Source of the DNA: Druceiella hillmani
Lineage: Eukaryota; Arthropoda; Insecta; Lepidoptera; Hepialidae
Length of the DNA stretch: 64,000 bases
Reading direction: 5' to 3'
Assembly (NCBI GenBank): GCA_039881145.1
Contig: JAYKKI010000016.1
Location: forward strand, 10,213,501-10,277,500
Position 1 is the stretch's first letter; every line of letters starts with the position of its first letter. A program made the translations under genes and the position numbers. Positions 1 through 64,000 of the stretch are shown one piece after another. A model generated the notes under the pieces. The model did not search any database. It had not been told where the DNA came from and was given only the letters and a program-made list of their open reading frames with translations.

Positions 1-780
1 TTTATGCAGGTGGGTTTTTTACGCATAAAATAACTGTGTAGATGCAGGTTACAAAGCTACTTTAAAATTAGCCCTTAAATGCAGATAGGTAGCAAGTATT
101 ATGGAGGACGTGACGATGGCAGAGATGCTCGATGCAAAAATGTATTTTTGTCAGTAAAATGTTTAAACCCAATCGTCACTTGTAGAACTACATCACCACT
201 GCTACGCTAATATATCCGCGAGCCATAGCCAATATTTTAATGAATTATAACATAACAAGGTGTACTTCGTATTAAGTGACCTATGAAATTAACCAATTTC
301 AGGACATCTATTAAAACACTTGTTTTAATTTAAATTGTTATGCCGATTCACATATATTAAATAATAATAATTTTATTTTTATCTGTTAAGATTAACTGCC
401 ACCTTATATTATGCTGATGTAATATATTAGAGTGAATCGATTGTATTAGTCTCAAATCGACAAATAGAATAAAAAATCTCAATATTTTAGCAAGTAAATA
501 ACCAAATTTACTCATACATATCATTTCTTTCATTTGTATTAAGTACAGAAAATACTTCTGATAGAAAAAAAATAAGAAACTTAATGGAATATTTACGCTG
601 CGTCCTTATTTGCATTTAAGCAATAAATGACAGGAATGGATTATTTCCAGAAACGTTTTCATTTCCATTTTTTATGAATAAAAAAACCATTTCGTATAAA
701 ATGAAATGGATATAAAAACAAAGCTATAAAAAACCAAATTGTCGACTATGTCGAAAAAAAAGCTGGCAAGTAGGAAAATA
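1..780. other. No recognisable feature
   Basis: AT-rich sequence with stops in all frames. I found no transposon end, RNA gene or credible exon here. Confidence 0.5.
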
Positions 781-784
781 AGTA

Positions 785-838
785 GGGGAAGCTGGGGCGG
801 AACGGGGTACCGGGGCAGAACGGGACAGAGCTGTCATC
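785..838 (+). repeat. G-rich terminal repeat with G-quadruplex-type spacing
   Basis: Four runs of four Gs occur within about 32 bases, separated by loops AAGCT, CGGAAC and TACC, followed by a further GGG run. This is the left end of the pogo-like element and stands out sharply in AT-rich surroundings. The loop lengths fit a G-quadruplex on the plus strand, but folding is inferred. Confidence 0.5.
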
Positions 839-1182
839 GGTTGCGGAAGGGGCGAAGGAAGCAATATAACTCATCGCTCAATCACCGCCATAGTCTCTTT
901 ACACATGGTTAGTGTTATTGTTGCAATGAAGCGTGTCGCAATATTGAGAGCATGTTAATATTTTCGAAATACTTGTAAATCGAAGCTGCGATCTTCTGAA
1001 GTAAATCGTGTAATTTTTATATTTTATTGTAATGATATTCAGTGATTTGGTTTGCCCTAGATTCTTGCAAAATATTTTTGATGACTAACGAGTACATCAA
1101 TCTCCAAAATTTTTTGATGTGATTAAAAACACAAGTATTTATATTGGGGTAGAACGAGGCGGAGCGGAAGGGGATATACCCC

Positions 1183-1185
<3 letters not shown>

Positions 1186-1253
<68 letters not shown>

Positions 1254-1260
1254 TATATAA
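1186..1260. repeat. (TA)n microsatellite
   Basis: A near-pure run of TA dinucleotides ends in TATATAAATA variants. It lies inside the pogo-like element, just after the internal GGGGTAGAACGAGG motif. Confidence 0.9.
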
Positions 1261-1556
1261 ATAGTCCTCCTACATTTAAAAAGGTACAACCAGGTACAGT
1301 AGAAGTCACAAAATTCCTGATAAATTCGACGACCAAGGTCTGGAACCTATCCTAAATTCTCAAGATGTTCTGGCTTCATAGATTCTGCAAGACTTTACAA
1401 ATATAATTGATTTTGAACGGCCTGGTCGTTCTTGGATATCTAACGTGCCCAGATGCTCTACACAATCTAAATTTTTTTTCCCATGTGCTTTACCTAACGG
1501 TTTGATACCTTTACCAAAAATTAAATCAGGTCAGAAAAGAGTTCTGCGTAACGGCA

Positions 1557-1893
1557 ATTTTAACAGCGTCTTTATACAAGACTAAGTTGCAGAAAGCAGT
1601 AGAAAAGACAGAAACGACAAAAAAATGGAACTAGAGAAAATGAGAAAAATTTAATTAATAAAAAAAAACAACCAAAACTAGTATAAAAATTAAAATAAAA
1701 CAAAAAAAACTAAAAGACTATAAAGAACGATGGTGATACTTCGGAGAGTTAAGTTGCGAGATGCCTTTATCGGAAAAAAAATTTATTCAAAATCGATTGC
1801 AGACTGGTGTTCGTTTGCCCATTATTAAAGATGAGCTCATATATCGTGTACTGGTCTGGACGGTGATGAAAACGTGCACATCTATGAATTCTG
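1557..1893 (+). pseudogene. pogo/Tigger-type transposase, C-terminal fragment
   Basis: Two pieces are readable in different frames. The first (from 1557) reads ILTASLYKTKLQKAVEK, the basic stretch after the catalytic domain where this family typically has a 'LTSSPYK..L' motif. The second (from about 1834) reads AHISCTGLDGDENVHIYEF, which matches the end of the terminal CxxC/WxxC zinc finger seen in many insect pogo-like transposases. Between them CGESxC-like residues (FGELSCEMPL, around 1740-1770) mark the start of the finger. Several stops and frameshifts interrupt it and some finger cysteines are replaced, for example IYEF where ICEFC is usual. It is dead. No DDE core is visible upstream. 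Confidence 0.55.
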
Positions 1894-2477
1894 AATCTCA
1901 TAAATGATTAGCTATAAGCCATCAAATACATGTACCTCATTCTACCCCACACTGGGGCAGAATGGGAAAAATTTACTTCAACTTTAAATAATAATCCCAT
2001 ATTACACGTTGATATTTATTAATACCTTTTTTACACAATCTTGCCAGAAAATATCTATATAATGGAGATAATCCCAATGGATTTTCATTGGGGTTTCTTT
2101 TAATCGGGGTGTTTTCAAAACAAATATTTAATTGTTTTTCGGTTACAACGACTTTGCTTTTTATTTTATACTTTTTCAATTAAAATGTTTACATCGGACG
2201 TGCGCTTAATCAAAATTTTAAATTTGCTTTTTGCTTTTAACTTTAATAAATAAGCTTCTAAAGAACACTCGCCAAAGTGCAAGTTTGTATGGCTTTTGAT
2301 AGAGTACGATCTTTAGATGGCGCAGTAATAAATGATCTAAATAATAAAAAAAACTCTTCAACAATCCGCGTAATAGCATAGCATTGGAAAAATTAGAGCG
2401 CTTGAGAAACATGTTACGTGTATCACATATCGACGAAACCGAAGACAGGCAACAAAGTAGTTAATCTAAATCAATCA

Positions 2478-3060
2478 AAAATGTTTGTTGCAGCACTCCT
2501 CTTATGAGATAACACCTTACTAATAAATAACCTTCGCCTTTAAATCAGATTTTTTTACCGAAAACGTATTTAAATGGGTAAAATGGTTTTGGATGAAAAT
2601 GGGAGCATTCGTTTGCAATAAAACGTTTCAGTGCCCCTGGCAAGCTAAATTAGTCAAACCATTTTGGAGATTAATGGAAGTATTCGTTTGCAACAAAATT
2701 TTCAGCACCCCTGATAAGCTAACACGACAACATTTACCTGAGAGCCATAGCCGATTACCTACAAATATTCGATCGATTATTGCGGCACTCCCTGAAGAGT
2801 AATGAGCATAACACCTATCTAAGAACCATTACCAATTAGTCCCAAATGTTATCCACAAAACTGTATTTATTCGGTCAAATCGTTTGGGATATAAATGGGA
2901 ACATTCAATTGCCACAAAATGTTTATTGCGGCACCCCTAGTGAATAATCACCGAAAATATTATCTAAGAACTATTGCCAATGAATAACAAACATTTAACA
3001 GAAAACCGTATCTAAATCGGTCAAACCGTTTTGAAGATAAATACGAACATTGGATTGCAC
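2478..3060 (+). repeat. Degenerate tandem repeat, unit about 145-150 bp
   Basis: Consensus blocks recur in the same order: a TTTATTGCGGCACCCCT-like block, then ACACCTATCTAAGAACCATTACC, then AAAACCGTATTTAAATCGGTCAAACCGTTTTG, then GGGAACATTCGTTTGC. Blocks are seen near 2484, 2630, 2698, 2777, 2926 and 3001. Some units have lost their middle. The last block runs into a CACACACAAACATACAAGCAAACTTTC stretch of the kind often seen at 3' ends of insect repeats. Short open frames here are by-products of the repeat. Confidence 0.65.
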
Positions 3061-3086
3061 ACACAAACATACAAGCAAACTTTCAC

Positions 3087-3227
3087 CCTAAACGCATAAA
3101 CCTCCTCCGTTCTGTCGTGAGTAAAAACAATCTTCGGCGTTTCTTCAATGTACCATTGTCCGCGCTCAATTCCGTTTTCCGCGAGAAAGTGACCTTTTGG
3201 CCTCTGATGGTATTTTGGCCAGAGTCT
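3087..3227 (-). CDS. Exon-like open stretch, product unknown
   Basis: About 47 codons on the minus strand read RLWPKYHQRPKGHFL AENG, then an IERGQWYIEETPKIVF segment and HDRTEEVYAF, without stops. The stretch has clearly higher GC and a more protein-like composition (W, H, P, R, E) than any neighbouring frame. An AG lies just upstream (ACGAGTAG then ACTCTGG), and a possible donor (AGG-GTGAAAG) lies at its end. I do not recognise the family. It abuts the tail of the tandem repeat, so it could instead be part of a transposable element or a chance open frame. The poly-pyrimidine tract before the acceptor is weak. Confidence 0.25.
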
Positions 3228-3339
3228 ACTCGTAATAACTTTACAGACATATTTGATTAATAAATATTTTATACACACGCGAACGAATGAAAATACAAGT
3301 ACATATGTATTTTCATTGCATGAATAATTCACTAACTTT

Positions 3340-5690
3340 ATTTCGTTTTAAAACATTATTATGTCAGGAAACGTCAGTGCAAACACTTTTGAACAATTAT
3401 TTGCCCAAAATTTAATTGCATATTTAATAAAAATCTCATGATTTCTTTCAGAGTATTTTCGTATTCATATGTAAATATCGAAAACATAAATGATTAACGT
3501 GTTATACGCCTATCATTCTTTATTGGAAAGAGGTATGTAAATTCGAAAAGCATTTTTACTATGATAGGAATAGAACTCAAGTGTGTGTTTACGTTATATG
3601 CATAGAATATCATATTATCGTAAGTAAAGTGAAAGTCACGCAAGGGCTACTAAGGATTAATCACATTTATTTCAACAAAGAATGTTGACTTAGACCAATT
3701 GAAATTTAAATAATTTTCTGATTTTCGCAAACACAGAAAGATATTGTTCGACATAAACGAGTGCGAGGAAAGTTACAAAATAAATTATAAACATTAACAA
3801 ATCAAAGAAATCATATTATAGAATATAATATCCTTCAAAGGTATATCGATTTTCATTTGATACGCAGTTGTATCATAAAAGTCGTCATTTACCTTCACTT
3901 TAAGTACTAAACAAATTATTACCTCCCTAGCAATTATAGGTGCTTGAGATTTGTATTCAAAGGACTTTCAGCTTCGAATGTTGAACTGTGATCTATAGTA
4001 ATTTTTAGACTATCATGCGATCTACATTTAATTCATAAAATCGTGCAAAGCGACTTCAAACCAATAGACTAACAGTTAGAACCATCAAAGTTATCTTGAA
4101 TTTGACCATCATCTAAGCTAATTTTGGTGACAAATATCAAAGTATTGCTCTTATTTAAACATTCTCTTTATAATCTTTTTAGCTACGAGGTCTGGCCTCA
4201 CAATAAGATGAAAGGGAGAATTATTTGATAAATAATTACAGTGATTGGCGCAGTGATCTAAATGATTAGAAATTATTGAAGTAATAGCAGGATTTTAATA
4301 CTTTGAACAACTTAATATTGAGTAATTATATAATGACGCAAAATAAAAATCGGATGTTAAAGTTTATTTTTCTTACAAAATGTCAATTTCCTGGCTTTGA
4401 TTGTCTTTGAAATAATTTACCCTGACATCAGAGAGAATCAGTTTTGTTCTATATTCGCACACAGTATTTAATATCGCCACTATTATAATTATTATTGTAC
4501 TTAATATTCTTCACACATTTCTTATTAACAGAGATTAACAGAGGTAGCTTGTAAATCGTAAACTAGGCAATTCAGAACTTATCAAACTGGAGCTACGAGT
4601 CTTAATTAATACTATTTTTGTGAAAGTGATAAATCTTTGTTAATATTTTAACATAATTTTCACGTAAAACATGTTATGGTGCCTTTGCGTCTTGTCATTC
4701 TAGCAGCTTCTTTCCTTCTTGGCTCTTGAAGGCTTAATGCAGCTAGCTTCGCGTCTTGTCTGTAAGTCAGTCAGCAATGCATCTTTCCGACTCTTTCCTA
4801 ATTAGTTTGGCCAGCTTCCTAACGAGTCAGCTCTTTCCGACTTAACGCTTCCCTTTCTACTACACAACACAAGCTACTTTATTTGTACGTCAGTGTATCA
4901 GCATTATTTCTTATTTGCAAACTTTTACAACTTTATTCGTTTATATCGGTATATTGCATTGAGTCTTGAAACGTTAAAAGCATTTATTAATTTAAAATAT
5001 GAATTACAATTATAGTAAAATTTGTAGCGAAAAACATATCCGCCAGGCCTCATGGCGCCTAGATTTCTTTTATTTGAACGTAAGATTTCTTAATTACATA
5101 TTTTCTGAAGGGATCTTAAATTCAATTTAATTAGAGTAATAAAGTATGTAGTTTTAAATAAAAATATGAAATCTACAGTCACTAGTGGTACCAAGCTTTA
5201 ATACCGTAAGCTTGTTGTCTGTTGGTTCAACAATTATCTATTAAACTTCGTTGATTTTAAATTGTGTGTAGATTTTTCGAGCACAAATACCCGTAGATTA
5301 AGGTAATTTAATTTCACATAAGATATTTTTAAAGGCTTTATTAGTTTAGTAAACCTGGAATTTATAGTTTACACATAATGGAGTCAGATACAAGCGCTCA
5401 ATAGTTTTAGATTATTTCAAGTGGGAGTTTCTCCGCCAGTGGTAATGTGAAATTTTTTTGAAGCATGTCAAAATTCATTTAATTATTCTTGGATCTGATG
5501 TATACTAAGAATAACCATATCATAGACATGACCCATACTGTGAAATCAAACAAGAAAAATTATGTCTTTAAAAGTTTGTAGCTTGTCGTACTTTCCAGGT
5601 AAAGACTGCAAAAAATATTACCAGTTGGGATTAAATTTGACGCAGTGCAGATTTATTCAATGAGATGAACATAATTTTTGTGCTTAAAAT
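3340..5690. other. No recognisable feature
   Basis: AT-rich, with stops in all frames. A slightly less AT-rich patch at 4680-4865 contains repeated CTTTCCGACT and GCGTCTTGTC words but has no reading frame or terminal repeats that I can support. Confidence 0.5.
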
Positions 5691-5694
5691 TAGT

Positions 5695-5697
<3 letters not shown>

Positions 5698-5729
<32 letters not shown>

Positions 5730-5741
5730 TATAAATATAGA
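5698..5741. repeat. (TA)n microsatellite
   Basis: A run of TA dinucleotides grades into TATAAATATATAAATA. Confidence 0.9.
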
Positions 5742-5744
5742 GTA

Positions 5745-8634
5745 TAATACTTATAAATGAGAGTATCGACCAAGCCGAAACCGTTGATCGTCTACTTAAA
5801 AATACAACCTAAAAATAATTACATAATTGGAATTCATATTTTTTACAAAAGAAAGTAAGAAAAAATTATAATAAAAATCTTCACATTTTGTGTATACATA
5901 ACACAATATCCTAGTCATAAAAAATACACTTCATAAAAAATTTAAGTTTCAAGAAATGTTGTTAATTTATTCATCAAAATGTTCAAAAGAAATGAATTCA
6001 AACAAACTGCAACTGCAGAAAGTTGGATATATAATTAAAAATATTTATGAGCACTTTGAAAAGTAAATGATATTTCGTGTAGATAATTACCACATTTAAT
6101 AAGAAAATGGTTAAAAACTTTCTAAGAAACACAGCTAATAACTTAGCTTCAGGTTACTTGCCAATGTTCGAATTAAAAATGTTATTTTTAAATTTTAATT
6201 GCCTGTTATATTTTCTTGTTAAATCACGGGAAAATTAAGAAAACAATTGTTTATTCAACCAAAGTCACCGCACACAAGTGCAAAACTTTTTGAAAAACCA
6301 CTTCAAAAATATTTATGTCTAATTTTAAAATATTGAAGAAAGCGAGCAACTTTATAAATTATTTATATACTTTAGTCCATCATAAAAGGCGTCAAATAAA
6401 GTTTTAAAAAGTGATTCGAAGAGTACATTTAAAAATCATTTAAAATATGTAGAGAAAAATGATAAAACTATGACAAGTGACTAAATTTTTCTTAAATTTT
6501 CTTCCTGAACTTCCATTTTATCATAGTTGATTTTAGGTTGACCCTTTAGGGGCATAATTTGTTTGTCTAGATATTTAAACTTAATATATGATCGAGTATT
6601 TAGTAAACTATTCATATTTACACCCTACATTGTTTTTATGAACGAGTTATCATTCGAGTTATCAAGCGTTATCATTCACTAGTTTTTTAATTTTTTCACG
6701 GGTGTATTTATCTTAATGATATTATTTTTTTAACTACATGTTACAACTATCACATTTTTATCTATTTATACTTTTCTTTAGAACCATCATGTTAAAAAGA
6801 GCTTGTTTTTGTCCAAATTTTGAAACACGTTTTAAATTATTTACGCATAGTATGGAAACACAGTAACTTTTACACACTTATTATTTATGGCTTGTTTGCT
6901 ATTTATGATATGAGATCAAAAGATTTGCAAAGGATCATCTGGTATAAACATGAGTTCTAATGATTTGCAAAGAATCATCTGGATTTTTATGGACAGCTAA
7001 TATGTAAAAGTATTAACAGTATGTTTACAGGAAAAAAATAAATTTTCTAAAACAAAAATTTTTAATAAAAATTCAAACATTTAAATCATTACCTAATTTT
7101 ATGAGCAATGTGGAGTATATTCTGCAGTTATGGTTATACATTCTTAGATTCAAATATAGTTCTTAAATGAACGTTTAATAATATTTATTTGTTTAAGCGT
7201 GAATATGATACATTAGCAAGATAATAAAAGATAATATTAGTTATTTACAGTCGTGTATGATTTTAAAGTAGAATCCTAGTAGACGTTCGGTAAAATATTT
7301 CTTATCCCTGCATCAATTACGTAAAAATTAAAAAAAACTGAAAAGTATAAAATAATTAAAATACGATTACTTAGTTTGGACTGTTACAGCACGATATCTA
7401 CCATTTACTAACAGAAATAAATTTATAAAATACTACTACTATTAGAAACTACTATTGAACAAACAAATGGCCAATTAAACTATAATGAAAAAACTCGTCA
7501 AGTAAAGTCAAACAAGTTCAAACAAGATATCTATCTATCTTCTGAGAGATACTATCTATCTATTTTCTGAGTTATTCACCAGGCACTTGTCGCAATTTAT
7601 CACTAAAGAATTCGTCAAGTCAAATAAACCTAAATTAAATTAATCTACTCTTCACAATTGAGATGTTCACCACTTTCCACCTTCGTCTTCTTCATAATTA
7701 ATCATCAGAAGGGTGCTTGGATTCTCATCCGTAAATATTCATAGTCCATTATTAGGCCCTAACCATACTTACATCGGGTATATTCCAAACTATTTCCTTT
7801 TGAACATAAAACAAGGAACGCGGTATAATGCGGCTGTATATAAGTTGCAAAAAAAAAACCTCCTCTTCTTTTTACAATGATCTTTTTTAAATTAATTTTG
7901 ACGTTAAATTAACGGAAGTTCCGTTCACATAATAAATTTTTAGGTATAATTTTCTAATTAAAATGTGATAATTCTACGTAATATTAAAAATAAAAACATC
8001 AAAATACTAGATAAACTATATAACTTTAACTTTTTTCTAATTCAATTTTTTGTTTTGCGAATTTTGTAATTATTCAAAATAGTTTGCATCTTCCATATAA
8101 CTAAATTTACAAATTAAACCATTGCTGTTCACTGAAAGTAACTGCTCACTTAGCAAAAAATCCACTGAATGTATGAATATTTTTTAATAATTTGTTTCAT
8201 GTTCAAAAGCAATTTTCTCTGTAGTTTTATTCACCTAAGTTCATACTCTATTTCATATTACAGTAAGTTTAAGTTTGAAATATACAAATGATTGATTATA
8301 ATTTTTCATCTCTTTATGTGGCGTTTAATTTTCTTGCTACGACAATTCTGCCACGTAATTTGGATACCTGCCGAAATATTTAATTGAATAAATATTTATA
8401 TAAATTAGTTTTCCTTGTTTTAAAATAATTGCCTTTTTTCGTGTATGAACAAAATCTTTAACTGTATTTTAATTAAATATGCGGTATTATATTATTAACT
8501 ATACTTTATATGATATTATTCCATAGAATTAAATGTATCTAACTTAGAACCTATTCTGTTCGTTTCAAATGCGTAAATAACATGTGGCCGAGACATGTTA
8601 GTTTCTCATGTTTAGACATTTTTATGGCATAAAT
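5745..8634. other. No gene; one short direct duplication
   Basis: Uniformly AT-rich with no credible coding frame. Apart from the duplication at 6910-6982 nothing is recognisable. Confidence 0.5.
6910..6982 (+). repeat. 34-bp direct duplication
   Basis: Two copies of a unit containing GATTTGCAAAGGATCATCTGG (the second has AAGAATC for AAGGATC) lie about 39 bp apart. Both are preceded by ATGAGtTC/ATGAGATC. Confidence 0.75.
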
Positions 8635-8646
8635 AAATTTATTTTT
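8635..8646. repeat. Target-site duplication, left, of foldback copy 1
   Basis: AAATTTATTTTT is repeated exactly at 8903-8914 on the other side of the element. The sequence is simple AT-rich, so chance is possible, but the other two copies show duplications of similar length at the same element boundaries. Confidence 0.6.
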
Positions 8647-8703
8647 CACTATTAAATGAAACTACGTGATGTAGTATTATTTCTACTATCTTTAATTTCT
8701 TTA

Positions 8704-8744
8704 CCACGACCTAGGTTTCGTTGTATTACAACATCTTCAGGTGG
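8704..8744 (-). ncRNA. Hammerhead-ribozyme-like motif (left arm)
   Basis: Minus strand: CCAC, then core CTGAAGA, an unpaired T, helix II GTTGT-AAT-ACAAC, then core GAA, helix III ACC-TA-GGT, C at the cleavage position, and GTGG closing helix I with CCAC. All conserved hammerhead core positions are present; the extra base before helix II is the only departure from the minimal fold. Exact mirror of the motif at 8766-8806. Confidence 0.5.
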
Positions 8745-8765
8745 GATATTAGCAAAGATAATATC

Positions 8766-8806
8766 CCACCTGAAGATGTTGTAATACAACGAAACCTAGG
8801 TCGTGG
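8766..8806 (+). ncRNA. Hammerhead-ribozyme-like motif (right arm)
   Basis: Plus strand: helix I CCAC (8766-8769) with GTGG (8803-8806); core CTGAAGA (8770-8776); unpaired T (8777); helix II GTTGT (8778-8782) with ACAAC (8786-8790); GAA (8791-8793); helix III ACC (8794-8796), loop TA, GGT (8799-8801); cleavage base C at 8802. Small type-I hammerheads with such tiny helix III loops are known from Penelope-like retroelements and retrozymes. Whether it cleaves is not shown by sequence, and the long palindrome would compete with this fold. Confidence 0.5.
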
Positions 8807-8914
8807 TAAAGAAATTAAAGATAGTAGAAATAATACTACATCACGTAGTTTCATTTAATAGTGAATAATGAATTTCTACAAAATTAACGCCAAATATATT
8901 CAAAATTTATTTTT

Positions 8915-11900
8915 GTTAACAAATTAGATTCTTTGCACTTAATACTTCTCATTTTAATTAATATACGGGTGCTTTAATAAATAATGTTAAGCAGAAGCAC
9001 AGAGGTAATGAAGTTAAAGGCCTGTTCGAAATAGGTCTGTGTATGTGCAGTGATTGATTGAGATGATTGTGTGATGATTGAGTTGCATATTTATACTTTT
9101 TAGCCAAATTCCTAGAATGAATAAAAAATATTTCTTTATGACATGAATGATCGTGAAGGAAACATTTATGAAGTAGTTGATCAACGGGCGTACCCGAAAT
9201 AAAAATATTTACTTATGTGAGTCTTAGCATGGCGCCGGAAAATTAACTAAAATACTACATATTGAAAAAAACGACATTAATCCTTCATGTAATTTTAAAA
9301 AGTTTGTATAGTTTAATAACTTTGAAGTTTGTATAACTTTTCCACAACCCACTTCAAAGACCTTTCCCATTTCGTTAGTTTTTTTCGAGAAATTGAATAC
9401 TGTTTCCTCTGCGGTTTAACTCTAAAACTAGGTCCAAAATATAGTATGTGAAATATTATAATTGTTGCTTGTAATTAGGGTAAAATTAAAAAAAAAATAA
9501 TAATTGTTGCTTGTAAAGTGGTCAAAAAAAATTATAATTATTGCTTAAAAAATGGTCAAAAATGTATGTATTGTCATGACTATTCTAAATTCTTTCAAAC
9601 TGCGACTTTCTTTGAGTACATCAAGACCTTGTTTCTCAAGATGTAAAATTTAATTGACTTTAAGTCCGAAAACAAAGAAAGCCAAGCTCTGAGTCTATTA
9701 AGACATACTATCCATTTCCCGCGAAATCTTTCGTTTTCCTCTAAATAATTTCTTACATTCAAGGTATTGTGACGGAAGGAGACTTCATTTTCGAATATTA
9801 TATCTGTGCACTTCTAGAAATTTTTATCTTCTAGAAATTTAGTTAAAATGTATCTTAAACATTTTAAGTAAGACTCTTGGTTCAAGCTATCTGAGATTCA
9901 AAATCAGTGAATCGCCTGTCTGTTTAGTCGCTCAACTTAAAAATTTATGCTCAACTGTTCTTAGAAAATGGGTCCATGAAATGAATTGAAAAAGTTTTCA
10001 TTTTTCTATTACCTTCTCAAAATCTTTTGACAAAATCCTTGTCAGGTTTATTGAATTTTAATCATGTGACATCCCTCTCACCAGAGTATGCGATCTCTCA
10101 GAGTTTGAGACTTCAATTGGGAGTTTTATTATTTTGACATTTGTTGATGAGTCTCTCTCATTACGAATTCCTAAGATTATACGCTGGCCAGGGAAGCATT
10201 TAGACTGAGGTCTACTTATACTTTCTATATGTACCCTGTACAGTCTTGCTGTTCCCCAGTTATCTCATCTCATAAAATCATAATGATTACGCACGTCTGC
10301 ATGTTTTCTTGTTAAAAAAATCATGATTGCTTCCTTCCTTCTAGAAAAACTTGACGATTTTTCATTCAATTTATAAATTACAAAAGGTTGCGCAGTGCAA
10401 TAATGCGTTAATCTTAAAAAAATATTCATGTTACGCAGAAATATTCATCTAGGTAGTACTCCAAAGTACGGGAAAAATAAAAAATCATTAAGAGAACCAA
10501 ACAATTAAACGATTGTAGCATAACAATAAGCGTAAGATAAGACAGGCTAACAATGAGCGACACAAATAGTTATACTTCATAAAAGATTTACTTAGATTAT
10601 TTTGTTACTTTTTATTATAATATGGCTCAAAGCATATAAGAAATATTCAATCCTAATTTTAACTTGCTTAATTACTGACATAAATTAGAATTTTACACTT
10701 ACTACACTTTATGTTAATTTTTAGGATCACTCCGTAAAGATGAAACTCTGATGAAATACGAAAGTTTGTGAAGTAGATTCTGTAAGAAAGTTTTATGACC
10801 TTTATTTCAAACAACGTCAAAAATTTAGTTCAATATCTGGTGTTTGAAATATCTCATCTTTTTGTTAGTTTTTTAGAGCCATGTAAGTAAATGTTTTTAT
10901 ATTGAATAGACCATTAGACGTATGTAAGTAAATATTTTTATTTCTAATTAGCCATTAGTCAAAAAAATTGTGAAAAAATTGTTTCTGTCACGATTATTGT
11001 ATAGATAATTAATTAGTTAAATATGGGTCGATTCAGGAAACTCAGTTTGAATTCCATCTTCATGAAAGGTAGATGCATATTTTTCGGTATTTCTCACCTA
11101 ATATTTAGGCATTGTAATGAACTTGAAACTTCAAATTAAATAGCTTTTATGAGACTAAAGTAATGGATGTAATCTGAGATGTTAATTTGTCATTAAAAAG
11201 AAAATTGTGGGTTCCAAGCCCGTTAATTGTTTCTTTACTTATTATTCGTATTTAAAAAAGTATAACAATCAAATTTTATGTCTATTTTCTACTAGTTTTT
11301 TGTGTATTGAAGTATGTTTTTTTTGTTAAATAAATGTTTTTTTTTAAAGACATATGTATCTTATGGATTTTAAAATTCTTCAGTTACAAATAAAAATATA
11401 TTTTTACCTAATTTTTATAACTAATTTTTGAAGCTCTAAATACAATACCGTAAATAAAAGAACAAATACTACTACTACTATCTACTTAAATATTACGTGG
11501 CTTAACAAAACCTGTTTGTGGTTAAACGTTTTGAAGTATACAGCCCCAGACCATCCATGTTGCGCCTTACGAAAACGTGGTCATTGGGTTATGATAATTA
11601 ATATACTTAGGATATCGCGAACTACTCTACTGTGTATTGTGATGCCACCGCTAACACCAGGTTGACGATAAGGCCTAAATTGAATAAAATAATTGAATAA
11701 CAAAGGAAAAGAGAAATATGTTTTGTGCTTGTAGGTGTTAGGCTTCATTATTCTATTTGTAATTAATAGTGTCCAAATATAATAAAAAATTATAATAGCA
11801 TAAGTCAGAAAATAAAATGCTTTACGAAATACATTTATTTATCAGTATGTATTTATCAATTTATTCGTTTTGGAGTTATATTATGGATATTTGTGTTGAA

Positions 11901-14880
11901 GGAAATATCCTTAATATAGCTACAAAACGAGTAAATCGATATAGATGAAATAAAATAATTTCCACTTTAAAAATTAATTAATATTATTAAATATTTAAAT
12001 AATGAAATTTTGTTCTACTAAAAACTAATATATTTTTATTTATTTAAAGAAAAGCTTTCAAAACCTTACTATGCAATGTTGATTGAAAAAGTTTTCTATG
12101 TGTCATTAGAATAGCAGCTTCGAAACTCATAAAAAAACTTTACAATTTTAAAAAAACAATATGTCCATGCTACCTTAGTACCTCAAACGTTTTTTGACAT
12201 AAAATAAGTAATAAACGGTAAACCAAGCTGCAAATACCCGACCGCATAATGAGACGCGTAAAGTTTACGTACATGATTTTTGGAATATCACAAATAATTA
12301 TAATCTTTTCATTTATCGTTTGAATTAAACTAAACTTTTTAAAAAGCACGAAAATCCTTTTATTCTCCCAATAGGAACATGATGCGGCATATTATTTGTC
12401 TTATAGAGTATTAAGGGCAGTTTAAACAAGATTTTTGGACTAGTAGAGGATAACACCGAATTTATTTTGTTTTCAATTTGATTTATCTTAAATTGAGATA
12501 TTAGAACAATGAATAATGTTAATGACTCCCGTGAGTTAAATTTCATCTAAATGGCAAAGTAATGATGCCGCTGGACCATGCTATGTACATTAAGACAAAC
12601 ATTTTCAATTTTTAGTATATATACATTGCCTTAATTCTTTAAAACAGATTTCGATAGTCTCCATTTTGATTTCATGAACACTGCAATTTCATCTCTTCTT
12701 ATTAATTTGAATTACCCAAATAAATTTCTCTTGGGGTCTTTCCTTTCGGAAAATGTTTGCTTATTACATTTATGACTCAAAATTATTATTCCACACGTTA
12801 CGAATATCCATAATTTTACATAAAAAGCTTCGGTTTATTTGATAAAATTAAATTATGGTTGGTAAATATATAAAACACACGTTAAATATATAAATGCTTT
12901 AGACGTTCTACATTATATAGCTCAGTCTTAATTACAATAGTTTGGGCATTTTGGGGTTAATGTTTTTGCATAGATCCACATTTTTTGACTTGAATTATTC
13001 TATAAAATAAAAGCCGCTAAATTCATCTAATGAAAACGAATTTAGAACCCCAGTAATTCCCAACTGCTTTATGGTATTCGGGTTATCGGTCATGTTCTAC
13101 AAAATATTTTAAATGCGGGTTCTCTGAAGTTGGTTTACCCCATAACGTAAGCCCGCATGACAGGACATCAGTTACAATGTTACAAATTTTTTTCGAAGTG
13201 AACTGGTCTAAATGAAAATATTTTATGTTTATCTTAATCTACGTTTTCTTTGTTAAAATGTAAAAGATTTTATCAAAATAATACCAAGATATTTACGTGT
13301 AAATCTAAAGCTATTCATCATATGCAATTTGCAGCTTTCAAAAAGTTAAAGAAGAAAAATGTTGTGAAAATGAAACCAAATCTTAAAATGAGTTATTTTA
13401 CGCCTAAAATAGTTGTATTAGGGTTTAGATGTATCCGCATTAAGCAACTTATATATTTTATGTCGATGGAATTAGCACAAGTGATGTTTAAACCCGATAA
13501 TGCATTGTGCCCTACATTTCATTCAACAGCGCCCCACTCTCTTGCCGAAATCTAATTCTTTTTTTACTTTCATCGAAACAATGAAAGTATAGCATTAGCC
13601 TCTAGTAGCCGTGGAGTGAAAGTGAGGGAGGAAGGAAAGAAAGGTGTTTTAAAAGGAAATGTAAGTTGGTAAGCGTGAAACACATTGACGTCTTGGAGTA
13701 ATTTATGTATGTGCGCTAATAAGTACGTAAATACGTATGTACGACTACGTAAGTAAGTGTAGCTTCAAAGGCTTAAAAAATCTGAAGAGGCCATCTTATT
13801 GAATACGAAAACCGTATTTACTTTTTTTATGACACTTAACAGAAAGAACAAAACAATTAGTTTATAAATTGAAAGATACGTCCTAATTTTGAGTTATTTC
13901 ACCATCCACCACCAAATATTTCAGCAACCGAATAAGTTACTGGCTCTTTATTTGCTCTTAGCTTTAAGCAGAAAACTCTTTTCGGAGGTTAAGGCGAAAA
14001 ACTAAATCTTTTTTCTATACACTAGAAAGTTTCTGGTAGACCTCTATATGTAATAGAGAAAGATAACTGCCACTTAAGACCGTCACTATAGTTACGTCGT
14101 TTGACAACCTAGACTCTAGAGTTTGTTTTTTCCCTATAATAACTCGGATAGTATTCTATTTCTTATTCAAAATCTTCGAACCATATTTGTGGTATAAAAC
14201 AAAGTTCCTAGTTTTAGTATTAAACTATGTTTCATCTTTACTAATGCAACTCACATAAAATTCTTTATTAAAATAAATAATATTTTTAAGAGAATGTATC
14301 AGGCCTAACTCCGAACCGTTCATGTCCTTCGTTAACAAATTCACAACATTTAGAGACACTGTGCTTTTTCAGTCTTAGAAATCACTCATCATTTAACATT
14401 TTGTAGTTTAATTTCGTAATTATAAAGGCGGTAAAGTCTAATAATAATGATAAATGTTTATTTAGATATGGAAAGACTAATATAAATAGTTTTCCCACGT
14501 TATAAAACCAGAAGAACATAAAAACGGAAAGAGTTCATCGCTTGATTATTATTCGATACTATGCAATATTACTAAATTAGTAACTGTATTTTTTATTACG
14601 TCAATATATATCTATTAAAAGTAAACTAAAAATCTATTTACTACTACACTATACGGAACCTCAAAACCCAATTGAACAAGCGGTCAAATTTATCCATTGA
14701 AATGGCAATATTCAACCCGCTTGACCTTTCTACTTGATAAATTGCGCAAGTACCTTGACACATTTACGTCATCTATCACGTTCCACGAAACCTTTTACAC
14801 GAAAAGTAATTGAAGCAATTTCCCCCGACAAACTAACTTTGGCAATATTAGGCTGAATGTTGTAATTACTTTTTATTGTG
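8915..14880. other. No recognisable gene
   Basis: AT-rich sequence. A weakly protein-like frame of 101 codons at 13250-13555 (plus) is lysine-rich with no family signature and I do not call it. The patch 13690-13760 has repeated TACGTA/GTACGTAA words. No terminal repeats were found. Confidence 0.5.
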
Positions 14881-14884
14881 AAAC

Positions 14885-14918
14885 ATGTGGTAAAATATCA
14901 TAAGGTATTTTACCACAT
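14885..14918. repeat. Small perfect inverted repeat
   Basis: ATGTGGTAAAATA, an 8-base spacer, then TATTTTACCACAT. Arms are 13 bp. Could form a hairpin in RNA from either strand; no terminator-type context is expected in a eukaryote. Confidence 0.7.
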
Positions 14919-14919
14919 A

Positions 14920-17780
14920 CTTTGTTATTCGCATTAGAAATGTATGGATATTCATTCATTTTATTCTTCGGGTTTATAATTTGCAACGCTATCCAAATAT
15001 CATGAGTTATGACTCTATAGTTCGTCAATTAATTAATTATTTTATTATTATTATGTTATGTTTTATTATGTTATTTCTTCTTATTCTAATGATGTCTTTA
15101 GAAGTTACATTACTTTTGTTAAAAGGTAATATCATAAGGTCATTATCACCTATCAAGGCTAATTGACAGAGATACTGTTACGTATATGTGTTTTTTGAAG
15201 TCATCAGTAAAAAAAGTACGAGTAAAACTCGTGCCACGGACTTTCCGTGCACATTCAGGCAAATAAAAAATTCAGGACATGTGTTGTATTAAACTATTTG
15301 TAATCATTAATATTGGTTTTCACTATGTTGTGTATCTTTCACAGCCATATAAATCCCATGAAATGGGAAATTAAATTATGAAATTAATTGTGCAATTTAA
15401 AAACGATGAAATTTTTAATGATCGTATGGTGTTCCTATTAATTTTGGGCAATATTCTATTTAGGATTTTTTTTCATAATTTTGATTTCGTTGGTTTTGGA
15501 AAGGGACATTGTATTATTGTGTCTTTGTCCATTTAACATTGAACATTTTATTTATTGTGTCTTTGTCCATTTAACATATATTTTAAAATAAATTCTTTCC
15601 TAATTTTTTAAAGTTATAACTTCAAATGATGTCCTATTTTTACCAAGAAGTTACAAAATAAATTAAGGTATTTAATGGTCTCCTAATTTCCATATCAATA
15701 CTTTTGGATGCAACTACGGATATTAGGGTTAATATACTTTGCTACAAAACTAAACTTTCAGTTTATATGTCGAAAATCTTCTCAAAAAAAATGGCTGTGA
15801 CGGATAGACGACCAGACGCATGGCTAATCTTATGTGGATTTCGTTTTTTTTTCTTTTGAGATACGGAAACATAGAGATGATTATTTCTTGATTGTAATCT
15901 ACGTGATTATATCTCCAATAAGTTATTTTTATTAGGTAAACTAATCAAATACTAATTAGTAAACATATTTAATTATTTGTTAGAAAATTAACTTCTATTA
16001 AATAAAAATGTGACATCGTAGGTCGTAGGTAGGTAGGTGACATCGTAGTTGTGGTTATGAAGACAAATAAAGCAATAATTGAATTATTTGGTACCCCTGG
16101 ATGTGTATGGTGGTATATATGAATATAAAATACACATTATATTGAAAAAATATTTAAAAAGTATTTCATGGTAAAAATGAATATTTGTTTAAGAATTTGA
16201 ACAAGTATAAAATCATTAATTTAATTTGGTGCACTTGACCGAAATTTGTTTCAGGGGTGTGTACTGACACGTAAATAATCAAGGTAAAAAGAGAACAAAA
16301 TGACAAATTAAATTTTAATACAGTTGTCTACAGAGTACAATTATTTTTGTCTCTGTGATTTTTTTTGAAAATTGGATGTGATTGTGTTCCGTTTTGAAAG
16401 TTTTGCTTTTGTAGTTACGCAACAAATGTAATGACACTACGATTATTTTTGTTATATTTTCTTAATATATGATGTTTTTTTTTAAACTGACAAAATATGT
16501 AATGAGGGCGCGAAAAAGTCACTATTATTTACGAAATTAATAAAATTCGTAGTATTTAATTGTACATAATGGAGTAAAGAACTGAAAAAATTATTTATTT
16601 ATTATATGAGAAATTGATTATCTATATCTTTGTACATTCGTTTGATGTACATGGACTTTTGCCGCCATTTTCAAAGGAATTTTACTCGTGTGAGATTGGT
16701 TATTTTGTTTCTTTTTGGTTGCAAAATATTTGTTTTTTGTTATTTTTAAAAATGTGATATTATGCTAGTTTTCATCGGTATTTAAAATTGTTGGTGTGTT
16801 TTCATTCATATATAAACAAAGTATGTAATTTTAAAACCTTTACTTTTTCCATTTTTTCTAAGTCATTTCGTTTAATATTTTTTACGATTTTATGACAATA
16901 TTTTTCATCTCAAACTGCGTGAAGGGTGAGGTAAAATTTAAAAAAAAAATTACAATCGATATTAGTGTTTAGTGGCCTATTCTATTTATTGCCTTCAATT
17001 GTTTTATTTTGCACAGAATTGAGGTAAGCCACAAAAACTTAACGCGAACATAATGTTTTATTGGGATGATTGCTGTTGTATTTATTATAACATTTCAGCA
17101 TTGGTCATTCTTTTTATGATAATAACGAAAATTACACTTTTTAAAGACTTATTTTTTATAACCCTTTTTCTTTGTGGAAGAAGGCTATATTTTTAAAATA
17201 TCTTCTTATTTACACTTGGTAACTAAAAAACAACAGTACAAATACCATAACTATTCGATATCTACATTTCTCCCCATGTTATTAAAACATTTCATCACGA
17301 ATAATTTAATATTTTCGGAGTTATACATTAAAAGCGTGAGGAATATTTACATAGCGCACAGGAAAACTGGTAGTGATGTAGAGAATACCTACTTTGGATT
17401 CAGAAATATGCCACAGTAATCTTATGCAATTTTAAAAATGTTTAGTAGTTTTGAATAATTTTAATTACAGATAAAGTAACTTACAACATATGTAATTTAA
17501 TTCAGTATATTTGAAGTACCATTTAACTTGTAATAATTTTAAAATTTCTAGAACGAACTCATAACATTAATTAAGGAATATTAAGCTCAAAGTGATTTAA
17601 AAACATGACCACGAACCTTTTAAAAAATTATGCTGGTAGATAAATAATAGTATCAGTAGACAACCTATTTAGTTCTTAAATATAAATAAGTTTGCCGATG
17701 CTACTTTCTCTGTTTTGTTAACTTGAATTGTAAAGGTCTATATTAATTTTTCAAGGTAATAGATGTGTAGTTGATTACAA
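14920..17780. other. No gene; short direct repeats only
   Basis: AT-rich. It contains the 25-bp duplication at 15515-15577 and a small GTAGGT array near 16020-16040 flanked by two copies of GTGACATCGTAG. Nothing else was supported. Confidence 0.5.
15515..15577 (+). repeat. 25-bp tandem duplication
   Basis: TATTGTGTCTTTGTCCATTT plus AACAT occurs at 15515-15539 and again, identically, at 15553-15577. Confidence 0.85.
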
Positions 17781-18332
17781 GTATTAGGGCATGCAATTAT
17801 CGAAATATTCCGATGATCGATATAAAAAAATATCGATTTTTTTCCCGATAAAAACTGACAATTATCGGTTTTTTTAATATTTTACAAAACCTTGTTTACA
17901 TAAAGGTTAATGGATACAATTGCTTAAAATAAACTACGCCCATACTGAAAACGAAATATTTAGAAAGTAAAGCCGTTTTTAATTCCTCGAATGAATTATT
18001 ATAATCATTATTTTTTTTCTTAAGCATACATATTTGACAAAATCAACACTATAATACTCTATTATACTTTTCTATTAGCTTTAAAGTAAATAATACCGTC
18101 TCCAAATCAAATAAGAGCTTTTAATCAAAAAACTTAGGAATGTATTGCTTACTTATTTATTGTGCTAGTGATTACTAACCAAATCGTAAGTCGTAACGTA
18201 ATATACTGAACCATTATTTTAATAAAATTAAGGTAAAATATTGCCATAGTAATATTAAATGAGATCAAAATTCAAAATCACACTTTTAAAATTTTTTTTA
18301 AGATTTAACCATAATTTTACTTTTTTTTTGCT

Positions 18333-20161
18333 ACTGAAATTATATGAGCATAAATGACAAACAATTTATAATTTCACCATTCAGGCTTGTCCGCAGCTTA
18401 TTGCACAGTATTACAACTGCAGAAAAGGCTCGTTTGCTAGGGGAAGCCATCGATTGATTTTAGATAACAGTTGACCGCGATCACCACCGTTTTCAAAAAG
18501 AATCATTTCAATTTTAAGAAGTGTGTTGGTATCCTCACCTGAAGTTAAAATGAAAAATAAATAATATTCTTTAATTTTTGATTAAACAACTTTTTATTGG
18601 TAAATTAGACATTGGTTACTTGAAGAAGCCTGATCATGGTCATTATCTTTAGTCATGTCCAAAGTAGTCACAAAGTAGTACGCAGAATCGTACTTTAATA
18701 TAACTTTTAACATCATCGTCTGTAAACGATCGTTGCTCAAGTGAGGTTAAATAACTGCATCATGTTCATTGCCATTAAAATAACTGTTAGGATCATGTAA
18801 GTACTGCATAAGACTAGCAATTTAAAACGGTCTTTGTTTTAATATATTTGTGAGATTCTTATTAAGGTCCCGTCTGTATTGCGTATTACAAACTTCAAGT
18901 TTGTGTAGCGCAAAATTCATAAGAGCATCCGCGATGCCTAGTCATATCTTCTCGACAAACGGCCTCGACTGTAATTTTAATAATATCAAGATTCACATAC
19001 ATATCTTCAAGAACGGACCACTCCTGTTCAGCAATTTGAATTGCGCATTGGACGTCAATGAGAACTTGTAAAATTGCTGCTTTCACTTTAATGAATCTAT
19101 CTACCATATCACATGGTGTCTTGCAGCTTGCTTGCTACTCACATGGTGTCTTACACGATAGTGTCTTGCAACAACAATGCGTTTTCCTTGCTAAGTTCTA
19201 TATTAACATATTTCTGATGAATATCAGATTTTGTAGGTGATCTTCTCAACAACCGCACAACATTTGTAACCTTCTCTTTAACAGGTACGAAATGAACATT
19301 TGTTTCAACATCTAGAAGCGTTTGCTTCCAGATGTTGAAACAAATGAAACAAATTTTATCATTAATGAAAAGTGAGTCATCATTTTCCTCCTCATCTTGA
19401 CCTTCGTAATAGCTTTTCAGTTCTTAAGATTTGGCATGAAATGTACCAATGATGGCCAGGCAGGCTATCAGTCAATCAAAGCTGATGAAGTGAAATTTAG
19501 AAAAATAGTTTAGATTTTGTCCAAGTTTTATCACGACTGAAGTACCATCAGGTGTAATACAAATGATGTCAGTGTCGAAGTTTACACCAAATTCATTTAA
19601 CCTGCCGCGAAGGTATTTTTCATATTTACCAGCGTTTACAGAGCCATATGTTCTATATAAACCAAGGTTCCTTTTAGTATTCTGACGTTGAAAAAGTAAA
19701 CAGTGACTGTTTACATTCACGCATCGCCTATTTCTAGACGATGTCCACTCATCTAAAGATATGCAAAGCTTTTGTCCTTTATTTCTCATCTCCTGTATTG
19801 TTATTGTAAATTTTCTTAATTTTATCTTTAAACTTCACAGACATAAATTTTATAAAATTTGCACTTGTGGGTAATGGGGATATATGATAAAGAAAATGTA
19901 TCATCGTATTTTTTTCGAAACCCCAGCAGTCACTCTATATTCTTCCGGTGTCAACCTTGCGCTGTCGAGGGTTATCGCGTGCAAAGACCTTAAATGACAG
20001 CAAAGTCCCCTTGTTGTACTACCCGCATACTTAATAAATTTTGCGCTGATCTTTATTGCAGTGTCACCTGTTTCTGCTTTTCAATAATGCTGCCATATTG
20101 ACATTGGGTGCGAATTCTTTTTATAAAAAGGTATATAGTTGACGTAGTTTTTATTGGACAT
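18333..20161 (-). pseudogene. hAT transposase, broken
   Basis: Starting at the ATG at 20161 (MSNKNYVNYIPFYKKNSHPM) the minus strand shows an N-terminal BED-type finger region (KAETGDTAIKI, then KYAGSTTRGLCCHLRSLHAI; the HxxxxH spacing fits but some cysteines are gone). The stretch 19789-19472 keeps the catalytic-domain landmark SLDEWTSSRNRRCVNVN and GVNFDTDIICITPDGTSVV, including the expected Asp residues. A further piece at about 19107-18895 reads FIKVKAAILQVLIDVQ and EEWSVLED-like residues. The C-terminal dimerisation segment near 18450-18335 reads NKLRTSLNGEIINCLSF. Stops and frameshifts separate all of these, so no full protein can be made. It belongs to the element bounded by TTAGGGCATGCAA repeats. 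Confidence 0.8.
19297..19346. repeat. Inverted repeat inside the hAT pseudogene
   Basis: CATTTGTTTCAACATCT is followed after 16 bases by its exact complement AGATGTTGAAACAAATG; the spacer itself pairs as GAAGC-GTTT-GCTTC. The whole can fold into one hairpin with a small bulge. Confidence 0.8.
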
Positions 20162-20176
20162 GTTTAATATACTTTA

Positions 20177-20594
20177 CTGAATGACCAGGTGTATTACGGT
20201 AATTACATGAATAGGCGCCTAAAACAAAAACATACTAATTTTATCTTCATAACAACAGACAACTTACGAAAAATATGTTCTTAAATACGATAGTTTTTTT
20301 TTAATTATATAACACCGATCATATGTTGAATTGATAAAGTTGACAAAGGGTAAAATTTTGAATCTTATGTAAATATACAAAATTAAAATTTACATTTTAT
20401 TTTAAGTTAAAAACAATTTATTGAAATAAATAGATAGGTCGGTCATTTTTTTTCAAGTTTTAAGGTCAGAATGTTATTTCCATTACCAATTTATGTACAT
20501 AATGTTTAAATATTGTGGTATCTCGGAAACAGCTCTTATGATTTAAGAAGCAATGTAAATTTTAACAAGTTATAACATCCAATCAAATACTTAC
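20177..20594 (-). other. 5' UTR intron of the hAT transposase (predicted)
   Basis: On the minus strand CGATTATCG is followed by GTAAGTAT, a consensus splice donor, at 20594. A TTCAG acceptor ends at 20177, 16 bases upstream of the transposase ATG. The related copy at 22499-23440 keeps the same GTAAGTATTTGAT donor and the same ATTCAG acceptor, which supports a real intron in the ancestral element. Confidence 0.5.
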
Positions 20595-20915
20595 CGATAA
20601 TCGCAGATTTAACCCACAGTTCAAGAATATTGAGCGACATCGTCTCGTGTGCACTGCACGCACACACAATGACAAAAGGACAAGAGTGAAAAGGGAGCGC
20701 GCCGCGCTCCCGCGCTCTTCAGCTGTATCGAACCAAAAATTCAGTTCGTCCGGATTATGAATATTCGGATACATGACAGTCTTCGATGTGTAAAATAAGT
20801 GTTTTTAATCGAATATCAATGTTTCTCCATTTATTTTTTGTTATTTATTGTTTTTTCCGAATAGATCGATAACCGATAAATAACCGATTATCTGTTATCG
20901 GTTTGCATGCCCTAA

Positions 20916-22462
20916 AGAGCAGCGAAATGAGACTTTATAGAACTACTTCATGCGAAACACAAAAATATTAGAAATGAAAATGATTCTTATATCAGTTTTT
21001 GTATTATTCATAAATCGAAACTAAGCGAAATGGTTACCTTTCCGGCACGACGCTAACTTCATCTATCCTCTAAGATACAGTCGTAGTACCCATTATATCC
21101 CCCAGTAAATTATTATCTATGGTATCTCTCGTAGGCTAGCATTACTAGGCCACATGTTGCACTTCTATGACATACCTTTTTTTACTTAAAAACTAACCCA
21201 ACAAAATTTTGAATTACACGCTAGGGATACCGCAAGAAAAAAAATTGATAAAAATATATTTCAATAAATACTTCATTACATGTAATTTTTCGAAATGATA
21301 ATGAAAGATTATAATTTTGCATAATTCAAAATGATGTGTTTTTTTTTACTGTGTTTTACAAAGGAAACGAAATATTTATCGTCTTAAAAAACAATAATTT
21401 TCCTTCCATATATAAAAAATATTTGTGCTTTGAATAATTTTCATCCAAAAATTTCTGTTTCAAAGGAAAAAATATTTACAAAATTAACTAGTTAGTTAAC
21501 CTAAAATTAGTAGTATAACATACTTTATAAACCGCAGCGTAACACCGTGATCTTTATTATTTCGTAGAAAGAAAATGAAATATATAAAATTTGACGTTTA
21601 AATGAACTTTATTCGATGTGTTGTAAAATTGCTTAATGACCTAAATAGAGGCGATGCATAAAAATCTATCTCTACTTTAGTTGTATCACAACAAATTTTT
21701 TAGATTTTAGTAAGACCTCGATTAAATAAAACGGATAAAAAAGACAAAGTTGCGTAAATCACTTTATGTTAATCGGAAAGCTTTCTGACCATATAGTCTA
21801 TGGTAATGGATATTATCGTTGTTTAAAATATATAAATACATATTTTTTATCCTAAAATGATATTTATTTCAGAAATACATTTCCAACATATACAAATATT
21901 TGAAATATGTCTAAACCTTGTTCCAAATCTTTTACTTATCAATGTTTGTGAAGAATTTCGTGAGTAAAGTTAGAACATAAAACTTTATTTTTTTGCGAGA
22001 TTTGAATTCGGAATAATTTTGAACTTGATACAAAACTAATGAATACAATGAAATTGTTACAACTATGATTTGATTTTAAAACCAAGTTGTCCAAAGATAA
22101 AAATTAAAGTTCAATACTATCCTCCGGAAATTGAGAAGTATTTGATTTCTCAGAACAAAACAACATTTTTGCAGATAATAAACCACGAATACTTATTTCT
22201 CGTATAATGACTTTCTTTATCTAATTTCGAATGCAAGAAGTTTTTCAAGCTCTTATTATTATCCTTGAACTATTTGATGCATTATAAATAGTAAAAACTT
22301 ATATGGTAAACAATTATTCTGGACAATTCTGGTAGCCAGAATTCTTATATTCTGGCAGCCAGAACATTTATTAATAATTGAAGAAGAAAAAGAATGTAAT
22401 AAATATTGAAGAATAAACAGAAAATGTTTGCTAATTTTGACAATCCTTATATTGCGTAACGG
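20916..22462. other. Spacer between inverted hAT copies; nothing recognisable
   Basis: AT-rich with stops in all frames and no terminal repeats that I can see. Confidence 0.5.
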
Positions 22463-22528
22463 TATCGGCTTGTATACCCTAATAAGTATTTAGGTCACTA
22501 AATACTTATTAGGGTATACAAGCCGATA
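22463..22528. repeat. 30-bp-arm palindrome made of two opposed hAT ends
   Basis: Arms 22463-22492 and 22499-22528 are perfect complements around a GGTCAC spacer. Each arm contains CGGCTTGTATACCCTAA, the terminal repeat of the hAT copy that starts here, plus about 10 bp of flank (TAAGTATTTA). So a stub of a second end lies in mirror orientation, including flanking DNA. This looks like an inverted duplication rather than two independent insertions. Confidence 0.8.
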
Positions 22529-23440
22529 ACCGGTAACCGGTTATTTATCAGTTAACGGTCTATTTAAAAAAAAACGTTTAATATAGACAAATAAATCGAG
22601 AAATATTGACATTCGATAAAAAATATTTATAAGAATTTTTTGCAATGAAGACTAATATGTATCCAAATATTTCCTTGTCCTCCCTTTCGACCGCTGTCAT
22701 TTTGTCATCGTATACATGCGTGCTCTGTGCACGAGTCGCTGTCGCTCAATCTCCTTCCCGTGAGTGAACTGTGATTTTAAAACGCGATTATCGGTAAGTA
22801 TTTGATAGAATTTTATAACTTTTTAAAGTATACATTAATTATTTAATCATTAAAGTGGTTTCTGAGATACTACAATATTTAAATATTATATACAAGAAGT
22901 GGTAATGGAATCAAGATTCTAATCTTAAAACTTGAAAAAAAAATTGTATTGTTTGGAATACGATATTATTATCTATCAAATTCTTATTTTCATTGATTTC
23001 TTACTATAAATATAAAAATATAACATTTCTCTGTAAATCTGAGTCTTAGATGTCTTTAGGTTAAAATCTTGTTTACTACTTAAATCAAGTAAAATCCAAT
23101 ACAGTAAGATAACTTAACCTACATTACCTACCTAATTATTCAAATAAATTGCTTTCATCTTAATATAAATTTGTTCATTTAATATTTATATAAGATTCCA
23201 AATATTACCCTTTGTCAACTTTATCAATTCAATATATGATTGATGTTACATAATTTAAAAAAAAACTATTGTAATGAAGAAGATATTTTTTCATAAGTTA
23301 TCTGTTTTTATCTTCTAGCCATAGTAGAAGTGTAGATAATATTAGTAAGTTTTGTTTTCGGTACTCTCTTCATGTAATTGCTGTAATACACTTACTCATT
23401 CAGTAAAGTGTATTAAACATGTCCAATAAGATACCGAGGA
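22499..23440 (+). mobile_element. Truncated hAT transposon (copy B), inverted relative to copy A
   Basis: Begins near TTAGGGTATACAAGCCGATAACCGG and runs parallel to the minus strand of copy A: shared 5' region with GTCGCTCAAT, the GATTATCG-GTAAGTATTTGAT donor, TACCCTTTGTCAACTTTATC, then CATTCAGTAAAGT and ATTAAACATGTCCAATAA at the transposase start. Similarity stops about four codons into the transposase (near 23435). I find no matching far end downstream, so it is 3'-truncated. It carries roughly 190 bp not present in copy A around 22945-23150, either an insertion or material lost from A. Confidence 0.75.
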
Positions 23441-26400
23441 TAAAAAAGGCAATAAGAATTGTTTATAGGCGTTGAAATAAGCAAACCAAGCAGAGGTCCA
23501 TACGAAAATTGGCCAGAGGATAGGTCACTAAAAACTCTTTTGTTTTTTTTATTTCCGTTGTTGCGTATTTTTTTTAATATCCACTCCTTTCAGATTAAGA
23601 AAAATTTTTAGGACGTCAAATTTTTTGAATATTTTTATAGTTTGGGAGTCAAAAATCATAATAACTAGGATACATTTGGATACAACTGCAAAGAAAATGA
23701 AACGAATCTAATAGGATGGGTTAGTAATAAGTTTTGTTATTGATTAATTTATTTCATGAAAAAACTTAGCAAAGAATTTAATACAAATGTTACATTACCT
23801 TTTATCAGAATTTCGAGGGATTCATTCCGAAAATCGCAAGTGAAAGTTTTAAAACATTTATTAAATTTCGAGGGATGAACGAGCAAACGCCCACATAACT
23901 TTTCCCGCAACTTTTGACAGAAGTTTTTCGAAGAGGTCAATGTATGAAATAAATCCATAGAACATTAAGGTTAAAAATATTGCGTTTCTATTCATTCATA
24001 TGTGAATACAAATAACGTCTTGGGGATGTATGACTAACAGAATTAAACAAGAGTTGCTAATTAAAGTTTCCGATATTCTTTTTGACTTTTAATGAACTTT
24101 ATTATGAATATAAATCTGTGACACGATTTAAAACAACAACATATTCGAATATGAATGTAAATCTGTAACACGATTTTATTTGGCGTCATATTTCGTATAT
24201 TATTGATTTGATTCTTGCGATCAATTGTCTACAACTTCTGATCAAGCGATTCTGATGAAACTTAGTACTACACAGTTCCAATCCTCATGATAATATGTCC
24301 TTATGATAATCAAATCCTGATGCTGCAGGAGTATTATCTGTCTAATAATAAATTAGTGTTTGTATCCCAAAACCGAGACTAAGTAATTTAACTTTAGATT
24401 CTACCTTCCCAGTCCCGATGAGGTGGCGATTTGGCTACCTAAACCACACAAATTGAGGTTATTTGTGCTTTTTAAAAACCACTTCACTGTCAATTAAAAG
24501 GCCATCAGTACCAATAAAAGTAATGTGACATTATCGACAATGTTTCTTTTTACAGTAATTTCAAATTTCTCTCTACTGTTAAATATTTTCCTTACTAAGC
24601 TGAAATATTTATCGCCGTTCAAATTTGGTGCAAAATCGTAGGTTCTTCAAATCTTTTATCGAATAAGTCTAGTTACTATTAGTCGATATTACGATTTAAA
24701 TAGCTGAGTAACATATTTCGGTATTTTTATTTTTAACACTCCGAATATCAATCACATAATGCAAAGTTTGCGAATGGTAGCGAAGTCTGCTTCGTGATGA
24801 ATCATGACTATCACATCCGAGAAAGTTATCGATCTGCTAAACCAGATGCCATCGCGTAGATGCCAACGCTAATAAACGTGAACTTTGCAGATATTATTTT
24901 TCAAGTAAAACAAATACGCTTGCGGTTACAACAAAATATTTAATTTGGGGTTTAATTTGGGGAGAATCAAACTGTACACGTTTGTTTTATTTTTGTTAGT
25001 GATTAGAAGTGAAAACAATGTCTTCTTAAGACCAATATAAATTGCCTGACACCTTTATATTAAATTTTAGTAATTTCTAAATAATTTAGCCGAAAAAGCA
25101 ATTATTAGTACACTATATTATTATAATAACCAATAATAATCAACATTATCTCTGGTCACGTATAATATTGGTATGAATATCCTGAAGTTATTCCTACCAT
25201 ATATTAAATGTAATTTATCAATTTCTGGCACTTGGAAAAATGTTCATTATTTAAAAATTTCATCATATATGCATATCATTTAAAATTTTTTATCAATTTC
25301 ATTTTAGAAACCTTTTAAAACTTTTGCTAAATCGGTCATTTGATTTGCGTAAACACGTAATATGAACAGTCGTTATTGCTCAGATTAAAATATTGTTTGT
25401 ACAAATTGGAGTAAATAAAGTATCCAAGTCATTGAGTATTATCTATTATCTGCATGTCTTCTATAATTAGGAAATTCTATGTAAAGAATATGAAACATAA
25501 GCTATTGCCTCAATAACGTCTCCATTTGTGTTAGTATCATCAACAGAATTTTATTAAATTGTTAGCGTACATTAATTTAATTGTTTTGGACTAAGGTGTT
25601 GCTGTTTGAGTTATTAGCTAGTATTGATTATTATAATCCTATTTAAAATGGTACACAAACAAGAAGAAAAATATTCTTTCAGCGGGAAAATTGAAAATTG
25701 TCATAATCAGTTGACAAATAGAATAATAAATCGCTTCATAGCAGTTAAAATGGTGTATAAGTGTGAATTGAAATTTCTGGAATAACATTGTTAAACCGTA
25801 TCTAAACATTTGTTTCATTTTTCAACATGAGTCGTTTTATAATTTAACATGTTATTGTATTTTTACATTTATAATATTTCTTTCCGAAATAGAAAGAAAT
25901 GAAAATTGTTATAACTAAAGCAAACTTAAGATATATTTTAAATTATTATTTATTATAGAAACGTGATTATGTGTTAGTTTTTAATCATGTGAAAGATCTT
26001 TAAATTATAATACGCTATGAGCATTGTGAGTTATATTATCGAAATCTACGAGGCGATTACACCACTAAGGTGTAATATAACATTCCAACAATTTCCGTCA
26101 TGTGGAGCATTCTGAATTTTACTGGCACACTAGACCCTGATATATTTAATATTTTAACGATATTTTTAGTTTAAAACATACCTAAGAAATTTTCATTTCT
26201 CCAACTACATAATTCGTTATGGGTCTCTGAAAAATGTGACCATTATTCTAATATATTTCTTATTATGATTTCTAGAATTTCTACTTCTGGCTTACTTTAT
26301 TTCACATAATTTAAAAGTGTATGGTTATATATAACGCGATGCATGTTTTTTTATATTATAATTAATTGCTAAAATCTTATAAGTCGCGACTAAGTTTTTC

Positions 26401-29400
26401 AGTTATTTTTTGTTTTATTGACGAAACAATAGGTATGAGGGAATAAACGAATACTGCGAAAGAAAACAGCGAACATGCTGAAAAACAGTAAAGTGGTTTT
26501 CAATTTTGTAAAGTAAAGATAAAATAATTAAAAATTAACTGTTTCAAATTTAGAAGGGTTAGCTTGTATAATGTTTCCAGGTAAGTAATAGGTATTTCCA
26601 GGTATTACCAGCTATTTTTGTATGCACTTACGAGAAGGTATTTTTGAATGTAATATATCTTAAGTCTGAAATATGTGGAAATAATCGTAAATCTTTACTG
26701 ATGTTCACAACCCACTTTGTCTTTAATAATACCATAATTAATTAATTTTATCCTTAATATTAACTATTTCAATTCTTTAAAAAAATTATTATGAATTTTT
26801 AGACTTTGTAAGTTGGCTAACTTTATCTATACGTGTTCAGCTTACGGAGCTTTGGAGCATTCTAATTAAAATGAGTACTATCTAAAATTGTGACTGCTTC
26901 ACTACTCGTATTTATCTTCAAATAGTAAAAGCTATTATTTATATTCGTTTATTTGCGTAAAATTTTAAAATAAAAGTGAATCATCTTTGAAGATAAATGC
27001 CCTGTTTTATGTAGCTGATAGACGATAACATTCAAACACCTTAACATTTATTTCGATGTTCGAGATAAATATACAAAAATATTCAAAACTTTTGCTTTGG
27101 ATGGTGCTTCTCACTTAGCTGACATATCTGATTAGAAACTGTCAGTTATTTGTTCAGATTCGTACTCCCGATAAAAAGTGTGAAATATTCACAGTTTTCA
27201 ACCTATTATTATTGGCTAATGACAAAATCCAAGACTTTTTAAATAACTATTTGAAAACCAGTAACCTTGCTAATTACTATAACATCAAAATAATAATGAT
27301 GAAGGCAGTATAAATTACTACAACTGATTTCGTAAGCATTGTAAATCGCTTTATTGAATAATAATTTATACAACTTTTTATTATAAACCACAAAAATTTT
27401 AACAATAATATCACAGCTTACTAAAATATTCAATTTGATTATTGCTACATATAATTTCACTGTCACTATGTTTAAATAATAAGTCCTAATGCATAATACG
27501 TACTGTGCAGAATAATGTATAACGTAGTATCATTGTCCTTGAAGAGTTTCATAGTTTGTTGACAGGATTGCCACGTGTCGACATGTTGTATTTCATATTC
27601 ACTAACAAAACAGTAACTAACCCCATTATGTATATACGTATATGTCTACTACATTAGTGTTACATTGTTGTTTACATATTAAGTTGCGTTATTGTAAGAT
27701 AAAATATCGATAAAAAAGTTTTATTGAATATGATAGAAAGAAAAGTATCTAATATAAGCTGTTGTTTATTTTATAAATTGAACACAAAACTATTGTTTTT
27801 GTTACACGCTTTTTAAGGTTTTGTAGAAATTATAAGTCTTTCAAATATCACTATGTCAGTAAGTTTATTTGCTTGTAGGTAAAATATCCTAATATCTGTT
27901 GACCATTCGTAGATCTTTTGTTAGTAAGTTTTGCAGGTTATGTATTTAATTAACCAAAAGAAAGAAATAAAATGAGTTGAAATCGGCGTGATTTTTTTAT
28001 TATCCCCATATAATTAAATATTTTTTCTTTAAAACTACAATATATAAAGCAGAATGAAATTACTCATTTGTTTGTATCATTTATGAGACATAAGCAGCCA
28101 AAGTTGTTTGCTATTTGTATCCACGATAGAAAATCTTAAAAATATGGGAGGATATTTTAATTACATTTTAAAGAATTCAGTAAATAACAATATTTGTAAG
28201 TTCAGTAATTTGAAAAAAAAAACAAGTAATCTTTATCTTTCATCGTTTCGTATGGGTACGGTATTAACATGTTCTAATATCAACGCCGAATGAAAATTTT
28301 ATTAATGCTTCTTCTATCCGCATTTGGCAATTTTTTGGTTTTGTCCTCAGTTTTATTTAAGGAAAGTTTTGTATATATTCAAATCACAGATAAATATTTA
28401 AGGGTACCTAGTTTTTCTAATAAATTATAAAAAAATTAAACATAAATATTTTGCTTTGTTTATCTTCGATCGGCATAAAAATATTATAAAATTCTCAAAA
28501 AAATACTGTGAGTTTTGAGAAATACTTATTGCTTATATATCATTAATAAATTTTTTTCAAAATTCTCCAACTTATCTTGAAAAAATGAGTGAAATAAATG
28601 TAACACATCGCACTTCACTTTGAAAATTAATATTTTTCAAATGAAGCTTAAAACTGAAAAGTGGTTAATGGAGTCTAAATTTAATTTTAAATAACTTGTA
28701 TAACCTTAGCTCACAAAATAAGGTACATTACTTTTTTGTATTTTTCCTTTTTAATAATGGGTTCCTTAAAAAAGGGAAATCCCAGAGTTTAAAATTTCAT
28801 TTAAATTGAGATATTTTTTTAAGTATGTGCTAATTGTCATGGTCTAAAACTATAAAAACTACGAGGGTGTGAAAAATGGATAAACGCACACACCGACATG
28901 ATGAAATTATAAGTGTTGCTTGTATCACTATAGAATCCTAAAAACCTCAATATCGACAGCCACCGAATTTATAAATGCAAAATCGTGTGCCATTATGATT
29001 AATATAAATTATTTTTGAAGTAAAATGGTCGTTCTTACTAGCAAAAGCTATTTTTTACCTGTGAACTTATTGTTATATCTAACGTAGAGCTACTGCTACT
29101 GGTTTGATATACGCACTATGCAGCAGGCACTAGAAATATCAGGTTTGACTTGGAAAACCTGTATTTGACTTTGAATAGTCTCATCGGATTCGTTGTTTAT
29201 TGCGAATTTTTGGTTCAAGGTTTTATTACCACACCTGGCCTAGAAACACCAAAGATATTTCAGAGTTTGACATAAATAATTACAAAAGCAATGATGTAGT
29301 TTTAGTTACATTCAAGATAAAAAAAATCCTTATTTTGGGACTGAGAGCTGATGGTCAGAATGCAAATATTTTAACAAACATGTAATTTGTTTCAATCCAT

Positions 29401-30140
29401 TTTCTTTTAAACACGCTTTCAATGTTTCAAAAACCGGACTGAATGCTTTTTAGTAAAGTGTCAATTATTACAATAGCTTTTTAGTAAAATGTCAATTAAT
29501 TCAAAATCCAATGGAACTATTTTCAGGGTATCATCGAGTATTGATTTAGTCTCATCTGCACCTTATTTACTGAGTATATAAACCATCTCCAAATTAAAAA
29601 CATCTACGTTCCTACACGACGACCAGCATTAAAATACTTCCGATTTCGAACGCTAGTCCGCTCATCTACTTAATGGCTAAAACTTGTCAAATAAGCGATA
29701 AAATCTTTAAGAAACAGTATCTACCCTTTTTTTGTCTTCATAGTAATTCAGTGCGATTTTCGTCATATAAGTTTGATTCATAGGCATTTATAACATCCCG
29801 GCATAATACAGCCATGAATGATTTTACTCCTACTGTTTGTCTTTATTCTAAGTTCATTCTCTATTTTCAAGCGGGAGATTATTTCAGATAAAGATTTTTT
29901 ATTACATATTTTATTTTTATCGACTGCTTACTACTTTTTTCCTATTCCGGTTCGAAAGATTTTCCAAGTTAAAGTGACATTGATTCTTTCGGCCAGTTTA
30001 TAAAAATATATTGCCCTGTCAAATCTTGTAGTATTTGACGCTTTACTAATGAGCACTAGGCGAAGGATTCATTGCTATTGTTTTTTGTTTCAACACTTTT
30101 CCCTGTTCCATACTGAATGAATTGATATTTACTTAAGTTT
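23441..30140. other. No recognisable gene; scattered short repeats
   Basis: AT-rich throughout. Short direct repeats occur at 24100-24170 (a unit AAATCTGTGACACGATTT seen twice about 45 bp apart) and 29445-29498. Short open frames here have no family signature and are not called. The patch 24775-24895 is a little less AT-rich but has no reading frame I trust. Confidence 0.5.
29445..29498 (+). repeat. 23-bp direct duplication
   Basis: GCTTTTTAGTAAAGTGTCAA plus TTA at 29445-29467 recurs with one change at 29476-29498. Confidence 0.8.
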
Positions 30141-30216
30141 AAACAAACTGTAATAAAAATAATAATCTAACATTAATATTAGATCTTAAGCTCTTAAATG
30201 AGTTTTACTATCATTC

Positions 30217-30367
30217 ATTTGAGAATGGTTTACTTCAGCCAGATGCTTACATTGGAGGAGATTTGTTGTTTTAAAAAAAATTGATTATAAAATTACTATC
30301 AATTTATTTTAAAATAACAAATATCCTCCAATGTAAATATCTAACTAAAGTAAACCAACTCTTAAAT
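30217..30367. repeat. Old foldback repeat
   Basis: Arms 30217-30285 and 30298-30367 are imperfect complements around TATAAAATTACT. The best preserved parts are ATTTGAGAATGGTTTACTT against its complement and TACATTGGAGGAgATTTGTT against AACAAATATCCTCCAATGTA. A GTTTAAACAAAC word lies further out on both sides (near 30138 and 30370), hinting at longer original arms. Its family is unknown, and no target-site duplication was found. Confidence 0.7.
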
Positions 30368-30369
30368 GT

Positions 30370-31857
30370 TTGTTTAAACCTATATGAGATAGGCATTGCT
30401 TCCACAAGACTTCGAAATTATGACACTCAAATTGAAATTCTGATTGTCTACCTGAGCTGGCCAATACCAAGGATTTTGGAAAAAGTACACGATAACACTG
30501 TCACAAGTGTCACAGATGTCATAAACCAACGTAATAAAATAACAATATGGTAGCGAACAAATTTGTAGTATATTCACGCATTAATTTAGTTACAAGTATT
30601 TAGTAATTACTCGTTAAACCAACATATCACACTCTCAGTTAGAGAGTATGTTAGGCATTGGATAATGAAGCTTACTATGACCTATTGTATATAAAATAAT
30701 TACAACACGATTTCAGTAAGAATGTGTTGAGTATTGACCCAAAAGTTCTAGGACACGAGACAATTAAATTTGGAAGTACGAAACTAGTCATACAAATGGA
30801 ATTTCGACGTATTCCTCACGGATTATTTGTTCATATTTTATTTCTACTTTATGAACAATATTATACTGATGCCAAAATCTTTCAGTGAATAGAAAACATT
30901 TTGCAATTTAATTGATTAGTTGAAGAGTTTTTCATTAATTTTTACTATCTTGTTCAATTAATGTGTAAAAAAAGAAAGAGCTAATTTTAATTATAGTGTT
31001 TTGTTGTCAAAATTTTTTTGTTACCTGAACAGTGTTTGACAGAATTTTAATTGTTTTGAACTTACTAAAACTTAAAAATCCCAAGTTATTCTACTTTAAA
31101 GAAACTGATAGCAGAATAAATAATATGCATGTAAAACTTAATGGATTAACGTAATTTTATTTATTTACAAAATGTAAATGAATGAAATTTCAATTCCATT
31201 TTTTAACATTTATCGAATTACATTCAATTAATGGATGGAAATGGGCTTTGATTTAAATTTTGATGTTATGTTACATAAAAAATAAAATCTTTATCTGTGG
31301 GATCAAGGTGCAAAATATCACATGCGTAATCCTGAAACTCCAGAAGTTATAAGGTTTCTTTTCTTCTAATTCATAACTTGCAATCATTCATCAATCGTTT
31401 CATACACACTTAGGCCCCTACAATAATTTAACGGCACATGGTAGTTTTATCGGGTTCCACTTAGGTTGGATCATACTGGCATTGGATATTTTTATTTAGT
31501 TTATTTTAAAAATATAGAATATTTCTGGAATCCTCTGCAACGGAGCTAAGATCCTTCTCTCCTAATTTCAAGTGAATATGGAATTTTTTGACTTAAAAAA
31601 CTATTATATTTTCCAGTGATTGAATATATGAATACGCCAAATTTGTTTGGTCATGACATGAGATCATATACGGATGATTAAGATTATAAAAACATGTTTT
31701 TTTATTTTTTATAAATTACCATGAATTTATAATGCCAATAGTTCCTATTGTATGTTTTAAATTATATAATTTTAGAACAACTGTTAAACCTCTTTAATCC
31801 CAAATGTAGCAAGAGTCGTTTAAATAATTATTAATTAAAATATCCATTTATCTCAAT
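30370..31857. other. No recognisable feature
   Basis: AT-rich, no supported gene or repeat. Confidence 0.5.
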
Positions 31858-31965
31858 GACGTAATGTTATTGAATATATTTGGCGTTAGTTTTTAGAAAT
31901 TCATTATTCACAATTAAATGAAACTACGTGATGTAGTATTATTTCTAATTTCTTTAATTTCTTTA

Positions 31966-32007
31966 CCACAACCTAGGTTTCGTTGTATTACAACATCTTC
32001 ATGGTAG
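31966..32007 (-). ncRNA. Hammerhead-like motif, defective
   Basis: Minus strand. An extra A interrupts the join of helix I and the core, giving ATGAAGA where CTGAAGA is needed, and the cleavage triplet is GTT instead of GTC. Helix II and helix III are intact. Loss of the core C should prevent cleavage. Confidence 0.45.
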
Positions 32008-32037
32008 GATATTAGCAAAGATATCTTTGTTAATATC

Positions 32038-32078
32038 CCACCTGAAGATGTTGTAATACAACGAAACCTAAGTCGTGG
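32038..32078 (+). ncRNA. Hammerhead-ribozyme-like motif
   Basis: Core CTGAAGA and GAA intact, helix I CCAC/GTGG intact, cleavage GTC present. Helix III is ACC-TA-AGT, with one C-A mismatch, so it is weakened relative to copy 1. Confidence 0.45.
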
Positions 32079-32149
32079 TAAAGAAATTAAAGAAATTAGA
32101 AATAATACTACATCACGTAGTTTCATTTAATTGTGACGTAAGGTTAGTA

Positions 32150-33960
32150 ATATTTGTAAGTAAAGTTAATAATATTTAATGTTACTTTTCGCTATATTAA
32201 TATATTGTTTGTTTCACCAGCGAAAAGTTGTATGTAAATATCGTACTTCGCGCAAAGCTAGAGCATTTGCTTTCACATTATCGCGCTTAACCTCTAATGT
32301 TACAATGACAAAAAGATAAAAAGAAAATGTATTAAAATAACCTAAGTGGCCTGTTAAATTTTTTGAGATGTTACAAGACCATTCAGTTAAATAAAATTTC
32401 CAAAAACAATTCTATATTAAACAGAGCATTGATTTAATAAGACATATTTAAATATTTTTGTGAAAAAAAACGTGAAAAGCAGTAAATTTTGACCTTAAAG
32501 CCAAAAATGTTAAATTCCTTAACATTTAATTCAATATTTTTCCCAAGTCAAATTAAAATAATGACTTTTTAATGGTCGTATTGTAGTAAATTCAATAAAA
32601 TATTCGTCAAGGAAGCTTTATACGGGGAAATTACAAGGTAAAAAGGCCACCAATTATTTTTTAGGATTCTTTCCTTAAAAGGTTTCAAGGCGCGATTGTA
32701 TGCTTTATTATTTATAGAGGTGTATATTCGCATTCACGTAGTAATTTCTCACCGGAAAAGAATCATGGATTTGTTTCTCTAGTCTACGTGGTAATTCGAT
32801 ATTAATTGTAATAAAATTAGTGCATAAAATTGTATTATTTATATCAATGAAAAATGACGAAAATCATCTATGTGCCAAAACAAAGACTTTAAATTTATAA
32901 AATTCGATCCCATTAAATTTTTCCCACGTTTGTTTTTCAATCTGTACGGTTTTTTCATTCTCGATAATGCAACGATTCTGTATAAAGTTGCACGCAACAA
33001 AATATATTTATATAGAAAGAAACTAATTTCTGCCTTTGAGATTTATGTAAAAATACATTTACTTAAGTTTCTAAAATTAAGTGTAGAATAATGAAGATGC
33101 CTGCTTTGTTTTTGTTGTTTATAAATTGTAACAGTTCCATTAAATGTAATATATTGCATTATTTTTATAAACTATGGGCAGATAAATGTCACTATTTACA
33201 TTAAAAGTATCTTAGTAACTTTCAGTGTGACTCAGAAACAATAAAACTTACAACCTTTGGCGGAGAATGAATATTATCTCATTAGATTTTAAATGATACC
33301 TAATTGGGTATTGAAAATGAAAGAACAATAAAAGTAAAATGAAAACTCATCATTGTTATCCTCAAAAAAATTTTTTGTTTAGTATAAGTAATATATGTAT
33401 TTAGTAGAGTGTAAGTACCAGTTAACATAATTTATTTTGACCGCTTAAAGGACTGAGCCATCACAAATACGATATTTACTGTGTAAGACACAAAATAGTT
33501 ATTTTATTAAAGTGTTCTTAAATAAACATTTTTAATTTACATTTAGAAATGAAATATTTCTCGTCATACATTTTTTATATTATTTTTATTTCTTGTGTGC
33601 ACAAGCGTATAACTTATTATTTGAAATTTTTAAGACTTATATTTGTTTGGAATGACCCATCATTGGGCAGGGTTAAATTTTAATAATATTTGGAAATGTC
33701 CTTAAATGAAATTTATTAAGATGTATAATTGTAGTATAACAACTTATATACTGGTACACAAGTAAATGAAAATAAATCATGGATAACGGAAAATGAAAAA
33801 TAAATCAAACGTAAAAGATTGAATGTCGTCGAAAACTTTTACGTTACTTCTGTCTTTAGAAAATTTATTTTAGGTATTTTGAAAGTAGTTTTCTATAAAG
33901 TTATTTTCCGTTAAGTGACAATATAGAAACGGATTGGTTTGAAAAATATGTCAGAGTAAC
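32150..33960. other. No recognisable feature
   Basis: AT-rich, no supported gene. The short open frame at 32870-33091 shows no family signature. Confidence 0.5.
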
Positions 33961-33965
33961 CAAAT

Positions 33966-33967
33966 GG

Positions 33968-34024
<57 letters not shown>

Positions 34025-34035
34025 GTATATATGTA

Positions 34036-34083
<48 letters not shown>

Positions 34084-34088
34084 TATAC
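33966..34088. repeat. Compound microsatellite (TA)n(TG)n(TATATG)n(TA)n
   Basis: A TA run is followed by about nine TG units, then TATATATG-type units, then a long TA run. Alternating purine-pyrimidine throughout. Confidence 0.9.
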
Positions 34089-34189
34089 GTAATATGTTGA
34101 TAAACCTGCTTAAGATCTATTAATATATTTATAGAATTACAAAGGAAAATTTTTTTTTACGTTGTTTGAAAAAAAATTAGAGACTCATT

Positions 34190-34380
34190 CAAAGGGATTA
34201 TGTTGATATAAAAGTTACATTAAAATAATTTATTCAGTGTGAATCTCTTTTGAATGAATCTCTTAGTGATATTTCAGTACTCTTTGTTCAATTCAAGGAA
34301 TGATGATTTATAAAAATTATATTAAAATAATTGACTAAGATTGAATCTGTTTTGAATGTGTTTCTTAATAATATTTTCGT
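34190..34380 (+). repeat. Diverged tandem duplication, unit about 113 bp
   Basis: A block with ACATTAAAATAATTTATTCAGTG and GAATCTCTTTTGAATGAATCTCTTAGTGATATT recurs as ATATTAAAATAATTGACTAAGATTGAATCTGTTTTGAATGTGTTTCTTAATAATATT. Identity is moderate. Confidence 0.65.
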
Positions 34381-34685
34381 GAAACCAATTTAAACTGAGA
34401 TTTGAAGGTAATAAAAATAATTTCAACGCCAGCTAGGTATTGTTGAGGTATTGTTGATATTTCTTTTATTTCTCTAGATAAATTTCAGTACCTAGAGAAA
34501 TGTTAGTCCCAATATTAAATAGTTAGGAAAATAAAAAAAATTAATGGATAAAGAATTATATAATGTAGGAGTCTTATTAGGCAGGAAATATGTAAAATCT
34601 GGGGCACTGTAGTACGAGCTCATCATTCCTTGAACTAAACTTGAACAATATCATCATTCCTTGAATTGAACTAAGTAGTACTGAA
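34273..34685. repeat. Inverted repeat pair, about 35 bp, bracketing 340 bp
   Basis: CAGTACTCTTTGTTCAATTC and AAGGAATGATGAT at 34276-34307 are matched in inverse by ATCATCATTCCTTGAATTGAAC and a TAGTACTGAA at 34650-34683. A partial third copy, CATCATTCCTTGAACTAAAC, starts at 34621. Could be the ends of a small MITE, but no target-site duplication was found. Confidence 0.5.
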
Positions 34686-34879
34686 GCATAGAGCTTAATT
34701 TTTAAATCATCACACATCTGTGTAAGTAGTACATGAGTACATAGTGTGAGTAGTACATGTATTTTCTTTCAAAAAGGTTTTCTTTCCGTCGAAGTTTAAC
34801 TATTACTGAATGCCTTTGTCATTATAGGAAGAACACCTAGATTTTTTTTGCTACTTTGGCATTAACTTGATAGCTGATT

Positions 34880-35050
34880 TGAATACGTACGTGCATGTGT
34901 ACTTACGTGCGAGCGTGTGTACTTGCATGCGTACGTGCTTGTATTTATATCGATATGGATGTTGTGGTCAAAGTCTTATTTTGTTTTTGCGTGCTAGCTG
35001 ATGCGAGTACGTCATGCGTATGCTTTCGTGCATACGTATATGTATTTGTA
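34880..35050. repeat. Alternating purine-pyrimidine cryptic repeat
   Basis: Rich in ACGTAC, GTGCATGTGT, GCGTACGTGC words without a fixed unit. Looks like a decayed (TG)n/(CGTA)n tract. Confidence 0.55.
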
Positions 35051-35689
35051 TTTGTATAAATATGTCCATATTTGTAAATACCGTAATTAAAATATTATTT
35101 TATTTTAGCGATTTTTCTTTCCTCAAAATTGCGCATATTATTTGAGTACTTAGCTTATTATTTTAGACGTTATGTCCATTTTTTGTTGACGTATATCATA
35201 GATATGTTGCTATTCAATATCACTCAAGTCATTATATAAAAAAATCTATGAAGTATTTCATTTGTATTCAATTATTCCTTTTTGTAAAAAAATTATTTCA
35301 AAGTGCTGACAACAATAAAGTACTGAAAAAACAATATTACATTGTTATAATTTATAATTGAATGTAAGATTAATTTGGTAACCCAGAAAAAAGATTTATT
35401 TCAAAACAGTTACTTATACGACCGTTCTTCCGTTTTAAATAGTTTCTCACTAGTAAGTTTTGGAATATGACAATGTTATTAGGATTCACATATCCAAAAA
35501 TGCATTCGGATTTTCAAATTTATAACTTTACAATATTTCAACAGAAATTAAATATTATAAATTTCATCTTATTAATAGCATGAATCATATATGTGTTTAT
35601 ATTAGAGTTTCATTGAGCTATGAATGATATTTTTCAGAATTTGCCAACTAAATTAATGTATTTTAAAAAAAAAAATTTTAAGAATGCCC

Positions 35690-35885
35690 GTGTAAATCAT
35701 TTTCGACGGGTATTTGATCTTCTGATCTAACGATTTAACCCAGTCTGGGAAAAATCCGCCCCTTCATGTCGTTAGCCAGCGAAGAGGCGGCAAAAACCCA
35801 GACCCTCGCTTGGGCCAACGGGCGGCACCGAGTCCGCCCGCCCAACCACAGCCTAGTTAGGCCCGGCCTAAGGCCCTACAAATGT
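35690..35885. repeat. GC-rich island, probably a retroelement fragment
   Basis: A sharply bounded GC-rich block (AAAAATCCGCCCCTTCATGTCG to GGCCCGGCCTAAGGCCCTAC) sits in AT-rich DNA. Read on the minus strand it includes CTCGGTGCCGCCCGTTGGCC and GGTCTGGGTTTTTGCCGCCTC. This resembles the GC-rich untranslated ends of insect non-LTR retrotransposons, but I cannot name a family. No reading frame was found. Confidence 0.4.
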
Positions 35886-35889
35886 TACA

Positions 35890-38080
35890 TATTTGTAAAT
35901 TATATTTATTGACAGGTTTATCATTAGTGACACTAACATTTTTATTCATTTCTGACAATATCCTAAAATATTTAGTTATTATATATATGGAATATTTAGT
36001 TATTATTTAAATATGTTAATTCCTGATTTAAAAATTTCGCGTTGATAAAAGACAATTGTCTACAAAATTCTAAATATGATGCATAAGATTTAAATGAAGA
36101 TTCGCATGAATATTCACTGATGATTACAAATAAAAGTGGCCATGTGTCAATAACATATTATTTTACCTAACTGAAAGAGAGAACAAGAAGATGAAGTCCT
36201 TTTTTTCTAATAAAGCCATTTTGTTACACTCTATTCTCTCAGACCCACAATATAAGGAATAGCGACAAAGATAGTTAACATTATAGTAAATTCCTGGAAA
36301 GGTAACAATATTAAACACTGGAACATTAGAAATACACTTATAAGTAATTTTTTACCATTAACCATCTGTCCTTATATAAATAATCAGAAGAGACCAAGTT
36401 ACTGGTAGATTCCATTGAAAACATTGCCGTAACACACAGTACCCAAGATTTCTTTTAAAAAGTTAGCCAAATAAAGTAATAAAATAAAAGCGGCTAGTGT
36501 CTTGCAGAATTTTCCTAGTGATTCATTGAATCTTATATCTAACATGACGTTAAACTTTGCTGCGGTGAATAGTTGAGCTTATCAACTTGTGTTATGTAAA
36601 GAGAAAACTCTAATGTTTTTTATGGATCTTATCATAGTCTGAAGAAATAAAGAAATAATTTTGTCCTGATCAAATCACTTTTGTGGATGATTTGATGAGT
36701 GTACTAATTATTCTTTTAAAAATTAAAAATACAAATAGCCTAAGTATACTAAGAAATATGTTTGGTCTGATTTAGAGTAACAAATTACCGTACGAGAATT
36801 AATGAGATTTTGGCTTATGAATGCACTAATATGTCGAATAAAATGTACTACTAGAGGTAACCGAAGTATCATAAATGTGTTAGTTGAAGTAGAGAGTTTT
36901 TTAGAGTAATCATTTACTGTAAGGGAAAAAAATTAGTTGTTAATGCTGATTTAACGAAATGTGAGTTATTAGGTTACCTGTATTCTTATATAAAAAAGGT
37001 ATCATCCCCCGACGAAGATTGACATTTGCATTTTAAATAAGTGGTTTATCGTTAAATAAAAGTAAACTCCTTACTAAAGATATCGAATTCACAATTTATG
37101 TTTTAATTTAGGAATAAATTACACGGCAACAACACCATAAATATAATGGTTAGATCTATATATTTTAATTTAATAAAAACATAGTGTTGTATGTTTTATG
37201 AGATATTCTCAACAACGAATAGGAGTTACAATCACATAGGATACAGAATTATTAGTATCGCTGGCAATGGATAACAGTGTAATGTGTAATTAAGGACTAA
37301 GAGTAGATTACTTAGAACAAATATGATCTTATAATTCATATGAAAAGAAATAATTTAGGACATATTGACGACTATATCTCTCTCCCTAAGATATGGTGGA
37401 ACAGAGAGTTCTCACAAAAGGAAAGCAATGGCTATGTTTAAATTTTTAATAAAATACATAATAAGTAATAAGGAGTGTAGTGTATTTTGTTTGCTGAACA
37501 ATATTAAACTCAAGATGTCTTCTAAATTTAATGAGAAACTAATGAGAGATCCATTTTATACATTAAGGATACAATTGAATTTAGGTTGGACGTATTATAA
37601 GATATACCTTTTTACACTATTAGAGAATTTATTAATAGCAACATTTAAAATAGTTTACCTAATTTTTTTTTGCTAAAACTTACCTTAACTTTTTTTCTAA
37701 CAGGGCAGGATTAAAAATATTTTGTTTTACTAAAGACGTTATTTTTATTTCATCATTTTTAAAGATAAGGTTTGTAGTACTTATGGGCATTGTTTTTGTC
37801 TGATGGGCCATAAATAACTTTTAATGTGGTTCCTACTGCATAAAATCATAGGAATCATTTGTTTCACTTTATCGCAAAGTGTGATCGCATTGTAATCATT
37901 GTAGTATCTATGAGGCGAGTATTTATACATTAATACATCCTACGTCTTCCACTATTCTGATTCGTTTACATAAGGTTTTCGTTTACATACAGGTACCTAA
38001 GATCATATTTATTATTTTCTATGTGAGGCTTGAAACAATAAATTAAAAAGTAATTGGGGTAGTAAAAACTGATATTCTGA
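35890..38080. other. No recognisable gene
   Basis: AT-rich. The 103-codon frame at 37365-37676 (plus) has no family signature and a composition like its surroundings, so I do not call it. Confidence 0.5.
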
Positions 38081-38081
38081 G

Positions 38082-38230
38082 CTGTACTGTGATTAGTGAT
38101 TTAATAAAACTTTTAATCAGTGCTTGGGCAATATTACTAATAGAAGTACATATGTAGCATTAATCCAAATATAAAGCAAATAATGTCACCATTATGTGGT
38201 AAATAAAAAAATTAGGAATTTCTGCTGTAA
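38082..38230 (+). repeat. 148-bp inverted repeat, left copy
   Basis: Matches the complement of 41771-41918 with few changes, from CTGTACTGTGATTAGTGATT to GAATTTCTGCTGTAA. The two copies are 3.5 kb apart. They are either long terminal repeats of one element or two insertions of the same short repeat. No target-site duplication is evident at the outer ends. Confidence 0.75.
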
Positions 38231-38239
38231 TATATAATA

Positions 38240-38282
38240 ATAGTGATGTCTCAGTGTAAAGCTTATACTGGGACATCACTAT
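38240..38282. repeat. Palindrome next to the left inverted repeat
   Basis: ATAGTGATGTCTCAGTGTAA and its complement meet at AAGCTT (38259-38264), with a few mismatches. It is followed by CTCTGCCTGTTTGTCTGTCTGTGTGGG, a tract of the kind found in insect repeat 3' ends. Confidence 0.65.
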
Positions 38283-38798
38283 CACTAGATAATATAAGAC
38301 AAATTCTCTGCCTGTTTGTCTGTCTGTGTGGGCGAAGTATAAACTGGTTTCTTTTCCTGCCAAATTTCGGATAGGGTAAGCACAGAATATGTAGTAAGGC
38401 CATCTTGGAGGGCAAGTATGTATATAAATTTGGCAGATCCTGATTTTGAGAGAGAATCTACTCTTTTTAGGGAAACTTATTCAAATGATATAAAAGAGAT
38501 AGTTGTGATATGAACAGGTGTCCAATTTATTTTACGAACAGTTTTATTTGTTTGGCGTAATTGACATATTTCTAATAAATTTTCTTTTTCAATTCACAGA
38601 TCTTTCCAGTAATATTTACCGGCTATTAGTTTGTATATAATTAAGGAAGCCTTAAGCTATTGAAAGTTTATGATTTTTCCCTAGATTCCCCGGGAATTTA
38701 CCCAGGAGTTGCATAAATTATATCATTACGATAAGTGTATATTTTGATATCAGTAATATGAGACAAGTAGAAAAGAGACTATAAAAAATATAAGTTTC

Positions 38799-39110
38799 TT
38801 ATATTCGAATTTTGATCAGACGATTTATTAAATCTGGCGTGTCCATTTCTTTTACGAATTCACAGATGAATAGAATGTTTCTTAAACTCTTCTGCATATC
38901 TGCATAGGAGCACGTATCGCAGTCATGAATGTTAGTAAAGAATATGTGGGTAATTTTATTCTGTATATCGAGTGTAATAAAGGAATGGAAAGTTTTCTCG
39001 TACTTTAGCATATCGGAGTTAAGATTCTCTGAAGTGTCCTCTTTTACATAAGAATTCGAGCTATCTAAGTTGTTTGAGGTAGAAATAGAGACATTTTGAT
39101 AAATATTCAT
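38799..39110 (-). CDS. Hypothetical open frame of 103 codons, unrecognised
   Basis: Begins ATG (MNIYQNVSISTSNNLDSSN) after an upstream in-frame stop. The C-terminal half contains HIFFTNIHDCDTCSYADMQ and ends PDLINRLIKIRI. There are no membrane segments, signal peptide or motif I can name. The composition (mixed acidic, Ser/Asn-rich start, several Cys, His) is more protein-like than other frames of this length here. It could be a fragment of an old element between the inverted repeats at 38082 and 41918, a host exon, or chance. Confidence 0.15.
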   Translation of the reverse strand: MNIYQNVSISTSNNLDSSNSYVKEDTSENLNSDMLKYEKTFHSFITLDIQNKITHIFFTNIHDCDTCSYADMQKSLRNILFICEFVKEMDTPDLINRLIKIRI

Positions 39111-39429
39111 TGTACGATTACGGTTTCACAAGTTGTTACAGTTTTAGAGGATATTTGAGGAAATTCAGAACAGGAGTTAAATGTATTTTCATAGTGTAAA
39201 AGATCTTCATTGTTGGGAACGGGACCGTGATAGGATTACTCACTTACTCGTCCTTATTTCTGGATATATCTCTTCTTTGATATTTTCAATTAATCATATG
39301 TATGGAAATTTTAGAGGCATCAAAAAAGTATTCGATTTTTTTTTATAATTTCATTTATCCTATTGTGTTTCAATCCAAAGGCGTTCCTTAAGATATTGAT
39401 AATTTTAAATTTGACGTAGTCGTGAACTG

Positions 39430-39570
39430 TATTATATATGTATGTGTGCGTGCGAGCGTGCGAGCGTGCGTGCGTGCGTGAGTTAATTTTCGTTAAAAAG
39501 CCAAACAATCACGCCTATGTGCACGCACGCATGTAAGTACCCACGCAAGTATGTATGCATGCTTGTTAAC
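39430..39570. repeat. Alternating purine-pyrimidine tract (TG/CG rich)
   Basis: TGTATGTGTGCGTGCGAGCG and a GCGTGCGTGCGTG run, interrupted by about 40 bp, then CTATGTGCACGCACGCATG and GTATGTATGCATGC. The CG/TG alternation is the type that favours Z-DNA. Confidence 0.65.
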
Positions 39571-39599
39571 ATACAATTGCAGTATACGTGAATAAATCA

Positions 39600-41370
39600 A
39601 TTAAGTATAATGAAAACATAACTATATAAACATACATAGTTACGCAAATGCAAGATGTTATATTTTAATTGAATTTTTATAAAAATATATTAATTATTAA
39701 AACGATACCGTTTTAATTTCATTTTATGTTCCTAATGTTAAATTTTTACACTTATTAAATATAAAATAAAGAATGCGTTGTGTAAATTCGAAGAAGGAGT
39801 TACATCACTTGTTAGTCTTAAATGTGTGCCTCTTTTGCTCCCCTATAATATAAAAAAAAGTATTTACTTATATTTAAATTATAAAACAAGTTTACCACTT
39901 CTGACGCGGTCCGAAAATATTAAAAGAAAAGAATATTTAAAGAATTAACTAATTGTCTAGTAATCTTAAATACAGGCACAGTTCATGGCATAGACTGTAA
40001 ATTTATTTTATATCTAAAATCAATAGCAAATGCCGGTATATTACTTTCGCTACTCTGTACATGCATATACGTATAATAACTAAAATAAAGAAAGTTTGCC
40101 TCATGAAAACATTACTGGCTCACGCGTTCAATTCTAATTAGAATTTAAAAGTGAACTTCTCGAATTGCAAGCATAATGGGTATTTATTAATAAAATGACT
40201 CAGAAATATGAAAATAAAATTTTATACCAAAAAAAAATTTTCGATTTGTTTTAATTTCAGGAGCAATTTATTAACAAAACGTAAAGTTAAGTTCGATATA
40301 ATTGAAATTTTTCCTGACTAAGAACAACTATTAATTTTTAATCCTAACTAAAAATAAAAATACTACTAATATAATTAATAACTATTTCTTAAACTATAAT
40401 TGATAATTGGGATTGACGCATTATATTAAACGAAAACAAGTGTGGAAGGAAAAACTACGTCCCTTTTAAAAGATTTACCAACTCATGGTTTTTGGTGAAG
40501 TAACTATAAAATATTTTTCTTTTCTTAATAGCTGTTTGCAATGATTTTTAATATATTTCGAAAAGTATTTCATATTTTCTTCAAATCGGATTCCTCCACT
40601 ATTTTTTTCCTTTTCATATATAAGTAGTTGCGTTATTTGCAGTAACTTTCTAATAATGAAACTAGTAAGCGATGAAAAAGATTAACCAAGACAATTAAAT
40701 TTTTAAGAATTGTCAACTATTGAAAATAAAATTTGCGAATAAACATTACAAACTCAAAAGCCGACAAGGTTCCTGCAGCTGTACGTGCAAAATTTATATG
40801 AAAGATTCGATTTCTACTCGAGCGATGCTCAACAATTTCACAACTGTTAGATTAAAATGGTTCAATGTCTGCTTGTATTTACGTTTAAAAAAAATTAATT
40901 AACTTTACATCAATTTCACTTATGGATTTAATTTCATTTTTGTTTATTTATATTGGTGTAACTTTAGTAATGATAGGACGTTTGAGAAATACTTGTGGCC
41001 TTTTGTAAATGGGCGTTCAGTATGTTTCGAATATTAATTGGCCTTGTTACTGAAGGCGTTGGTAGCCCTGACAAATGATTGAGAAGTATATTTATTTTTA
41101 GTTATTAATTCTGATGGTCTGTCCAAGTACAAGCCTGAACAACCACTTTATGGTTTTCATCGCAAGATGCTTATGAAGTACTTATAGCTTTTGCAGCCAT
41201 GGCTGAAGAAAACTATAAAAAAATTAAACTTGATTTACCGTGTGAGATTTTCTTAAAATAGCTTGTCTCCTATTTTGCAAATAAGTAAATTTCAGGGTAG
41301 AGCAGAATTCTGTTGTGATACCTCCAAAAATGGAAGTACACAATCAAAGCCCATTCAAGGTACCAATGGT
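39600..41370. other. No recognisable gene
   Basis: AT-rich. The stretch 41100-41340 has fragments of readable frame (for example YEVLIAFAAMAEENYKK at about 41170) but too short to assign. Confidence 0.45.
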
Positions 41371-41375
41371 ATGTC

Positions 41376-41538
41376 AACATATTAAAACCAGAAAATATTG
41401 TAAAACCACACATATAAAAAGGACGATTAATGAAATGGGCAGTAAAACTTAGTTATTAGAACTAAGTTTTACTGCCCATTTCATTAATCGTCCTTTTTAT
41501 ATGTGTGGTTTTACAATATTTTCTGGTTTTAATATGTT
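41376..41538. repeat. Perfect 79-bp-arm hairpin
   Basis: Arms 41376-41454 and 41460-41538 are exact complements with a 5-base loop (ATTAG). No mismatch was found. Flanks show no convincing target-site duplication. The arms match no other repeat in the window. Possible origins are a recent inverted duplication, a MITE, or a long hairpin RNA gene. A foldback assembly artefact is also possible. Confidence 0.9.
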
Positions 41539-41770
41539 TATAATTGGAATTTTGACGTAATATTATCCACGAGATACCAAAAATTAGCATGCGTCCACAT
41601 CACGATAATCATAACAACGCAACGCAACGAAAATATTCTTGAACATATAAATATTGTTAAAAATGAAACCGAACCAAATTATAAAATTAATTATTCTCTC
41701 CTCGAAAAGGAAATTTTTTTACAAACAGAATTCTTGTCGAAATTGTTCGGTTATTAAAATTGAAAATATG

Positions 41771-41918
41771 TTACAGCAGAAATTCCCAATTTTTTCATTT
41801 ACCTCATAATAGTGACATTGTTTGCTTTATATTTGGATTAATGCTACATATGTACTTCTATTAGTAATATTGCCAAGCACTGATTAAAAGTTTTATTAAA
41901 TCACTAATCACAGTACAG
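41771..41918 (-). repeat. 148-bp inverted repeat, right copy
   Basis: Complement of 38082-38230, from TTACAGCAGAAATTCCCAAT to CACTAATCACAGTACAG, with about ten differences. Confidence 0.75.
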
Positions 41919-42278
41919 TTGGAAATAATTAATGGGGTTATTTTATACTCAGGTAATCTTAACGAGTTTGAATTCTGGTTAGATGTTTTAATTCCCATGA
42001 CTTATTAATAGAATGAAAAAAAGAATCTGTTACTCAGTCGAAATTGCTACTCATGACATATTCATGTATATACATAACATGGATCAAAAACAAGATTATT
42101 ACTGAATTAATTCAATATGATATCGTAGAATTTCTTTGTAATGATAACTCTTATTTTACTGGGCGTCCGGTATACGAGATTTCATTATAAAAAGTATCGA
42201 ATACTCCGGAAAGTAACATAGCATATCTGGGTTTTGATTAATGCATGAAATATTGTCTACTATGTCAAATCTGGTAAC

Positions 42279-42323
42279 CGTTACCATACTCTCAGCTTTT
42301 ATATCGGCGAGAGTATGGTAACG
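42279..42323. repeat. 15-bp inverted repeat
   Basis: CGTTACCATACTCTC, 15-base spacer, GAGAGTATGGTAACG. A further TACTCTCGC follows at 42329. Confidence 0.75.
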
Positions 42324-42802
42324 ATGGATACTCTCGCATTTTATGTCCAAACCTAATCAAAGTGTATTTTTGTGCACTGAATTAAATAAAGTATCCAGTT
42401 TACGAGGTTATTTCTATGTTGACTTTCTCTGAACTAATATCATAGCCTCACATGACAACTGTAGCCACAAGCACCAGTCCGTAATAATTTCATAATTTAG
42501 AATTGCAAATAAATGAAATAGAAGAATTATCAAGAGCGATGTGTCAAACGACTAATCGATAACATATTGAAATTAACTTTAATTTCAATTAATCAAATTT
42601 TAAAAATAAATTTTCATGCTAGTAATTTAAGTAGAGTTTCATGCTGTATTTTAATTTCATAATTTGTTCATCATATTAATGGGGCTCAGTGTATTTAAAT
42701 TTATTCCCGTTGAAAACTTGCATAATTATAAGAAATGTCTACATTCACAATTAAATGAAATTCCGTGATGTAACATTATTTCTACTTTCTTTAAGTTCTT
42801 TA

Positions 42803-42843
42803 CCACGACCTAGGTTTCGTTGTATTACAGCATCTTCAGGTGG
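42803..42843 (-). ncRNA. Hammerhead-ribozyme-like motif
   Basis: Minus strand: CTGAAGA and GAA core intact, helix I CCAC/GTGG, helix III ACC-TA-GGT, cleavage C present. Helix II has one mismatch (GCTGT against ACAAC). Confidence 0.45.
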
Positions 42844-42875
42844 GCTATTAGCAAAGATCAATCTTTGCTAATAGC

Positions 42876-42916
42876 CCACTTGAAGATGTTGTAATACAAC
42901 GAAACGTACGTCGTGG
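42876..42916 (+). ncRNA. Hammerhead-like motif with altered helix III
   Basis: Helix III reads ACG-TA-CGT instead of ACC-TA-GGT, both changes keeping the pairing. Helix I, helix II, GAA and GTC are intact, but the core C is changed to T (TTGAAGA), which should abolish cleavage. Confidence 0.45.
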
Positions 42917-43029
42917 TAAAGAACTTAAAGAACGGAGAAATAATACTACATCACATAGTTTCATTTAATTGTGAATAATGAATTTGTACAAAATTAATGC
43001 CAATTATATTCAATAAATATCTACATTAA

Positions 43030-44450
43030 AAGGGAAAATTTTCTTATCGTTAATTAAAAACAATAGTTTTTATTAATGTGTTACTGTTAATTTTAATGTC
43101 ATTTATAAAAATTTACTTTGTAGTTTCTCTTGTACTGAGTCCTCTAAAGGATTTACTAACAACAGTTTTTAGTTCGATTAATTGATATGGATCATCTGTA
43201 GGGCGAAATAATAACTCCATAAAATAGCAAAATTGTTCTTACCTTTTTTTATATTATTAGCTTTCTTATACTTTTGTAGTTATTGTATTCGATATTATAC
43301 ATTTGTTTGTGAATATATTGACTGACAGACGGGCAAGTTTTAATCTCCTCATCGTAAGCCATTTCATTGAAAAATTTACTTACGTTTAAATATTTTTTTT
43401 TTATTAATGTAAAGTAAAAATTGATAGCTATAGTTATCGGTATTTACTTTCGTTATTATATATAATTTTTGTTATTTATTGCAAATACTAAATGATTCTG
43501 GACAATTTTAGCAAAAATTTGTGTTGCTTGGTAAACAATTCTTGTAACTACGAGAGTTTTTAACTAAATAAGCATGTAAAAATAGCAAATATTTTACAAT
43601 AGCCCGGAAAGGAATGAATGAAGGTGAAACGGTGAAACTTTGTATGTTTTCAGATACGATTATGGAAGTTATGAATAAAATCACGACGCTTTTAGAATCG
43701 TAGAAGCAAATAACCGAGTTGTTAGTGAGTAGGTGAGAAGCTCAACGAGGTTACCCAAGTTTTTTAGTCTTAAACTAATGAATACATAAGAAATGCGACG
43801 AATACATAAAATTTATGGTTCGGTCGTAATTATTTTCATAAAACATTGATTTGGAAAAAAGATCACTCCCAGTTTTCCATATTTTGTATTGGAAAAAGTT
43901 TTTTGTCACTATACTCGTGTAAAGTTAATGCTATTTTTTTACTAAATATAGCTTGCATTTAGCAGATGCTTAAGTATAACTATTTTACCACACAATATAA
44001 AATACATGCGTCATTATATATACTGACCGAACGATAAAATTTTAACAAAAAAAAAGTTTCAAATATCATTTTATTACTTGGTTTGGAACTGCTTTAACAG
44101 AATTTCTCTAAAATATATTGAATACGAAAAAACAGAATTTGACCACAAAATTAATCAAATATTTCGAATGTGGTTCAGTATTCTTTCACTACTACCGTGT
44201 TAATACATTTATAATGATAGTCTGAAAATATAAATTGGGTAATATACCCAGATCTGCTAGTCAAATTAATACTTAGTTTTATTTTTACAACAATTCAATA
44301 TAATAGACCCAGAGCGATAATTTGACCAATCGGATTATATCAGTGTTCTTTTACTATACGTCTCGTTGATACAAGTAAACGACTAGTGCATACCAACTGC
44401 TGTAAAAGATGTTTTGTAAAAAAAATTACAAAGAATTATTATTTCAAAAG
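43030..44450. other. No recognisable feature
   Basis: AT-rich, no supported gene or repeat. Confidence 0.5.
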
Positions 44451-44950
44451 TTCAAACCGATCTCAAGTTTTTAATTATTTTTATAATTTTGAGAATGAGA
44501 TTTTTTCCTTAAATGAAATCGCTTACCAGCAATGTAACCTAAAAATTAATTATTAAATGATACCTGGTATGAGTACGTGCCATATCATAAGTAAGATTAG
44601 ATAAGGATATTTTTTTTTCATTTAGTTGACATTACTTTATGTCTTTAAGTGTTACGAGCATATTTTTGTGTTTTTATTAAACAAGTATTATTAACTCAAC
44701 ATTTCGAACCTATCTCAAGTTTTTAATTATTCAAAACTACTAATTGTACTTAATTTTGAGAATTATATTTTTCCCTTAAATGAAATCGCTTACCGGCAAT
44801 GTAACCTAAATATTAATGGAAAATTATTAAGTGACACCTGGTTTGAGCAAGTACCATATCATAAGTAAGATTAGATTAAAGGGCCAATTTTCCATTTAGG
44901 TAACATTGCCTTATGTATATGAGTTTTAAGCTTATATTTTTGCATTAAAA
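44451..44950 (+). repeat. Diverged tandem duplication, unit about 250 bp
   Basis: Unit 1 from about 44451 and unit 2 from about 44703 share ATCTCAAGTTTTTAATTATT, CTTAAATGAAATCGCTTACC, GCAATGTAACCTAAA and CCATATCATAAGTAAGATTAG in order. Indels separate the copies. No coding frame. Confidence 0.8.
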
Positions 44951-45267
44951 TTTATATATTATAAATGTATCTCCATTTAACACTATAAAAATATGACTCC
45001 TGAAAAATCATACCACAGCCTCACTCAAATCATATTATGTTTTTGGTATTGTGCGACTAATATAGAAATGGTTAATAATCAGAATTTAATGAAAAGAAAC
45101 AAGACCCCTGGATGTTGCCGCGAAGTCGTGGTTAATTTTTTTCCATTTACAAAAAATCGTTTGATAATTGATTGAAATATCTATATAAATACCCGAATTT
45201 TTTAATGCTGAGAGAAAAAGACGATGAAGTTATAATACGAGATTTATTCCATTCCATATAGGGTTAA

Positions 45268-45540
45268 TGGGTATTTGGTGGAGTAGACAGGGGAAGCAGT
45301 AACTTTCCTCCATCCTCAGAGTCACCCCTTAATTCAGACGCTAATTTTCTCCGGTACCACAAAATACCAGAATATTATTGGTCATTGGAGGTGTTGCAAG
45401 AATTAAGCTTTCATCTTTTGACCATTAACTGTTTCGTCAACTTTGTCAATCCGGAGACTGAGGCTCACTCCAATAAGATTGAAGAACTATGACGCCGTAC
45501 TAACTATCGAATGACTCAATATCGTCAGACCAGAAATGTT
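45268..45540 (+). pseudogene. Merlin (ISXO2/IS1595-like) transposase, C-terminal fragment
   Basis: An open frame starts at the family hallmark WVFGGVDRGSSN (45268) and runs on as YHKIPEYYWSLEVLQE to TINCFVNFVNPETEAHSNKI and IEEL, where a TGA (45490) replaces the tryptophan usual in the 'IExLWR' motif. Downstream residues RRTNYRMTQYR continue in frame. ISXO2-like transposases normally show 'VFGGVER' with a catalytic Asp nearby, then 'VNHS.NFVDPETG.HTQTIE.LWR' near the end, so both ends of the catalytic domain are recognisable. The middle, with the second Asp (usually 'SD.W..Y'), is degraded, and the N-terminus is missing. Confidence 0.65.
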
Positions 45541-45579
45541 TAGTTTTACTTTATCTGGAGAAATTTTGTTTTGAAAATT

Positions 45580-48200
45580 CATTTATTTTATTGTAACTAA
45601 TTGATCCACGAAATTTAGGGTATTTTAAAAAAAAATTTTAAATATGGAAATTTTCGGAAAAATATGGATTTTTTTTTACAAAGATACATCAATTGTTATA
45701 AAGTATAAAATAAATACAAAACAAAAAAACATTAAACAGCATTTATTTAATATAAAGTATATTTCAAATCCTATCGTCGTACTTTGCTTTCAATATCGCT
45801 GTCATTATCTACACCATTCGCAAGCCGTCTAGCAGCCGTCTCTGCAGAATAGCCAGCATTGATAAAATTCAGATAGAAATTGTTTTTAATTTTTTCATGA
45901 AGTTGTAGCTTTGCAGGTATGAGTAAAACAGAAATGATAAACAATTTGTTTAAAATATCTCTATTTGTGTTGACTCCAGCGGTTTTGCCGGAATTAAAAA
46001 TCCTGATATTTTTAAAGATCTTATTAACTTATAGAATTCTCCTTTTTATCCTTTCAAGCAGTGGCGTAGTCTAATAATATTCTTACTGTACTAATATTCT
46101 TTGCTCATTGATACTAACATATATCCCTTCATAAAATTATATTACCAGCGTAGCGGTATTTATACATTAGTTTATAAATTATTTACTTTCATCTAATGAC
46201 AACATGCTCAATCAAAATTTTTCTATGGTGTTCTGTTATACCTGATAATTTTACAGTATTGCTTATGCTGTTTTCAGCAATATTCTATGTTTTGATCAGC
46301 AATTAAATTTCTTTATTTTATTTCATTTGCTTCATAAATTTTCGTAAACTTCCACATCATTGCCTGAGGCCGGCTAATCTTTTATGAATAATCATCTATA
46401 AAAACTATTAAGATGAAATTCAGAACATTTGAAATATACTTGTAGAATTAAAATACTAAAACATGCAATTTTGCATTAACTCTTCTTTGAAACAATTGTT
46501 TTTTGAGTAACTTTATAATTTTGTGAAGATGTTATTTCAGTTTTTCGATCGAGCATTGTGCAAAAAAATTTATGTCTAAGAAAACAAACATTTGTGTGGT
46601 TAGAGTAATTAAAATTGGATTAATGTTAAAAATCTCTAGTTTTACCTTTTTCCTTTAAAATTTTTGGAGTCTCCGTTTTTAATTTCAAAGTAATTGTGCA
46701 ACATTATTTTTAACTAAGATTGTTCCGAAATATGTATTTTAAAGGTTCAGCACCTCGGACGGAAAAACGATATATTCTTTTCTCAAGGGTCTCACAGATA
46801 GATAGACAGATCGACATTTCTCTATCACAATCGTTTATGTCAGAAAGTTTTTAAAGTGGAAACGTGTAATTTGAAAATACTCAAAAATATTTTTGCAAAA
46901 CCATTAGCGGACAAATGAAATACCTCAATTTGTTTAATCCATGTAAACTATAGGGTTCCAATCGGAAAGACCTTTAAACATATTTTTTTCGTAATTTTAG
47001 GGAACAAGCTGCGAAATAAATAATAAATATATTATCCCATTTTATCCAGACGTAATCAGCAAAATATTATAAAGTAAATCTAATTTTTAAAGCCTACACA
47101 AAGTTTGTAAGAAAACTATAAAGATTAGGCCTTATAATCTTGAACATATATATCATATTATTACGCCTATTAGAGATGTAGAAGGCACTATATATAAGTT
47201 TCGATAATTTAATATTTATGAACTGGTTAGAAATACAATATATACAAGTGCTAACGGCATTACATAATAACACTGAAATTATAACAAAATCATAACTGGA
47301 AATATTTTTGTAACGGAGTTCTTATAAATTCCCTGGTCCAGAGCCTCTAGTTGCACTCCTATTAAATGCTCGATTGTTTAATTTAAGACATCTCGTAAAA
47401 GTATTTGTATCCCATTTTCGGCAAAACAAATAATTTTGCAATAATATTTTTGCTTTGTCGACGATAATATATTATGTGATAGAAAAATAATGTCACTCGT
47501 ATCATTTGCTTTAGTGTGCATATATATGCAATCGTCTCTACTTAATCTCCTATCTTATAACAAAATATTTTAATAAGGACGAAGATTCCTTCGTGTCTGT
47601 AAGAGATATTTACTGTAGACATAAGTTTTATTTTTTCATAACTTATACTAAATTCAATAATATTTTATACACACACAAGTATTATATTTCATAACTTATA
47701 ATAGATACAATGATATTAACTTGACGATTTTTAGTCCTTTCAAGATTTTCGCAATTATGTTTGTTCAATGTACGTCTTTTTTTATGAATGTGATTGCAGA
47801 ACTTAAAACTTAATTCTTAATTGAGTTAAAATTAGTATTTATTAACAATTTCATATAATATTTGTCTAATAGATAATAATTTGAAAAATAAATTTTGTTA
47901 CTATATATTCCAACATAATTTTTTTTTTATAAAGATAAAGTTTACCAATGCTTGAAAGTATTCCTGATCAAAACGTATAAAATTGTAAAATAAATAAATG
48001 CAAAAATTTTGACAGATTACTCCGTAAATGAGCATTTTAACTTTATTCTTAATTTACAATCAATTGTCTGAATAATTGTTTCTATTAAAAGACAAAAAAA
48101 AATTAAATTTTCGAAAAAGTTATTCCATTTATGGTAAAAGTAAGTTAGACAAATTTTTGTTTTACGAATTTGTTTGCAAATTTTATCGAAAATAAAAAAA
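45580..48200. other. No recognisable gene
   Basis: AT-rich with stops in all frames. Confidence 0.5.
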
Positions 48201-48234
48201 AATTAAATTGGAAAATTATAGAAACTTATATTCC

Positions 48235-48425
48235 TTCCTTCAGGAAAGAAGAGTGAGCTTTGTTTTCATGGACGCAGGGAGGTGCGATAAAACAACCTAT
48301 CTATCCAACTTTTCGTATACGACTCACGAGGGAACGCTCTCACATTTGTAGAGTCGAAGTGAAGCATGTGATCACGCATACAGAATCGCTTCTGTCTTCT
48401 CACCTCGCCTCGTTAGTGTTCCGTT
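48235..48425. other. GC-richer island, identity unknown
   Basis: A patch clearly less AT-rich than its surroundings, with words such as GGACGCAGGGAGGTGCGAT and CTTCTCACCTCGCCTCG. No long frame, no terminal repeats. Could be an unrecognised exon, UTR or repeat fragment. Confidence 0.3.
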
Positions 48426-48429
48426 TCGA

Positions 48430-49500
48430 GTTTTGATTTCTCCGATTGCTCATATGTTTTCTTTTGCACTGATGTTTTATGCTTTTTGATGATAATTTTA
48501 TATAAAAACGACAAATATGATTTATTTAAATAAAGCACATAATATTTTAACAATATTGAATTTGTAGGGCCTTGTTTTTTTTTATTTTGAAATATCTTTT
48601 TCATCCAGGGTCTTCTGAGCGTTCCAGTTTTTTTAATTTATATTTTGTGGATTACACGCCCATGATTACAGTCTACATATGCACGAAAAGTGGAAATAAG
48701 AGTTATGTCAAGTACAATCTTATCCATTGACAGAATGATAACTGAATGACCCCAGTCGACAGAAGACGATTGTGTACAAAGTTCCACTCGTGACTCCTTG
48801 CCTTGTAAATACTTCAATGATACTTCATTGAGGAGATATTGATGAGAGTGTTTTGCAAGCATTACAATAAATAACTATTTAAAAAATATTCGATTCAAAA
48901 ACACGACTTCGTTACGATTTTCTTTTGCGTTTAAAAAGGGATATATATCTTTTTGTTACCAACACCAATTGGTGTAGTTTTATTCTCCACATAATTGCAA
49001 GTAAATACATTAAATGATTCAAATGTTGAAAAAAGAAATAATTGGCTAAATAAATACCTACCTTCTCGTTGGCTCTTTTACACGTATCTGTTCGCATAGG
49101 TGAAGAAATTTATCCGCTTTTAGTTTCTTCGTCATAGGTAAGTAGATGCTTATTTGTAACTTAACTGACGAACATTGTAAAATATAGAATGAATCACCAT
49201 TCATTTGGTAAAATTGTTAAAGTCAAACATATGTTCCAACCATTTTATTATGAGTATATTATATGGGTGAGCTTATATGTATGTACACAGGTACGGCATA
49301 TGATGTTCGGTTGTACTTATGTCCAAAGTACTAACAACGTGGAGTTTTAATTTAATTTATTGGGTACATTTACCAACACGTACTGCAGACATTTCCTTTC
49401 AAATTTCACGCTTGATACATTTGAACGATAGACTCTCAATTACTTATCTAAGGACAATATATTTATAATTGTCTAACTCTCATAAAAATCTGCCATAAAT
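48430..49500. other. No recognisable gene
   Basis: Frames of 61-74 codons on the minus strand (48638-48862, 48912-49097) carry no family signature and are not called. Confidence 0.45.
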
Positions 49501-49506
49501 ATGTAC

Positions 49507-49601
<95 letters not shown>

Positions 49602-49635
49602 CATATATATGTATGTGTATATGTATATATATTTA
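49501..49635. repeat. Compound (TA)n/(CA)n/(TATG)n microsatellite
   Basis: Long TA run, a short CACACACA, another TA run, then TATACATATA and ATGTATGTGTATATG units. Confidence 0.9.
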
Positions 49636-49639
49636 TGAA

Positions 49640-51080
49640 AAAAATGGGTTGTAATTTTGTTTAACCTTTACTATTTCTCTAGCTCTCCCTACAACTTTTA
49701 TCAATTCAGGTAAAATCTCTACAATAATGACACAAAACTATTGTGATGGTGAGTGAAAATAAGATAAAAGCAACATACACGGAAAATATTTTGTATAACT
49801 TGGACTGTGTGGAAGCCTCAGTGAGCAATTCGAAACTGCTTAAGCATCCCAAGCTTAAGTAGTCTCTGAAAGTTCGCTGAGCCTTCCACAGAAACGAAGC
49901 AATTTAGTGAAGGAATCAAGGTAAGCTGCAATTTTGCAGCTTGATACATTCCTTTTAGGTAAATCAATTACTGATCGCAAATGTAATACCAGTAATTAAA
50001 GTGTTTTAATTTAGTTTAGGTTAGAGTTAATATTTGAAGAAACTTACGAGTAGTATCATAAAAAAAATACAAAACTTTTTTCGATCACTTATTAAAACGA
50101 TTTTGGACACAGAATTATGCGTTGGATACAGTCGATGCAATTTGATTTGATCTGGAATATAATTTGATATACAATTTAATTACCTTGTTTTTCCAAATGA
50201 TTCAAATAATAATAGCCCCAAAACTAATAAAATAAAAAAACACTGCACTCAAGAGAAATGCATTTCTATTTTTTGCAAAGGAAATATGTGCCTTTATATG
50301 GTGCTGTGATATTAGTTTGGCCATTTTATATAGTTGAAATTATAAAAGATGTGATAAGTCTTAAATAAAATACTTCTTTAATTTTAGGCCTAGAAGCCCA
50401 ATAATTTGCATACCATAACTTTGGTACGGAAAGTGGTTCTGAGATGAGGGATTATAAAGATCGAAGACTGCATACTCATTCGCATCGTAGGTTTGACTTA
50501 ATAATTGACTTGATAACTTCTACATTTTCAAGAGCTGAAAGGAAAAACAATAGAAATATTAATTTATTTTCCCGCAGAGATCCTTTTCCTATGTTTGGTA
50601 AAAATAAAGTCTGCCACTGTCAATGTGTCAATTGGTACATTTTGGAATTTAAACAACATGATAATTTCATCTATTTCAACATAATACTTCTGAAAAAGTA
50701 GTAATGATTCAAATTACTGGATACAGTTTATCTCTCAGATAGCTTATAATTTTCTTTATATTTCGTTGTTGAAAACTTGAAAAAAGAAATATTAAAAATA
50801 AAATTTAATTCAGGAATTGTCCTTCGTTTTCAGTATTTCGTTGCTAACTTAGAAACCCTTATAATTTCGCCACGTCCATCTATATGTGATAGCTGTTTTA
50901 CTCGCAAGCTATTAGTTCCATAAACCTGTAAATATTTTTGCATAATTATATACATTTACTACCCATAAAAAGTTAGGAAAAATATTTTAAAAAAATTGGT
51001 TATATGTAAAGTGAAGATCAAGTTTTTTATCGCGCGCCCGATCGTTTAGAGTAACTTAAATAGATCTTTCAAGATAATTT
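49640..51080. other. No recognisable gene
   Basis: AT-rich. An 85-codon frame at 50444-50701 (plus) beginning MRDYKDRRLHTHSHRRFDL has no signature. Near 49805-49890 a loose inverted pair (GTGTGGAAGCCTCAGTGAGC against CGCTGAGCCTTCCACAG) could fold. Confidence 0.45.
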
Positions 51081-51084
51081 TTTT

Positions 51085-51296
51085 ATTTTATTTATTTATC
51101 TACTTTAATGTATCTAATTTATACATATGGCGGACTTATTGCTAAAAGAGCAATCTCTTACAGCCAACCACAACACCAGTCCAGCCCCTTTCGACGAACG
51201 GCCGGGAATCGAACCCGGGTCGCCGCGGTGCGTCGCACCGTCAAAGGCCGTATGCCTTGTGATCAACCCAACACACCACGGCGACGACGACGACGA
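51085..51296 (-). mobile_element. tRNA-derived SINE
   Basis: Read on the minus strand: a CGTCGTCGTCGTCG start, a tRNA-like head with a perfect RNA polymerase III B box GGTTCGATTCC (51205-51215) in CCCGGGTTCGATTCCCGGCC context, a short body, then a 3' tail with a small hairpin ATTGCT-CTTTT-AGCAAT (51138-51154) followed by AAGTCCGCCATATGTA and an A-rich AATAAATAAAATAAA end. The GAGATTGCTxxxxAGCAATAAGTCCGCC tail resembles the LINE-derived tails of insect SINEs. The A box is less clear (around GTGTTGGGTTGATCAC). No protein. Target-site duplication uncertain. Confidence 0.7.
51205..51215 (-). promoter_or_regulatory. RNA polymerase III B box of the SINE
   Basis: Exact match to GGTTCGANTCC on the minus strand, about 65-80 bases into the element, where the B box of a tRNA-derived SINE is expected. 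Confidence 0.7.
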
Positions 51297-51299
51297 AAA

Positions 51300-53430
51300 A
51301 TATTGAGTTTATGTCTTGAATATTTTTTTGGTATAGACATCTATTTACTTCAAAGTGGTTATTTTTGCTAGAGCTACGTGTTCTACTAGATAAACCGCTA
51401 TTTTGCAATGCCTAAAAAGTATTCAAAATTATAAGTATTTATAAAAAATTTAAAAATAAAATTATTACAACTTACTAGGGTCTACCAAGTTTTGAGACAT
51501 TCATGATATTAAAAGCATACTAGCAATACATCAAACAATTAAAAATAATATTGTTATTTGTAAAAAAAATTAATTGAAAATACTATATACCTTTTCATGT
51601 TTACCCTGATTGTTTACGGTTTTTCATAGCGTGGGTTCTGTTTATACTTAACGAATTTATTTGTATTTAAAAATTAGACAGCAAAATTCTAGTGAAAAGG
51701 ATATTATATGCTCTTATTCAGAGCGTTACTAACGCGTTGAAAGGAATATTTCCATTATTTGGCTCAAAGCTGACCTTAAAAAATTTTGAATTTATTATGT
51801 CCTGTTAAGAGCAAAGCATTTCCATGTATAGGATATATATTTCATATACGACAAAAAGACCAAGAAAATTATATGTAATAACAAAATTAAAAAATATAGG
51901 ACACTCCATATATCCCAATAACTTGGGCACATATATTGATATTGACTTTTAAAAGTTATCGCTGTACTTTTCTACGTCTTTGTATGTGAGAGCGAAGACA
52001 CTTTGACTAGCTATTTAGACACTTTTGTTATATTAGACACGTTTATATTTTGCGAAAAAGGTTTACAAATTGTAATCCATTGGCTCCTGTATGTTTTAGA
52101 AGTAGCTTCAAGTTAATATTTCTAAATAATTGTTATATTATGATTATGTTACATTTAAAATGAATTGTACATACATATTCCAAAAGCTTTTCATAATTAT
52201 GCTAAAACATCATAAACATTTTCATTTTCACTTTTATCATTTCAGTGGCTTCGTGAAAATAATAACCTTCCTTTTAAAGCACCTATAATTTTTTTTCTCT
52301 TGAAGTACCTACGAATTATAAAACCACAGGAAGAAAGACGAAATATATCTATTATAACATTAAAATATAACAAAGAAAAAAGTCAAATTATTTCTATGGA
52401 AATTATAATATTTCTCATATAATAAGCAAGTAAAAGAAGTGAAAAGTTGGAAATAAGAAAAGGTGTGCTCAAACAATATAAAGTGTCAGTGGAAATTTTG
52501 GAGCTTTTAAATCCTTTGTTAGTTTTTCAGAAATAAAAGTTGTTAAAATAATAATTAAATCCTATTGTTTTAAACCGTATGGAAGACGTAATGTAGTTTC
52601 GTTGATTATAATATTCGTTTATATAAATTTGAGTGTACCAATGAGTCAAGAATTAGTAGCGGGGAATGAACTAAACGTCTCCGGAAGGTAATTTGGAGAA
52701 TATAATGAATTTTTCTAAAATGCAAGTGTATTGTATCACAGCTCTCTTCATATATGGTATATCCAATTGTGCGAAAAAATTTATTGCTAAGAATAAGACT
52801 ATGAGTTTTTGAAGGAATTAGAAGCGTCAATTTTTCGCACACCGTTTCGAGAAAGAGTTTTATAATTTTCTTTACTGGAAAGTGAAAAAACGGCAGTTCA
52901 GCTTCATTTTTATAAAAAAAATATCATAAAGTATTTTTTCGGATCATATTAGTAAAAAGGGGTATTTTAATTGCATAACTCAATCTCTTTACAGGAAACA
53001 GAAATTAAATTTTTTTTTATTTATTGATATGGGTGAATCGTTATGTAAATCATAAAAGAAACTTCTAGAAAGAGCTCAAGGAAAAAGCTATTCTTTCTTG
53101 TCCGATTGATTATAAATTGTTTTTTTTAATTGATTGAAATAAGAATTTATTAAGACATTTTTAGTTTTCTTTTGTATAGGGAAAATATTTCTTTGATGAA
53201 ATAAAAATGATTCATTTTTTTTTACTGTTAGTACTTTTGAATTTCTTAATACACGGAATGTGTTAAAAGATCACTTTACCTTTAATTTAACTTTGTTTTA
53301 ATTGCTTCACATATTGAAAATCTCGTAATATGCATCTATTATTTTTGGACAATAATCAAATGCTTAATGTGGATACAGTAATTATTTTTTTTTGCTTCTG
53401 AGAATTTCCAAGAGCTTAAAATGGTGAAGC
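51300..53430. other. No recognisable feature
   Basis: AT-rich with no supported gene or repeat. Confidence 0.5.
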
Positions 53431-53431
53431 A

Positions 53432-53495
<64 letters not shown>

Positions 53496-53506
53496 GTGTA
53501 TGTGTA
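53432..53506. repeat. (TA)n microsatellite
   Basis: TA run with one TATG interruption, ending TACATGTGTATGTGTAT. Confidence 0.9.
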
Positions 53507-53509
53507 TCT

Positions 53510-56500
53510 TGCTATATTATCATGTAATATAAAATGAGACCGTTTCAAATCGACCTTTATATTTCTTACGAAAGCGACATGAAGTTGAAGTATTTTTATA
53601 CACTTTTTCCACTTGCTAAACCAAGTTTTTGTAATTTCAATTATATTTGTAAGATACATTATAATGAGGAATCTATAAATTTATTTTTTTTTGGTTATTA
53701 TCCATTAACAATACAAGACGTTAATATTTATTTCTTAGGTCACTTCGGCACTTAAATTATATGTATAACTCATGTAGTTGTTGCTTCAACGAAATATATT
53801 TTGTTTAAAAAAATTGCCTTTAAAACGATTTCAAAATTAATTACCAAAATACTTGATGGGAGGGAATTAATTGCCTGTGGCCTAAGGGTTTAATTATGTA
53901 ATTTTATCAAAAAGATTGCGGCTCAAAAAAATGTCTAAATTGTTAGAATTAGCAGCATACCTCAATTATTGTTTTTTTTTCTTAGGAAGTGATTAACTTA
54001 AATTATTGTATCAAGTTAAGGTTACTCATTTCTTTGAAATATTGTAAGATTTATTCTATTAGTATTCCTTCACATAATTTTAATTTTGTCGATACTCCTT
54101 GATATTAAGCCATTTTTACATCATTCGGATAAATGAAAAAATGTAACTTTTTTATTTTAATTGCTTAAATTTTTGTAAGAAATTATGACTTTTTCAAAAA
54201 TTTGTACATAATTTCATTTTAATATTTGAAATTCCAAACGATATCATAAAATGAAATATAATAAGGCTGTTTCATTAAATTCCGTTCATATATGCACAAA
54301 AAATGGTATGCATATTTTGTTATTTATAAATATATATTATTATCTGTTTTATTATATTTTTAAATCTATAGACAAATTTAAAGTGCAAATAAATAAATAT
54401 GCATACATTTTATTAAACTCTTTAAAACTAAAATATTACGCTTATATTTGATTCATGCAAATGAATTAAATTTAAATTTTGCATTCTATTTGTATATATT
54501 ATAATTGGTCTATCAACTACAAAACGGCCGGCACTATTTCAATTACTACCTTCCCAATTCAATAATATGTTTAAATAGACCAATCATATAACGAAGGGAA
54601 ATTAATTAATATCAGAATAACGTAGTTTCACATAGATATTTGAATAAAAATCATAGCTACAAATCTAATTTTAATCCGTTTATGGCTACATATACATTTT
54701 CTCAGTTGTTACCGTATGAAAATTTAATATAAAAATGAGGTAAAAAGGAGTCACTTCTGAAAATATCTTCTCTTCATAAAAAGCTACCCAGAGCATTATA
54801 AAATTTTCTTTCACAGAAGCGTCATATTTGAAAGGAAAAGCCGGTGCGTTTGTGTGCCCGGGAAGTTTTAATGAGGGTCGTGAAAGCAAATACAGATATA
54901 ACATAGGAAGGAAAGGATAATTTTAAAGCAAGAAATAGGTAAATAATTAAGATTGAATAGAAAAAATATGCGGATTATACAAGAGGCACCTGATGATCTG
55001 ATATTGGGTCATAACTTATTCTTCATATCGATGATTCTATGTAGGAATGAATAATAAATTTTCTATAGCGAAAACGAAAATAAATGAATGAAAAGCAGGC
55101 GATTGACCTTTTTGTTCTTTTGGTCGTACTATTCCTCCGGACATTTAAATTTAAGCAGCCTATTAAATAAATCTCGTATTTCCCCAAATGAACGATTTCC
55201 TTAATATTTAGTTTATTTTTTCCCATGAAACTCATTATTAATTGGAAACTATTTCAAAATGTGATTTATAGTTTTTATAATTAACTGATGTTCTTGAGAA
55301 TATAAGTTTATAATCGAATGCTAAGAATTATGTGTTTTATCAAACGCCAATTTCAAATTTTAGCTGAAAATTTCTTCACGTATTCTCAGTTTTGCTTTTC
55401 AATTACCTAAAAATATTTTCTCGCGTTAAAAGTAAGCAATAATATAGTTTTCCTTAGCGTTTATTGTTGTAAGTATAACTGACAATTTCAATATTTTAAA
55501 TTAAGTATAAAATAAAATAAATAATATCTGCTTATTAACCGTTGATTAATAAAATTAACTAGAACATTCTTTATATGTGTCCGATATTAAATAAGATATT
55601 GTCATGATCAAAGCGATAAATTCATGCTCTAATCCGTATACAATCCCTTCTTGATATTAATGAGATCCAATATATTTGTTTGAAATTTTTTAAGGGTGCG
55701 TGATTAAAACGAAATGCCAGAAGTAGGTACTTAATTTTTTTATATTTATAAATTAATATTGTCGGTAAAACATTCCACTTATTTATATTATCGTAAACCC
55801 CGATTATTTTTATAGAACGAAAAAATAATACTCTATGTTTAAATTTAGAGAAAGCTCTATTATGAGCTTGATTAAGCGGAGGGGGCATTTCAGCAAACTT
55901 AACTAAGTCTTTCAAACTTAACATATTTTTATTTTCCCAAATAATGTGTACGTTAACTTAAAAAAACCATATCCCAATATTATAGATAAATAATATAAAG
56001 TAGCTGCTCGTTTTAAAAGTTCCTTATATACGAAGTAATGGATTATTTTGAATCATAATGGATTTATCATAAATTACAATTCTTTTTAAAAGTTTTTATT
56101 ATTGCTTATTAAACAAGTACTAAATTTCAAATAATATTTTTTTATTTTTATTTGTATATCCCAGTTAACATCTGTGTAAATAAATAAATATAATTATCTC
56201 AGTCAAATAAATATGTTTAAATTATTTATTGTCAGGAAAGTTTTATATTGATATTCGTTTTACATAAATTGTACTTTGTGTTATATAAATTTTAATTAGA
56301 GCTCGATGAGAAAATATTTGTATTTAAAAAAATTATTAAAAATTTCATTACATGTCAAAATAGTATGAATATATTAAAAAACAAATAACATAAATTATTG
56401 GAAAGCAAAAAATGATGTTAGTATTACATCCAGCTAAATAAAATTAATTATAAGCAACCATCAGTTTGCCCTGCTAATGAATACAGTACCGAAAAATATA

Positions 56501-59500
56501 AAATTATACTTCAAATAGTCTCTGTATTAAGTTAGTTACCTTCTCGCTTGTTTAATTATGGAATGTCAAAATTTAAATTACTTTTCTGTGGAAGCATACC
56601 TTTGGGAATGGTAAAATGTCCATAAAATAAAACTTTACATATCTGCGAGGATGAGATTAAACTCAGATTTAAATTATAATTTCGAGAGGGATTCAAGCAC
56701 CGCGTAAAATTCATATGTCATTTCAAAGGAAATTTCTGTGAATGGTCACGTCATAGAAGAAAATAAAACATATTCTATCTTGTTGCGTTCTTAAACCTAT
56801 TTGTGTCTGTTAACTGCTTAATCACATAAAGTATTTTCATACAATCGGTAAAACAGTATTTTACTGCTCACTGAAGTGTGAATGATTGTATACTATTGAT
56901 TGATTTATAGTTTCAATATATCATACCTACTACATAAATCGTATTATTGTAAAAAATGCTACTTTTAATTAAACATAATATTTTATATATTTGTCTTATC
57001 ATTTTACCTGCTCTTCTAAGAATTTCATGAGTATCTTTTCCCACACAGTGGTTCTTTTTGGAAATGTCAATGCAAAAAGGATTTAAGACAAATGTGAAAT
57101 ATAAATGACTACCAATTAGTTCAAAGGGATTTAAAAAAAATCAGCGGTTATTTATGTCGTATAAAAGTTAAAAAGTAACAATATTCACATGTGAATGGTT
57201 TATAGAAAAGTTGGTGGACGTTATCAGATATACAGTTCTGTCAATATTTTTATAGGCTGATAAAGGAAAGGGTATGATTAAATAATTTGTTTCCTAGAAG
57301 TATATTTCAAAACAATTTTTTTCGTGGGTGGTTCGTTAATATATTTTACATTATTTAATTCGTAAACTTTTCAAACAGCATCTACATTTGAACATAATTT
57401 AATACGTCAGATATTCATTGGACAAAACAACTTTTAAATTTCTTAAGAAATCTTCTAGAAATTTATTCCATTGTAATCTGTGCAAGAAACTTGCTGGGAT
57501 ATTATGGCAATTGCGAAGAAGACAAATATATTACTCTCTATTTTGATTTTCTTTTGACTGCTATTTTATGTTAAGGTTATCGTTGTTAAAATTATGGAAC
57601 TACCGTCTTAAAGTAGCTCAAAAGAAGATATTTTCATACAGTGGAACAAAGGCGGCAAGCAAGTATTCGTTATCTTGTTGAGATCGTTCTGTTTTATTAG
57701 TATTACCATAAAAGTTTTTATCATAACCTCCAGATATGACATTTTTTTCATTTTTTGAGAATATATAAAATGAGTAGTAATAGTGTTAAAAATATAGTAT
57801 AAAAACGTATTTAAAATACACGTATGTTTTGCTCACTTAATTTATTTCCAATTTATCAGAAGGATATTTTTTACTATACCACGTGCGATTCATGTACGAG
57901 TGTACTAATTTTACATACAGGCCAAATAAAAATGGAAAGTACAAGAAAGGTAAATAAGTATAAGAAAAGGGATCAAACAATTTCAAGTAGTTGTACAGAT
58001 GGTTAAAAACGAAGGAAAAATCTACATCTTGCCGCCAAGGAGACAGGAATTCGTCGAAGAATGGTGAAGTGATCTATTGAAAAAGGAGAAAATTACCACT
58101 AAATGGATAAATCTTACGATCAATTTAAAAATTTGGAGTAAAATAATTGTAATTATCTTACGGAAAAGCAAGAATTTGTGTTTCGGCTCATAATATTTTT
58201 AATAATAAAGTATAAATACGACCTCGTAAAGAAACAGATCGAGAAGAGTATTTGCATTTCTTAAAATTTATTGTTCCCAAATTATGGTCAAATGAAAATC
58301 GGAAAAACTATGTTTATAAAAAATCACAGAATGAGCGAGGGCAAACACCTATTTTCTTGATTTGTGTTTTCTATGATAAAATCTGGATTTTACCTATAAT
58401 TATATTTAAAGAAGTTTGATGAGATAAATCATTAAAAACTGATTCTCTCCCAAATATATTCTTTAGTATAAAGTTAAAAGAAATTAAGAGCGACGTAATG
58501 ATATTTTTTTTTAATAAATTTAATATGGTTTTTATTAAGAATCAAAATTATAACCTAATTTTTTGTGTAAATTTAATTATTAATCTCTAATCCTACGAAA
58601 TATAATTCATTGCTTTATTTGTGTGATATAATGATATGGACATTGTAAACCAAGCAGCGTATGGAAATGTTTATTACCTGTTTATCGATGACGAACTTTA
58701 CCAATGATTTTTGTTGTGTAGTATTATTTAATTTAAAACTATTTTATAGTAACAACAGTAATCTTTAAATGGTACATTTCCAAAAATACAGAAATCATTG
58801 GTAGGTTCTGAAACCACAATTTACCTTGATTTTTATATGAGAAGGCATTTTCTTAAGAAAAATCATAAGCTACAAGTTAAAAATTATCTTTATTATGTTA
58901 TACGATTTTATATCGAAATTGACAAAATAGGCAAAATATCTTATTACCTCCTTGTCAGACACGGAAAACTTACAAAAATTGTAGCTTGAAGGAAAGAGCA
59001 TACGGTAAAACATTAACTTGTGAAAGGCGTCTCAACAACATGTGAATAATAATGATTTAATTAGGCTAATATGTAGTATGCATCGCAGAATAAATTATCT
59101 AAATATATGTATAAGGATTTTGGAATATAATTTTTACCCAAAAAGTTTCAGTAAAACTTTTTAAAAGTTTTAATTAAAGTCGCATCTTATTTTACGATGA
59201 ATTTAATTAAAATAAGAAGGGTCAATTTTTTTCGTTAAAATAAATCTCTTTAATGAAACGTGTAATGAAAAGGAATTTCAAGTAAATGCAAAAGTTAATT
59301 TCGCTTCAAGTAATAAAATTTAATAATCAGATAAATACAGAGTTTTAACTCTTTTAAATAACAGATTCCTTCACTCAGTTTGATATATTCGCCCGTTGCT
59401 TTGTGAACCTGCTAATTTTAATGTAGCGTATTTTTATCGTTATACATAAAGCATTTAAACTTAATTAAAAGATAGGTCTACATGGCAACATAGAAAGTAA

Positions 59501-60640
59501 ATATGTGAACGAATATAATAATGGTCATTTCGGAAACTATTAATTTAAACATTTTTACATTTATAATGATTCTATGAAAAAAATTATTTCGCAAAGTACA
59601 TTAGTTTGGTAGGGCAACAAGCCCAGGACACTTTAAAATACTAATGAATGCATAAAATTTAACACCAGTATTTGTTGGGTCTATTTTCAACTGCAATTCA
59701 TATTTTACATCGATTTAATTACACATATTTACTGTCAACATTTACATATTCAAAGAAAAAAATAAATGGTAAAATAAAACTAATGTTATCACGATGCTAT
59801 ATTATAAATTTTTCTTACTGGTTCAGAAATTAAAAACGAATTTAATAACATGTCTGGAATTGGTTTCTGACTAACACGTTTAATACGAACTTAAGTTTAT
59901 GTGTTTGTCCCATTTTTAATGGCTCAATTATTTGAAGTGTTTAAGAAATTTGCTTTGCATGGCTTCTGTAATGCAAATAGATCTGGTATATTTTACCTCA
60001 GAGAATATTAATGTCATGTGAGCAAAACCAGGAACAACAGTTACTTAAAAATAATAGCCTTAAAATACTCTCTAAAAAACGCAATTAGGCATGAGTTTTG
60101 CAATGAAATTAACATAATGTTTAACTGACATTAATTTTTTGACGATTAAAATTATTCCGTTATTTGTTTTGCTACTAGAAAATAAAAACAAATATTTAAA
60201 AAATTCATTGAATTTATGTAAATAAATATTTTCTAACCTAATTTGGTAAAAAAAATAAATATCTTGTATTTTTAATTAAAATATACAACTATATCTTTAT
60301 GAAAATTTTCATAAAATATGCTTGTCCGATACAAAACTTTATCGAAACAAACATGAGAGACAACCGACAGATGACGACATAACATTTTGGTAGTTCGTTC
60401 TATATTTTTCTCTTTTAAATGGGTATTAGTTGAATTAACAATTGTTTTAAATAGTTTTCGTGCTTTCATTTAAAATTTTTGTTTATTCGCAACCAATTAA
60501 AATAACTAGTTGTTTAGATTTACTTAAACTTTTACAGCCACCATGACTAATGGTGGGTAGATGGTGTGCGGCTGCATAATTTTTTTATTGAACATATCTA
60601 TTATATTATTTTAAATATTGATGAAACCACACAGATAACA
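53510..60640. other. Long gene-free stretch
   Basis: AT-rich. A weak inverted pair occurs at 54505-54590 (ATTGGTCTAT against ATAGACCAAT). Around 57940-58060 a broken frame reads AAKETGIRRRMV then SIEKGENY, faintly like a transposase helix-turn-helix, but this is too short to assign. Nothing else is recognisable. Confidence 0.45.
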
Positions 60641-60642
60641 AA

Positions 60643-60650
60643 GTTATGAA
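60643..60650. repeat. Target-site duplication, left, of hAT element
   Basis: GTTATGAA, repeated exactly at 62773-62780. Eight bases is the standard hAT duplication length. Confidence 0.9.
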
Positions 60651-60740
60651 TAGAGACCGTTTATATGCAATTTAAAAAGCTTGAAATATGCATGAAAAAT
60701 GCTTGAAATATGCACGAAAACTGACAGAATATGCAACATT
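60651..60740. repeat. Sub-terminal AATATGCA repeats, left end
   Basis: ATATGCA occurs in TTATATGCAATT, GAAATATGCATG, GAAATATGCACG and GAATATGCAACA. The right end (62680-62760) has matching GATAATATGCATC, AAAATATGCTA and AAAATATGCAAATGC. Clusters like these are bound by hAT transposases. Confidence 0.75.
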
Positions 60741-60971
60741 AAATGACTAATTTTTTTGTTTGTTTTGTAAATATTATTCCTTTAGATTTAAGTCTATTGT
60801 TAGTAAATACTTGTTTTAAGTTTTACTTTATTTAATATTTATCTTTATAATTTATTGTTTCTTAATAAAATAAAAAACAATTAAGTTTTAGATTTTGTAT
60901 TATTACAAAATCAGCATACATTTAGTAAACTATCCATTGATAGACGATAATCGATACAGTAACATGTAACA

Positions 60972-62459
60972 TTATTTAATATTTTTGTAAACGTTAACAA
61001 TCAAGTATTGTTCTAAATGTTCAGTGGTAAGATTATGTCTTCGATCATTCAAAATATTTTTATAGGTCGAAAATGATCACTCTGCATTTACTGAGGTAAT
61101 TGGGCAGAACTTGAATTTGAGTGCTATGTTAGCGCTAATATTTTTTGGCAAAACTTCCGCCGGCCTATTAATAAAGCTATCAATTTGACACAAATGTTCA
61201 AAGCCTGGATTATTGTTCAAAATGTTTTCAAACTTTTCTTTAAGTTTATGCGGCAACGTACTTGGCAACGTGGAGTTCATTTGGCGGATTTTATTCATTG
61301 TTTGAATGGATTCACTCAATGCATAAAATCCGCCAAATGTGAATCGTGAGTTTCAAGCTTTTTAATACTTTCAGGTATGTAAGAAAAATTGGTGCAAATT
61401 ACAGCTATGTTTTTTTTAATGGTAAAATCGTTAAATGCTGTCTTTGACTCACAAATTGCTCTTGACTCGGCACTGTCAAAGTCATTTACTTCACCTTTGA
61501 TGGCCTCAAAATATTCATTGTAGAACAGTATAGCTTCTATCCATGTCCCCCCCATCGGGTTACAACTGGTTCAGGAGGGAGAGGAACATTTGGTATTTTT
61601 TCTTTGTAGGCTTTATTACGAGCAGGTGCCTTAAGAAACAATTTTTTGGTGATGAAATAAGTTTATATACATTCCCAAACGTGGGGCGCACTTCTTCAGC
61701 AAGTCGATGTACTCCATGGGCAAACCACGTCACATGAATCAAATTGGGATAAAATACTTGGAGGGCCTTGGCTGCTTTGATCATATAGGGAGCAGCATCT
61801 GAAAGAAATATAAATACTCTTTCTTTTGCAGATAATTCAGGAAATATTTTTTTAATACCCTCATTCACATATCTGGCGATCGTAGAATGATTAGTTTTTT
61901 CTAATTCTTTGCAGGTCACCAAATAGGAAGGAGAAGGTTCTAGTTTCAATGTACCGACAATTAAATTCGCTACATAACGACCACAACTATCGGTAGTTTC
62001 GTCAGCTGAAATCCAAATAAGGTTCTCCTAGAGTTCATTACGTATTTCTTCCATAACATTTTTATAAATTGTTGGTATATAATTTCTACGCAATGTTGAT
62101 TCGTCTGGTATATTTTGATTTAAGCAATATTTTTCCAAAAACTGTTTGAGGGTAGCATTTTTTAATTTATGGAGAGGAATATTACTTGCAAGCAATGCTT
62201 CACATAAATCCACGCTAAACCGGTAATTTTATTAACATTTAGAGCTAGAAGTAGACGCGGTTATAAGTTGCTGTCGTGGACCTTTTTTCTGCAATCCTGG
62301 GACGTAAACATTTGTCTTAACATGTTGGTCTATTTGAAACTTTTTAGTGCAAGAAATATTTTTCTCGCAAACTCGACAATATAAAACATTTCCGTCGTAA
62401 GTAAATGTTCCAGGGAAGTCACTTATCCACGAAGACACACTTTTTGTTTCGGGAGGCAT
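60972..62459 (-). pseudogene. hAT transposase pseudogene
   Basis: Start MPPETKSVSSWISDFPG (62459) with a CxxC finger (YCRVCEKNISC). Then [38 protein letters not shown] with the catalytic Asp, [16 protein letters not shown] with the second Asp, and [21 protein letters not shown]-like C-terminal signature is reduced to PITSVNAE, TGA, SFSTYKNILNDRRHNL and then TEHLEQYLIVNVY with a natural stop at 60972. Lesions: two adjacent stops at about 62229-62234, a stop at 62028-62030, a frameshift upstream of [14 protein letters not shown] (about 61610), a second in a run of seven Gs (61546-61552), and a stop replacing Arg in the terminal 'ERSFS' motif (61077). Length and layout fit hAT transposases with a CxxC N-terminal finger. 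Few lesions suggest fairly recent death. Confidence 0.9.
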
Positions 62460-62789
62460 TGTACAATTTCACACAAAAAATTTTAACTGTAGATCAATGA
62501 GCACGCGCGTCACCAATGCAAGCAATAACATGCGTAATAGAGTAGGAGGAGTAGTGCGGGAGGCGAGCGCGATGATCATTTGTCTCTTTCATTTTATTAT
62601 CGTACCAAAACAAAAGACGCGGGGCTGCTGCGCTGTACTCGAAAAATACTGTAAAAATACTGAAAAATACTAAATTATAGCGATAATATGCATCATCACT
62701 AGATCTTAGGAAAAATATGCTATTCGCGCTGAAAATGGCTAAAATATGCAAATGCATATAATCCGGTCTCTAGTTATGAATTATTATAA

Positions 62790-63242
62790 TTTTTGCTTCA
62801 AAATCCCAGTGAACAATTCGTGTTTTTATGATAGAGCTTTATTTCAGAGGTGTAGTATGGCATGGAAGGTCTAAATATTCTACAGCATGTTAACGAGAAA
62901 ATTAAAAATTTATGATTAATAAAATTAACAGAAAGTGGAAAATTTTCTAAAAAAATAATTGAATGATGCAAAGCTAAATGGAAGTTTATTAGTCATGTTT
63001 CATGTTAAAAATGTTCGAAATAAAACCGTTTAAGTTGTTAAACTATTAACATCAACTTGTTATCGAAAATTATTAATTTATGCAAGTTAACCTATATTCA
63101 AGGTATAAATCGAATCAAAATAGCTAATATTTTATGGTGACTATTCCTATATATGGTATATATATATATATATTTAAATGTATACATTTAAATGTATTTA
63201 AATGTACCTATATCGTCCTATACGTGACTGATTGAATTATTG
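62790..63242. other. No recognisable gene
   Basis: AT-rich, including a short TATATATATA tract at 63157-63172 and TTTAAATGTA repeats just after it. Confidence 0.5.
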
Positions 63243-63320
63243 ATCAAAATGTCTGAGTACTTCTGCGTTGGCTAATAACCCGGGTTATTAGCCAACCCAG
63301 AAGTACTCAGACATTTTGAT
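63243..63320. repeat. 39-bp-arm palindrome
   Basis: ATCAAAATGTCTGAGTACTT and onward is complemented by AAGTACTCAGACATTTTGAT, centred on CCCGGG at 63279-63284, with two mismatches per arm near CTGCGTTGG/CCAACCCAG. No loop. No target-site duplication seen. Confidence 0.85.
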
Positions 63321-63437
63321 TGTAAATGGTTCTATGATAAAACAACAGATTTTTTATTCCATACGAACATACCGAAATTCCCTTTAAAGCGTGAAAAATA
63401 TATCCAATTTATATTTAATAGAAATGAGATAATTCCT

Positions 63438-63439
<2 letters not shown>

Positions 63440-63513
<74 letters not shown>
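63440..63513. repeat. (TA)n microsatellite
   Basis: TA run with a single TATG interruption near 63481. Confidence 0.9.
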
Positions 63514-63514
<1 letters not shown>

Positions 63515-63516
<2 letters not shown>

Positions 63517-64000
63517 GCCACTTTTTATTAGCCTTTTCGGTGTTCAAATGGTATTATTGCGGATTTATTGGCCTTATATATTCTATTCTTTTTAAACACT
63601 TTAATTAATTTGTGTTAAATTTTAAATAGTCGTTTATTCTGCGCTATTTTTCTTAATTTGGTCATTTTTCAGAACCAGTATACCTTACAAAAATAAAATG
63701 TTCACTGCTTTTCTATTTTTAAAAAAACCGCCTTAAAGAATTTTTTGTGCCAACATTTTTTGAAACGAATAAAACAAGATACAAATCATAGTTTTCTCGA
63801 CTAAATTTGCCTTTTATGAGACTAAATGTTCAATATACAAATGAGGACAAATATTTTCAAATATCTAAAATAAAAACGTCTATGACTTCTCTAATATTTC
63901 TAATCTCTCCTTCGCCTCAAGGCTGTTTTAACTTAGAACGCTCTCTTCTAAATCTGTAGCTCTTTTATTGGTTACTTTTGCTTGACAAATCAATTAAACT
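63515..64000. other. No recognisable feature
   Basis: AT-rich to the end of the window. Confidence 0.5.

Follow-up and report, generated by a model that had tools for sequence, protein, structure and literature searches.

What kind of element consists of a short sequence, its mirror image and a tail, with a hammerhead-like motif in each half? The question is raised by three units in the window, that is, the whole 64,000-nt stretch of DNA analysed here. An earlier note read them as a non-autonomous element of the group that includes Penelope-like elements (PLEs) and retrozymes. The three palindromes lie where that note placed them: U1 at 8647–8902 (+), U2 at 31870–32135 (−, inverted), and U3 at 42746–43014 (+). 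Each is a head-to-head pair of arms of about 105 bp, giving six arms in all, with a tail of 38–41 nt on one side only, again as described. U1 is the least diverged copy, its arms being identical at 106/106 positions inside the element (98% pairing over 117 nt when some flank is counted in). The U2 arms, 2L and 2R, agree at 103/107 positions with one indel, and those of U3, the most diverged copy, agree at 95/106 (91% pairing over 116 nt). Five of the six arms start within 1–2 nt of ATCTTTG, and upstream of the hammerhead the arms continue for only about 20 nt. BLAST of the window brought up no significant relative of the arms beyond these six; the comparison of copies rests on these three units in one window.

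The two ends of a unit are not alike. The tail spans 8864–8902 in U1 (+, 39 nt), 31871–31908 in U2 (−, 38 nt), and 42974–43014 in U3 (+, 41 nt). It is common to all three units, sits on exactly one arm of each, and shows 93–95% identity to the U1 tail over 43 nt. PLEs have an optional tail of 30–40 bp at one end, lying between two start sites of reverse transcription (PMC11167929). The tails found here are of that size and placement, and the U1 tail would likewise lie between two reverse-transcription start points.

All three units are flanked by target-site duplications of 11–13 bp: one copy lies beyond the tail, and its partner directly adjoins the arm that has none. In U1, AAATTTATTTTT at 8635–8646 is matched at 8903–8914 (12/12 identical), a score equalled by 8/20000 random site pairs of the window. 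In U2, TAACATTACGT on the tail side (31859–31869) pairs with TAACCTTACGT on the tail-less side (32136–32146), both read on the minus strand (10/11 identical; equalled by 48/20000 random pairs). Two extra shared bases (CA) could be included in the U2 duplication. In U3, AAATGTCTACATT at 42733–42745 and AAATATCTACATT at 43015–43027 agree at 12/13 positions; here scoring covered 16 nt, of which 14 are identical, a result equalled by 11/20000 random pairs. Short duplications at AT-rich targets, as in PLEs, are found at 3/3 units.

Long inverted arms between duplications of 11–13 bp could also point to a foldback element or Mutator-like MITE, in which the arms would be long terminal inverted repeats and the hammerhead likeness due to chance. 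Mutator-like elements make duplications of about 9–11 bp. In a TIR element or MITE, however, identical inverted ends adjoin the duplication, whereas in 3/3 units one end is tailed and the other is not. With a tail next to one duplication and a bare arm next to its partner, the ends differ, and the units are not TIR transposons. The foldback inverted-repeat form is shared with Mutator-like foldback elements such as Tm1 (in the available text of PMC3169594), from which the units differ in their asymmetry. This explanation, already disfavoured by the ends, is given very little probability; like the wording used below for the other alternatives, this is a rough estimate.

Every arm contains CCACCTGAAGATGTTGTAATACAACGAAACCTAGGTCGTGG or a variant of it, as the earlier note observed. 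The type-I fold that it assigned to each arm is retained less widely: four of the six arms (1L, 1R, 2L, and 3L) keep CTGANGA, GAAA, and GTC intact, and CTGANGA is broken in the other two. The U1 motifs, at 8704–8744 (−) in the left arm and 8766–8806 (+) in the right, have intact cores, a one-nt bulge (T) before helix II, and a 2-nt helix III loop. Only these two combine CTGANGA, GAAA, and NUH with three helices; each of the other four breaks a helix or the core. In U2, the tail-side motif (2R; 31966–32006, −) carries an extra A within CTGA and reads GTT in place of GTC, and the motif of the other arm (32038–32078, +) has an intact core and a broken helix III pair (CCTAAG). In U3, the left-arm motif (42803–42843, −) has an intact core and one helix II mismatch. 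The right-arm motif (3R; 42876–42916, +) has C3 changed to T and a helix III of CGTACG, a double change that keeps the palindrome.

A full hammerhead descriptor, drawn up after the motif had been seen and permitting its 2-nt helix III loop, matched only the two U1 arms in the window. It had no match in 25.6 Mb of dinucleotide-model sequence, both strands included, which counts against a chance likeness in a Mutator-like MITE. As evidence, the core letters by themselves count for less, since they are also present at three unrelated window sites (13782 +, 19482 +, and 7708 −).

The covariance-model check proposed in the earlier note went against it: at gathering score, Rfam gave no hammerhead, and indeed no match of any family, over the whole window, as a Mutator-like MITE would lead one to expect. 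At E ≤ 10 there were 49 matches in the whole window and 25 in a 271-nt unit, with no hammerhead among either. Those over the units in the whole-window scan were all to microRNA-precursor models; the 271-nt scan added a few snoRNA, CRISPR, lncRNA, and other models with poor scores, one of them the CoTC ribozyme (13.2 bits against a cut-off of 58). These non-hammerhead matches, all far under their cut-offs, are put down to the long inverted repeat. With queries of 57–58 nt, RF00163 (Hammerhead_1) had the top bit score in all three of the arms tried, out of six (16.6, 14.3, and 11.9 bits; gathering, 34 bits). Its E-values in these scans were 0.054, 0.33, and 1.9, and it was best by E-value in two of the three, a chance family being slightly better in the third (E 1.8).

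Failure at the gathering score says little about so minimal a form: 10 loci in viral contigs, with 14 well-paired putative descriptor matches between them (13/14 with the same bulge), also gave no match at that cut-off. A looser hammerhead pattern found at least 120 loci in viral contigs. Among these 120, 13 hold 17 putative matches to a descriptor whose helix III test is slightly simpler than that used for the window. The one-nt gap before helix II recurs in 15 of these 17 matches, under a pattern that favours that gap. Two of the loci, L082 and L111, carry the same motifs. Stricter searches came up empty: an exact 26-mer taken from the hammerhead was absent from both viral contigs and prokaryote genomes, and there was no match to a 36-letter arm/tail pattern in viral contigs or to a hammerhead pattern with 11 free bases; the collections searched hold no animal genomes, so these zeros say little.

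How would RNA from a unit fold? On paper, one sense hammerhead is indeed present in a transcript of either strand, as the earlier note suggested; the predicted fold of a full-length unit transcript is instead a 105-bp hairpin (−178 kcal/mol). According to the available portion of PMC7761336, published PLE hammerheads are minimal and often have no helix III; they are found in tandem and may work there as dimers. The order of the copies is inverted here, so one unit transcript cannot form a hammerhead dimer. Taken as bare 41-mers, the 1L/1R pair, identical in letters, is predicted to co-fold exactly as a double hammerhead (−23.0 kcal/mol), as are the 3R 41-mers with their broken C3 (−22.0 kcal/mol). 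This exact co-fold was found in 0/500 shuffles; the dimer energy gain alone is not unusual, being reached by 128/500. For 2L, 2R, or 3L the double hammerhead is not the minimum-energy co-fold, and once flanks of at least 4 nt are added, the longer of which take in a little of the opposite arm, it ceases to be the minimum. Given this loss, the double hammerhead is not used as proof.

The retroelement character and Penelope-like affinity proposed for the units are supported by features that fit published PLE anatomy: the tail, the duplications, an ATG at stem II, and the distance from this ATG to the cut site. The ATG of the U1 right arm lies at 8776–8778, and a cut is predicted after C8802 by analogy with RF00163 and PMC11167929, a spacing of about 26 nt. 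In Poseidon PAc of Anolis carolinensis the hammerhead likewise has a stem-II ATG with the cut 26–27 nt on, two reverse-transcription start sites bound the tail, targets are AT-rich, and both target strands are extended (PMC11167929). Cleavage by the Anolis hammerhead required added protein (PMC11167929), and a PLE protein may be needed here too. PAc differs in being autonomous and tandem, with a frame open from the ATG, whereas in U1 the frame closes after two codons (ATG TTG TAA) and does not run from pseudo-LTR to tail, as expected if the element is non-autonomous. The units are too short to encode a reverse transcriptase with a GIY-YIG endonuclease, and it counts against the PLE reading that neither such a gene nor a longer copy bearing these arms is known. 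The hammerheads of Lunse 2017, as the accessible parts of PMC7761336 and PMC6155905 describe them, share with the units a full core, almost no helix III, and a self-complementary segment possibly used for dimers, but are arranged as tandem rather than inverted copies.

Type-I hammerheads, small size, a non-coding character, and low GC are also features of metazoan non-LTR retrozymes, whose duplications, when present, exceed 4 bp (available text of PMC7229834); the GC content of the window is 28%. According to the same text, retrozymes have tandem repeats, canonical hammerheads, and circular RNAs. A hammerhead-bearing tandem repeat moved as circular RNA is nevertheless a highly improbable source of the units. 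The window holds no direct tandem copies, the order being head-to-head instead; the hammerhead is minimal and of the PLE kind; and the arms neither start nor finish at the predicted cut site.

The closest parallel to the architecture is Penelope of Adineta vaga, so the earlier note was only partly right in taking the arrangement to be undescribed. In the parts of PMC3846280 available, A. vaga Penelope shows inverted, head-to-head pseudo-LTRs, palindromes at their junctions, a 31-bp tail that one of them may carry, and duplications of 8–10 bp in several inserts, slightly shorter than the 11–13 bp found here. Some inserts with inverted pseudo-LTRs lack a duplication, and solo pseudo-LTRs without duplications are also mentioned. 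An inverted pseudo-LTR 37 bp shorter than full ones is counted as a further likeness. The A. vaga elements differ in enclosing an ORF, sometimes truncated, or captured DNA, and in having pseudo-LTRs of about 180–220 bp; the units are just two far shorter arms of about 105 bp plus a tail. The word "hammerhead" is absent from the main text of PMC3846280, and no hammerhead-bearing palindromic element was noted among the titles and abstract openings listed in a literature search. We put at about even the chance that the units are minimal non-autonomous PLE insertions that contain only the hammerhead-bearing pseudo-LTR, twice, head to head; a PLE enzyme, two-ended priming, and ribozyme activity are what we infer in this.

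Was the palindrome inherited, or was it made anew each time? The earlier note took the repeat to have turned into an inverted pair, which would then have spread in that form. In 5/5 parsimony-informative columns of the arms, an arm groups with its partner in its own unit, and no variant is common to different units, an outcome with a chance of 3e-4 under random pairings. The five source variants fall outside the hammerhead core, a distribution that is not significant (Fisher p 0.055). The central junctions of the three units have three different sequences, and the U1 left arm carries 7 nt, matching the inner end of the other units, that are missing from its right arm. The mirrored, unit-specific variants together with the differing junctions favour rebuilding of the palindrome from one template at each insertion. 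We lean slightly towards this reading, which three copies cannot settle, and against which it counts that the junction differences could also be small indels arising after insertion, as with the 7 nt missing in U1.

A fuller form of the earlier note's reading, in which the palindrome arose once and a PLE-mobilised non-autonomous element was copied whole from an RNA with its 5′ end at CACAATTAAATG and its 3′ end at the tail, draws on the same possibility of later indels. The 3/3 copies with the same ends, tail side, and nearly equal length, and the lack of any other arrangement in the window, also fit it. To keep the arms identical it invokes arm-to-arm conversion in the hairpin, and with variants mirrored in 5/5 columns, none across units, that conversion is needed every time. 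The three differing junctions and the 7 nt confined to the left arm of U1 weigh against it as well, and we consider it rather unlikely. Self-priming, in which the 3′ end of a single cDNA folds back on the strand and primes a copy of it, was proposed for the palindromes of A. vaga Penelope and accounts for identical arms (PMC3846280, in part). A simple snap-back of either arm would yield neither a tail on one arm only nor the longer tail-less arm at the centre of U1, and in the available text the authors of PMC3846280 note that a sense template would give tail-to-tail, not head-to-head, products. Self-priming seems improbable.

For the rebuilding that we favour, the tentative template is an RNA with a single arm, about 150 nt long and without a fixed palindrome, whose mirror image would be written at each insertion from both cut ends of the target. 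This short sense RNA would have its 5′ end near ATCTTTGC, followed by the hammerhead and then the tail. It would be used by a trans-supplied PLE enzyme, a reverse transcriptase/GIY-YIG endonuclease, which would make a staggered cut in AT-rich DNA. Both target ends would then prime their own antisense cDNA, one from the distal start point, with the tail, and one from the proximal, without it. Both cDNAs would extend to the 5′ end of the RNA and be joined there, leaving a palindrome with one tail between duplications of 11–13 bp. The hammerhead would belong to the source RNA, perhaps in a dimeric form with its palindromic helix III, and would decay after insertion. An RNA 5′ end at ATCTTTGC would fit this template, and one at GTGGTAAAG would fit ribozyme cleavage.

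Head-to-head pseudo-LTRs and the optional tail have been described for PLE insertion without an agreed mechanism (PMC11167929 and the available text of PMC3846280), and the role of PLE hammerheads is called unknown in the accessible part of PMC7761336. An element that is two ends only, in three copies of unequal divergence, is a compact natural record of the insertion reaction. If the source is single-armed with no fixed palindrome, a reading that we hold to be somewhat less likely than not, each genomic copy would record both reverse-transcription start sites and the RNA 5′ end in one locus, and the hairpin loci would hardly be ribozymes any more but ready-made sources of double-stranded RNA. 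Mirrored variants and tail asymmetry make the choice between self-priming and two-ended priming answerable by counting genome-wide copies.

As to the surroundings, the window holds no tRNA, and a Pfam search with 10 of its 178 stop-to-stop ORFs (at least 55 aa) matched one of the ten, to DUF659. That the DNA is from an invertebrate, probably an insect, is weakly indicated by this hAT-type ORF, at 61563–62027: a protein of the moth Eumeta japonica matches it with 81% identity over 93%, and other named matches are in aphids and nematodes, but hAT elements can move between species.

The window is AT-rich (28% GC), and a DUF659 remnant of a hAT-type transposase in it points to an animal, probably insect, origin. 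Direct reading of its sequence and repeat detection both recover the three palindromic units claimed in the earlier note: U1 (8647–8902), U2 (31870–32135, minus strand) and U3 (42746–43014). BLAST queries of arm, core and tail sequences against the window returned six arms and three tails, the remaining matches all being short and chance-like (E 0.011 or worse). Direct repeats flank all three units, with 12 of 12 positions identical around U1, 10 of 11 around U2, where a reading two bases longer is possible, and 12 of 13 around U3 (14 of 16 over the scored stretch). Among 20,000 random site pairs drawn from the window, with equal freedom in offset and length, equal scores were reached by 8, 48 and 11 pairs, respectively. 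In all three units the repeat adjoins a bare arm on one side and follows a 38–41-nt tail on the other. Its two ends therefore differ from each other, as expected for a target-primed retroelement and not for a TIR transposon.

When the left (L) and right (R) arms of the units are aligned in hammerhead orientation, many columns vary. Outside the ragged inner-end columns 1–9, which were excluded from the count, just five columns (15, 66, 74, 76 and 112) have a minority letter shared by exactly two arms, and at all five both arms come from one and the same unit; random pairing has a probability of 0.2 per column and 0.0003 for the five jointly. Excluded column 2, with a gap common to 1L and 1R, would likewise pair a unit. 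The U1 arms are identical (106/106) despite two U1-private variants, and the arms of U2 and U3 differ at 4/107 and 11/106 positions; this rank of divergence, U1 < U2 < U3, matches U1 being the sole unit with a perfect duplication. At its centre, U1 has 7 nt (GCAAAGA, 8752–8758) in the left arm only, and its right arm begins 7–8 nt later than the remaining five. U2 lacks a spacer, and U3 has two extra nt. Five of the six arms start within 1–2 nt of ATCTTTG.

The simplest reading of these sequence patterns is that both arms would be made at each insertion from one kind of RNA, with its 5′ end near ATCTTTG. A master-derived palindrome would show single-arm changes. A palindromic master copied whole does account for exactly one tail in every unit (3/3), an outcome with a probability of at best 0.125 under independent start choice by our own arithmetic, but it leaves the mirrored unit-specific variants unexplained. 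Arm-to-arm conversion together with small central indels may still rescue the master reading, given only three copies. The earlier idea that the inverted pair arose once and was then inherited loses ground, as mirrored variants at 5/5 columns and three unlike centers favor rebuilding; on balance, we lean towards a palindrome rebuilt at every insertion. The proposal is that a short sense RNA would be copied by two-ended target-primed reverse transcription. Self-priming, favored in PMC3846280, does not easily fit, because it does not readily produce a one-armed tail plus extra central bases in the other arm, as in U1. The 7-nt extra of the left U1 arm is also difficult for snap-back copying, a later deletion being a possible alternative.

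Penelope-like elements (PLEs) offer close parallels. In Adineta vaga Penelope, according to PMC3846280, a direct pseudo-LTR (the PLE terminal repeat) and an inverted one that is 37 bp shorter meet head to head, palindromes occur at the junction, one pseudo-LTR has an optional 31-bp tail, and several inserts have 8–10-bp duplications. For PAc (Poseidon of Anolis carolinensis), PMC11167929 describes a purified protein that cleaves both strands of the target at AT-rich sites and extends them, reverse transcription from two internal start sites with the tail as the interval between them, and insertion in vitro independent of the hammerhead. In that hammerhead, C3 and G8 precede the stem II start codon, with the cut 26 bp further on (PMC11167929). 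U1 resembles PAc in having an ATG at stem II, a predicted cut 27 nt from the A of the ATG, and two inferred reverse-transcription start points, +88 and +127. These quantitative matches, new relative to the earlier note, strengthen its proposal of a Penelope-like affinity, which we consider quite probable. No enzyme gene is present in U1, U2 or U3.

The U1 motif consists of a 4-bp helix I, CTGAAGA, a one-nt bulge, a 5-bp helix II, GAAA, an A-U and two helix III pairs, a 2-nt loop, and then GTC; helix III is the self-complementary ACCUAGGU. A type-I hammerhead descriptor, drawn up after the motif had been seen, matches both U1 arms and nothing else in the window or in 25.6 Mb of model sequence. 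A hammerhead-like motif is present in every arm, as the earlier note claimed, and four of the six arms keep the whole core. Changes private to a single arm number 8 in the core versus 7 outside (columns 10–116), whereas none of the five source-level variants is in the core (Fisher p 0.055). Though short of significance, this split would be the pattern of constraint on a source RNA and none on its copies. We give a source element with an active ribozyme an even chance.

In co-folds of two bare 41-mers, the exact double hammerhead is predicted for three of the six arms (1L and 1R, identical in sequence, and 3R, with C3 broken) and for 0 of 500 shuffled controls. With flanks of at least 4 nt, competing pairings beat it, and the dimer energy gain is unremarkable (reached by 128/500 shuffles). 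Because the full unit is predicted to fold into a perfect hairpin (−178 kcal/mol), inserted copies should be poor ribozymes.

In covariance scanning, no hammerhead appeared at the Rfam gathering score; Hammerhead_1 nevertheless had the best bit score among 4227 Rfam families in the three of six arms scanned as short stretches (16.6, 14.3 and 11.9, the last at chance level). The gathering score is no strong negative, because ten viral contigs with 14 well-paired putative descriptor matches, 13 of them bulged likewise, also yielded nothing. Altogether, 17 putative matches lie in 13 of at least 120 pattern-preselected viral contigs (L019, L021, L032, L037, L046, L076, L078, L081, L082, L094, L111, L112 and L116). 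L081, L082, L111 and L112 have two each, 0.4–1.3 kb apart, and the motifs of L082 and L111 are equal.

Pseudo-LTRs in head-to-head order have been described before, and so, separately, have the tail and the hammerheads of PLEs. What may stand of the claim to an undescribed architecture is the multi-copy element of ~260 bp made of only arms and tail, in three copies within 35 kb, for which no counterpart was found among the titles and abstract openings listed by full-text searches.

Other repeats occur in the window. A second perfect palindrome (41376–41538; 79-nt arms, 100% complementary, 5-nt spacer), at a distance of 1.2 kb from U3, has no hammerhead, and no duplication of at least 6 nt was found around it. 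This palindrome, too, could be a recent insertion, made by snap-back or from two ends. It falls within the 3.5 kb between 109-nt inverted arms at 38127–38235 and 41766–41874 (94% complementary). Inverted arms of 178 nt at 20446–20623 and 22765–22942 (82% complementary, 2.1 kb apart) may represent a decayed DNA transposon. Neither pair of arms has a duplication that could be found around it. Likely hAT-type transposase pieces lie at 61080–62468 and 18898–19834, both on the minus strand; apart from a DUF659 match at 61563–62027, for which a moth, Eumeta japonica, has the nearest relative with a name, they had no Pfam match and were judged from reading frames alone. A degenerate direct repeat at 44431–44876 has two copies, 86–93% alike, with a period of ~250–275 bp.
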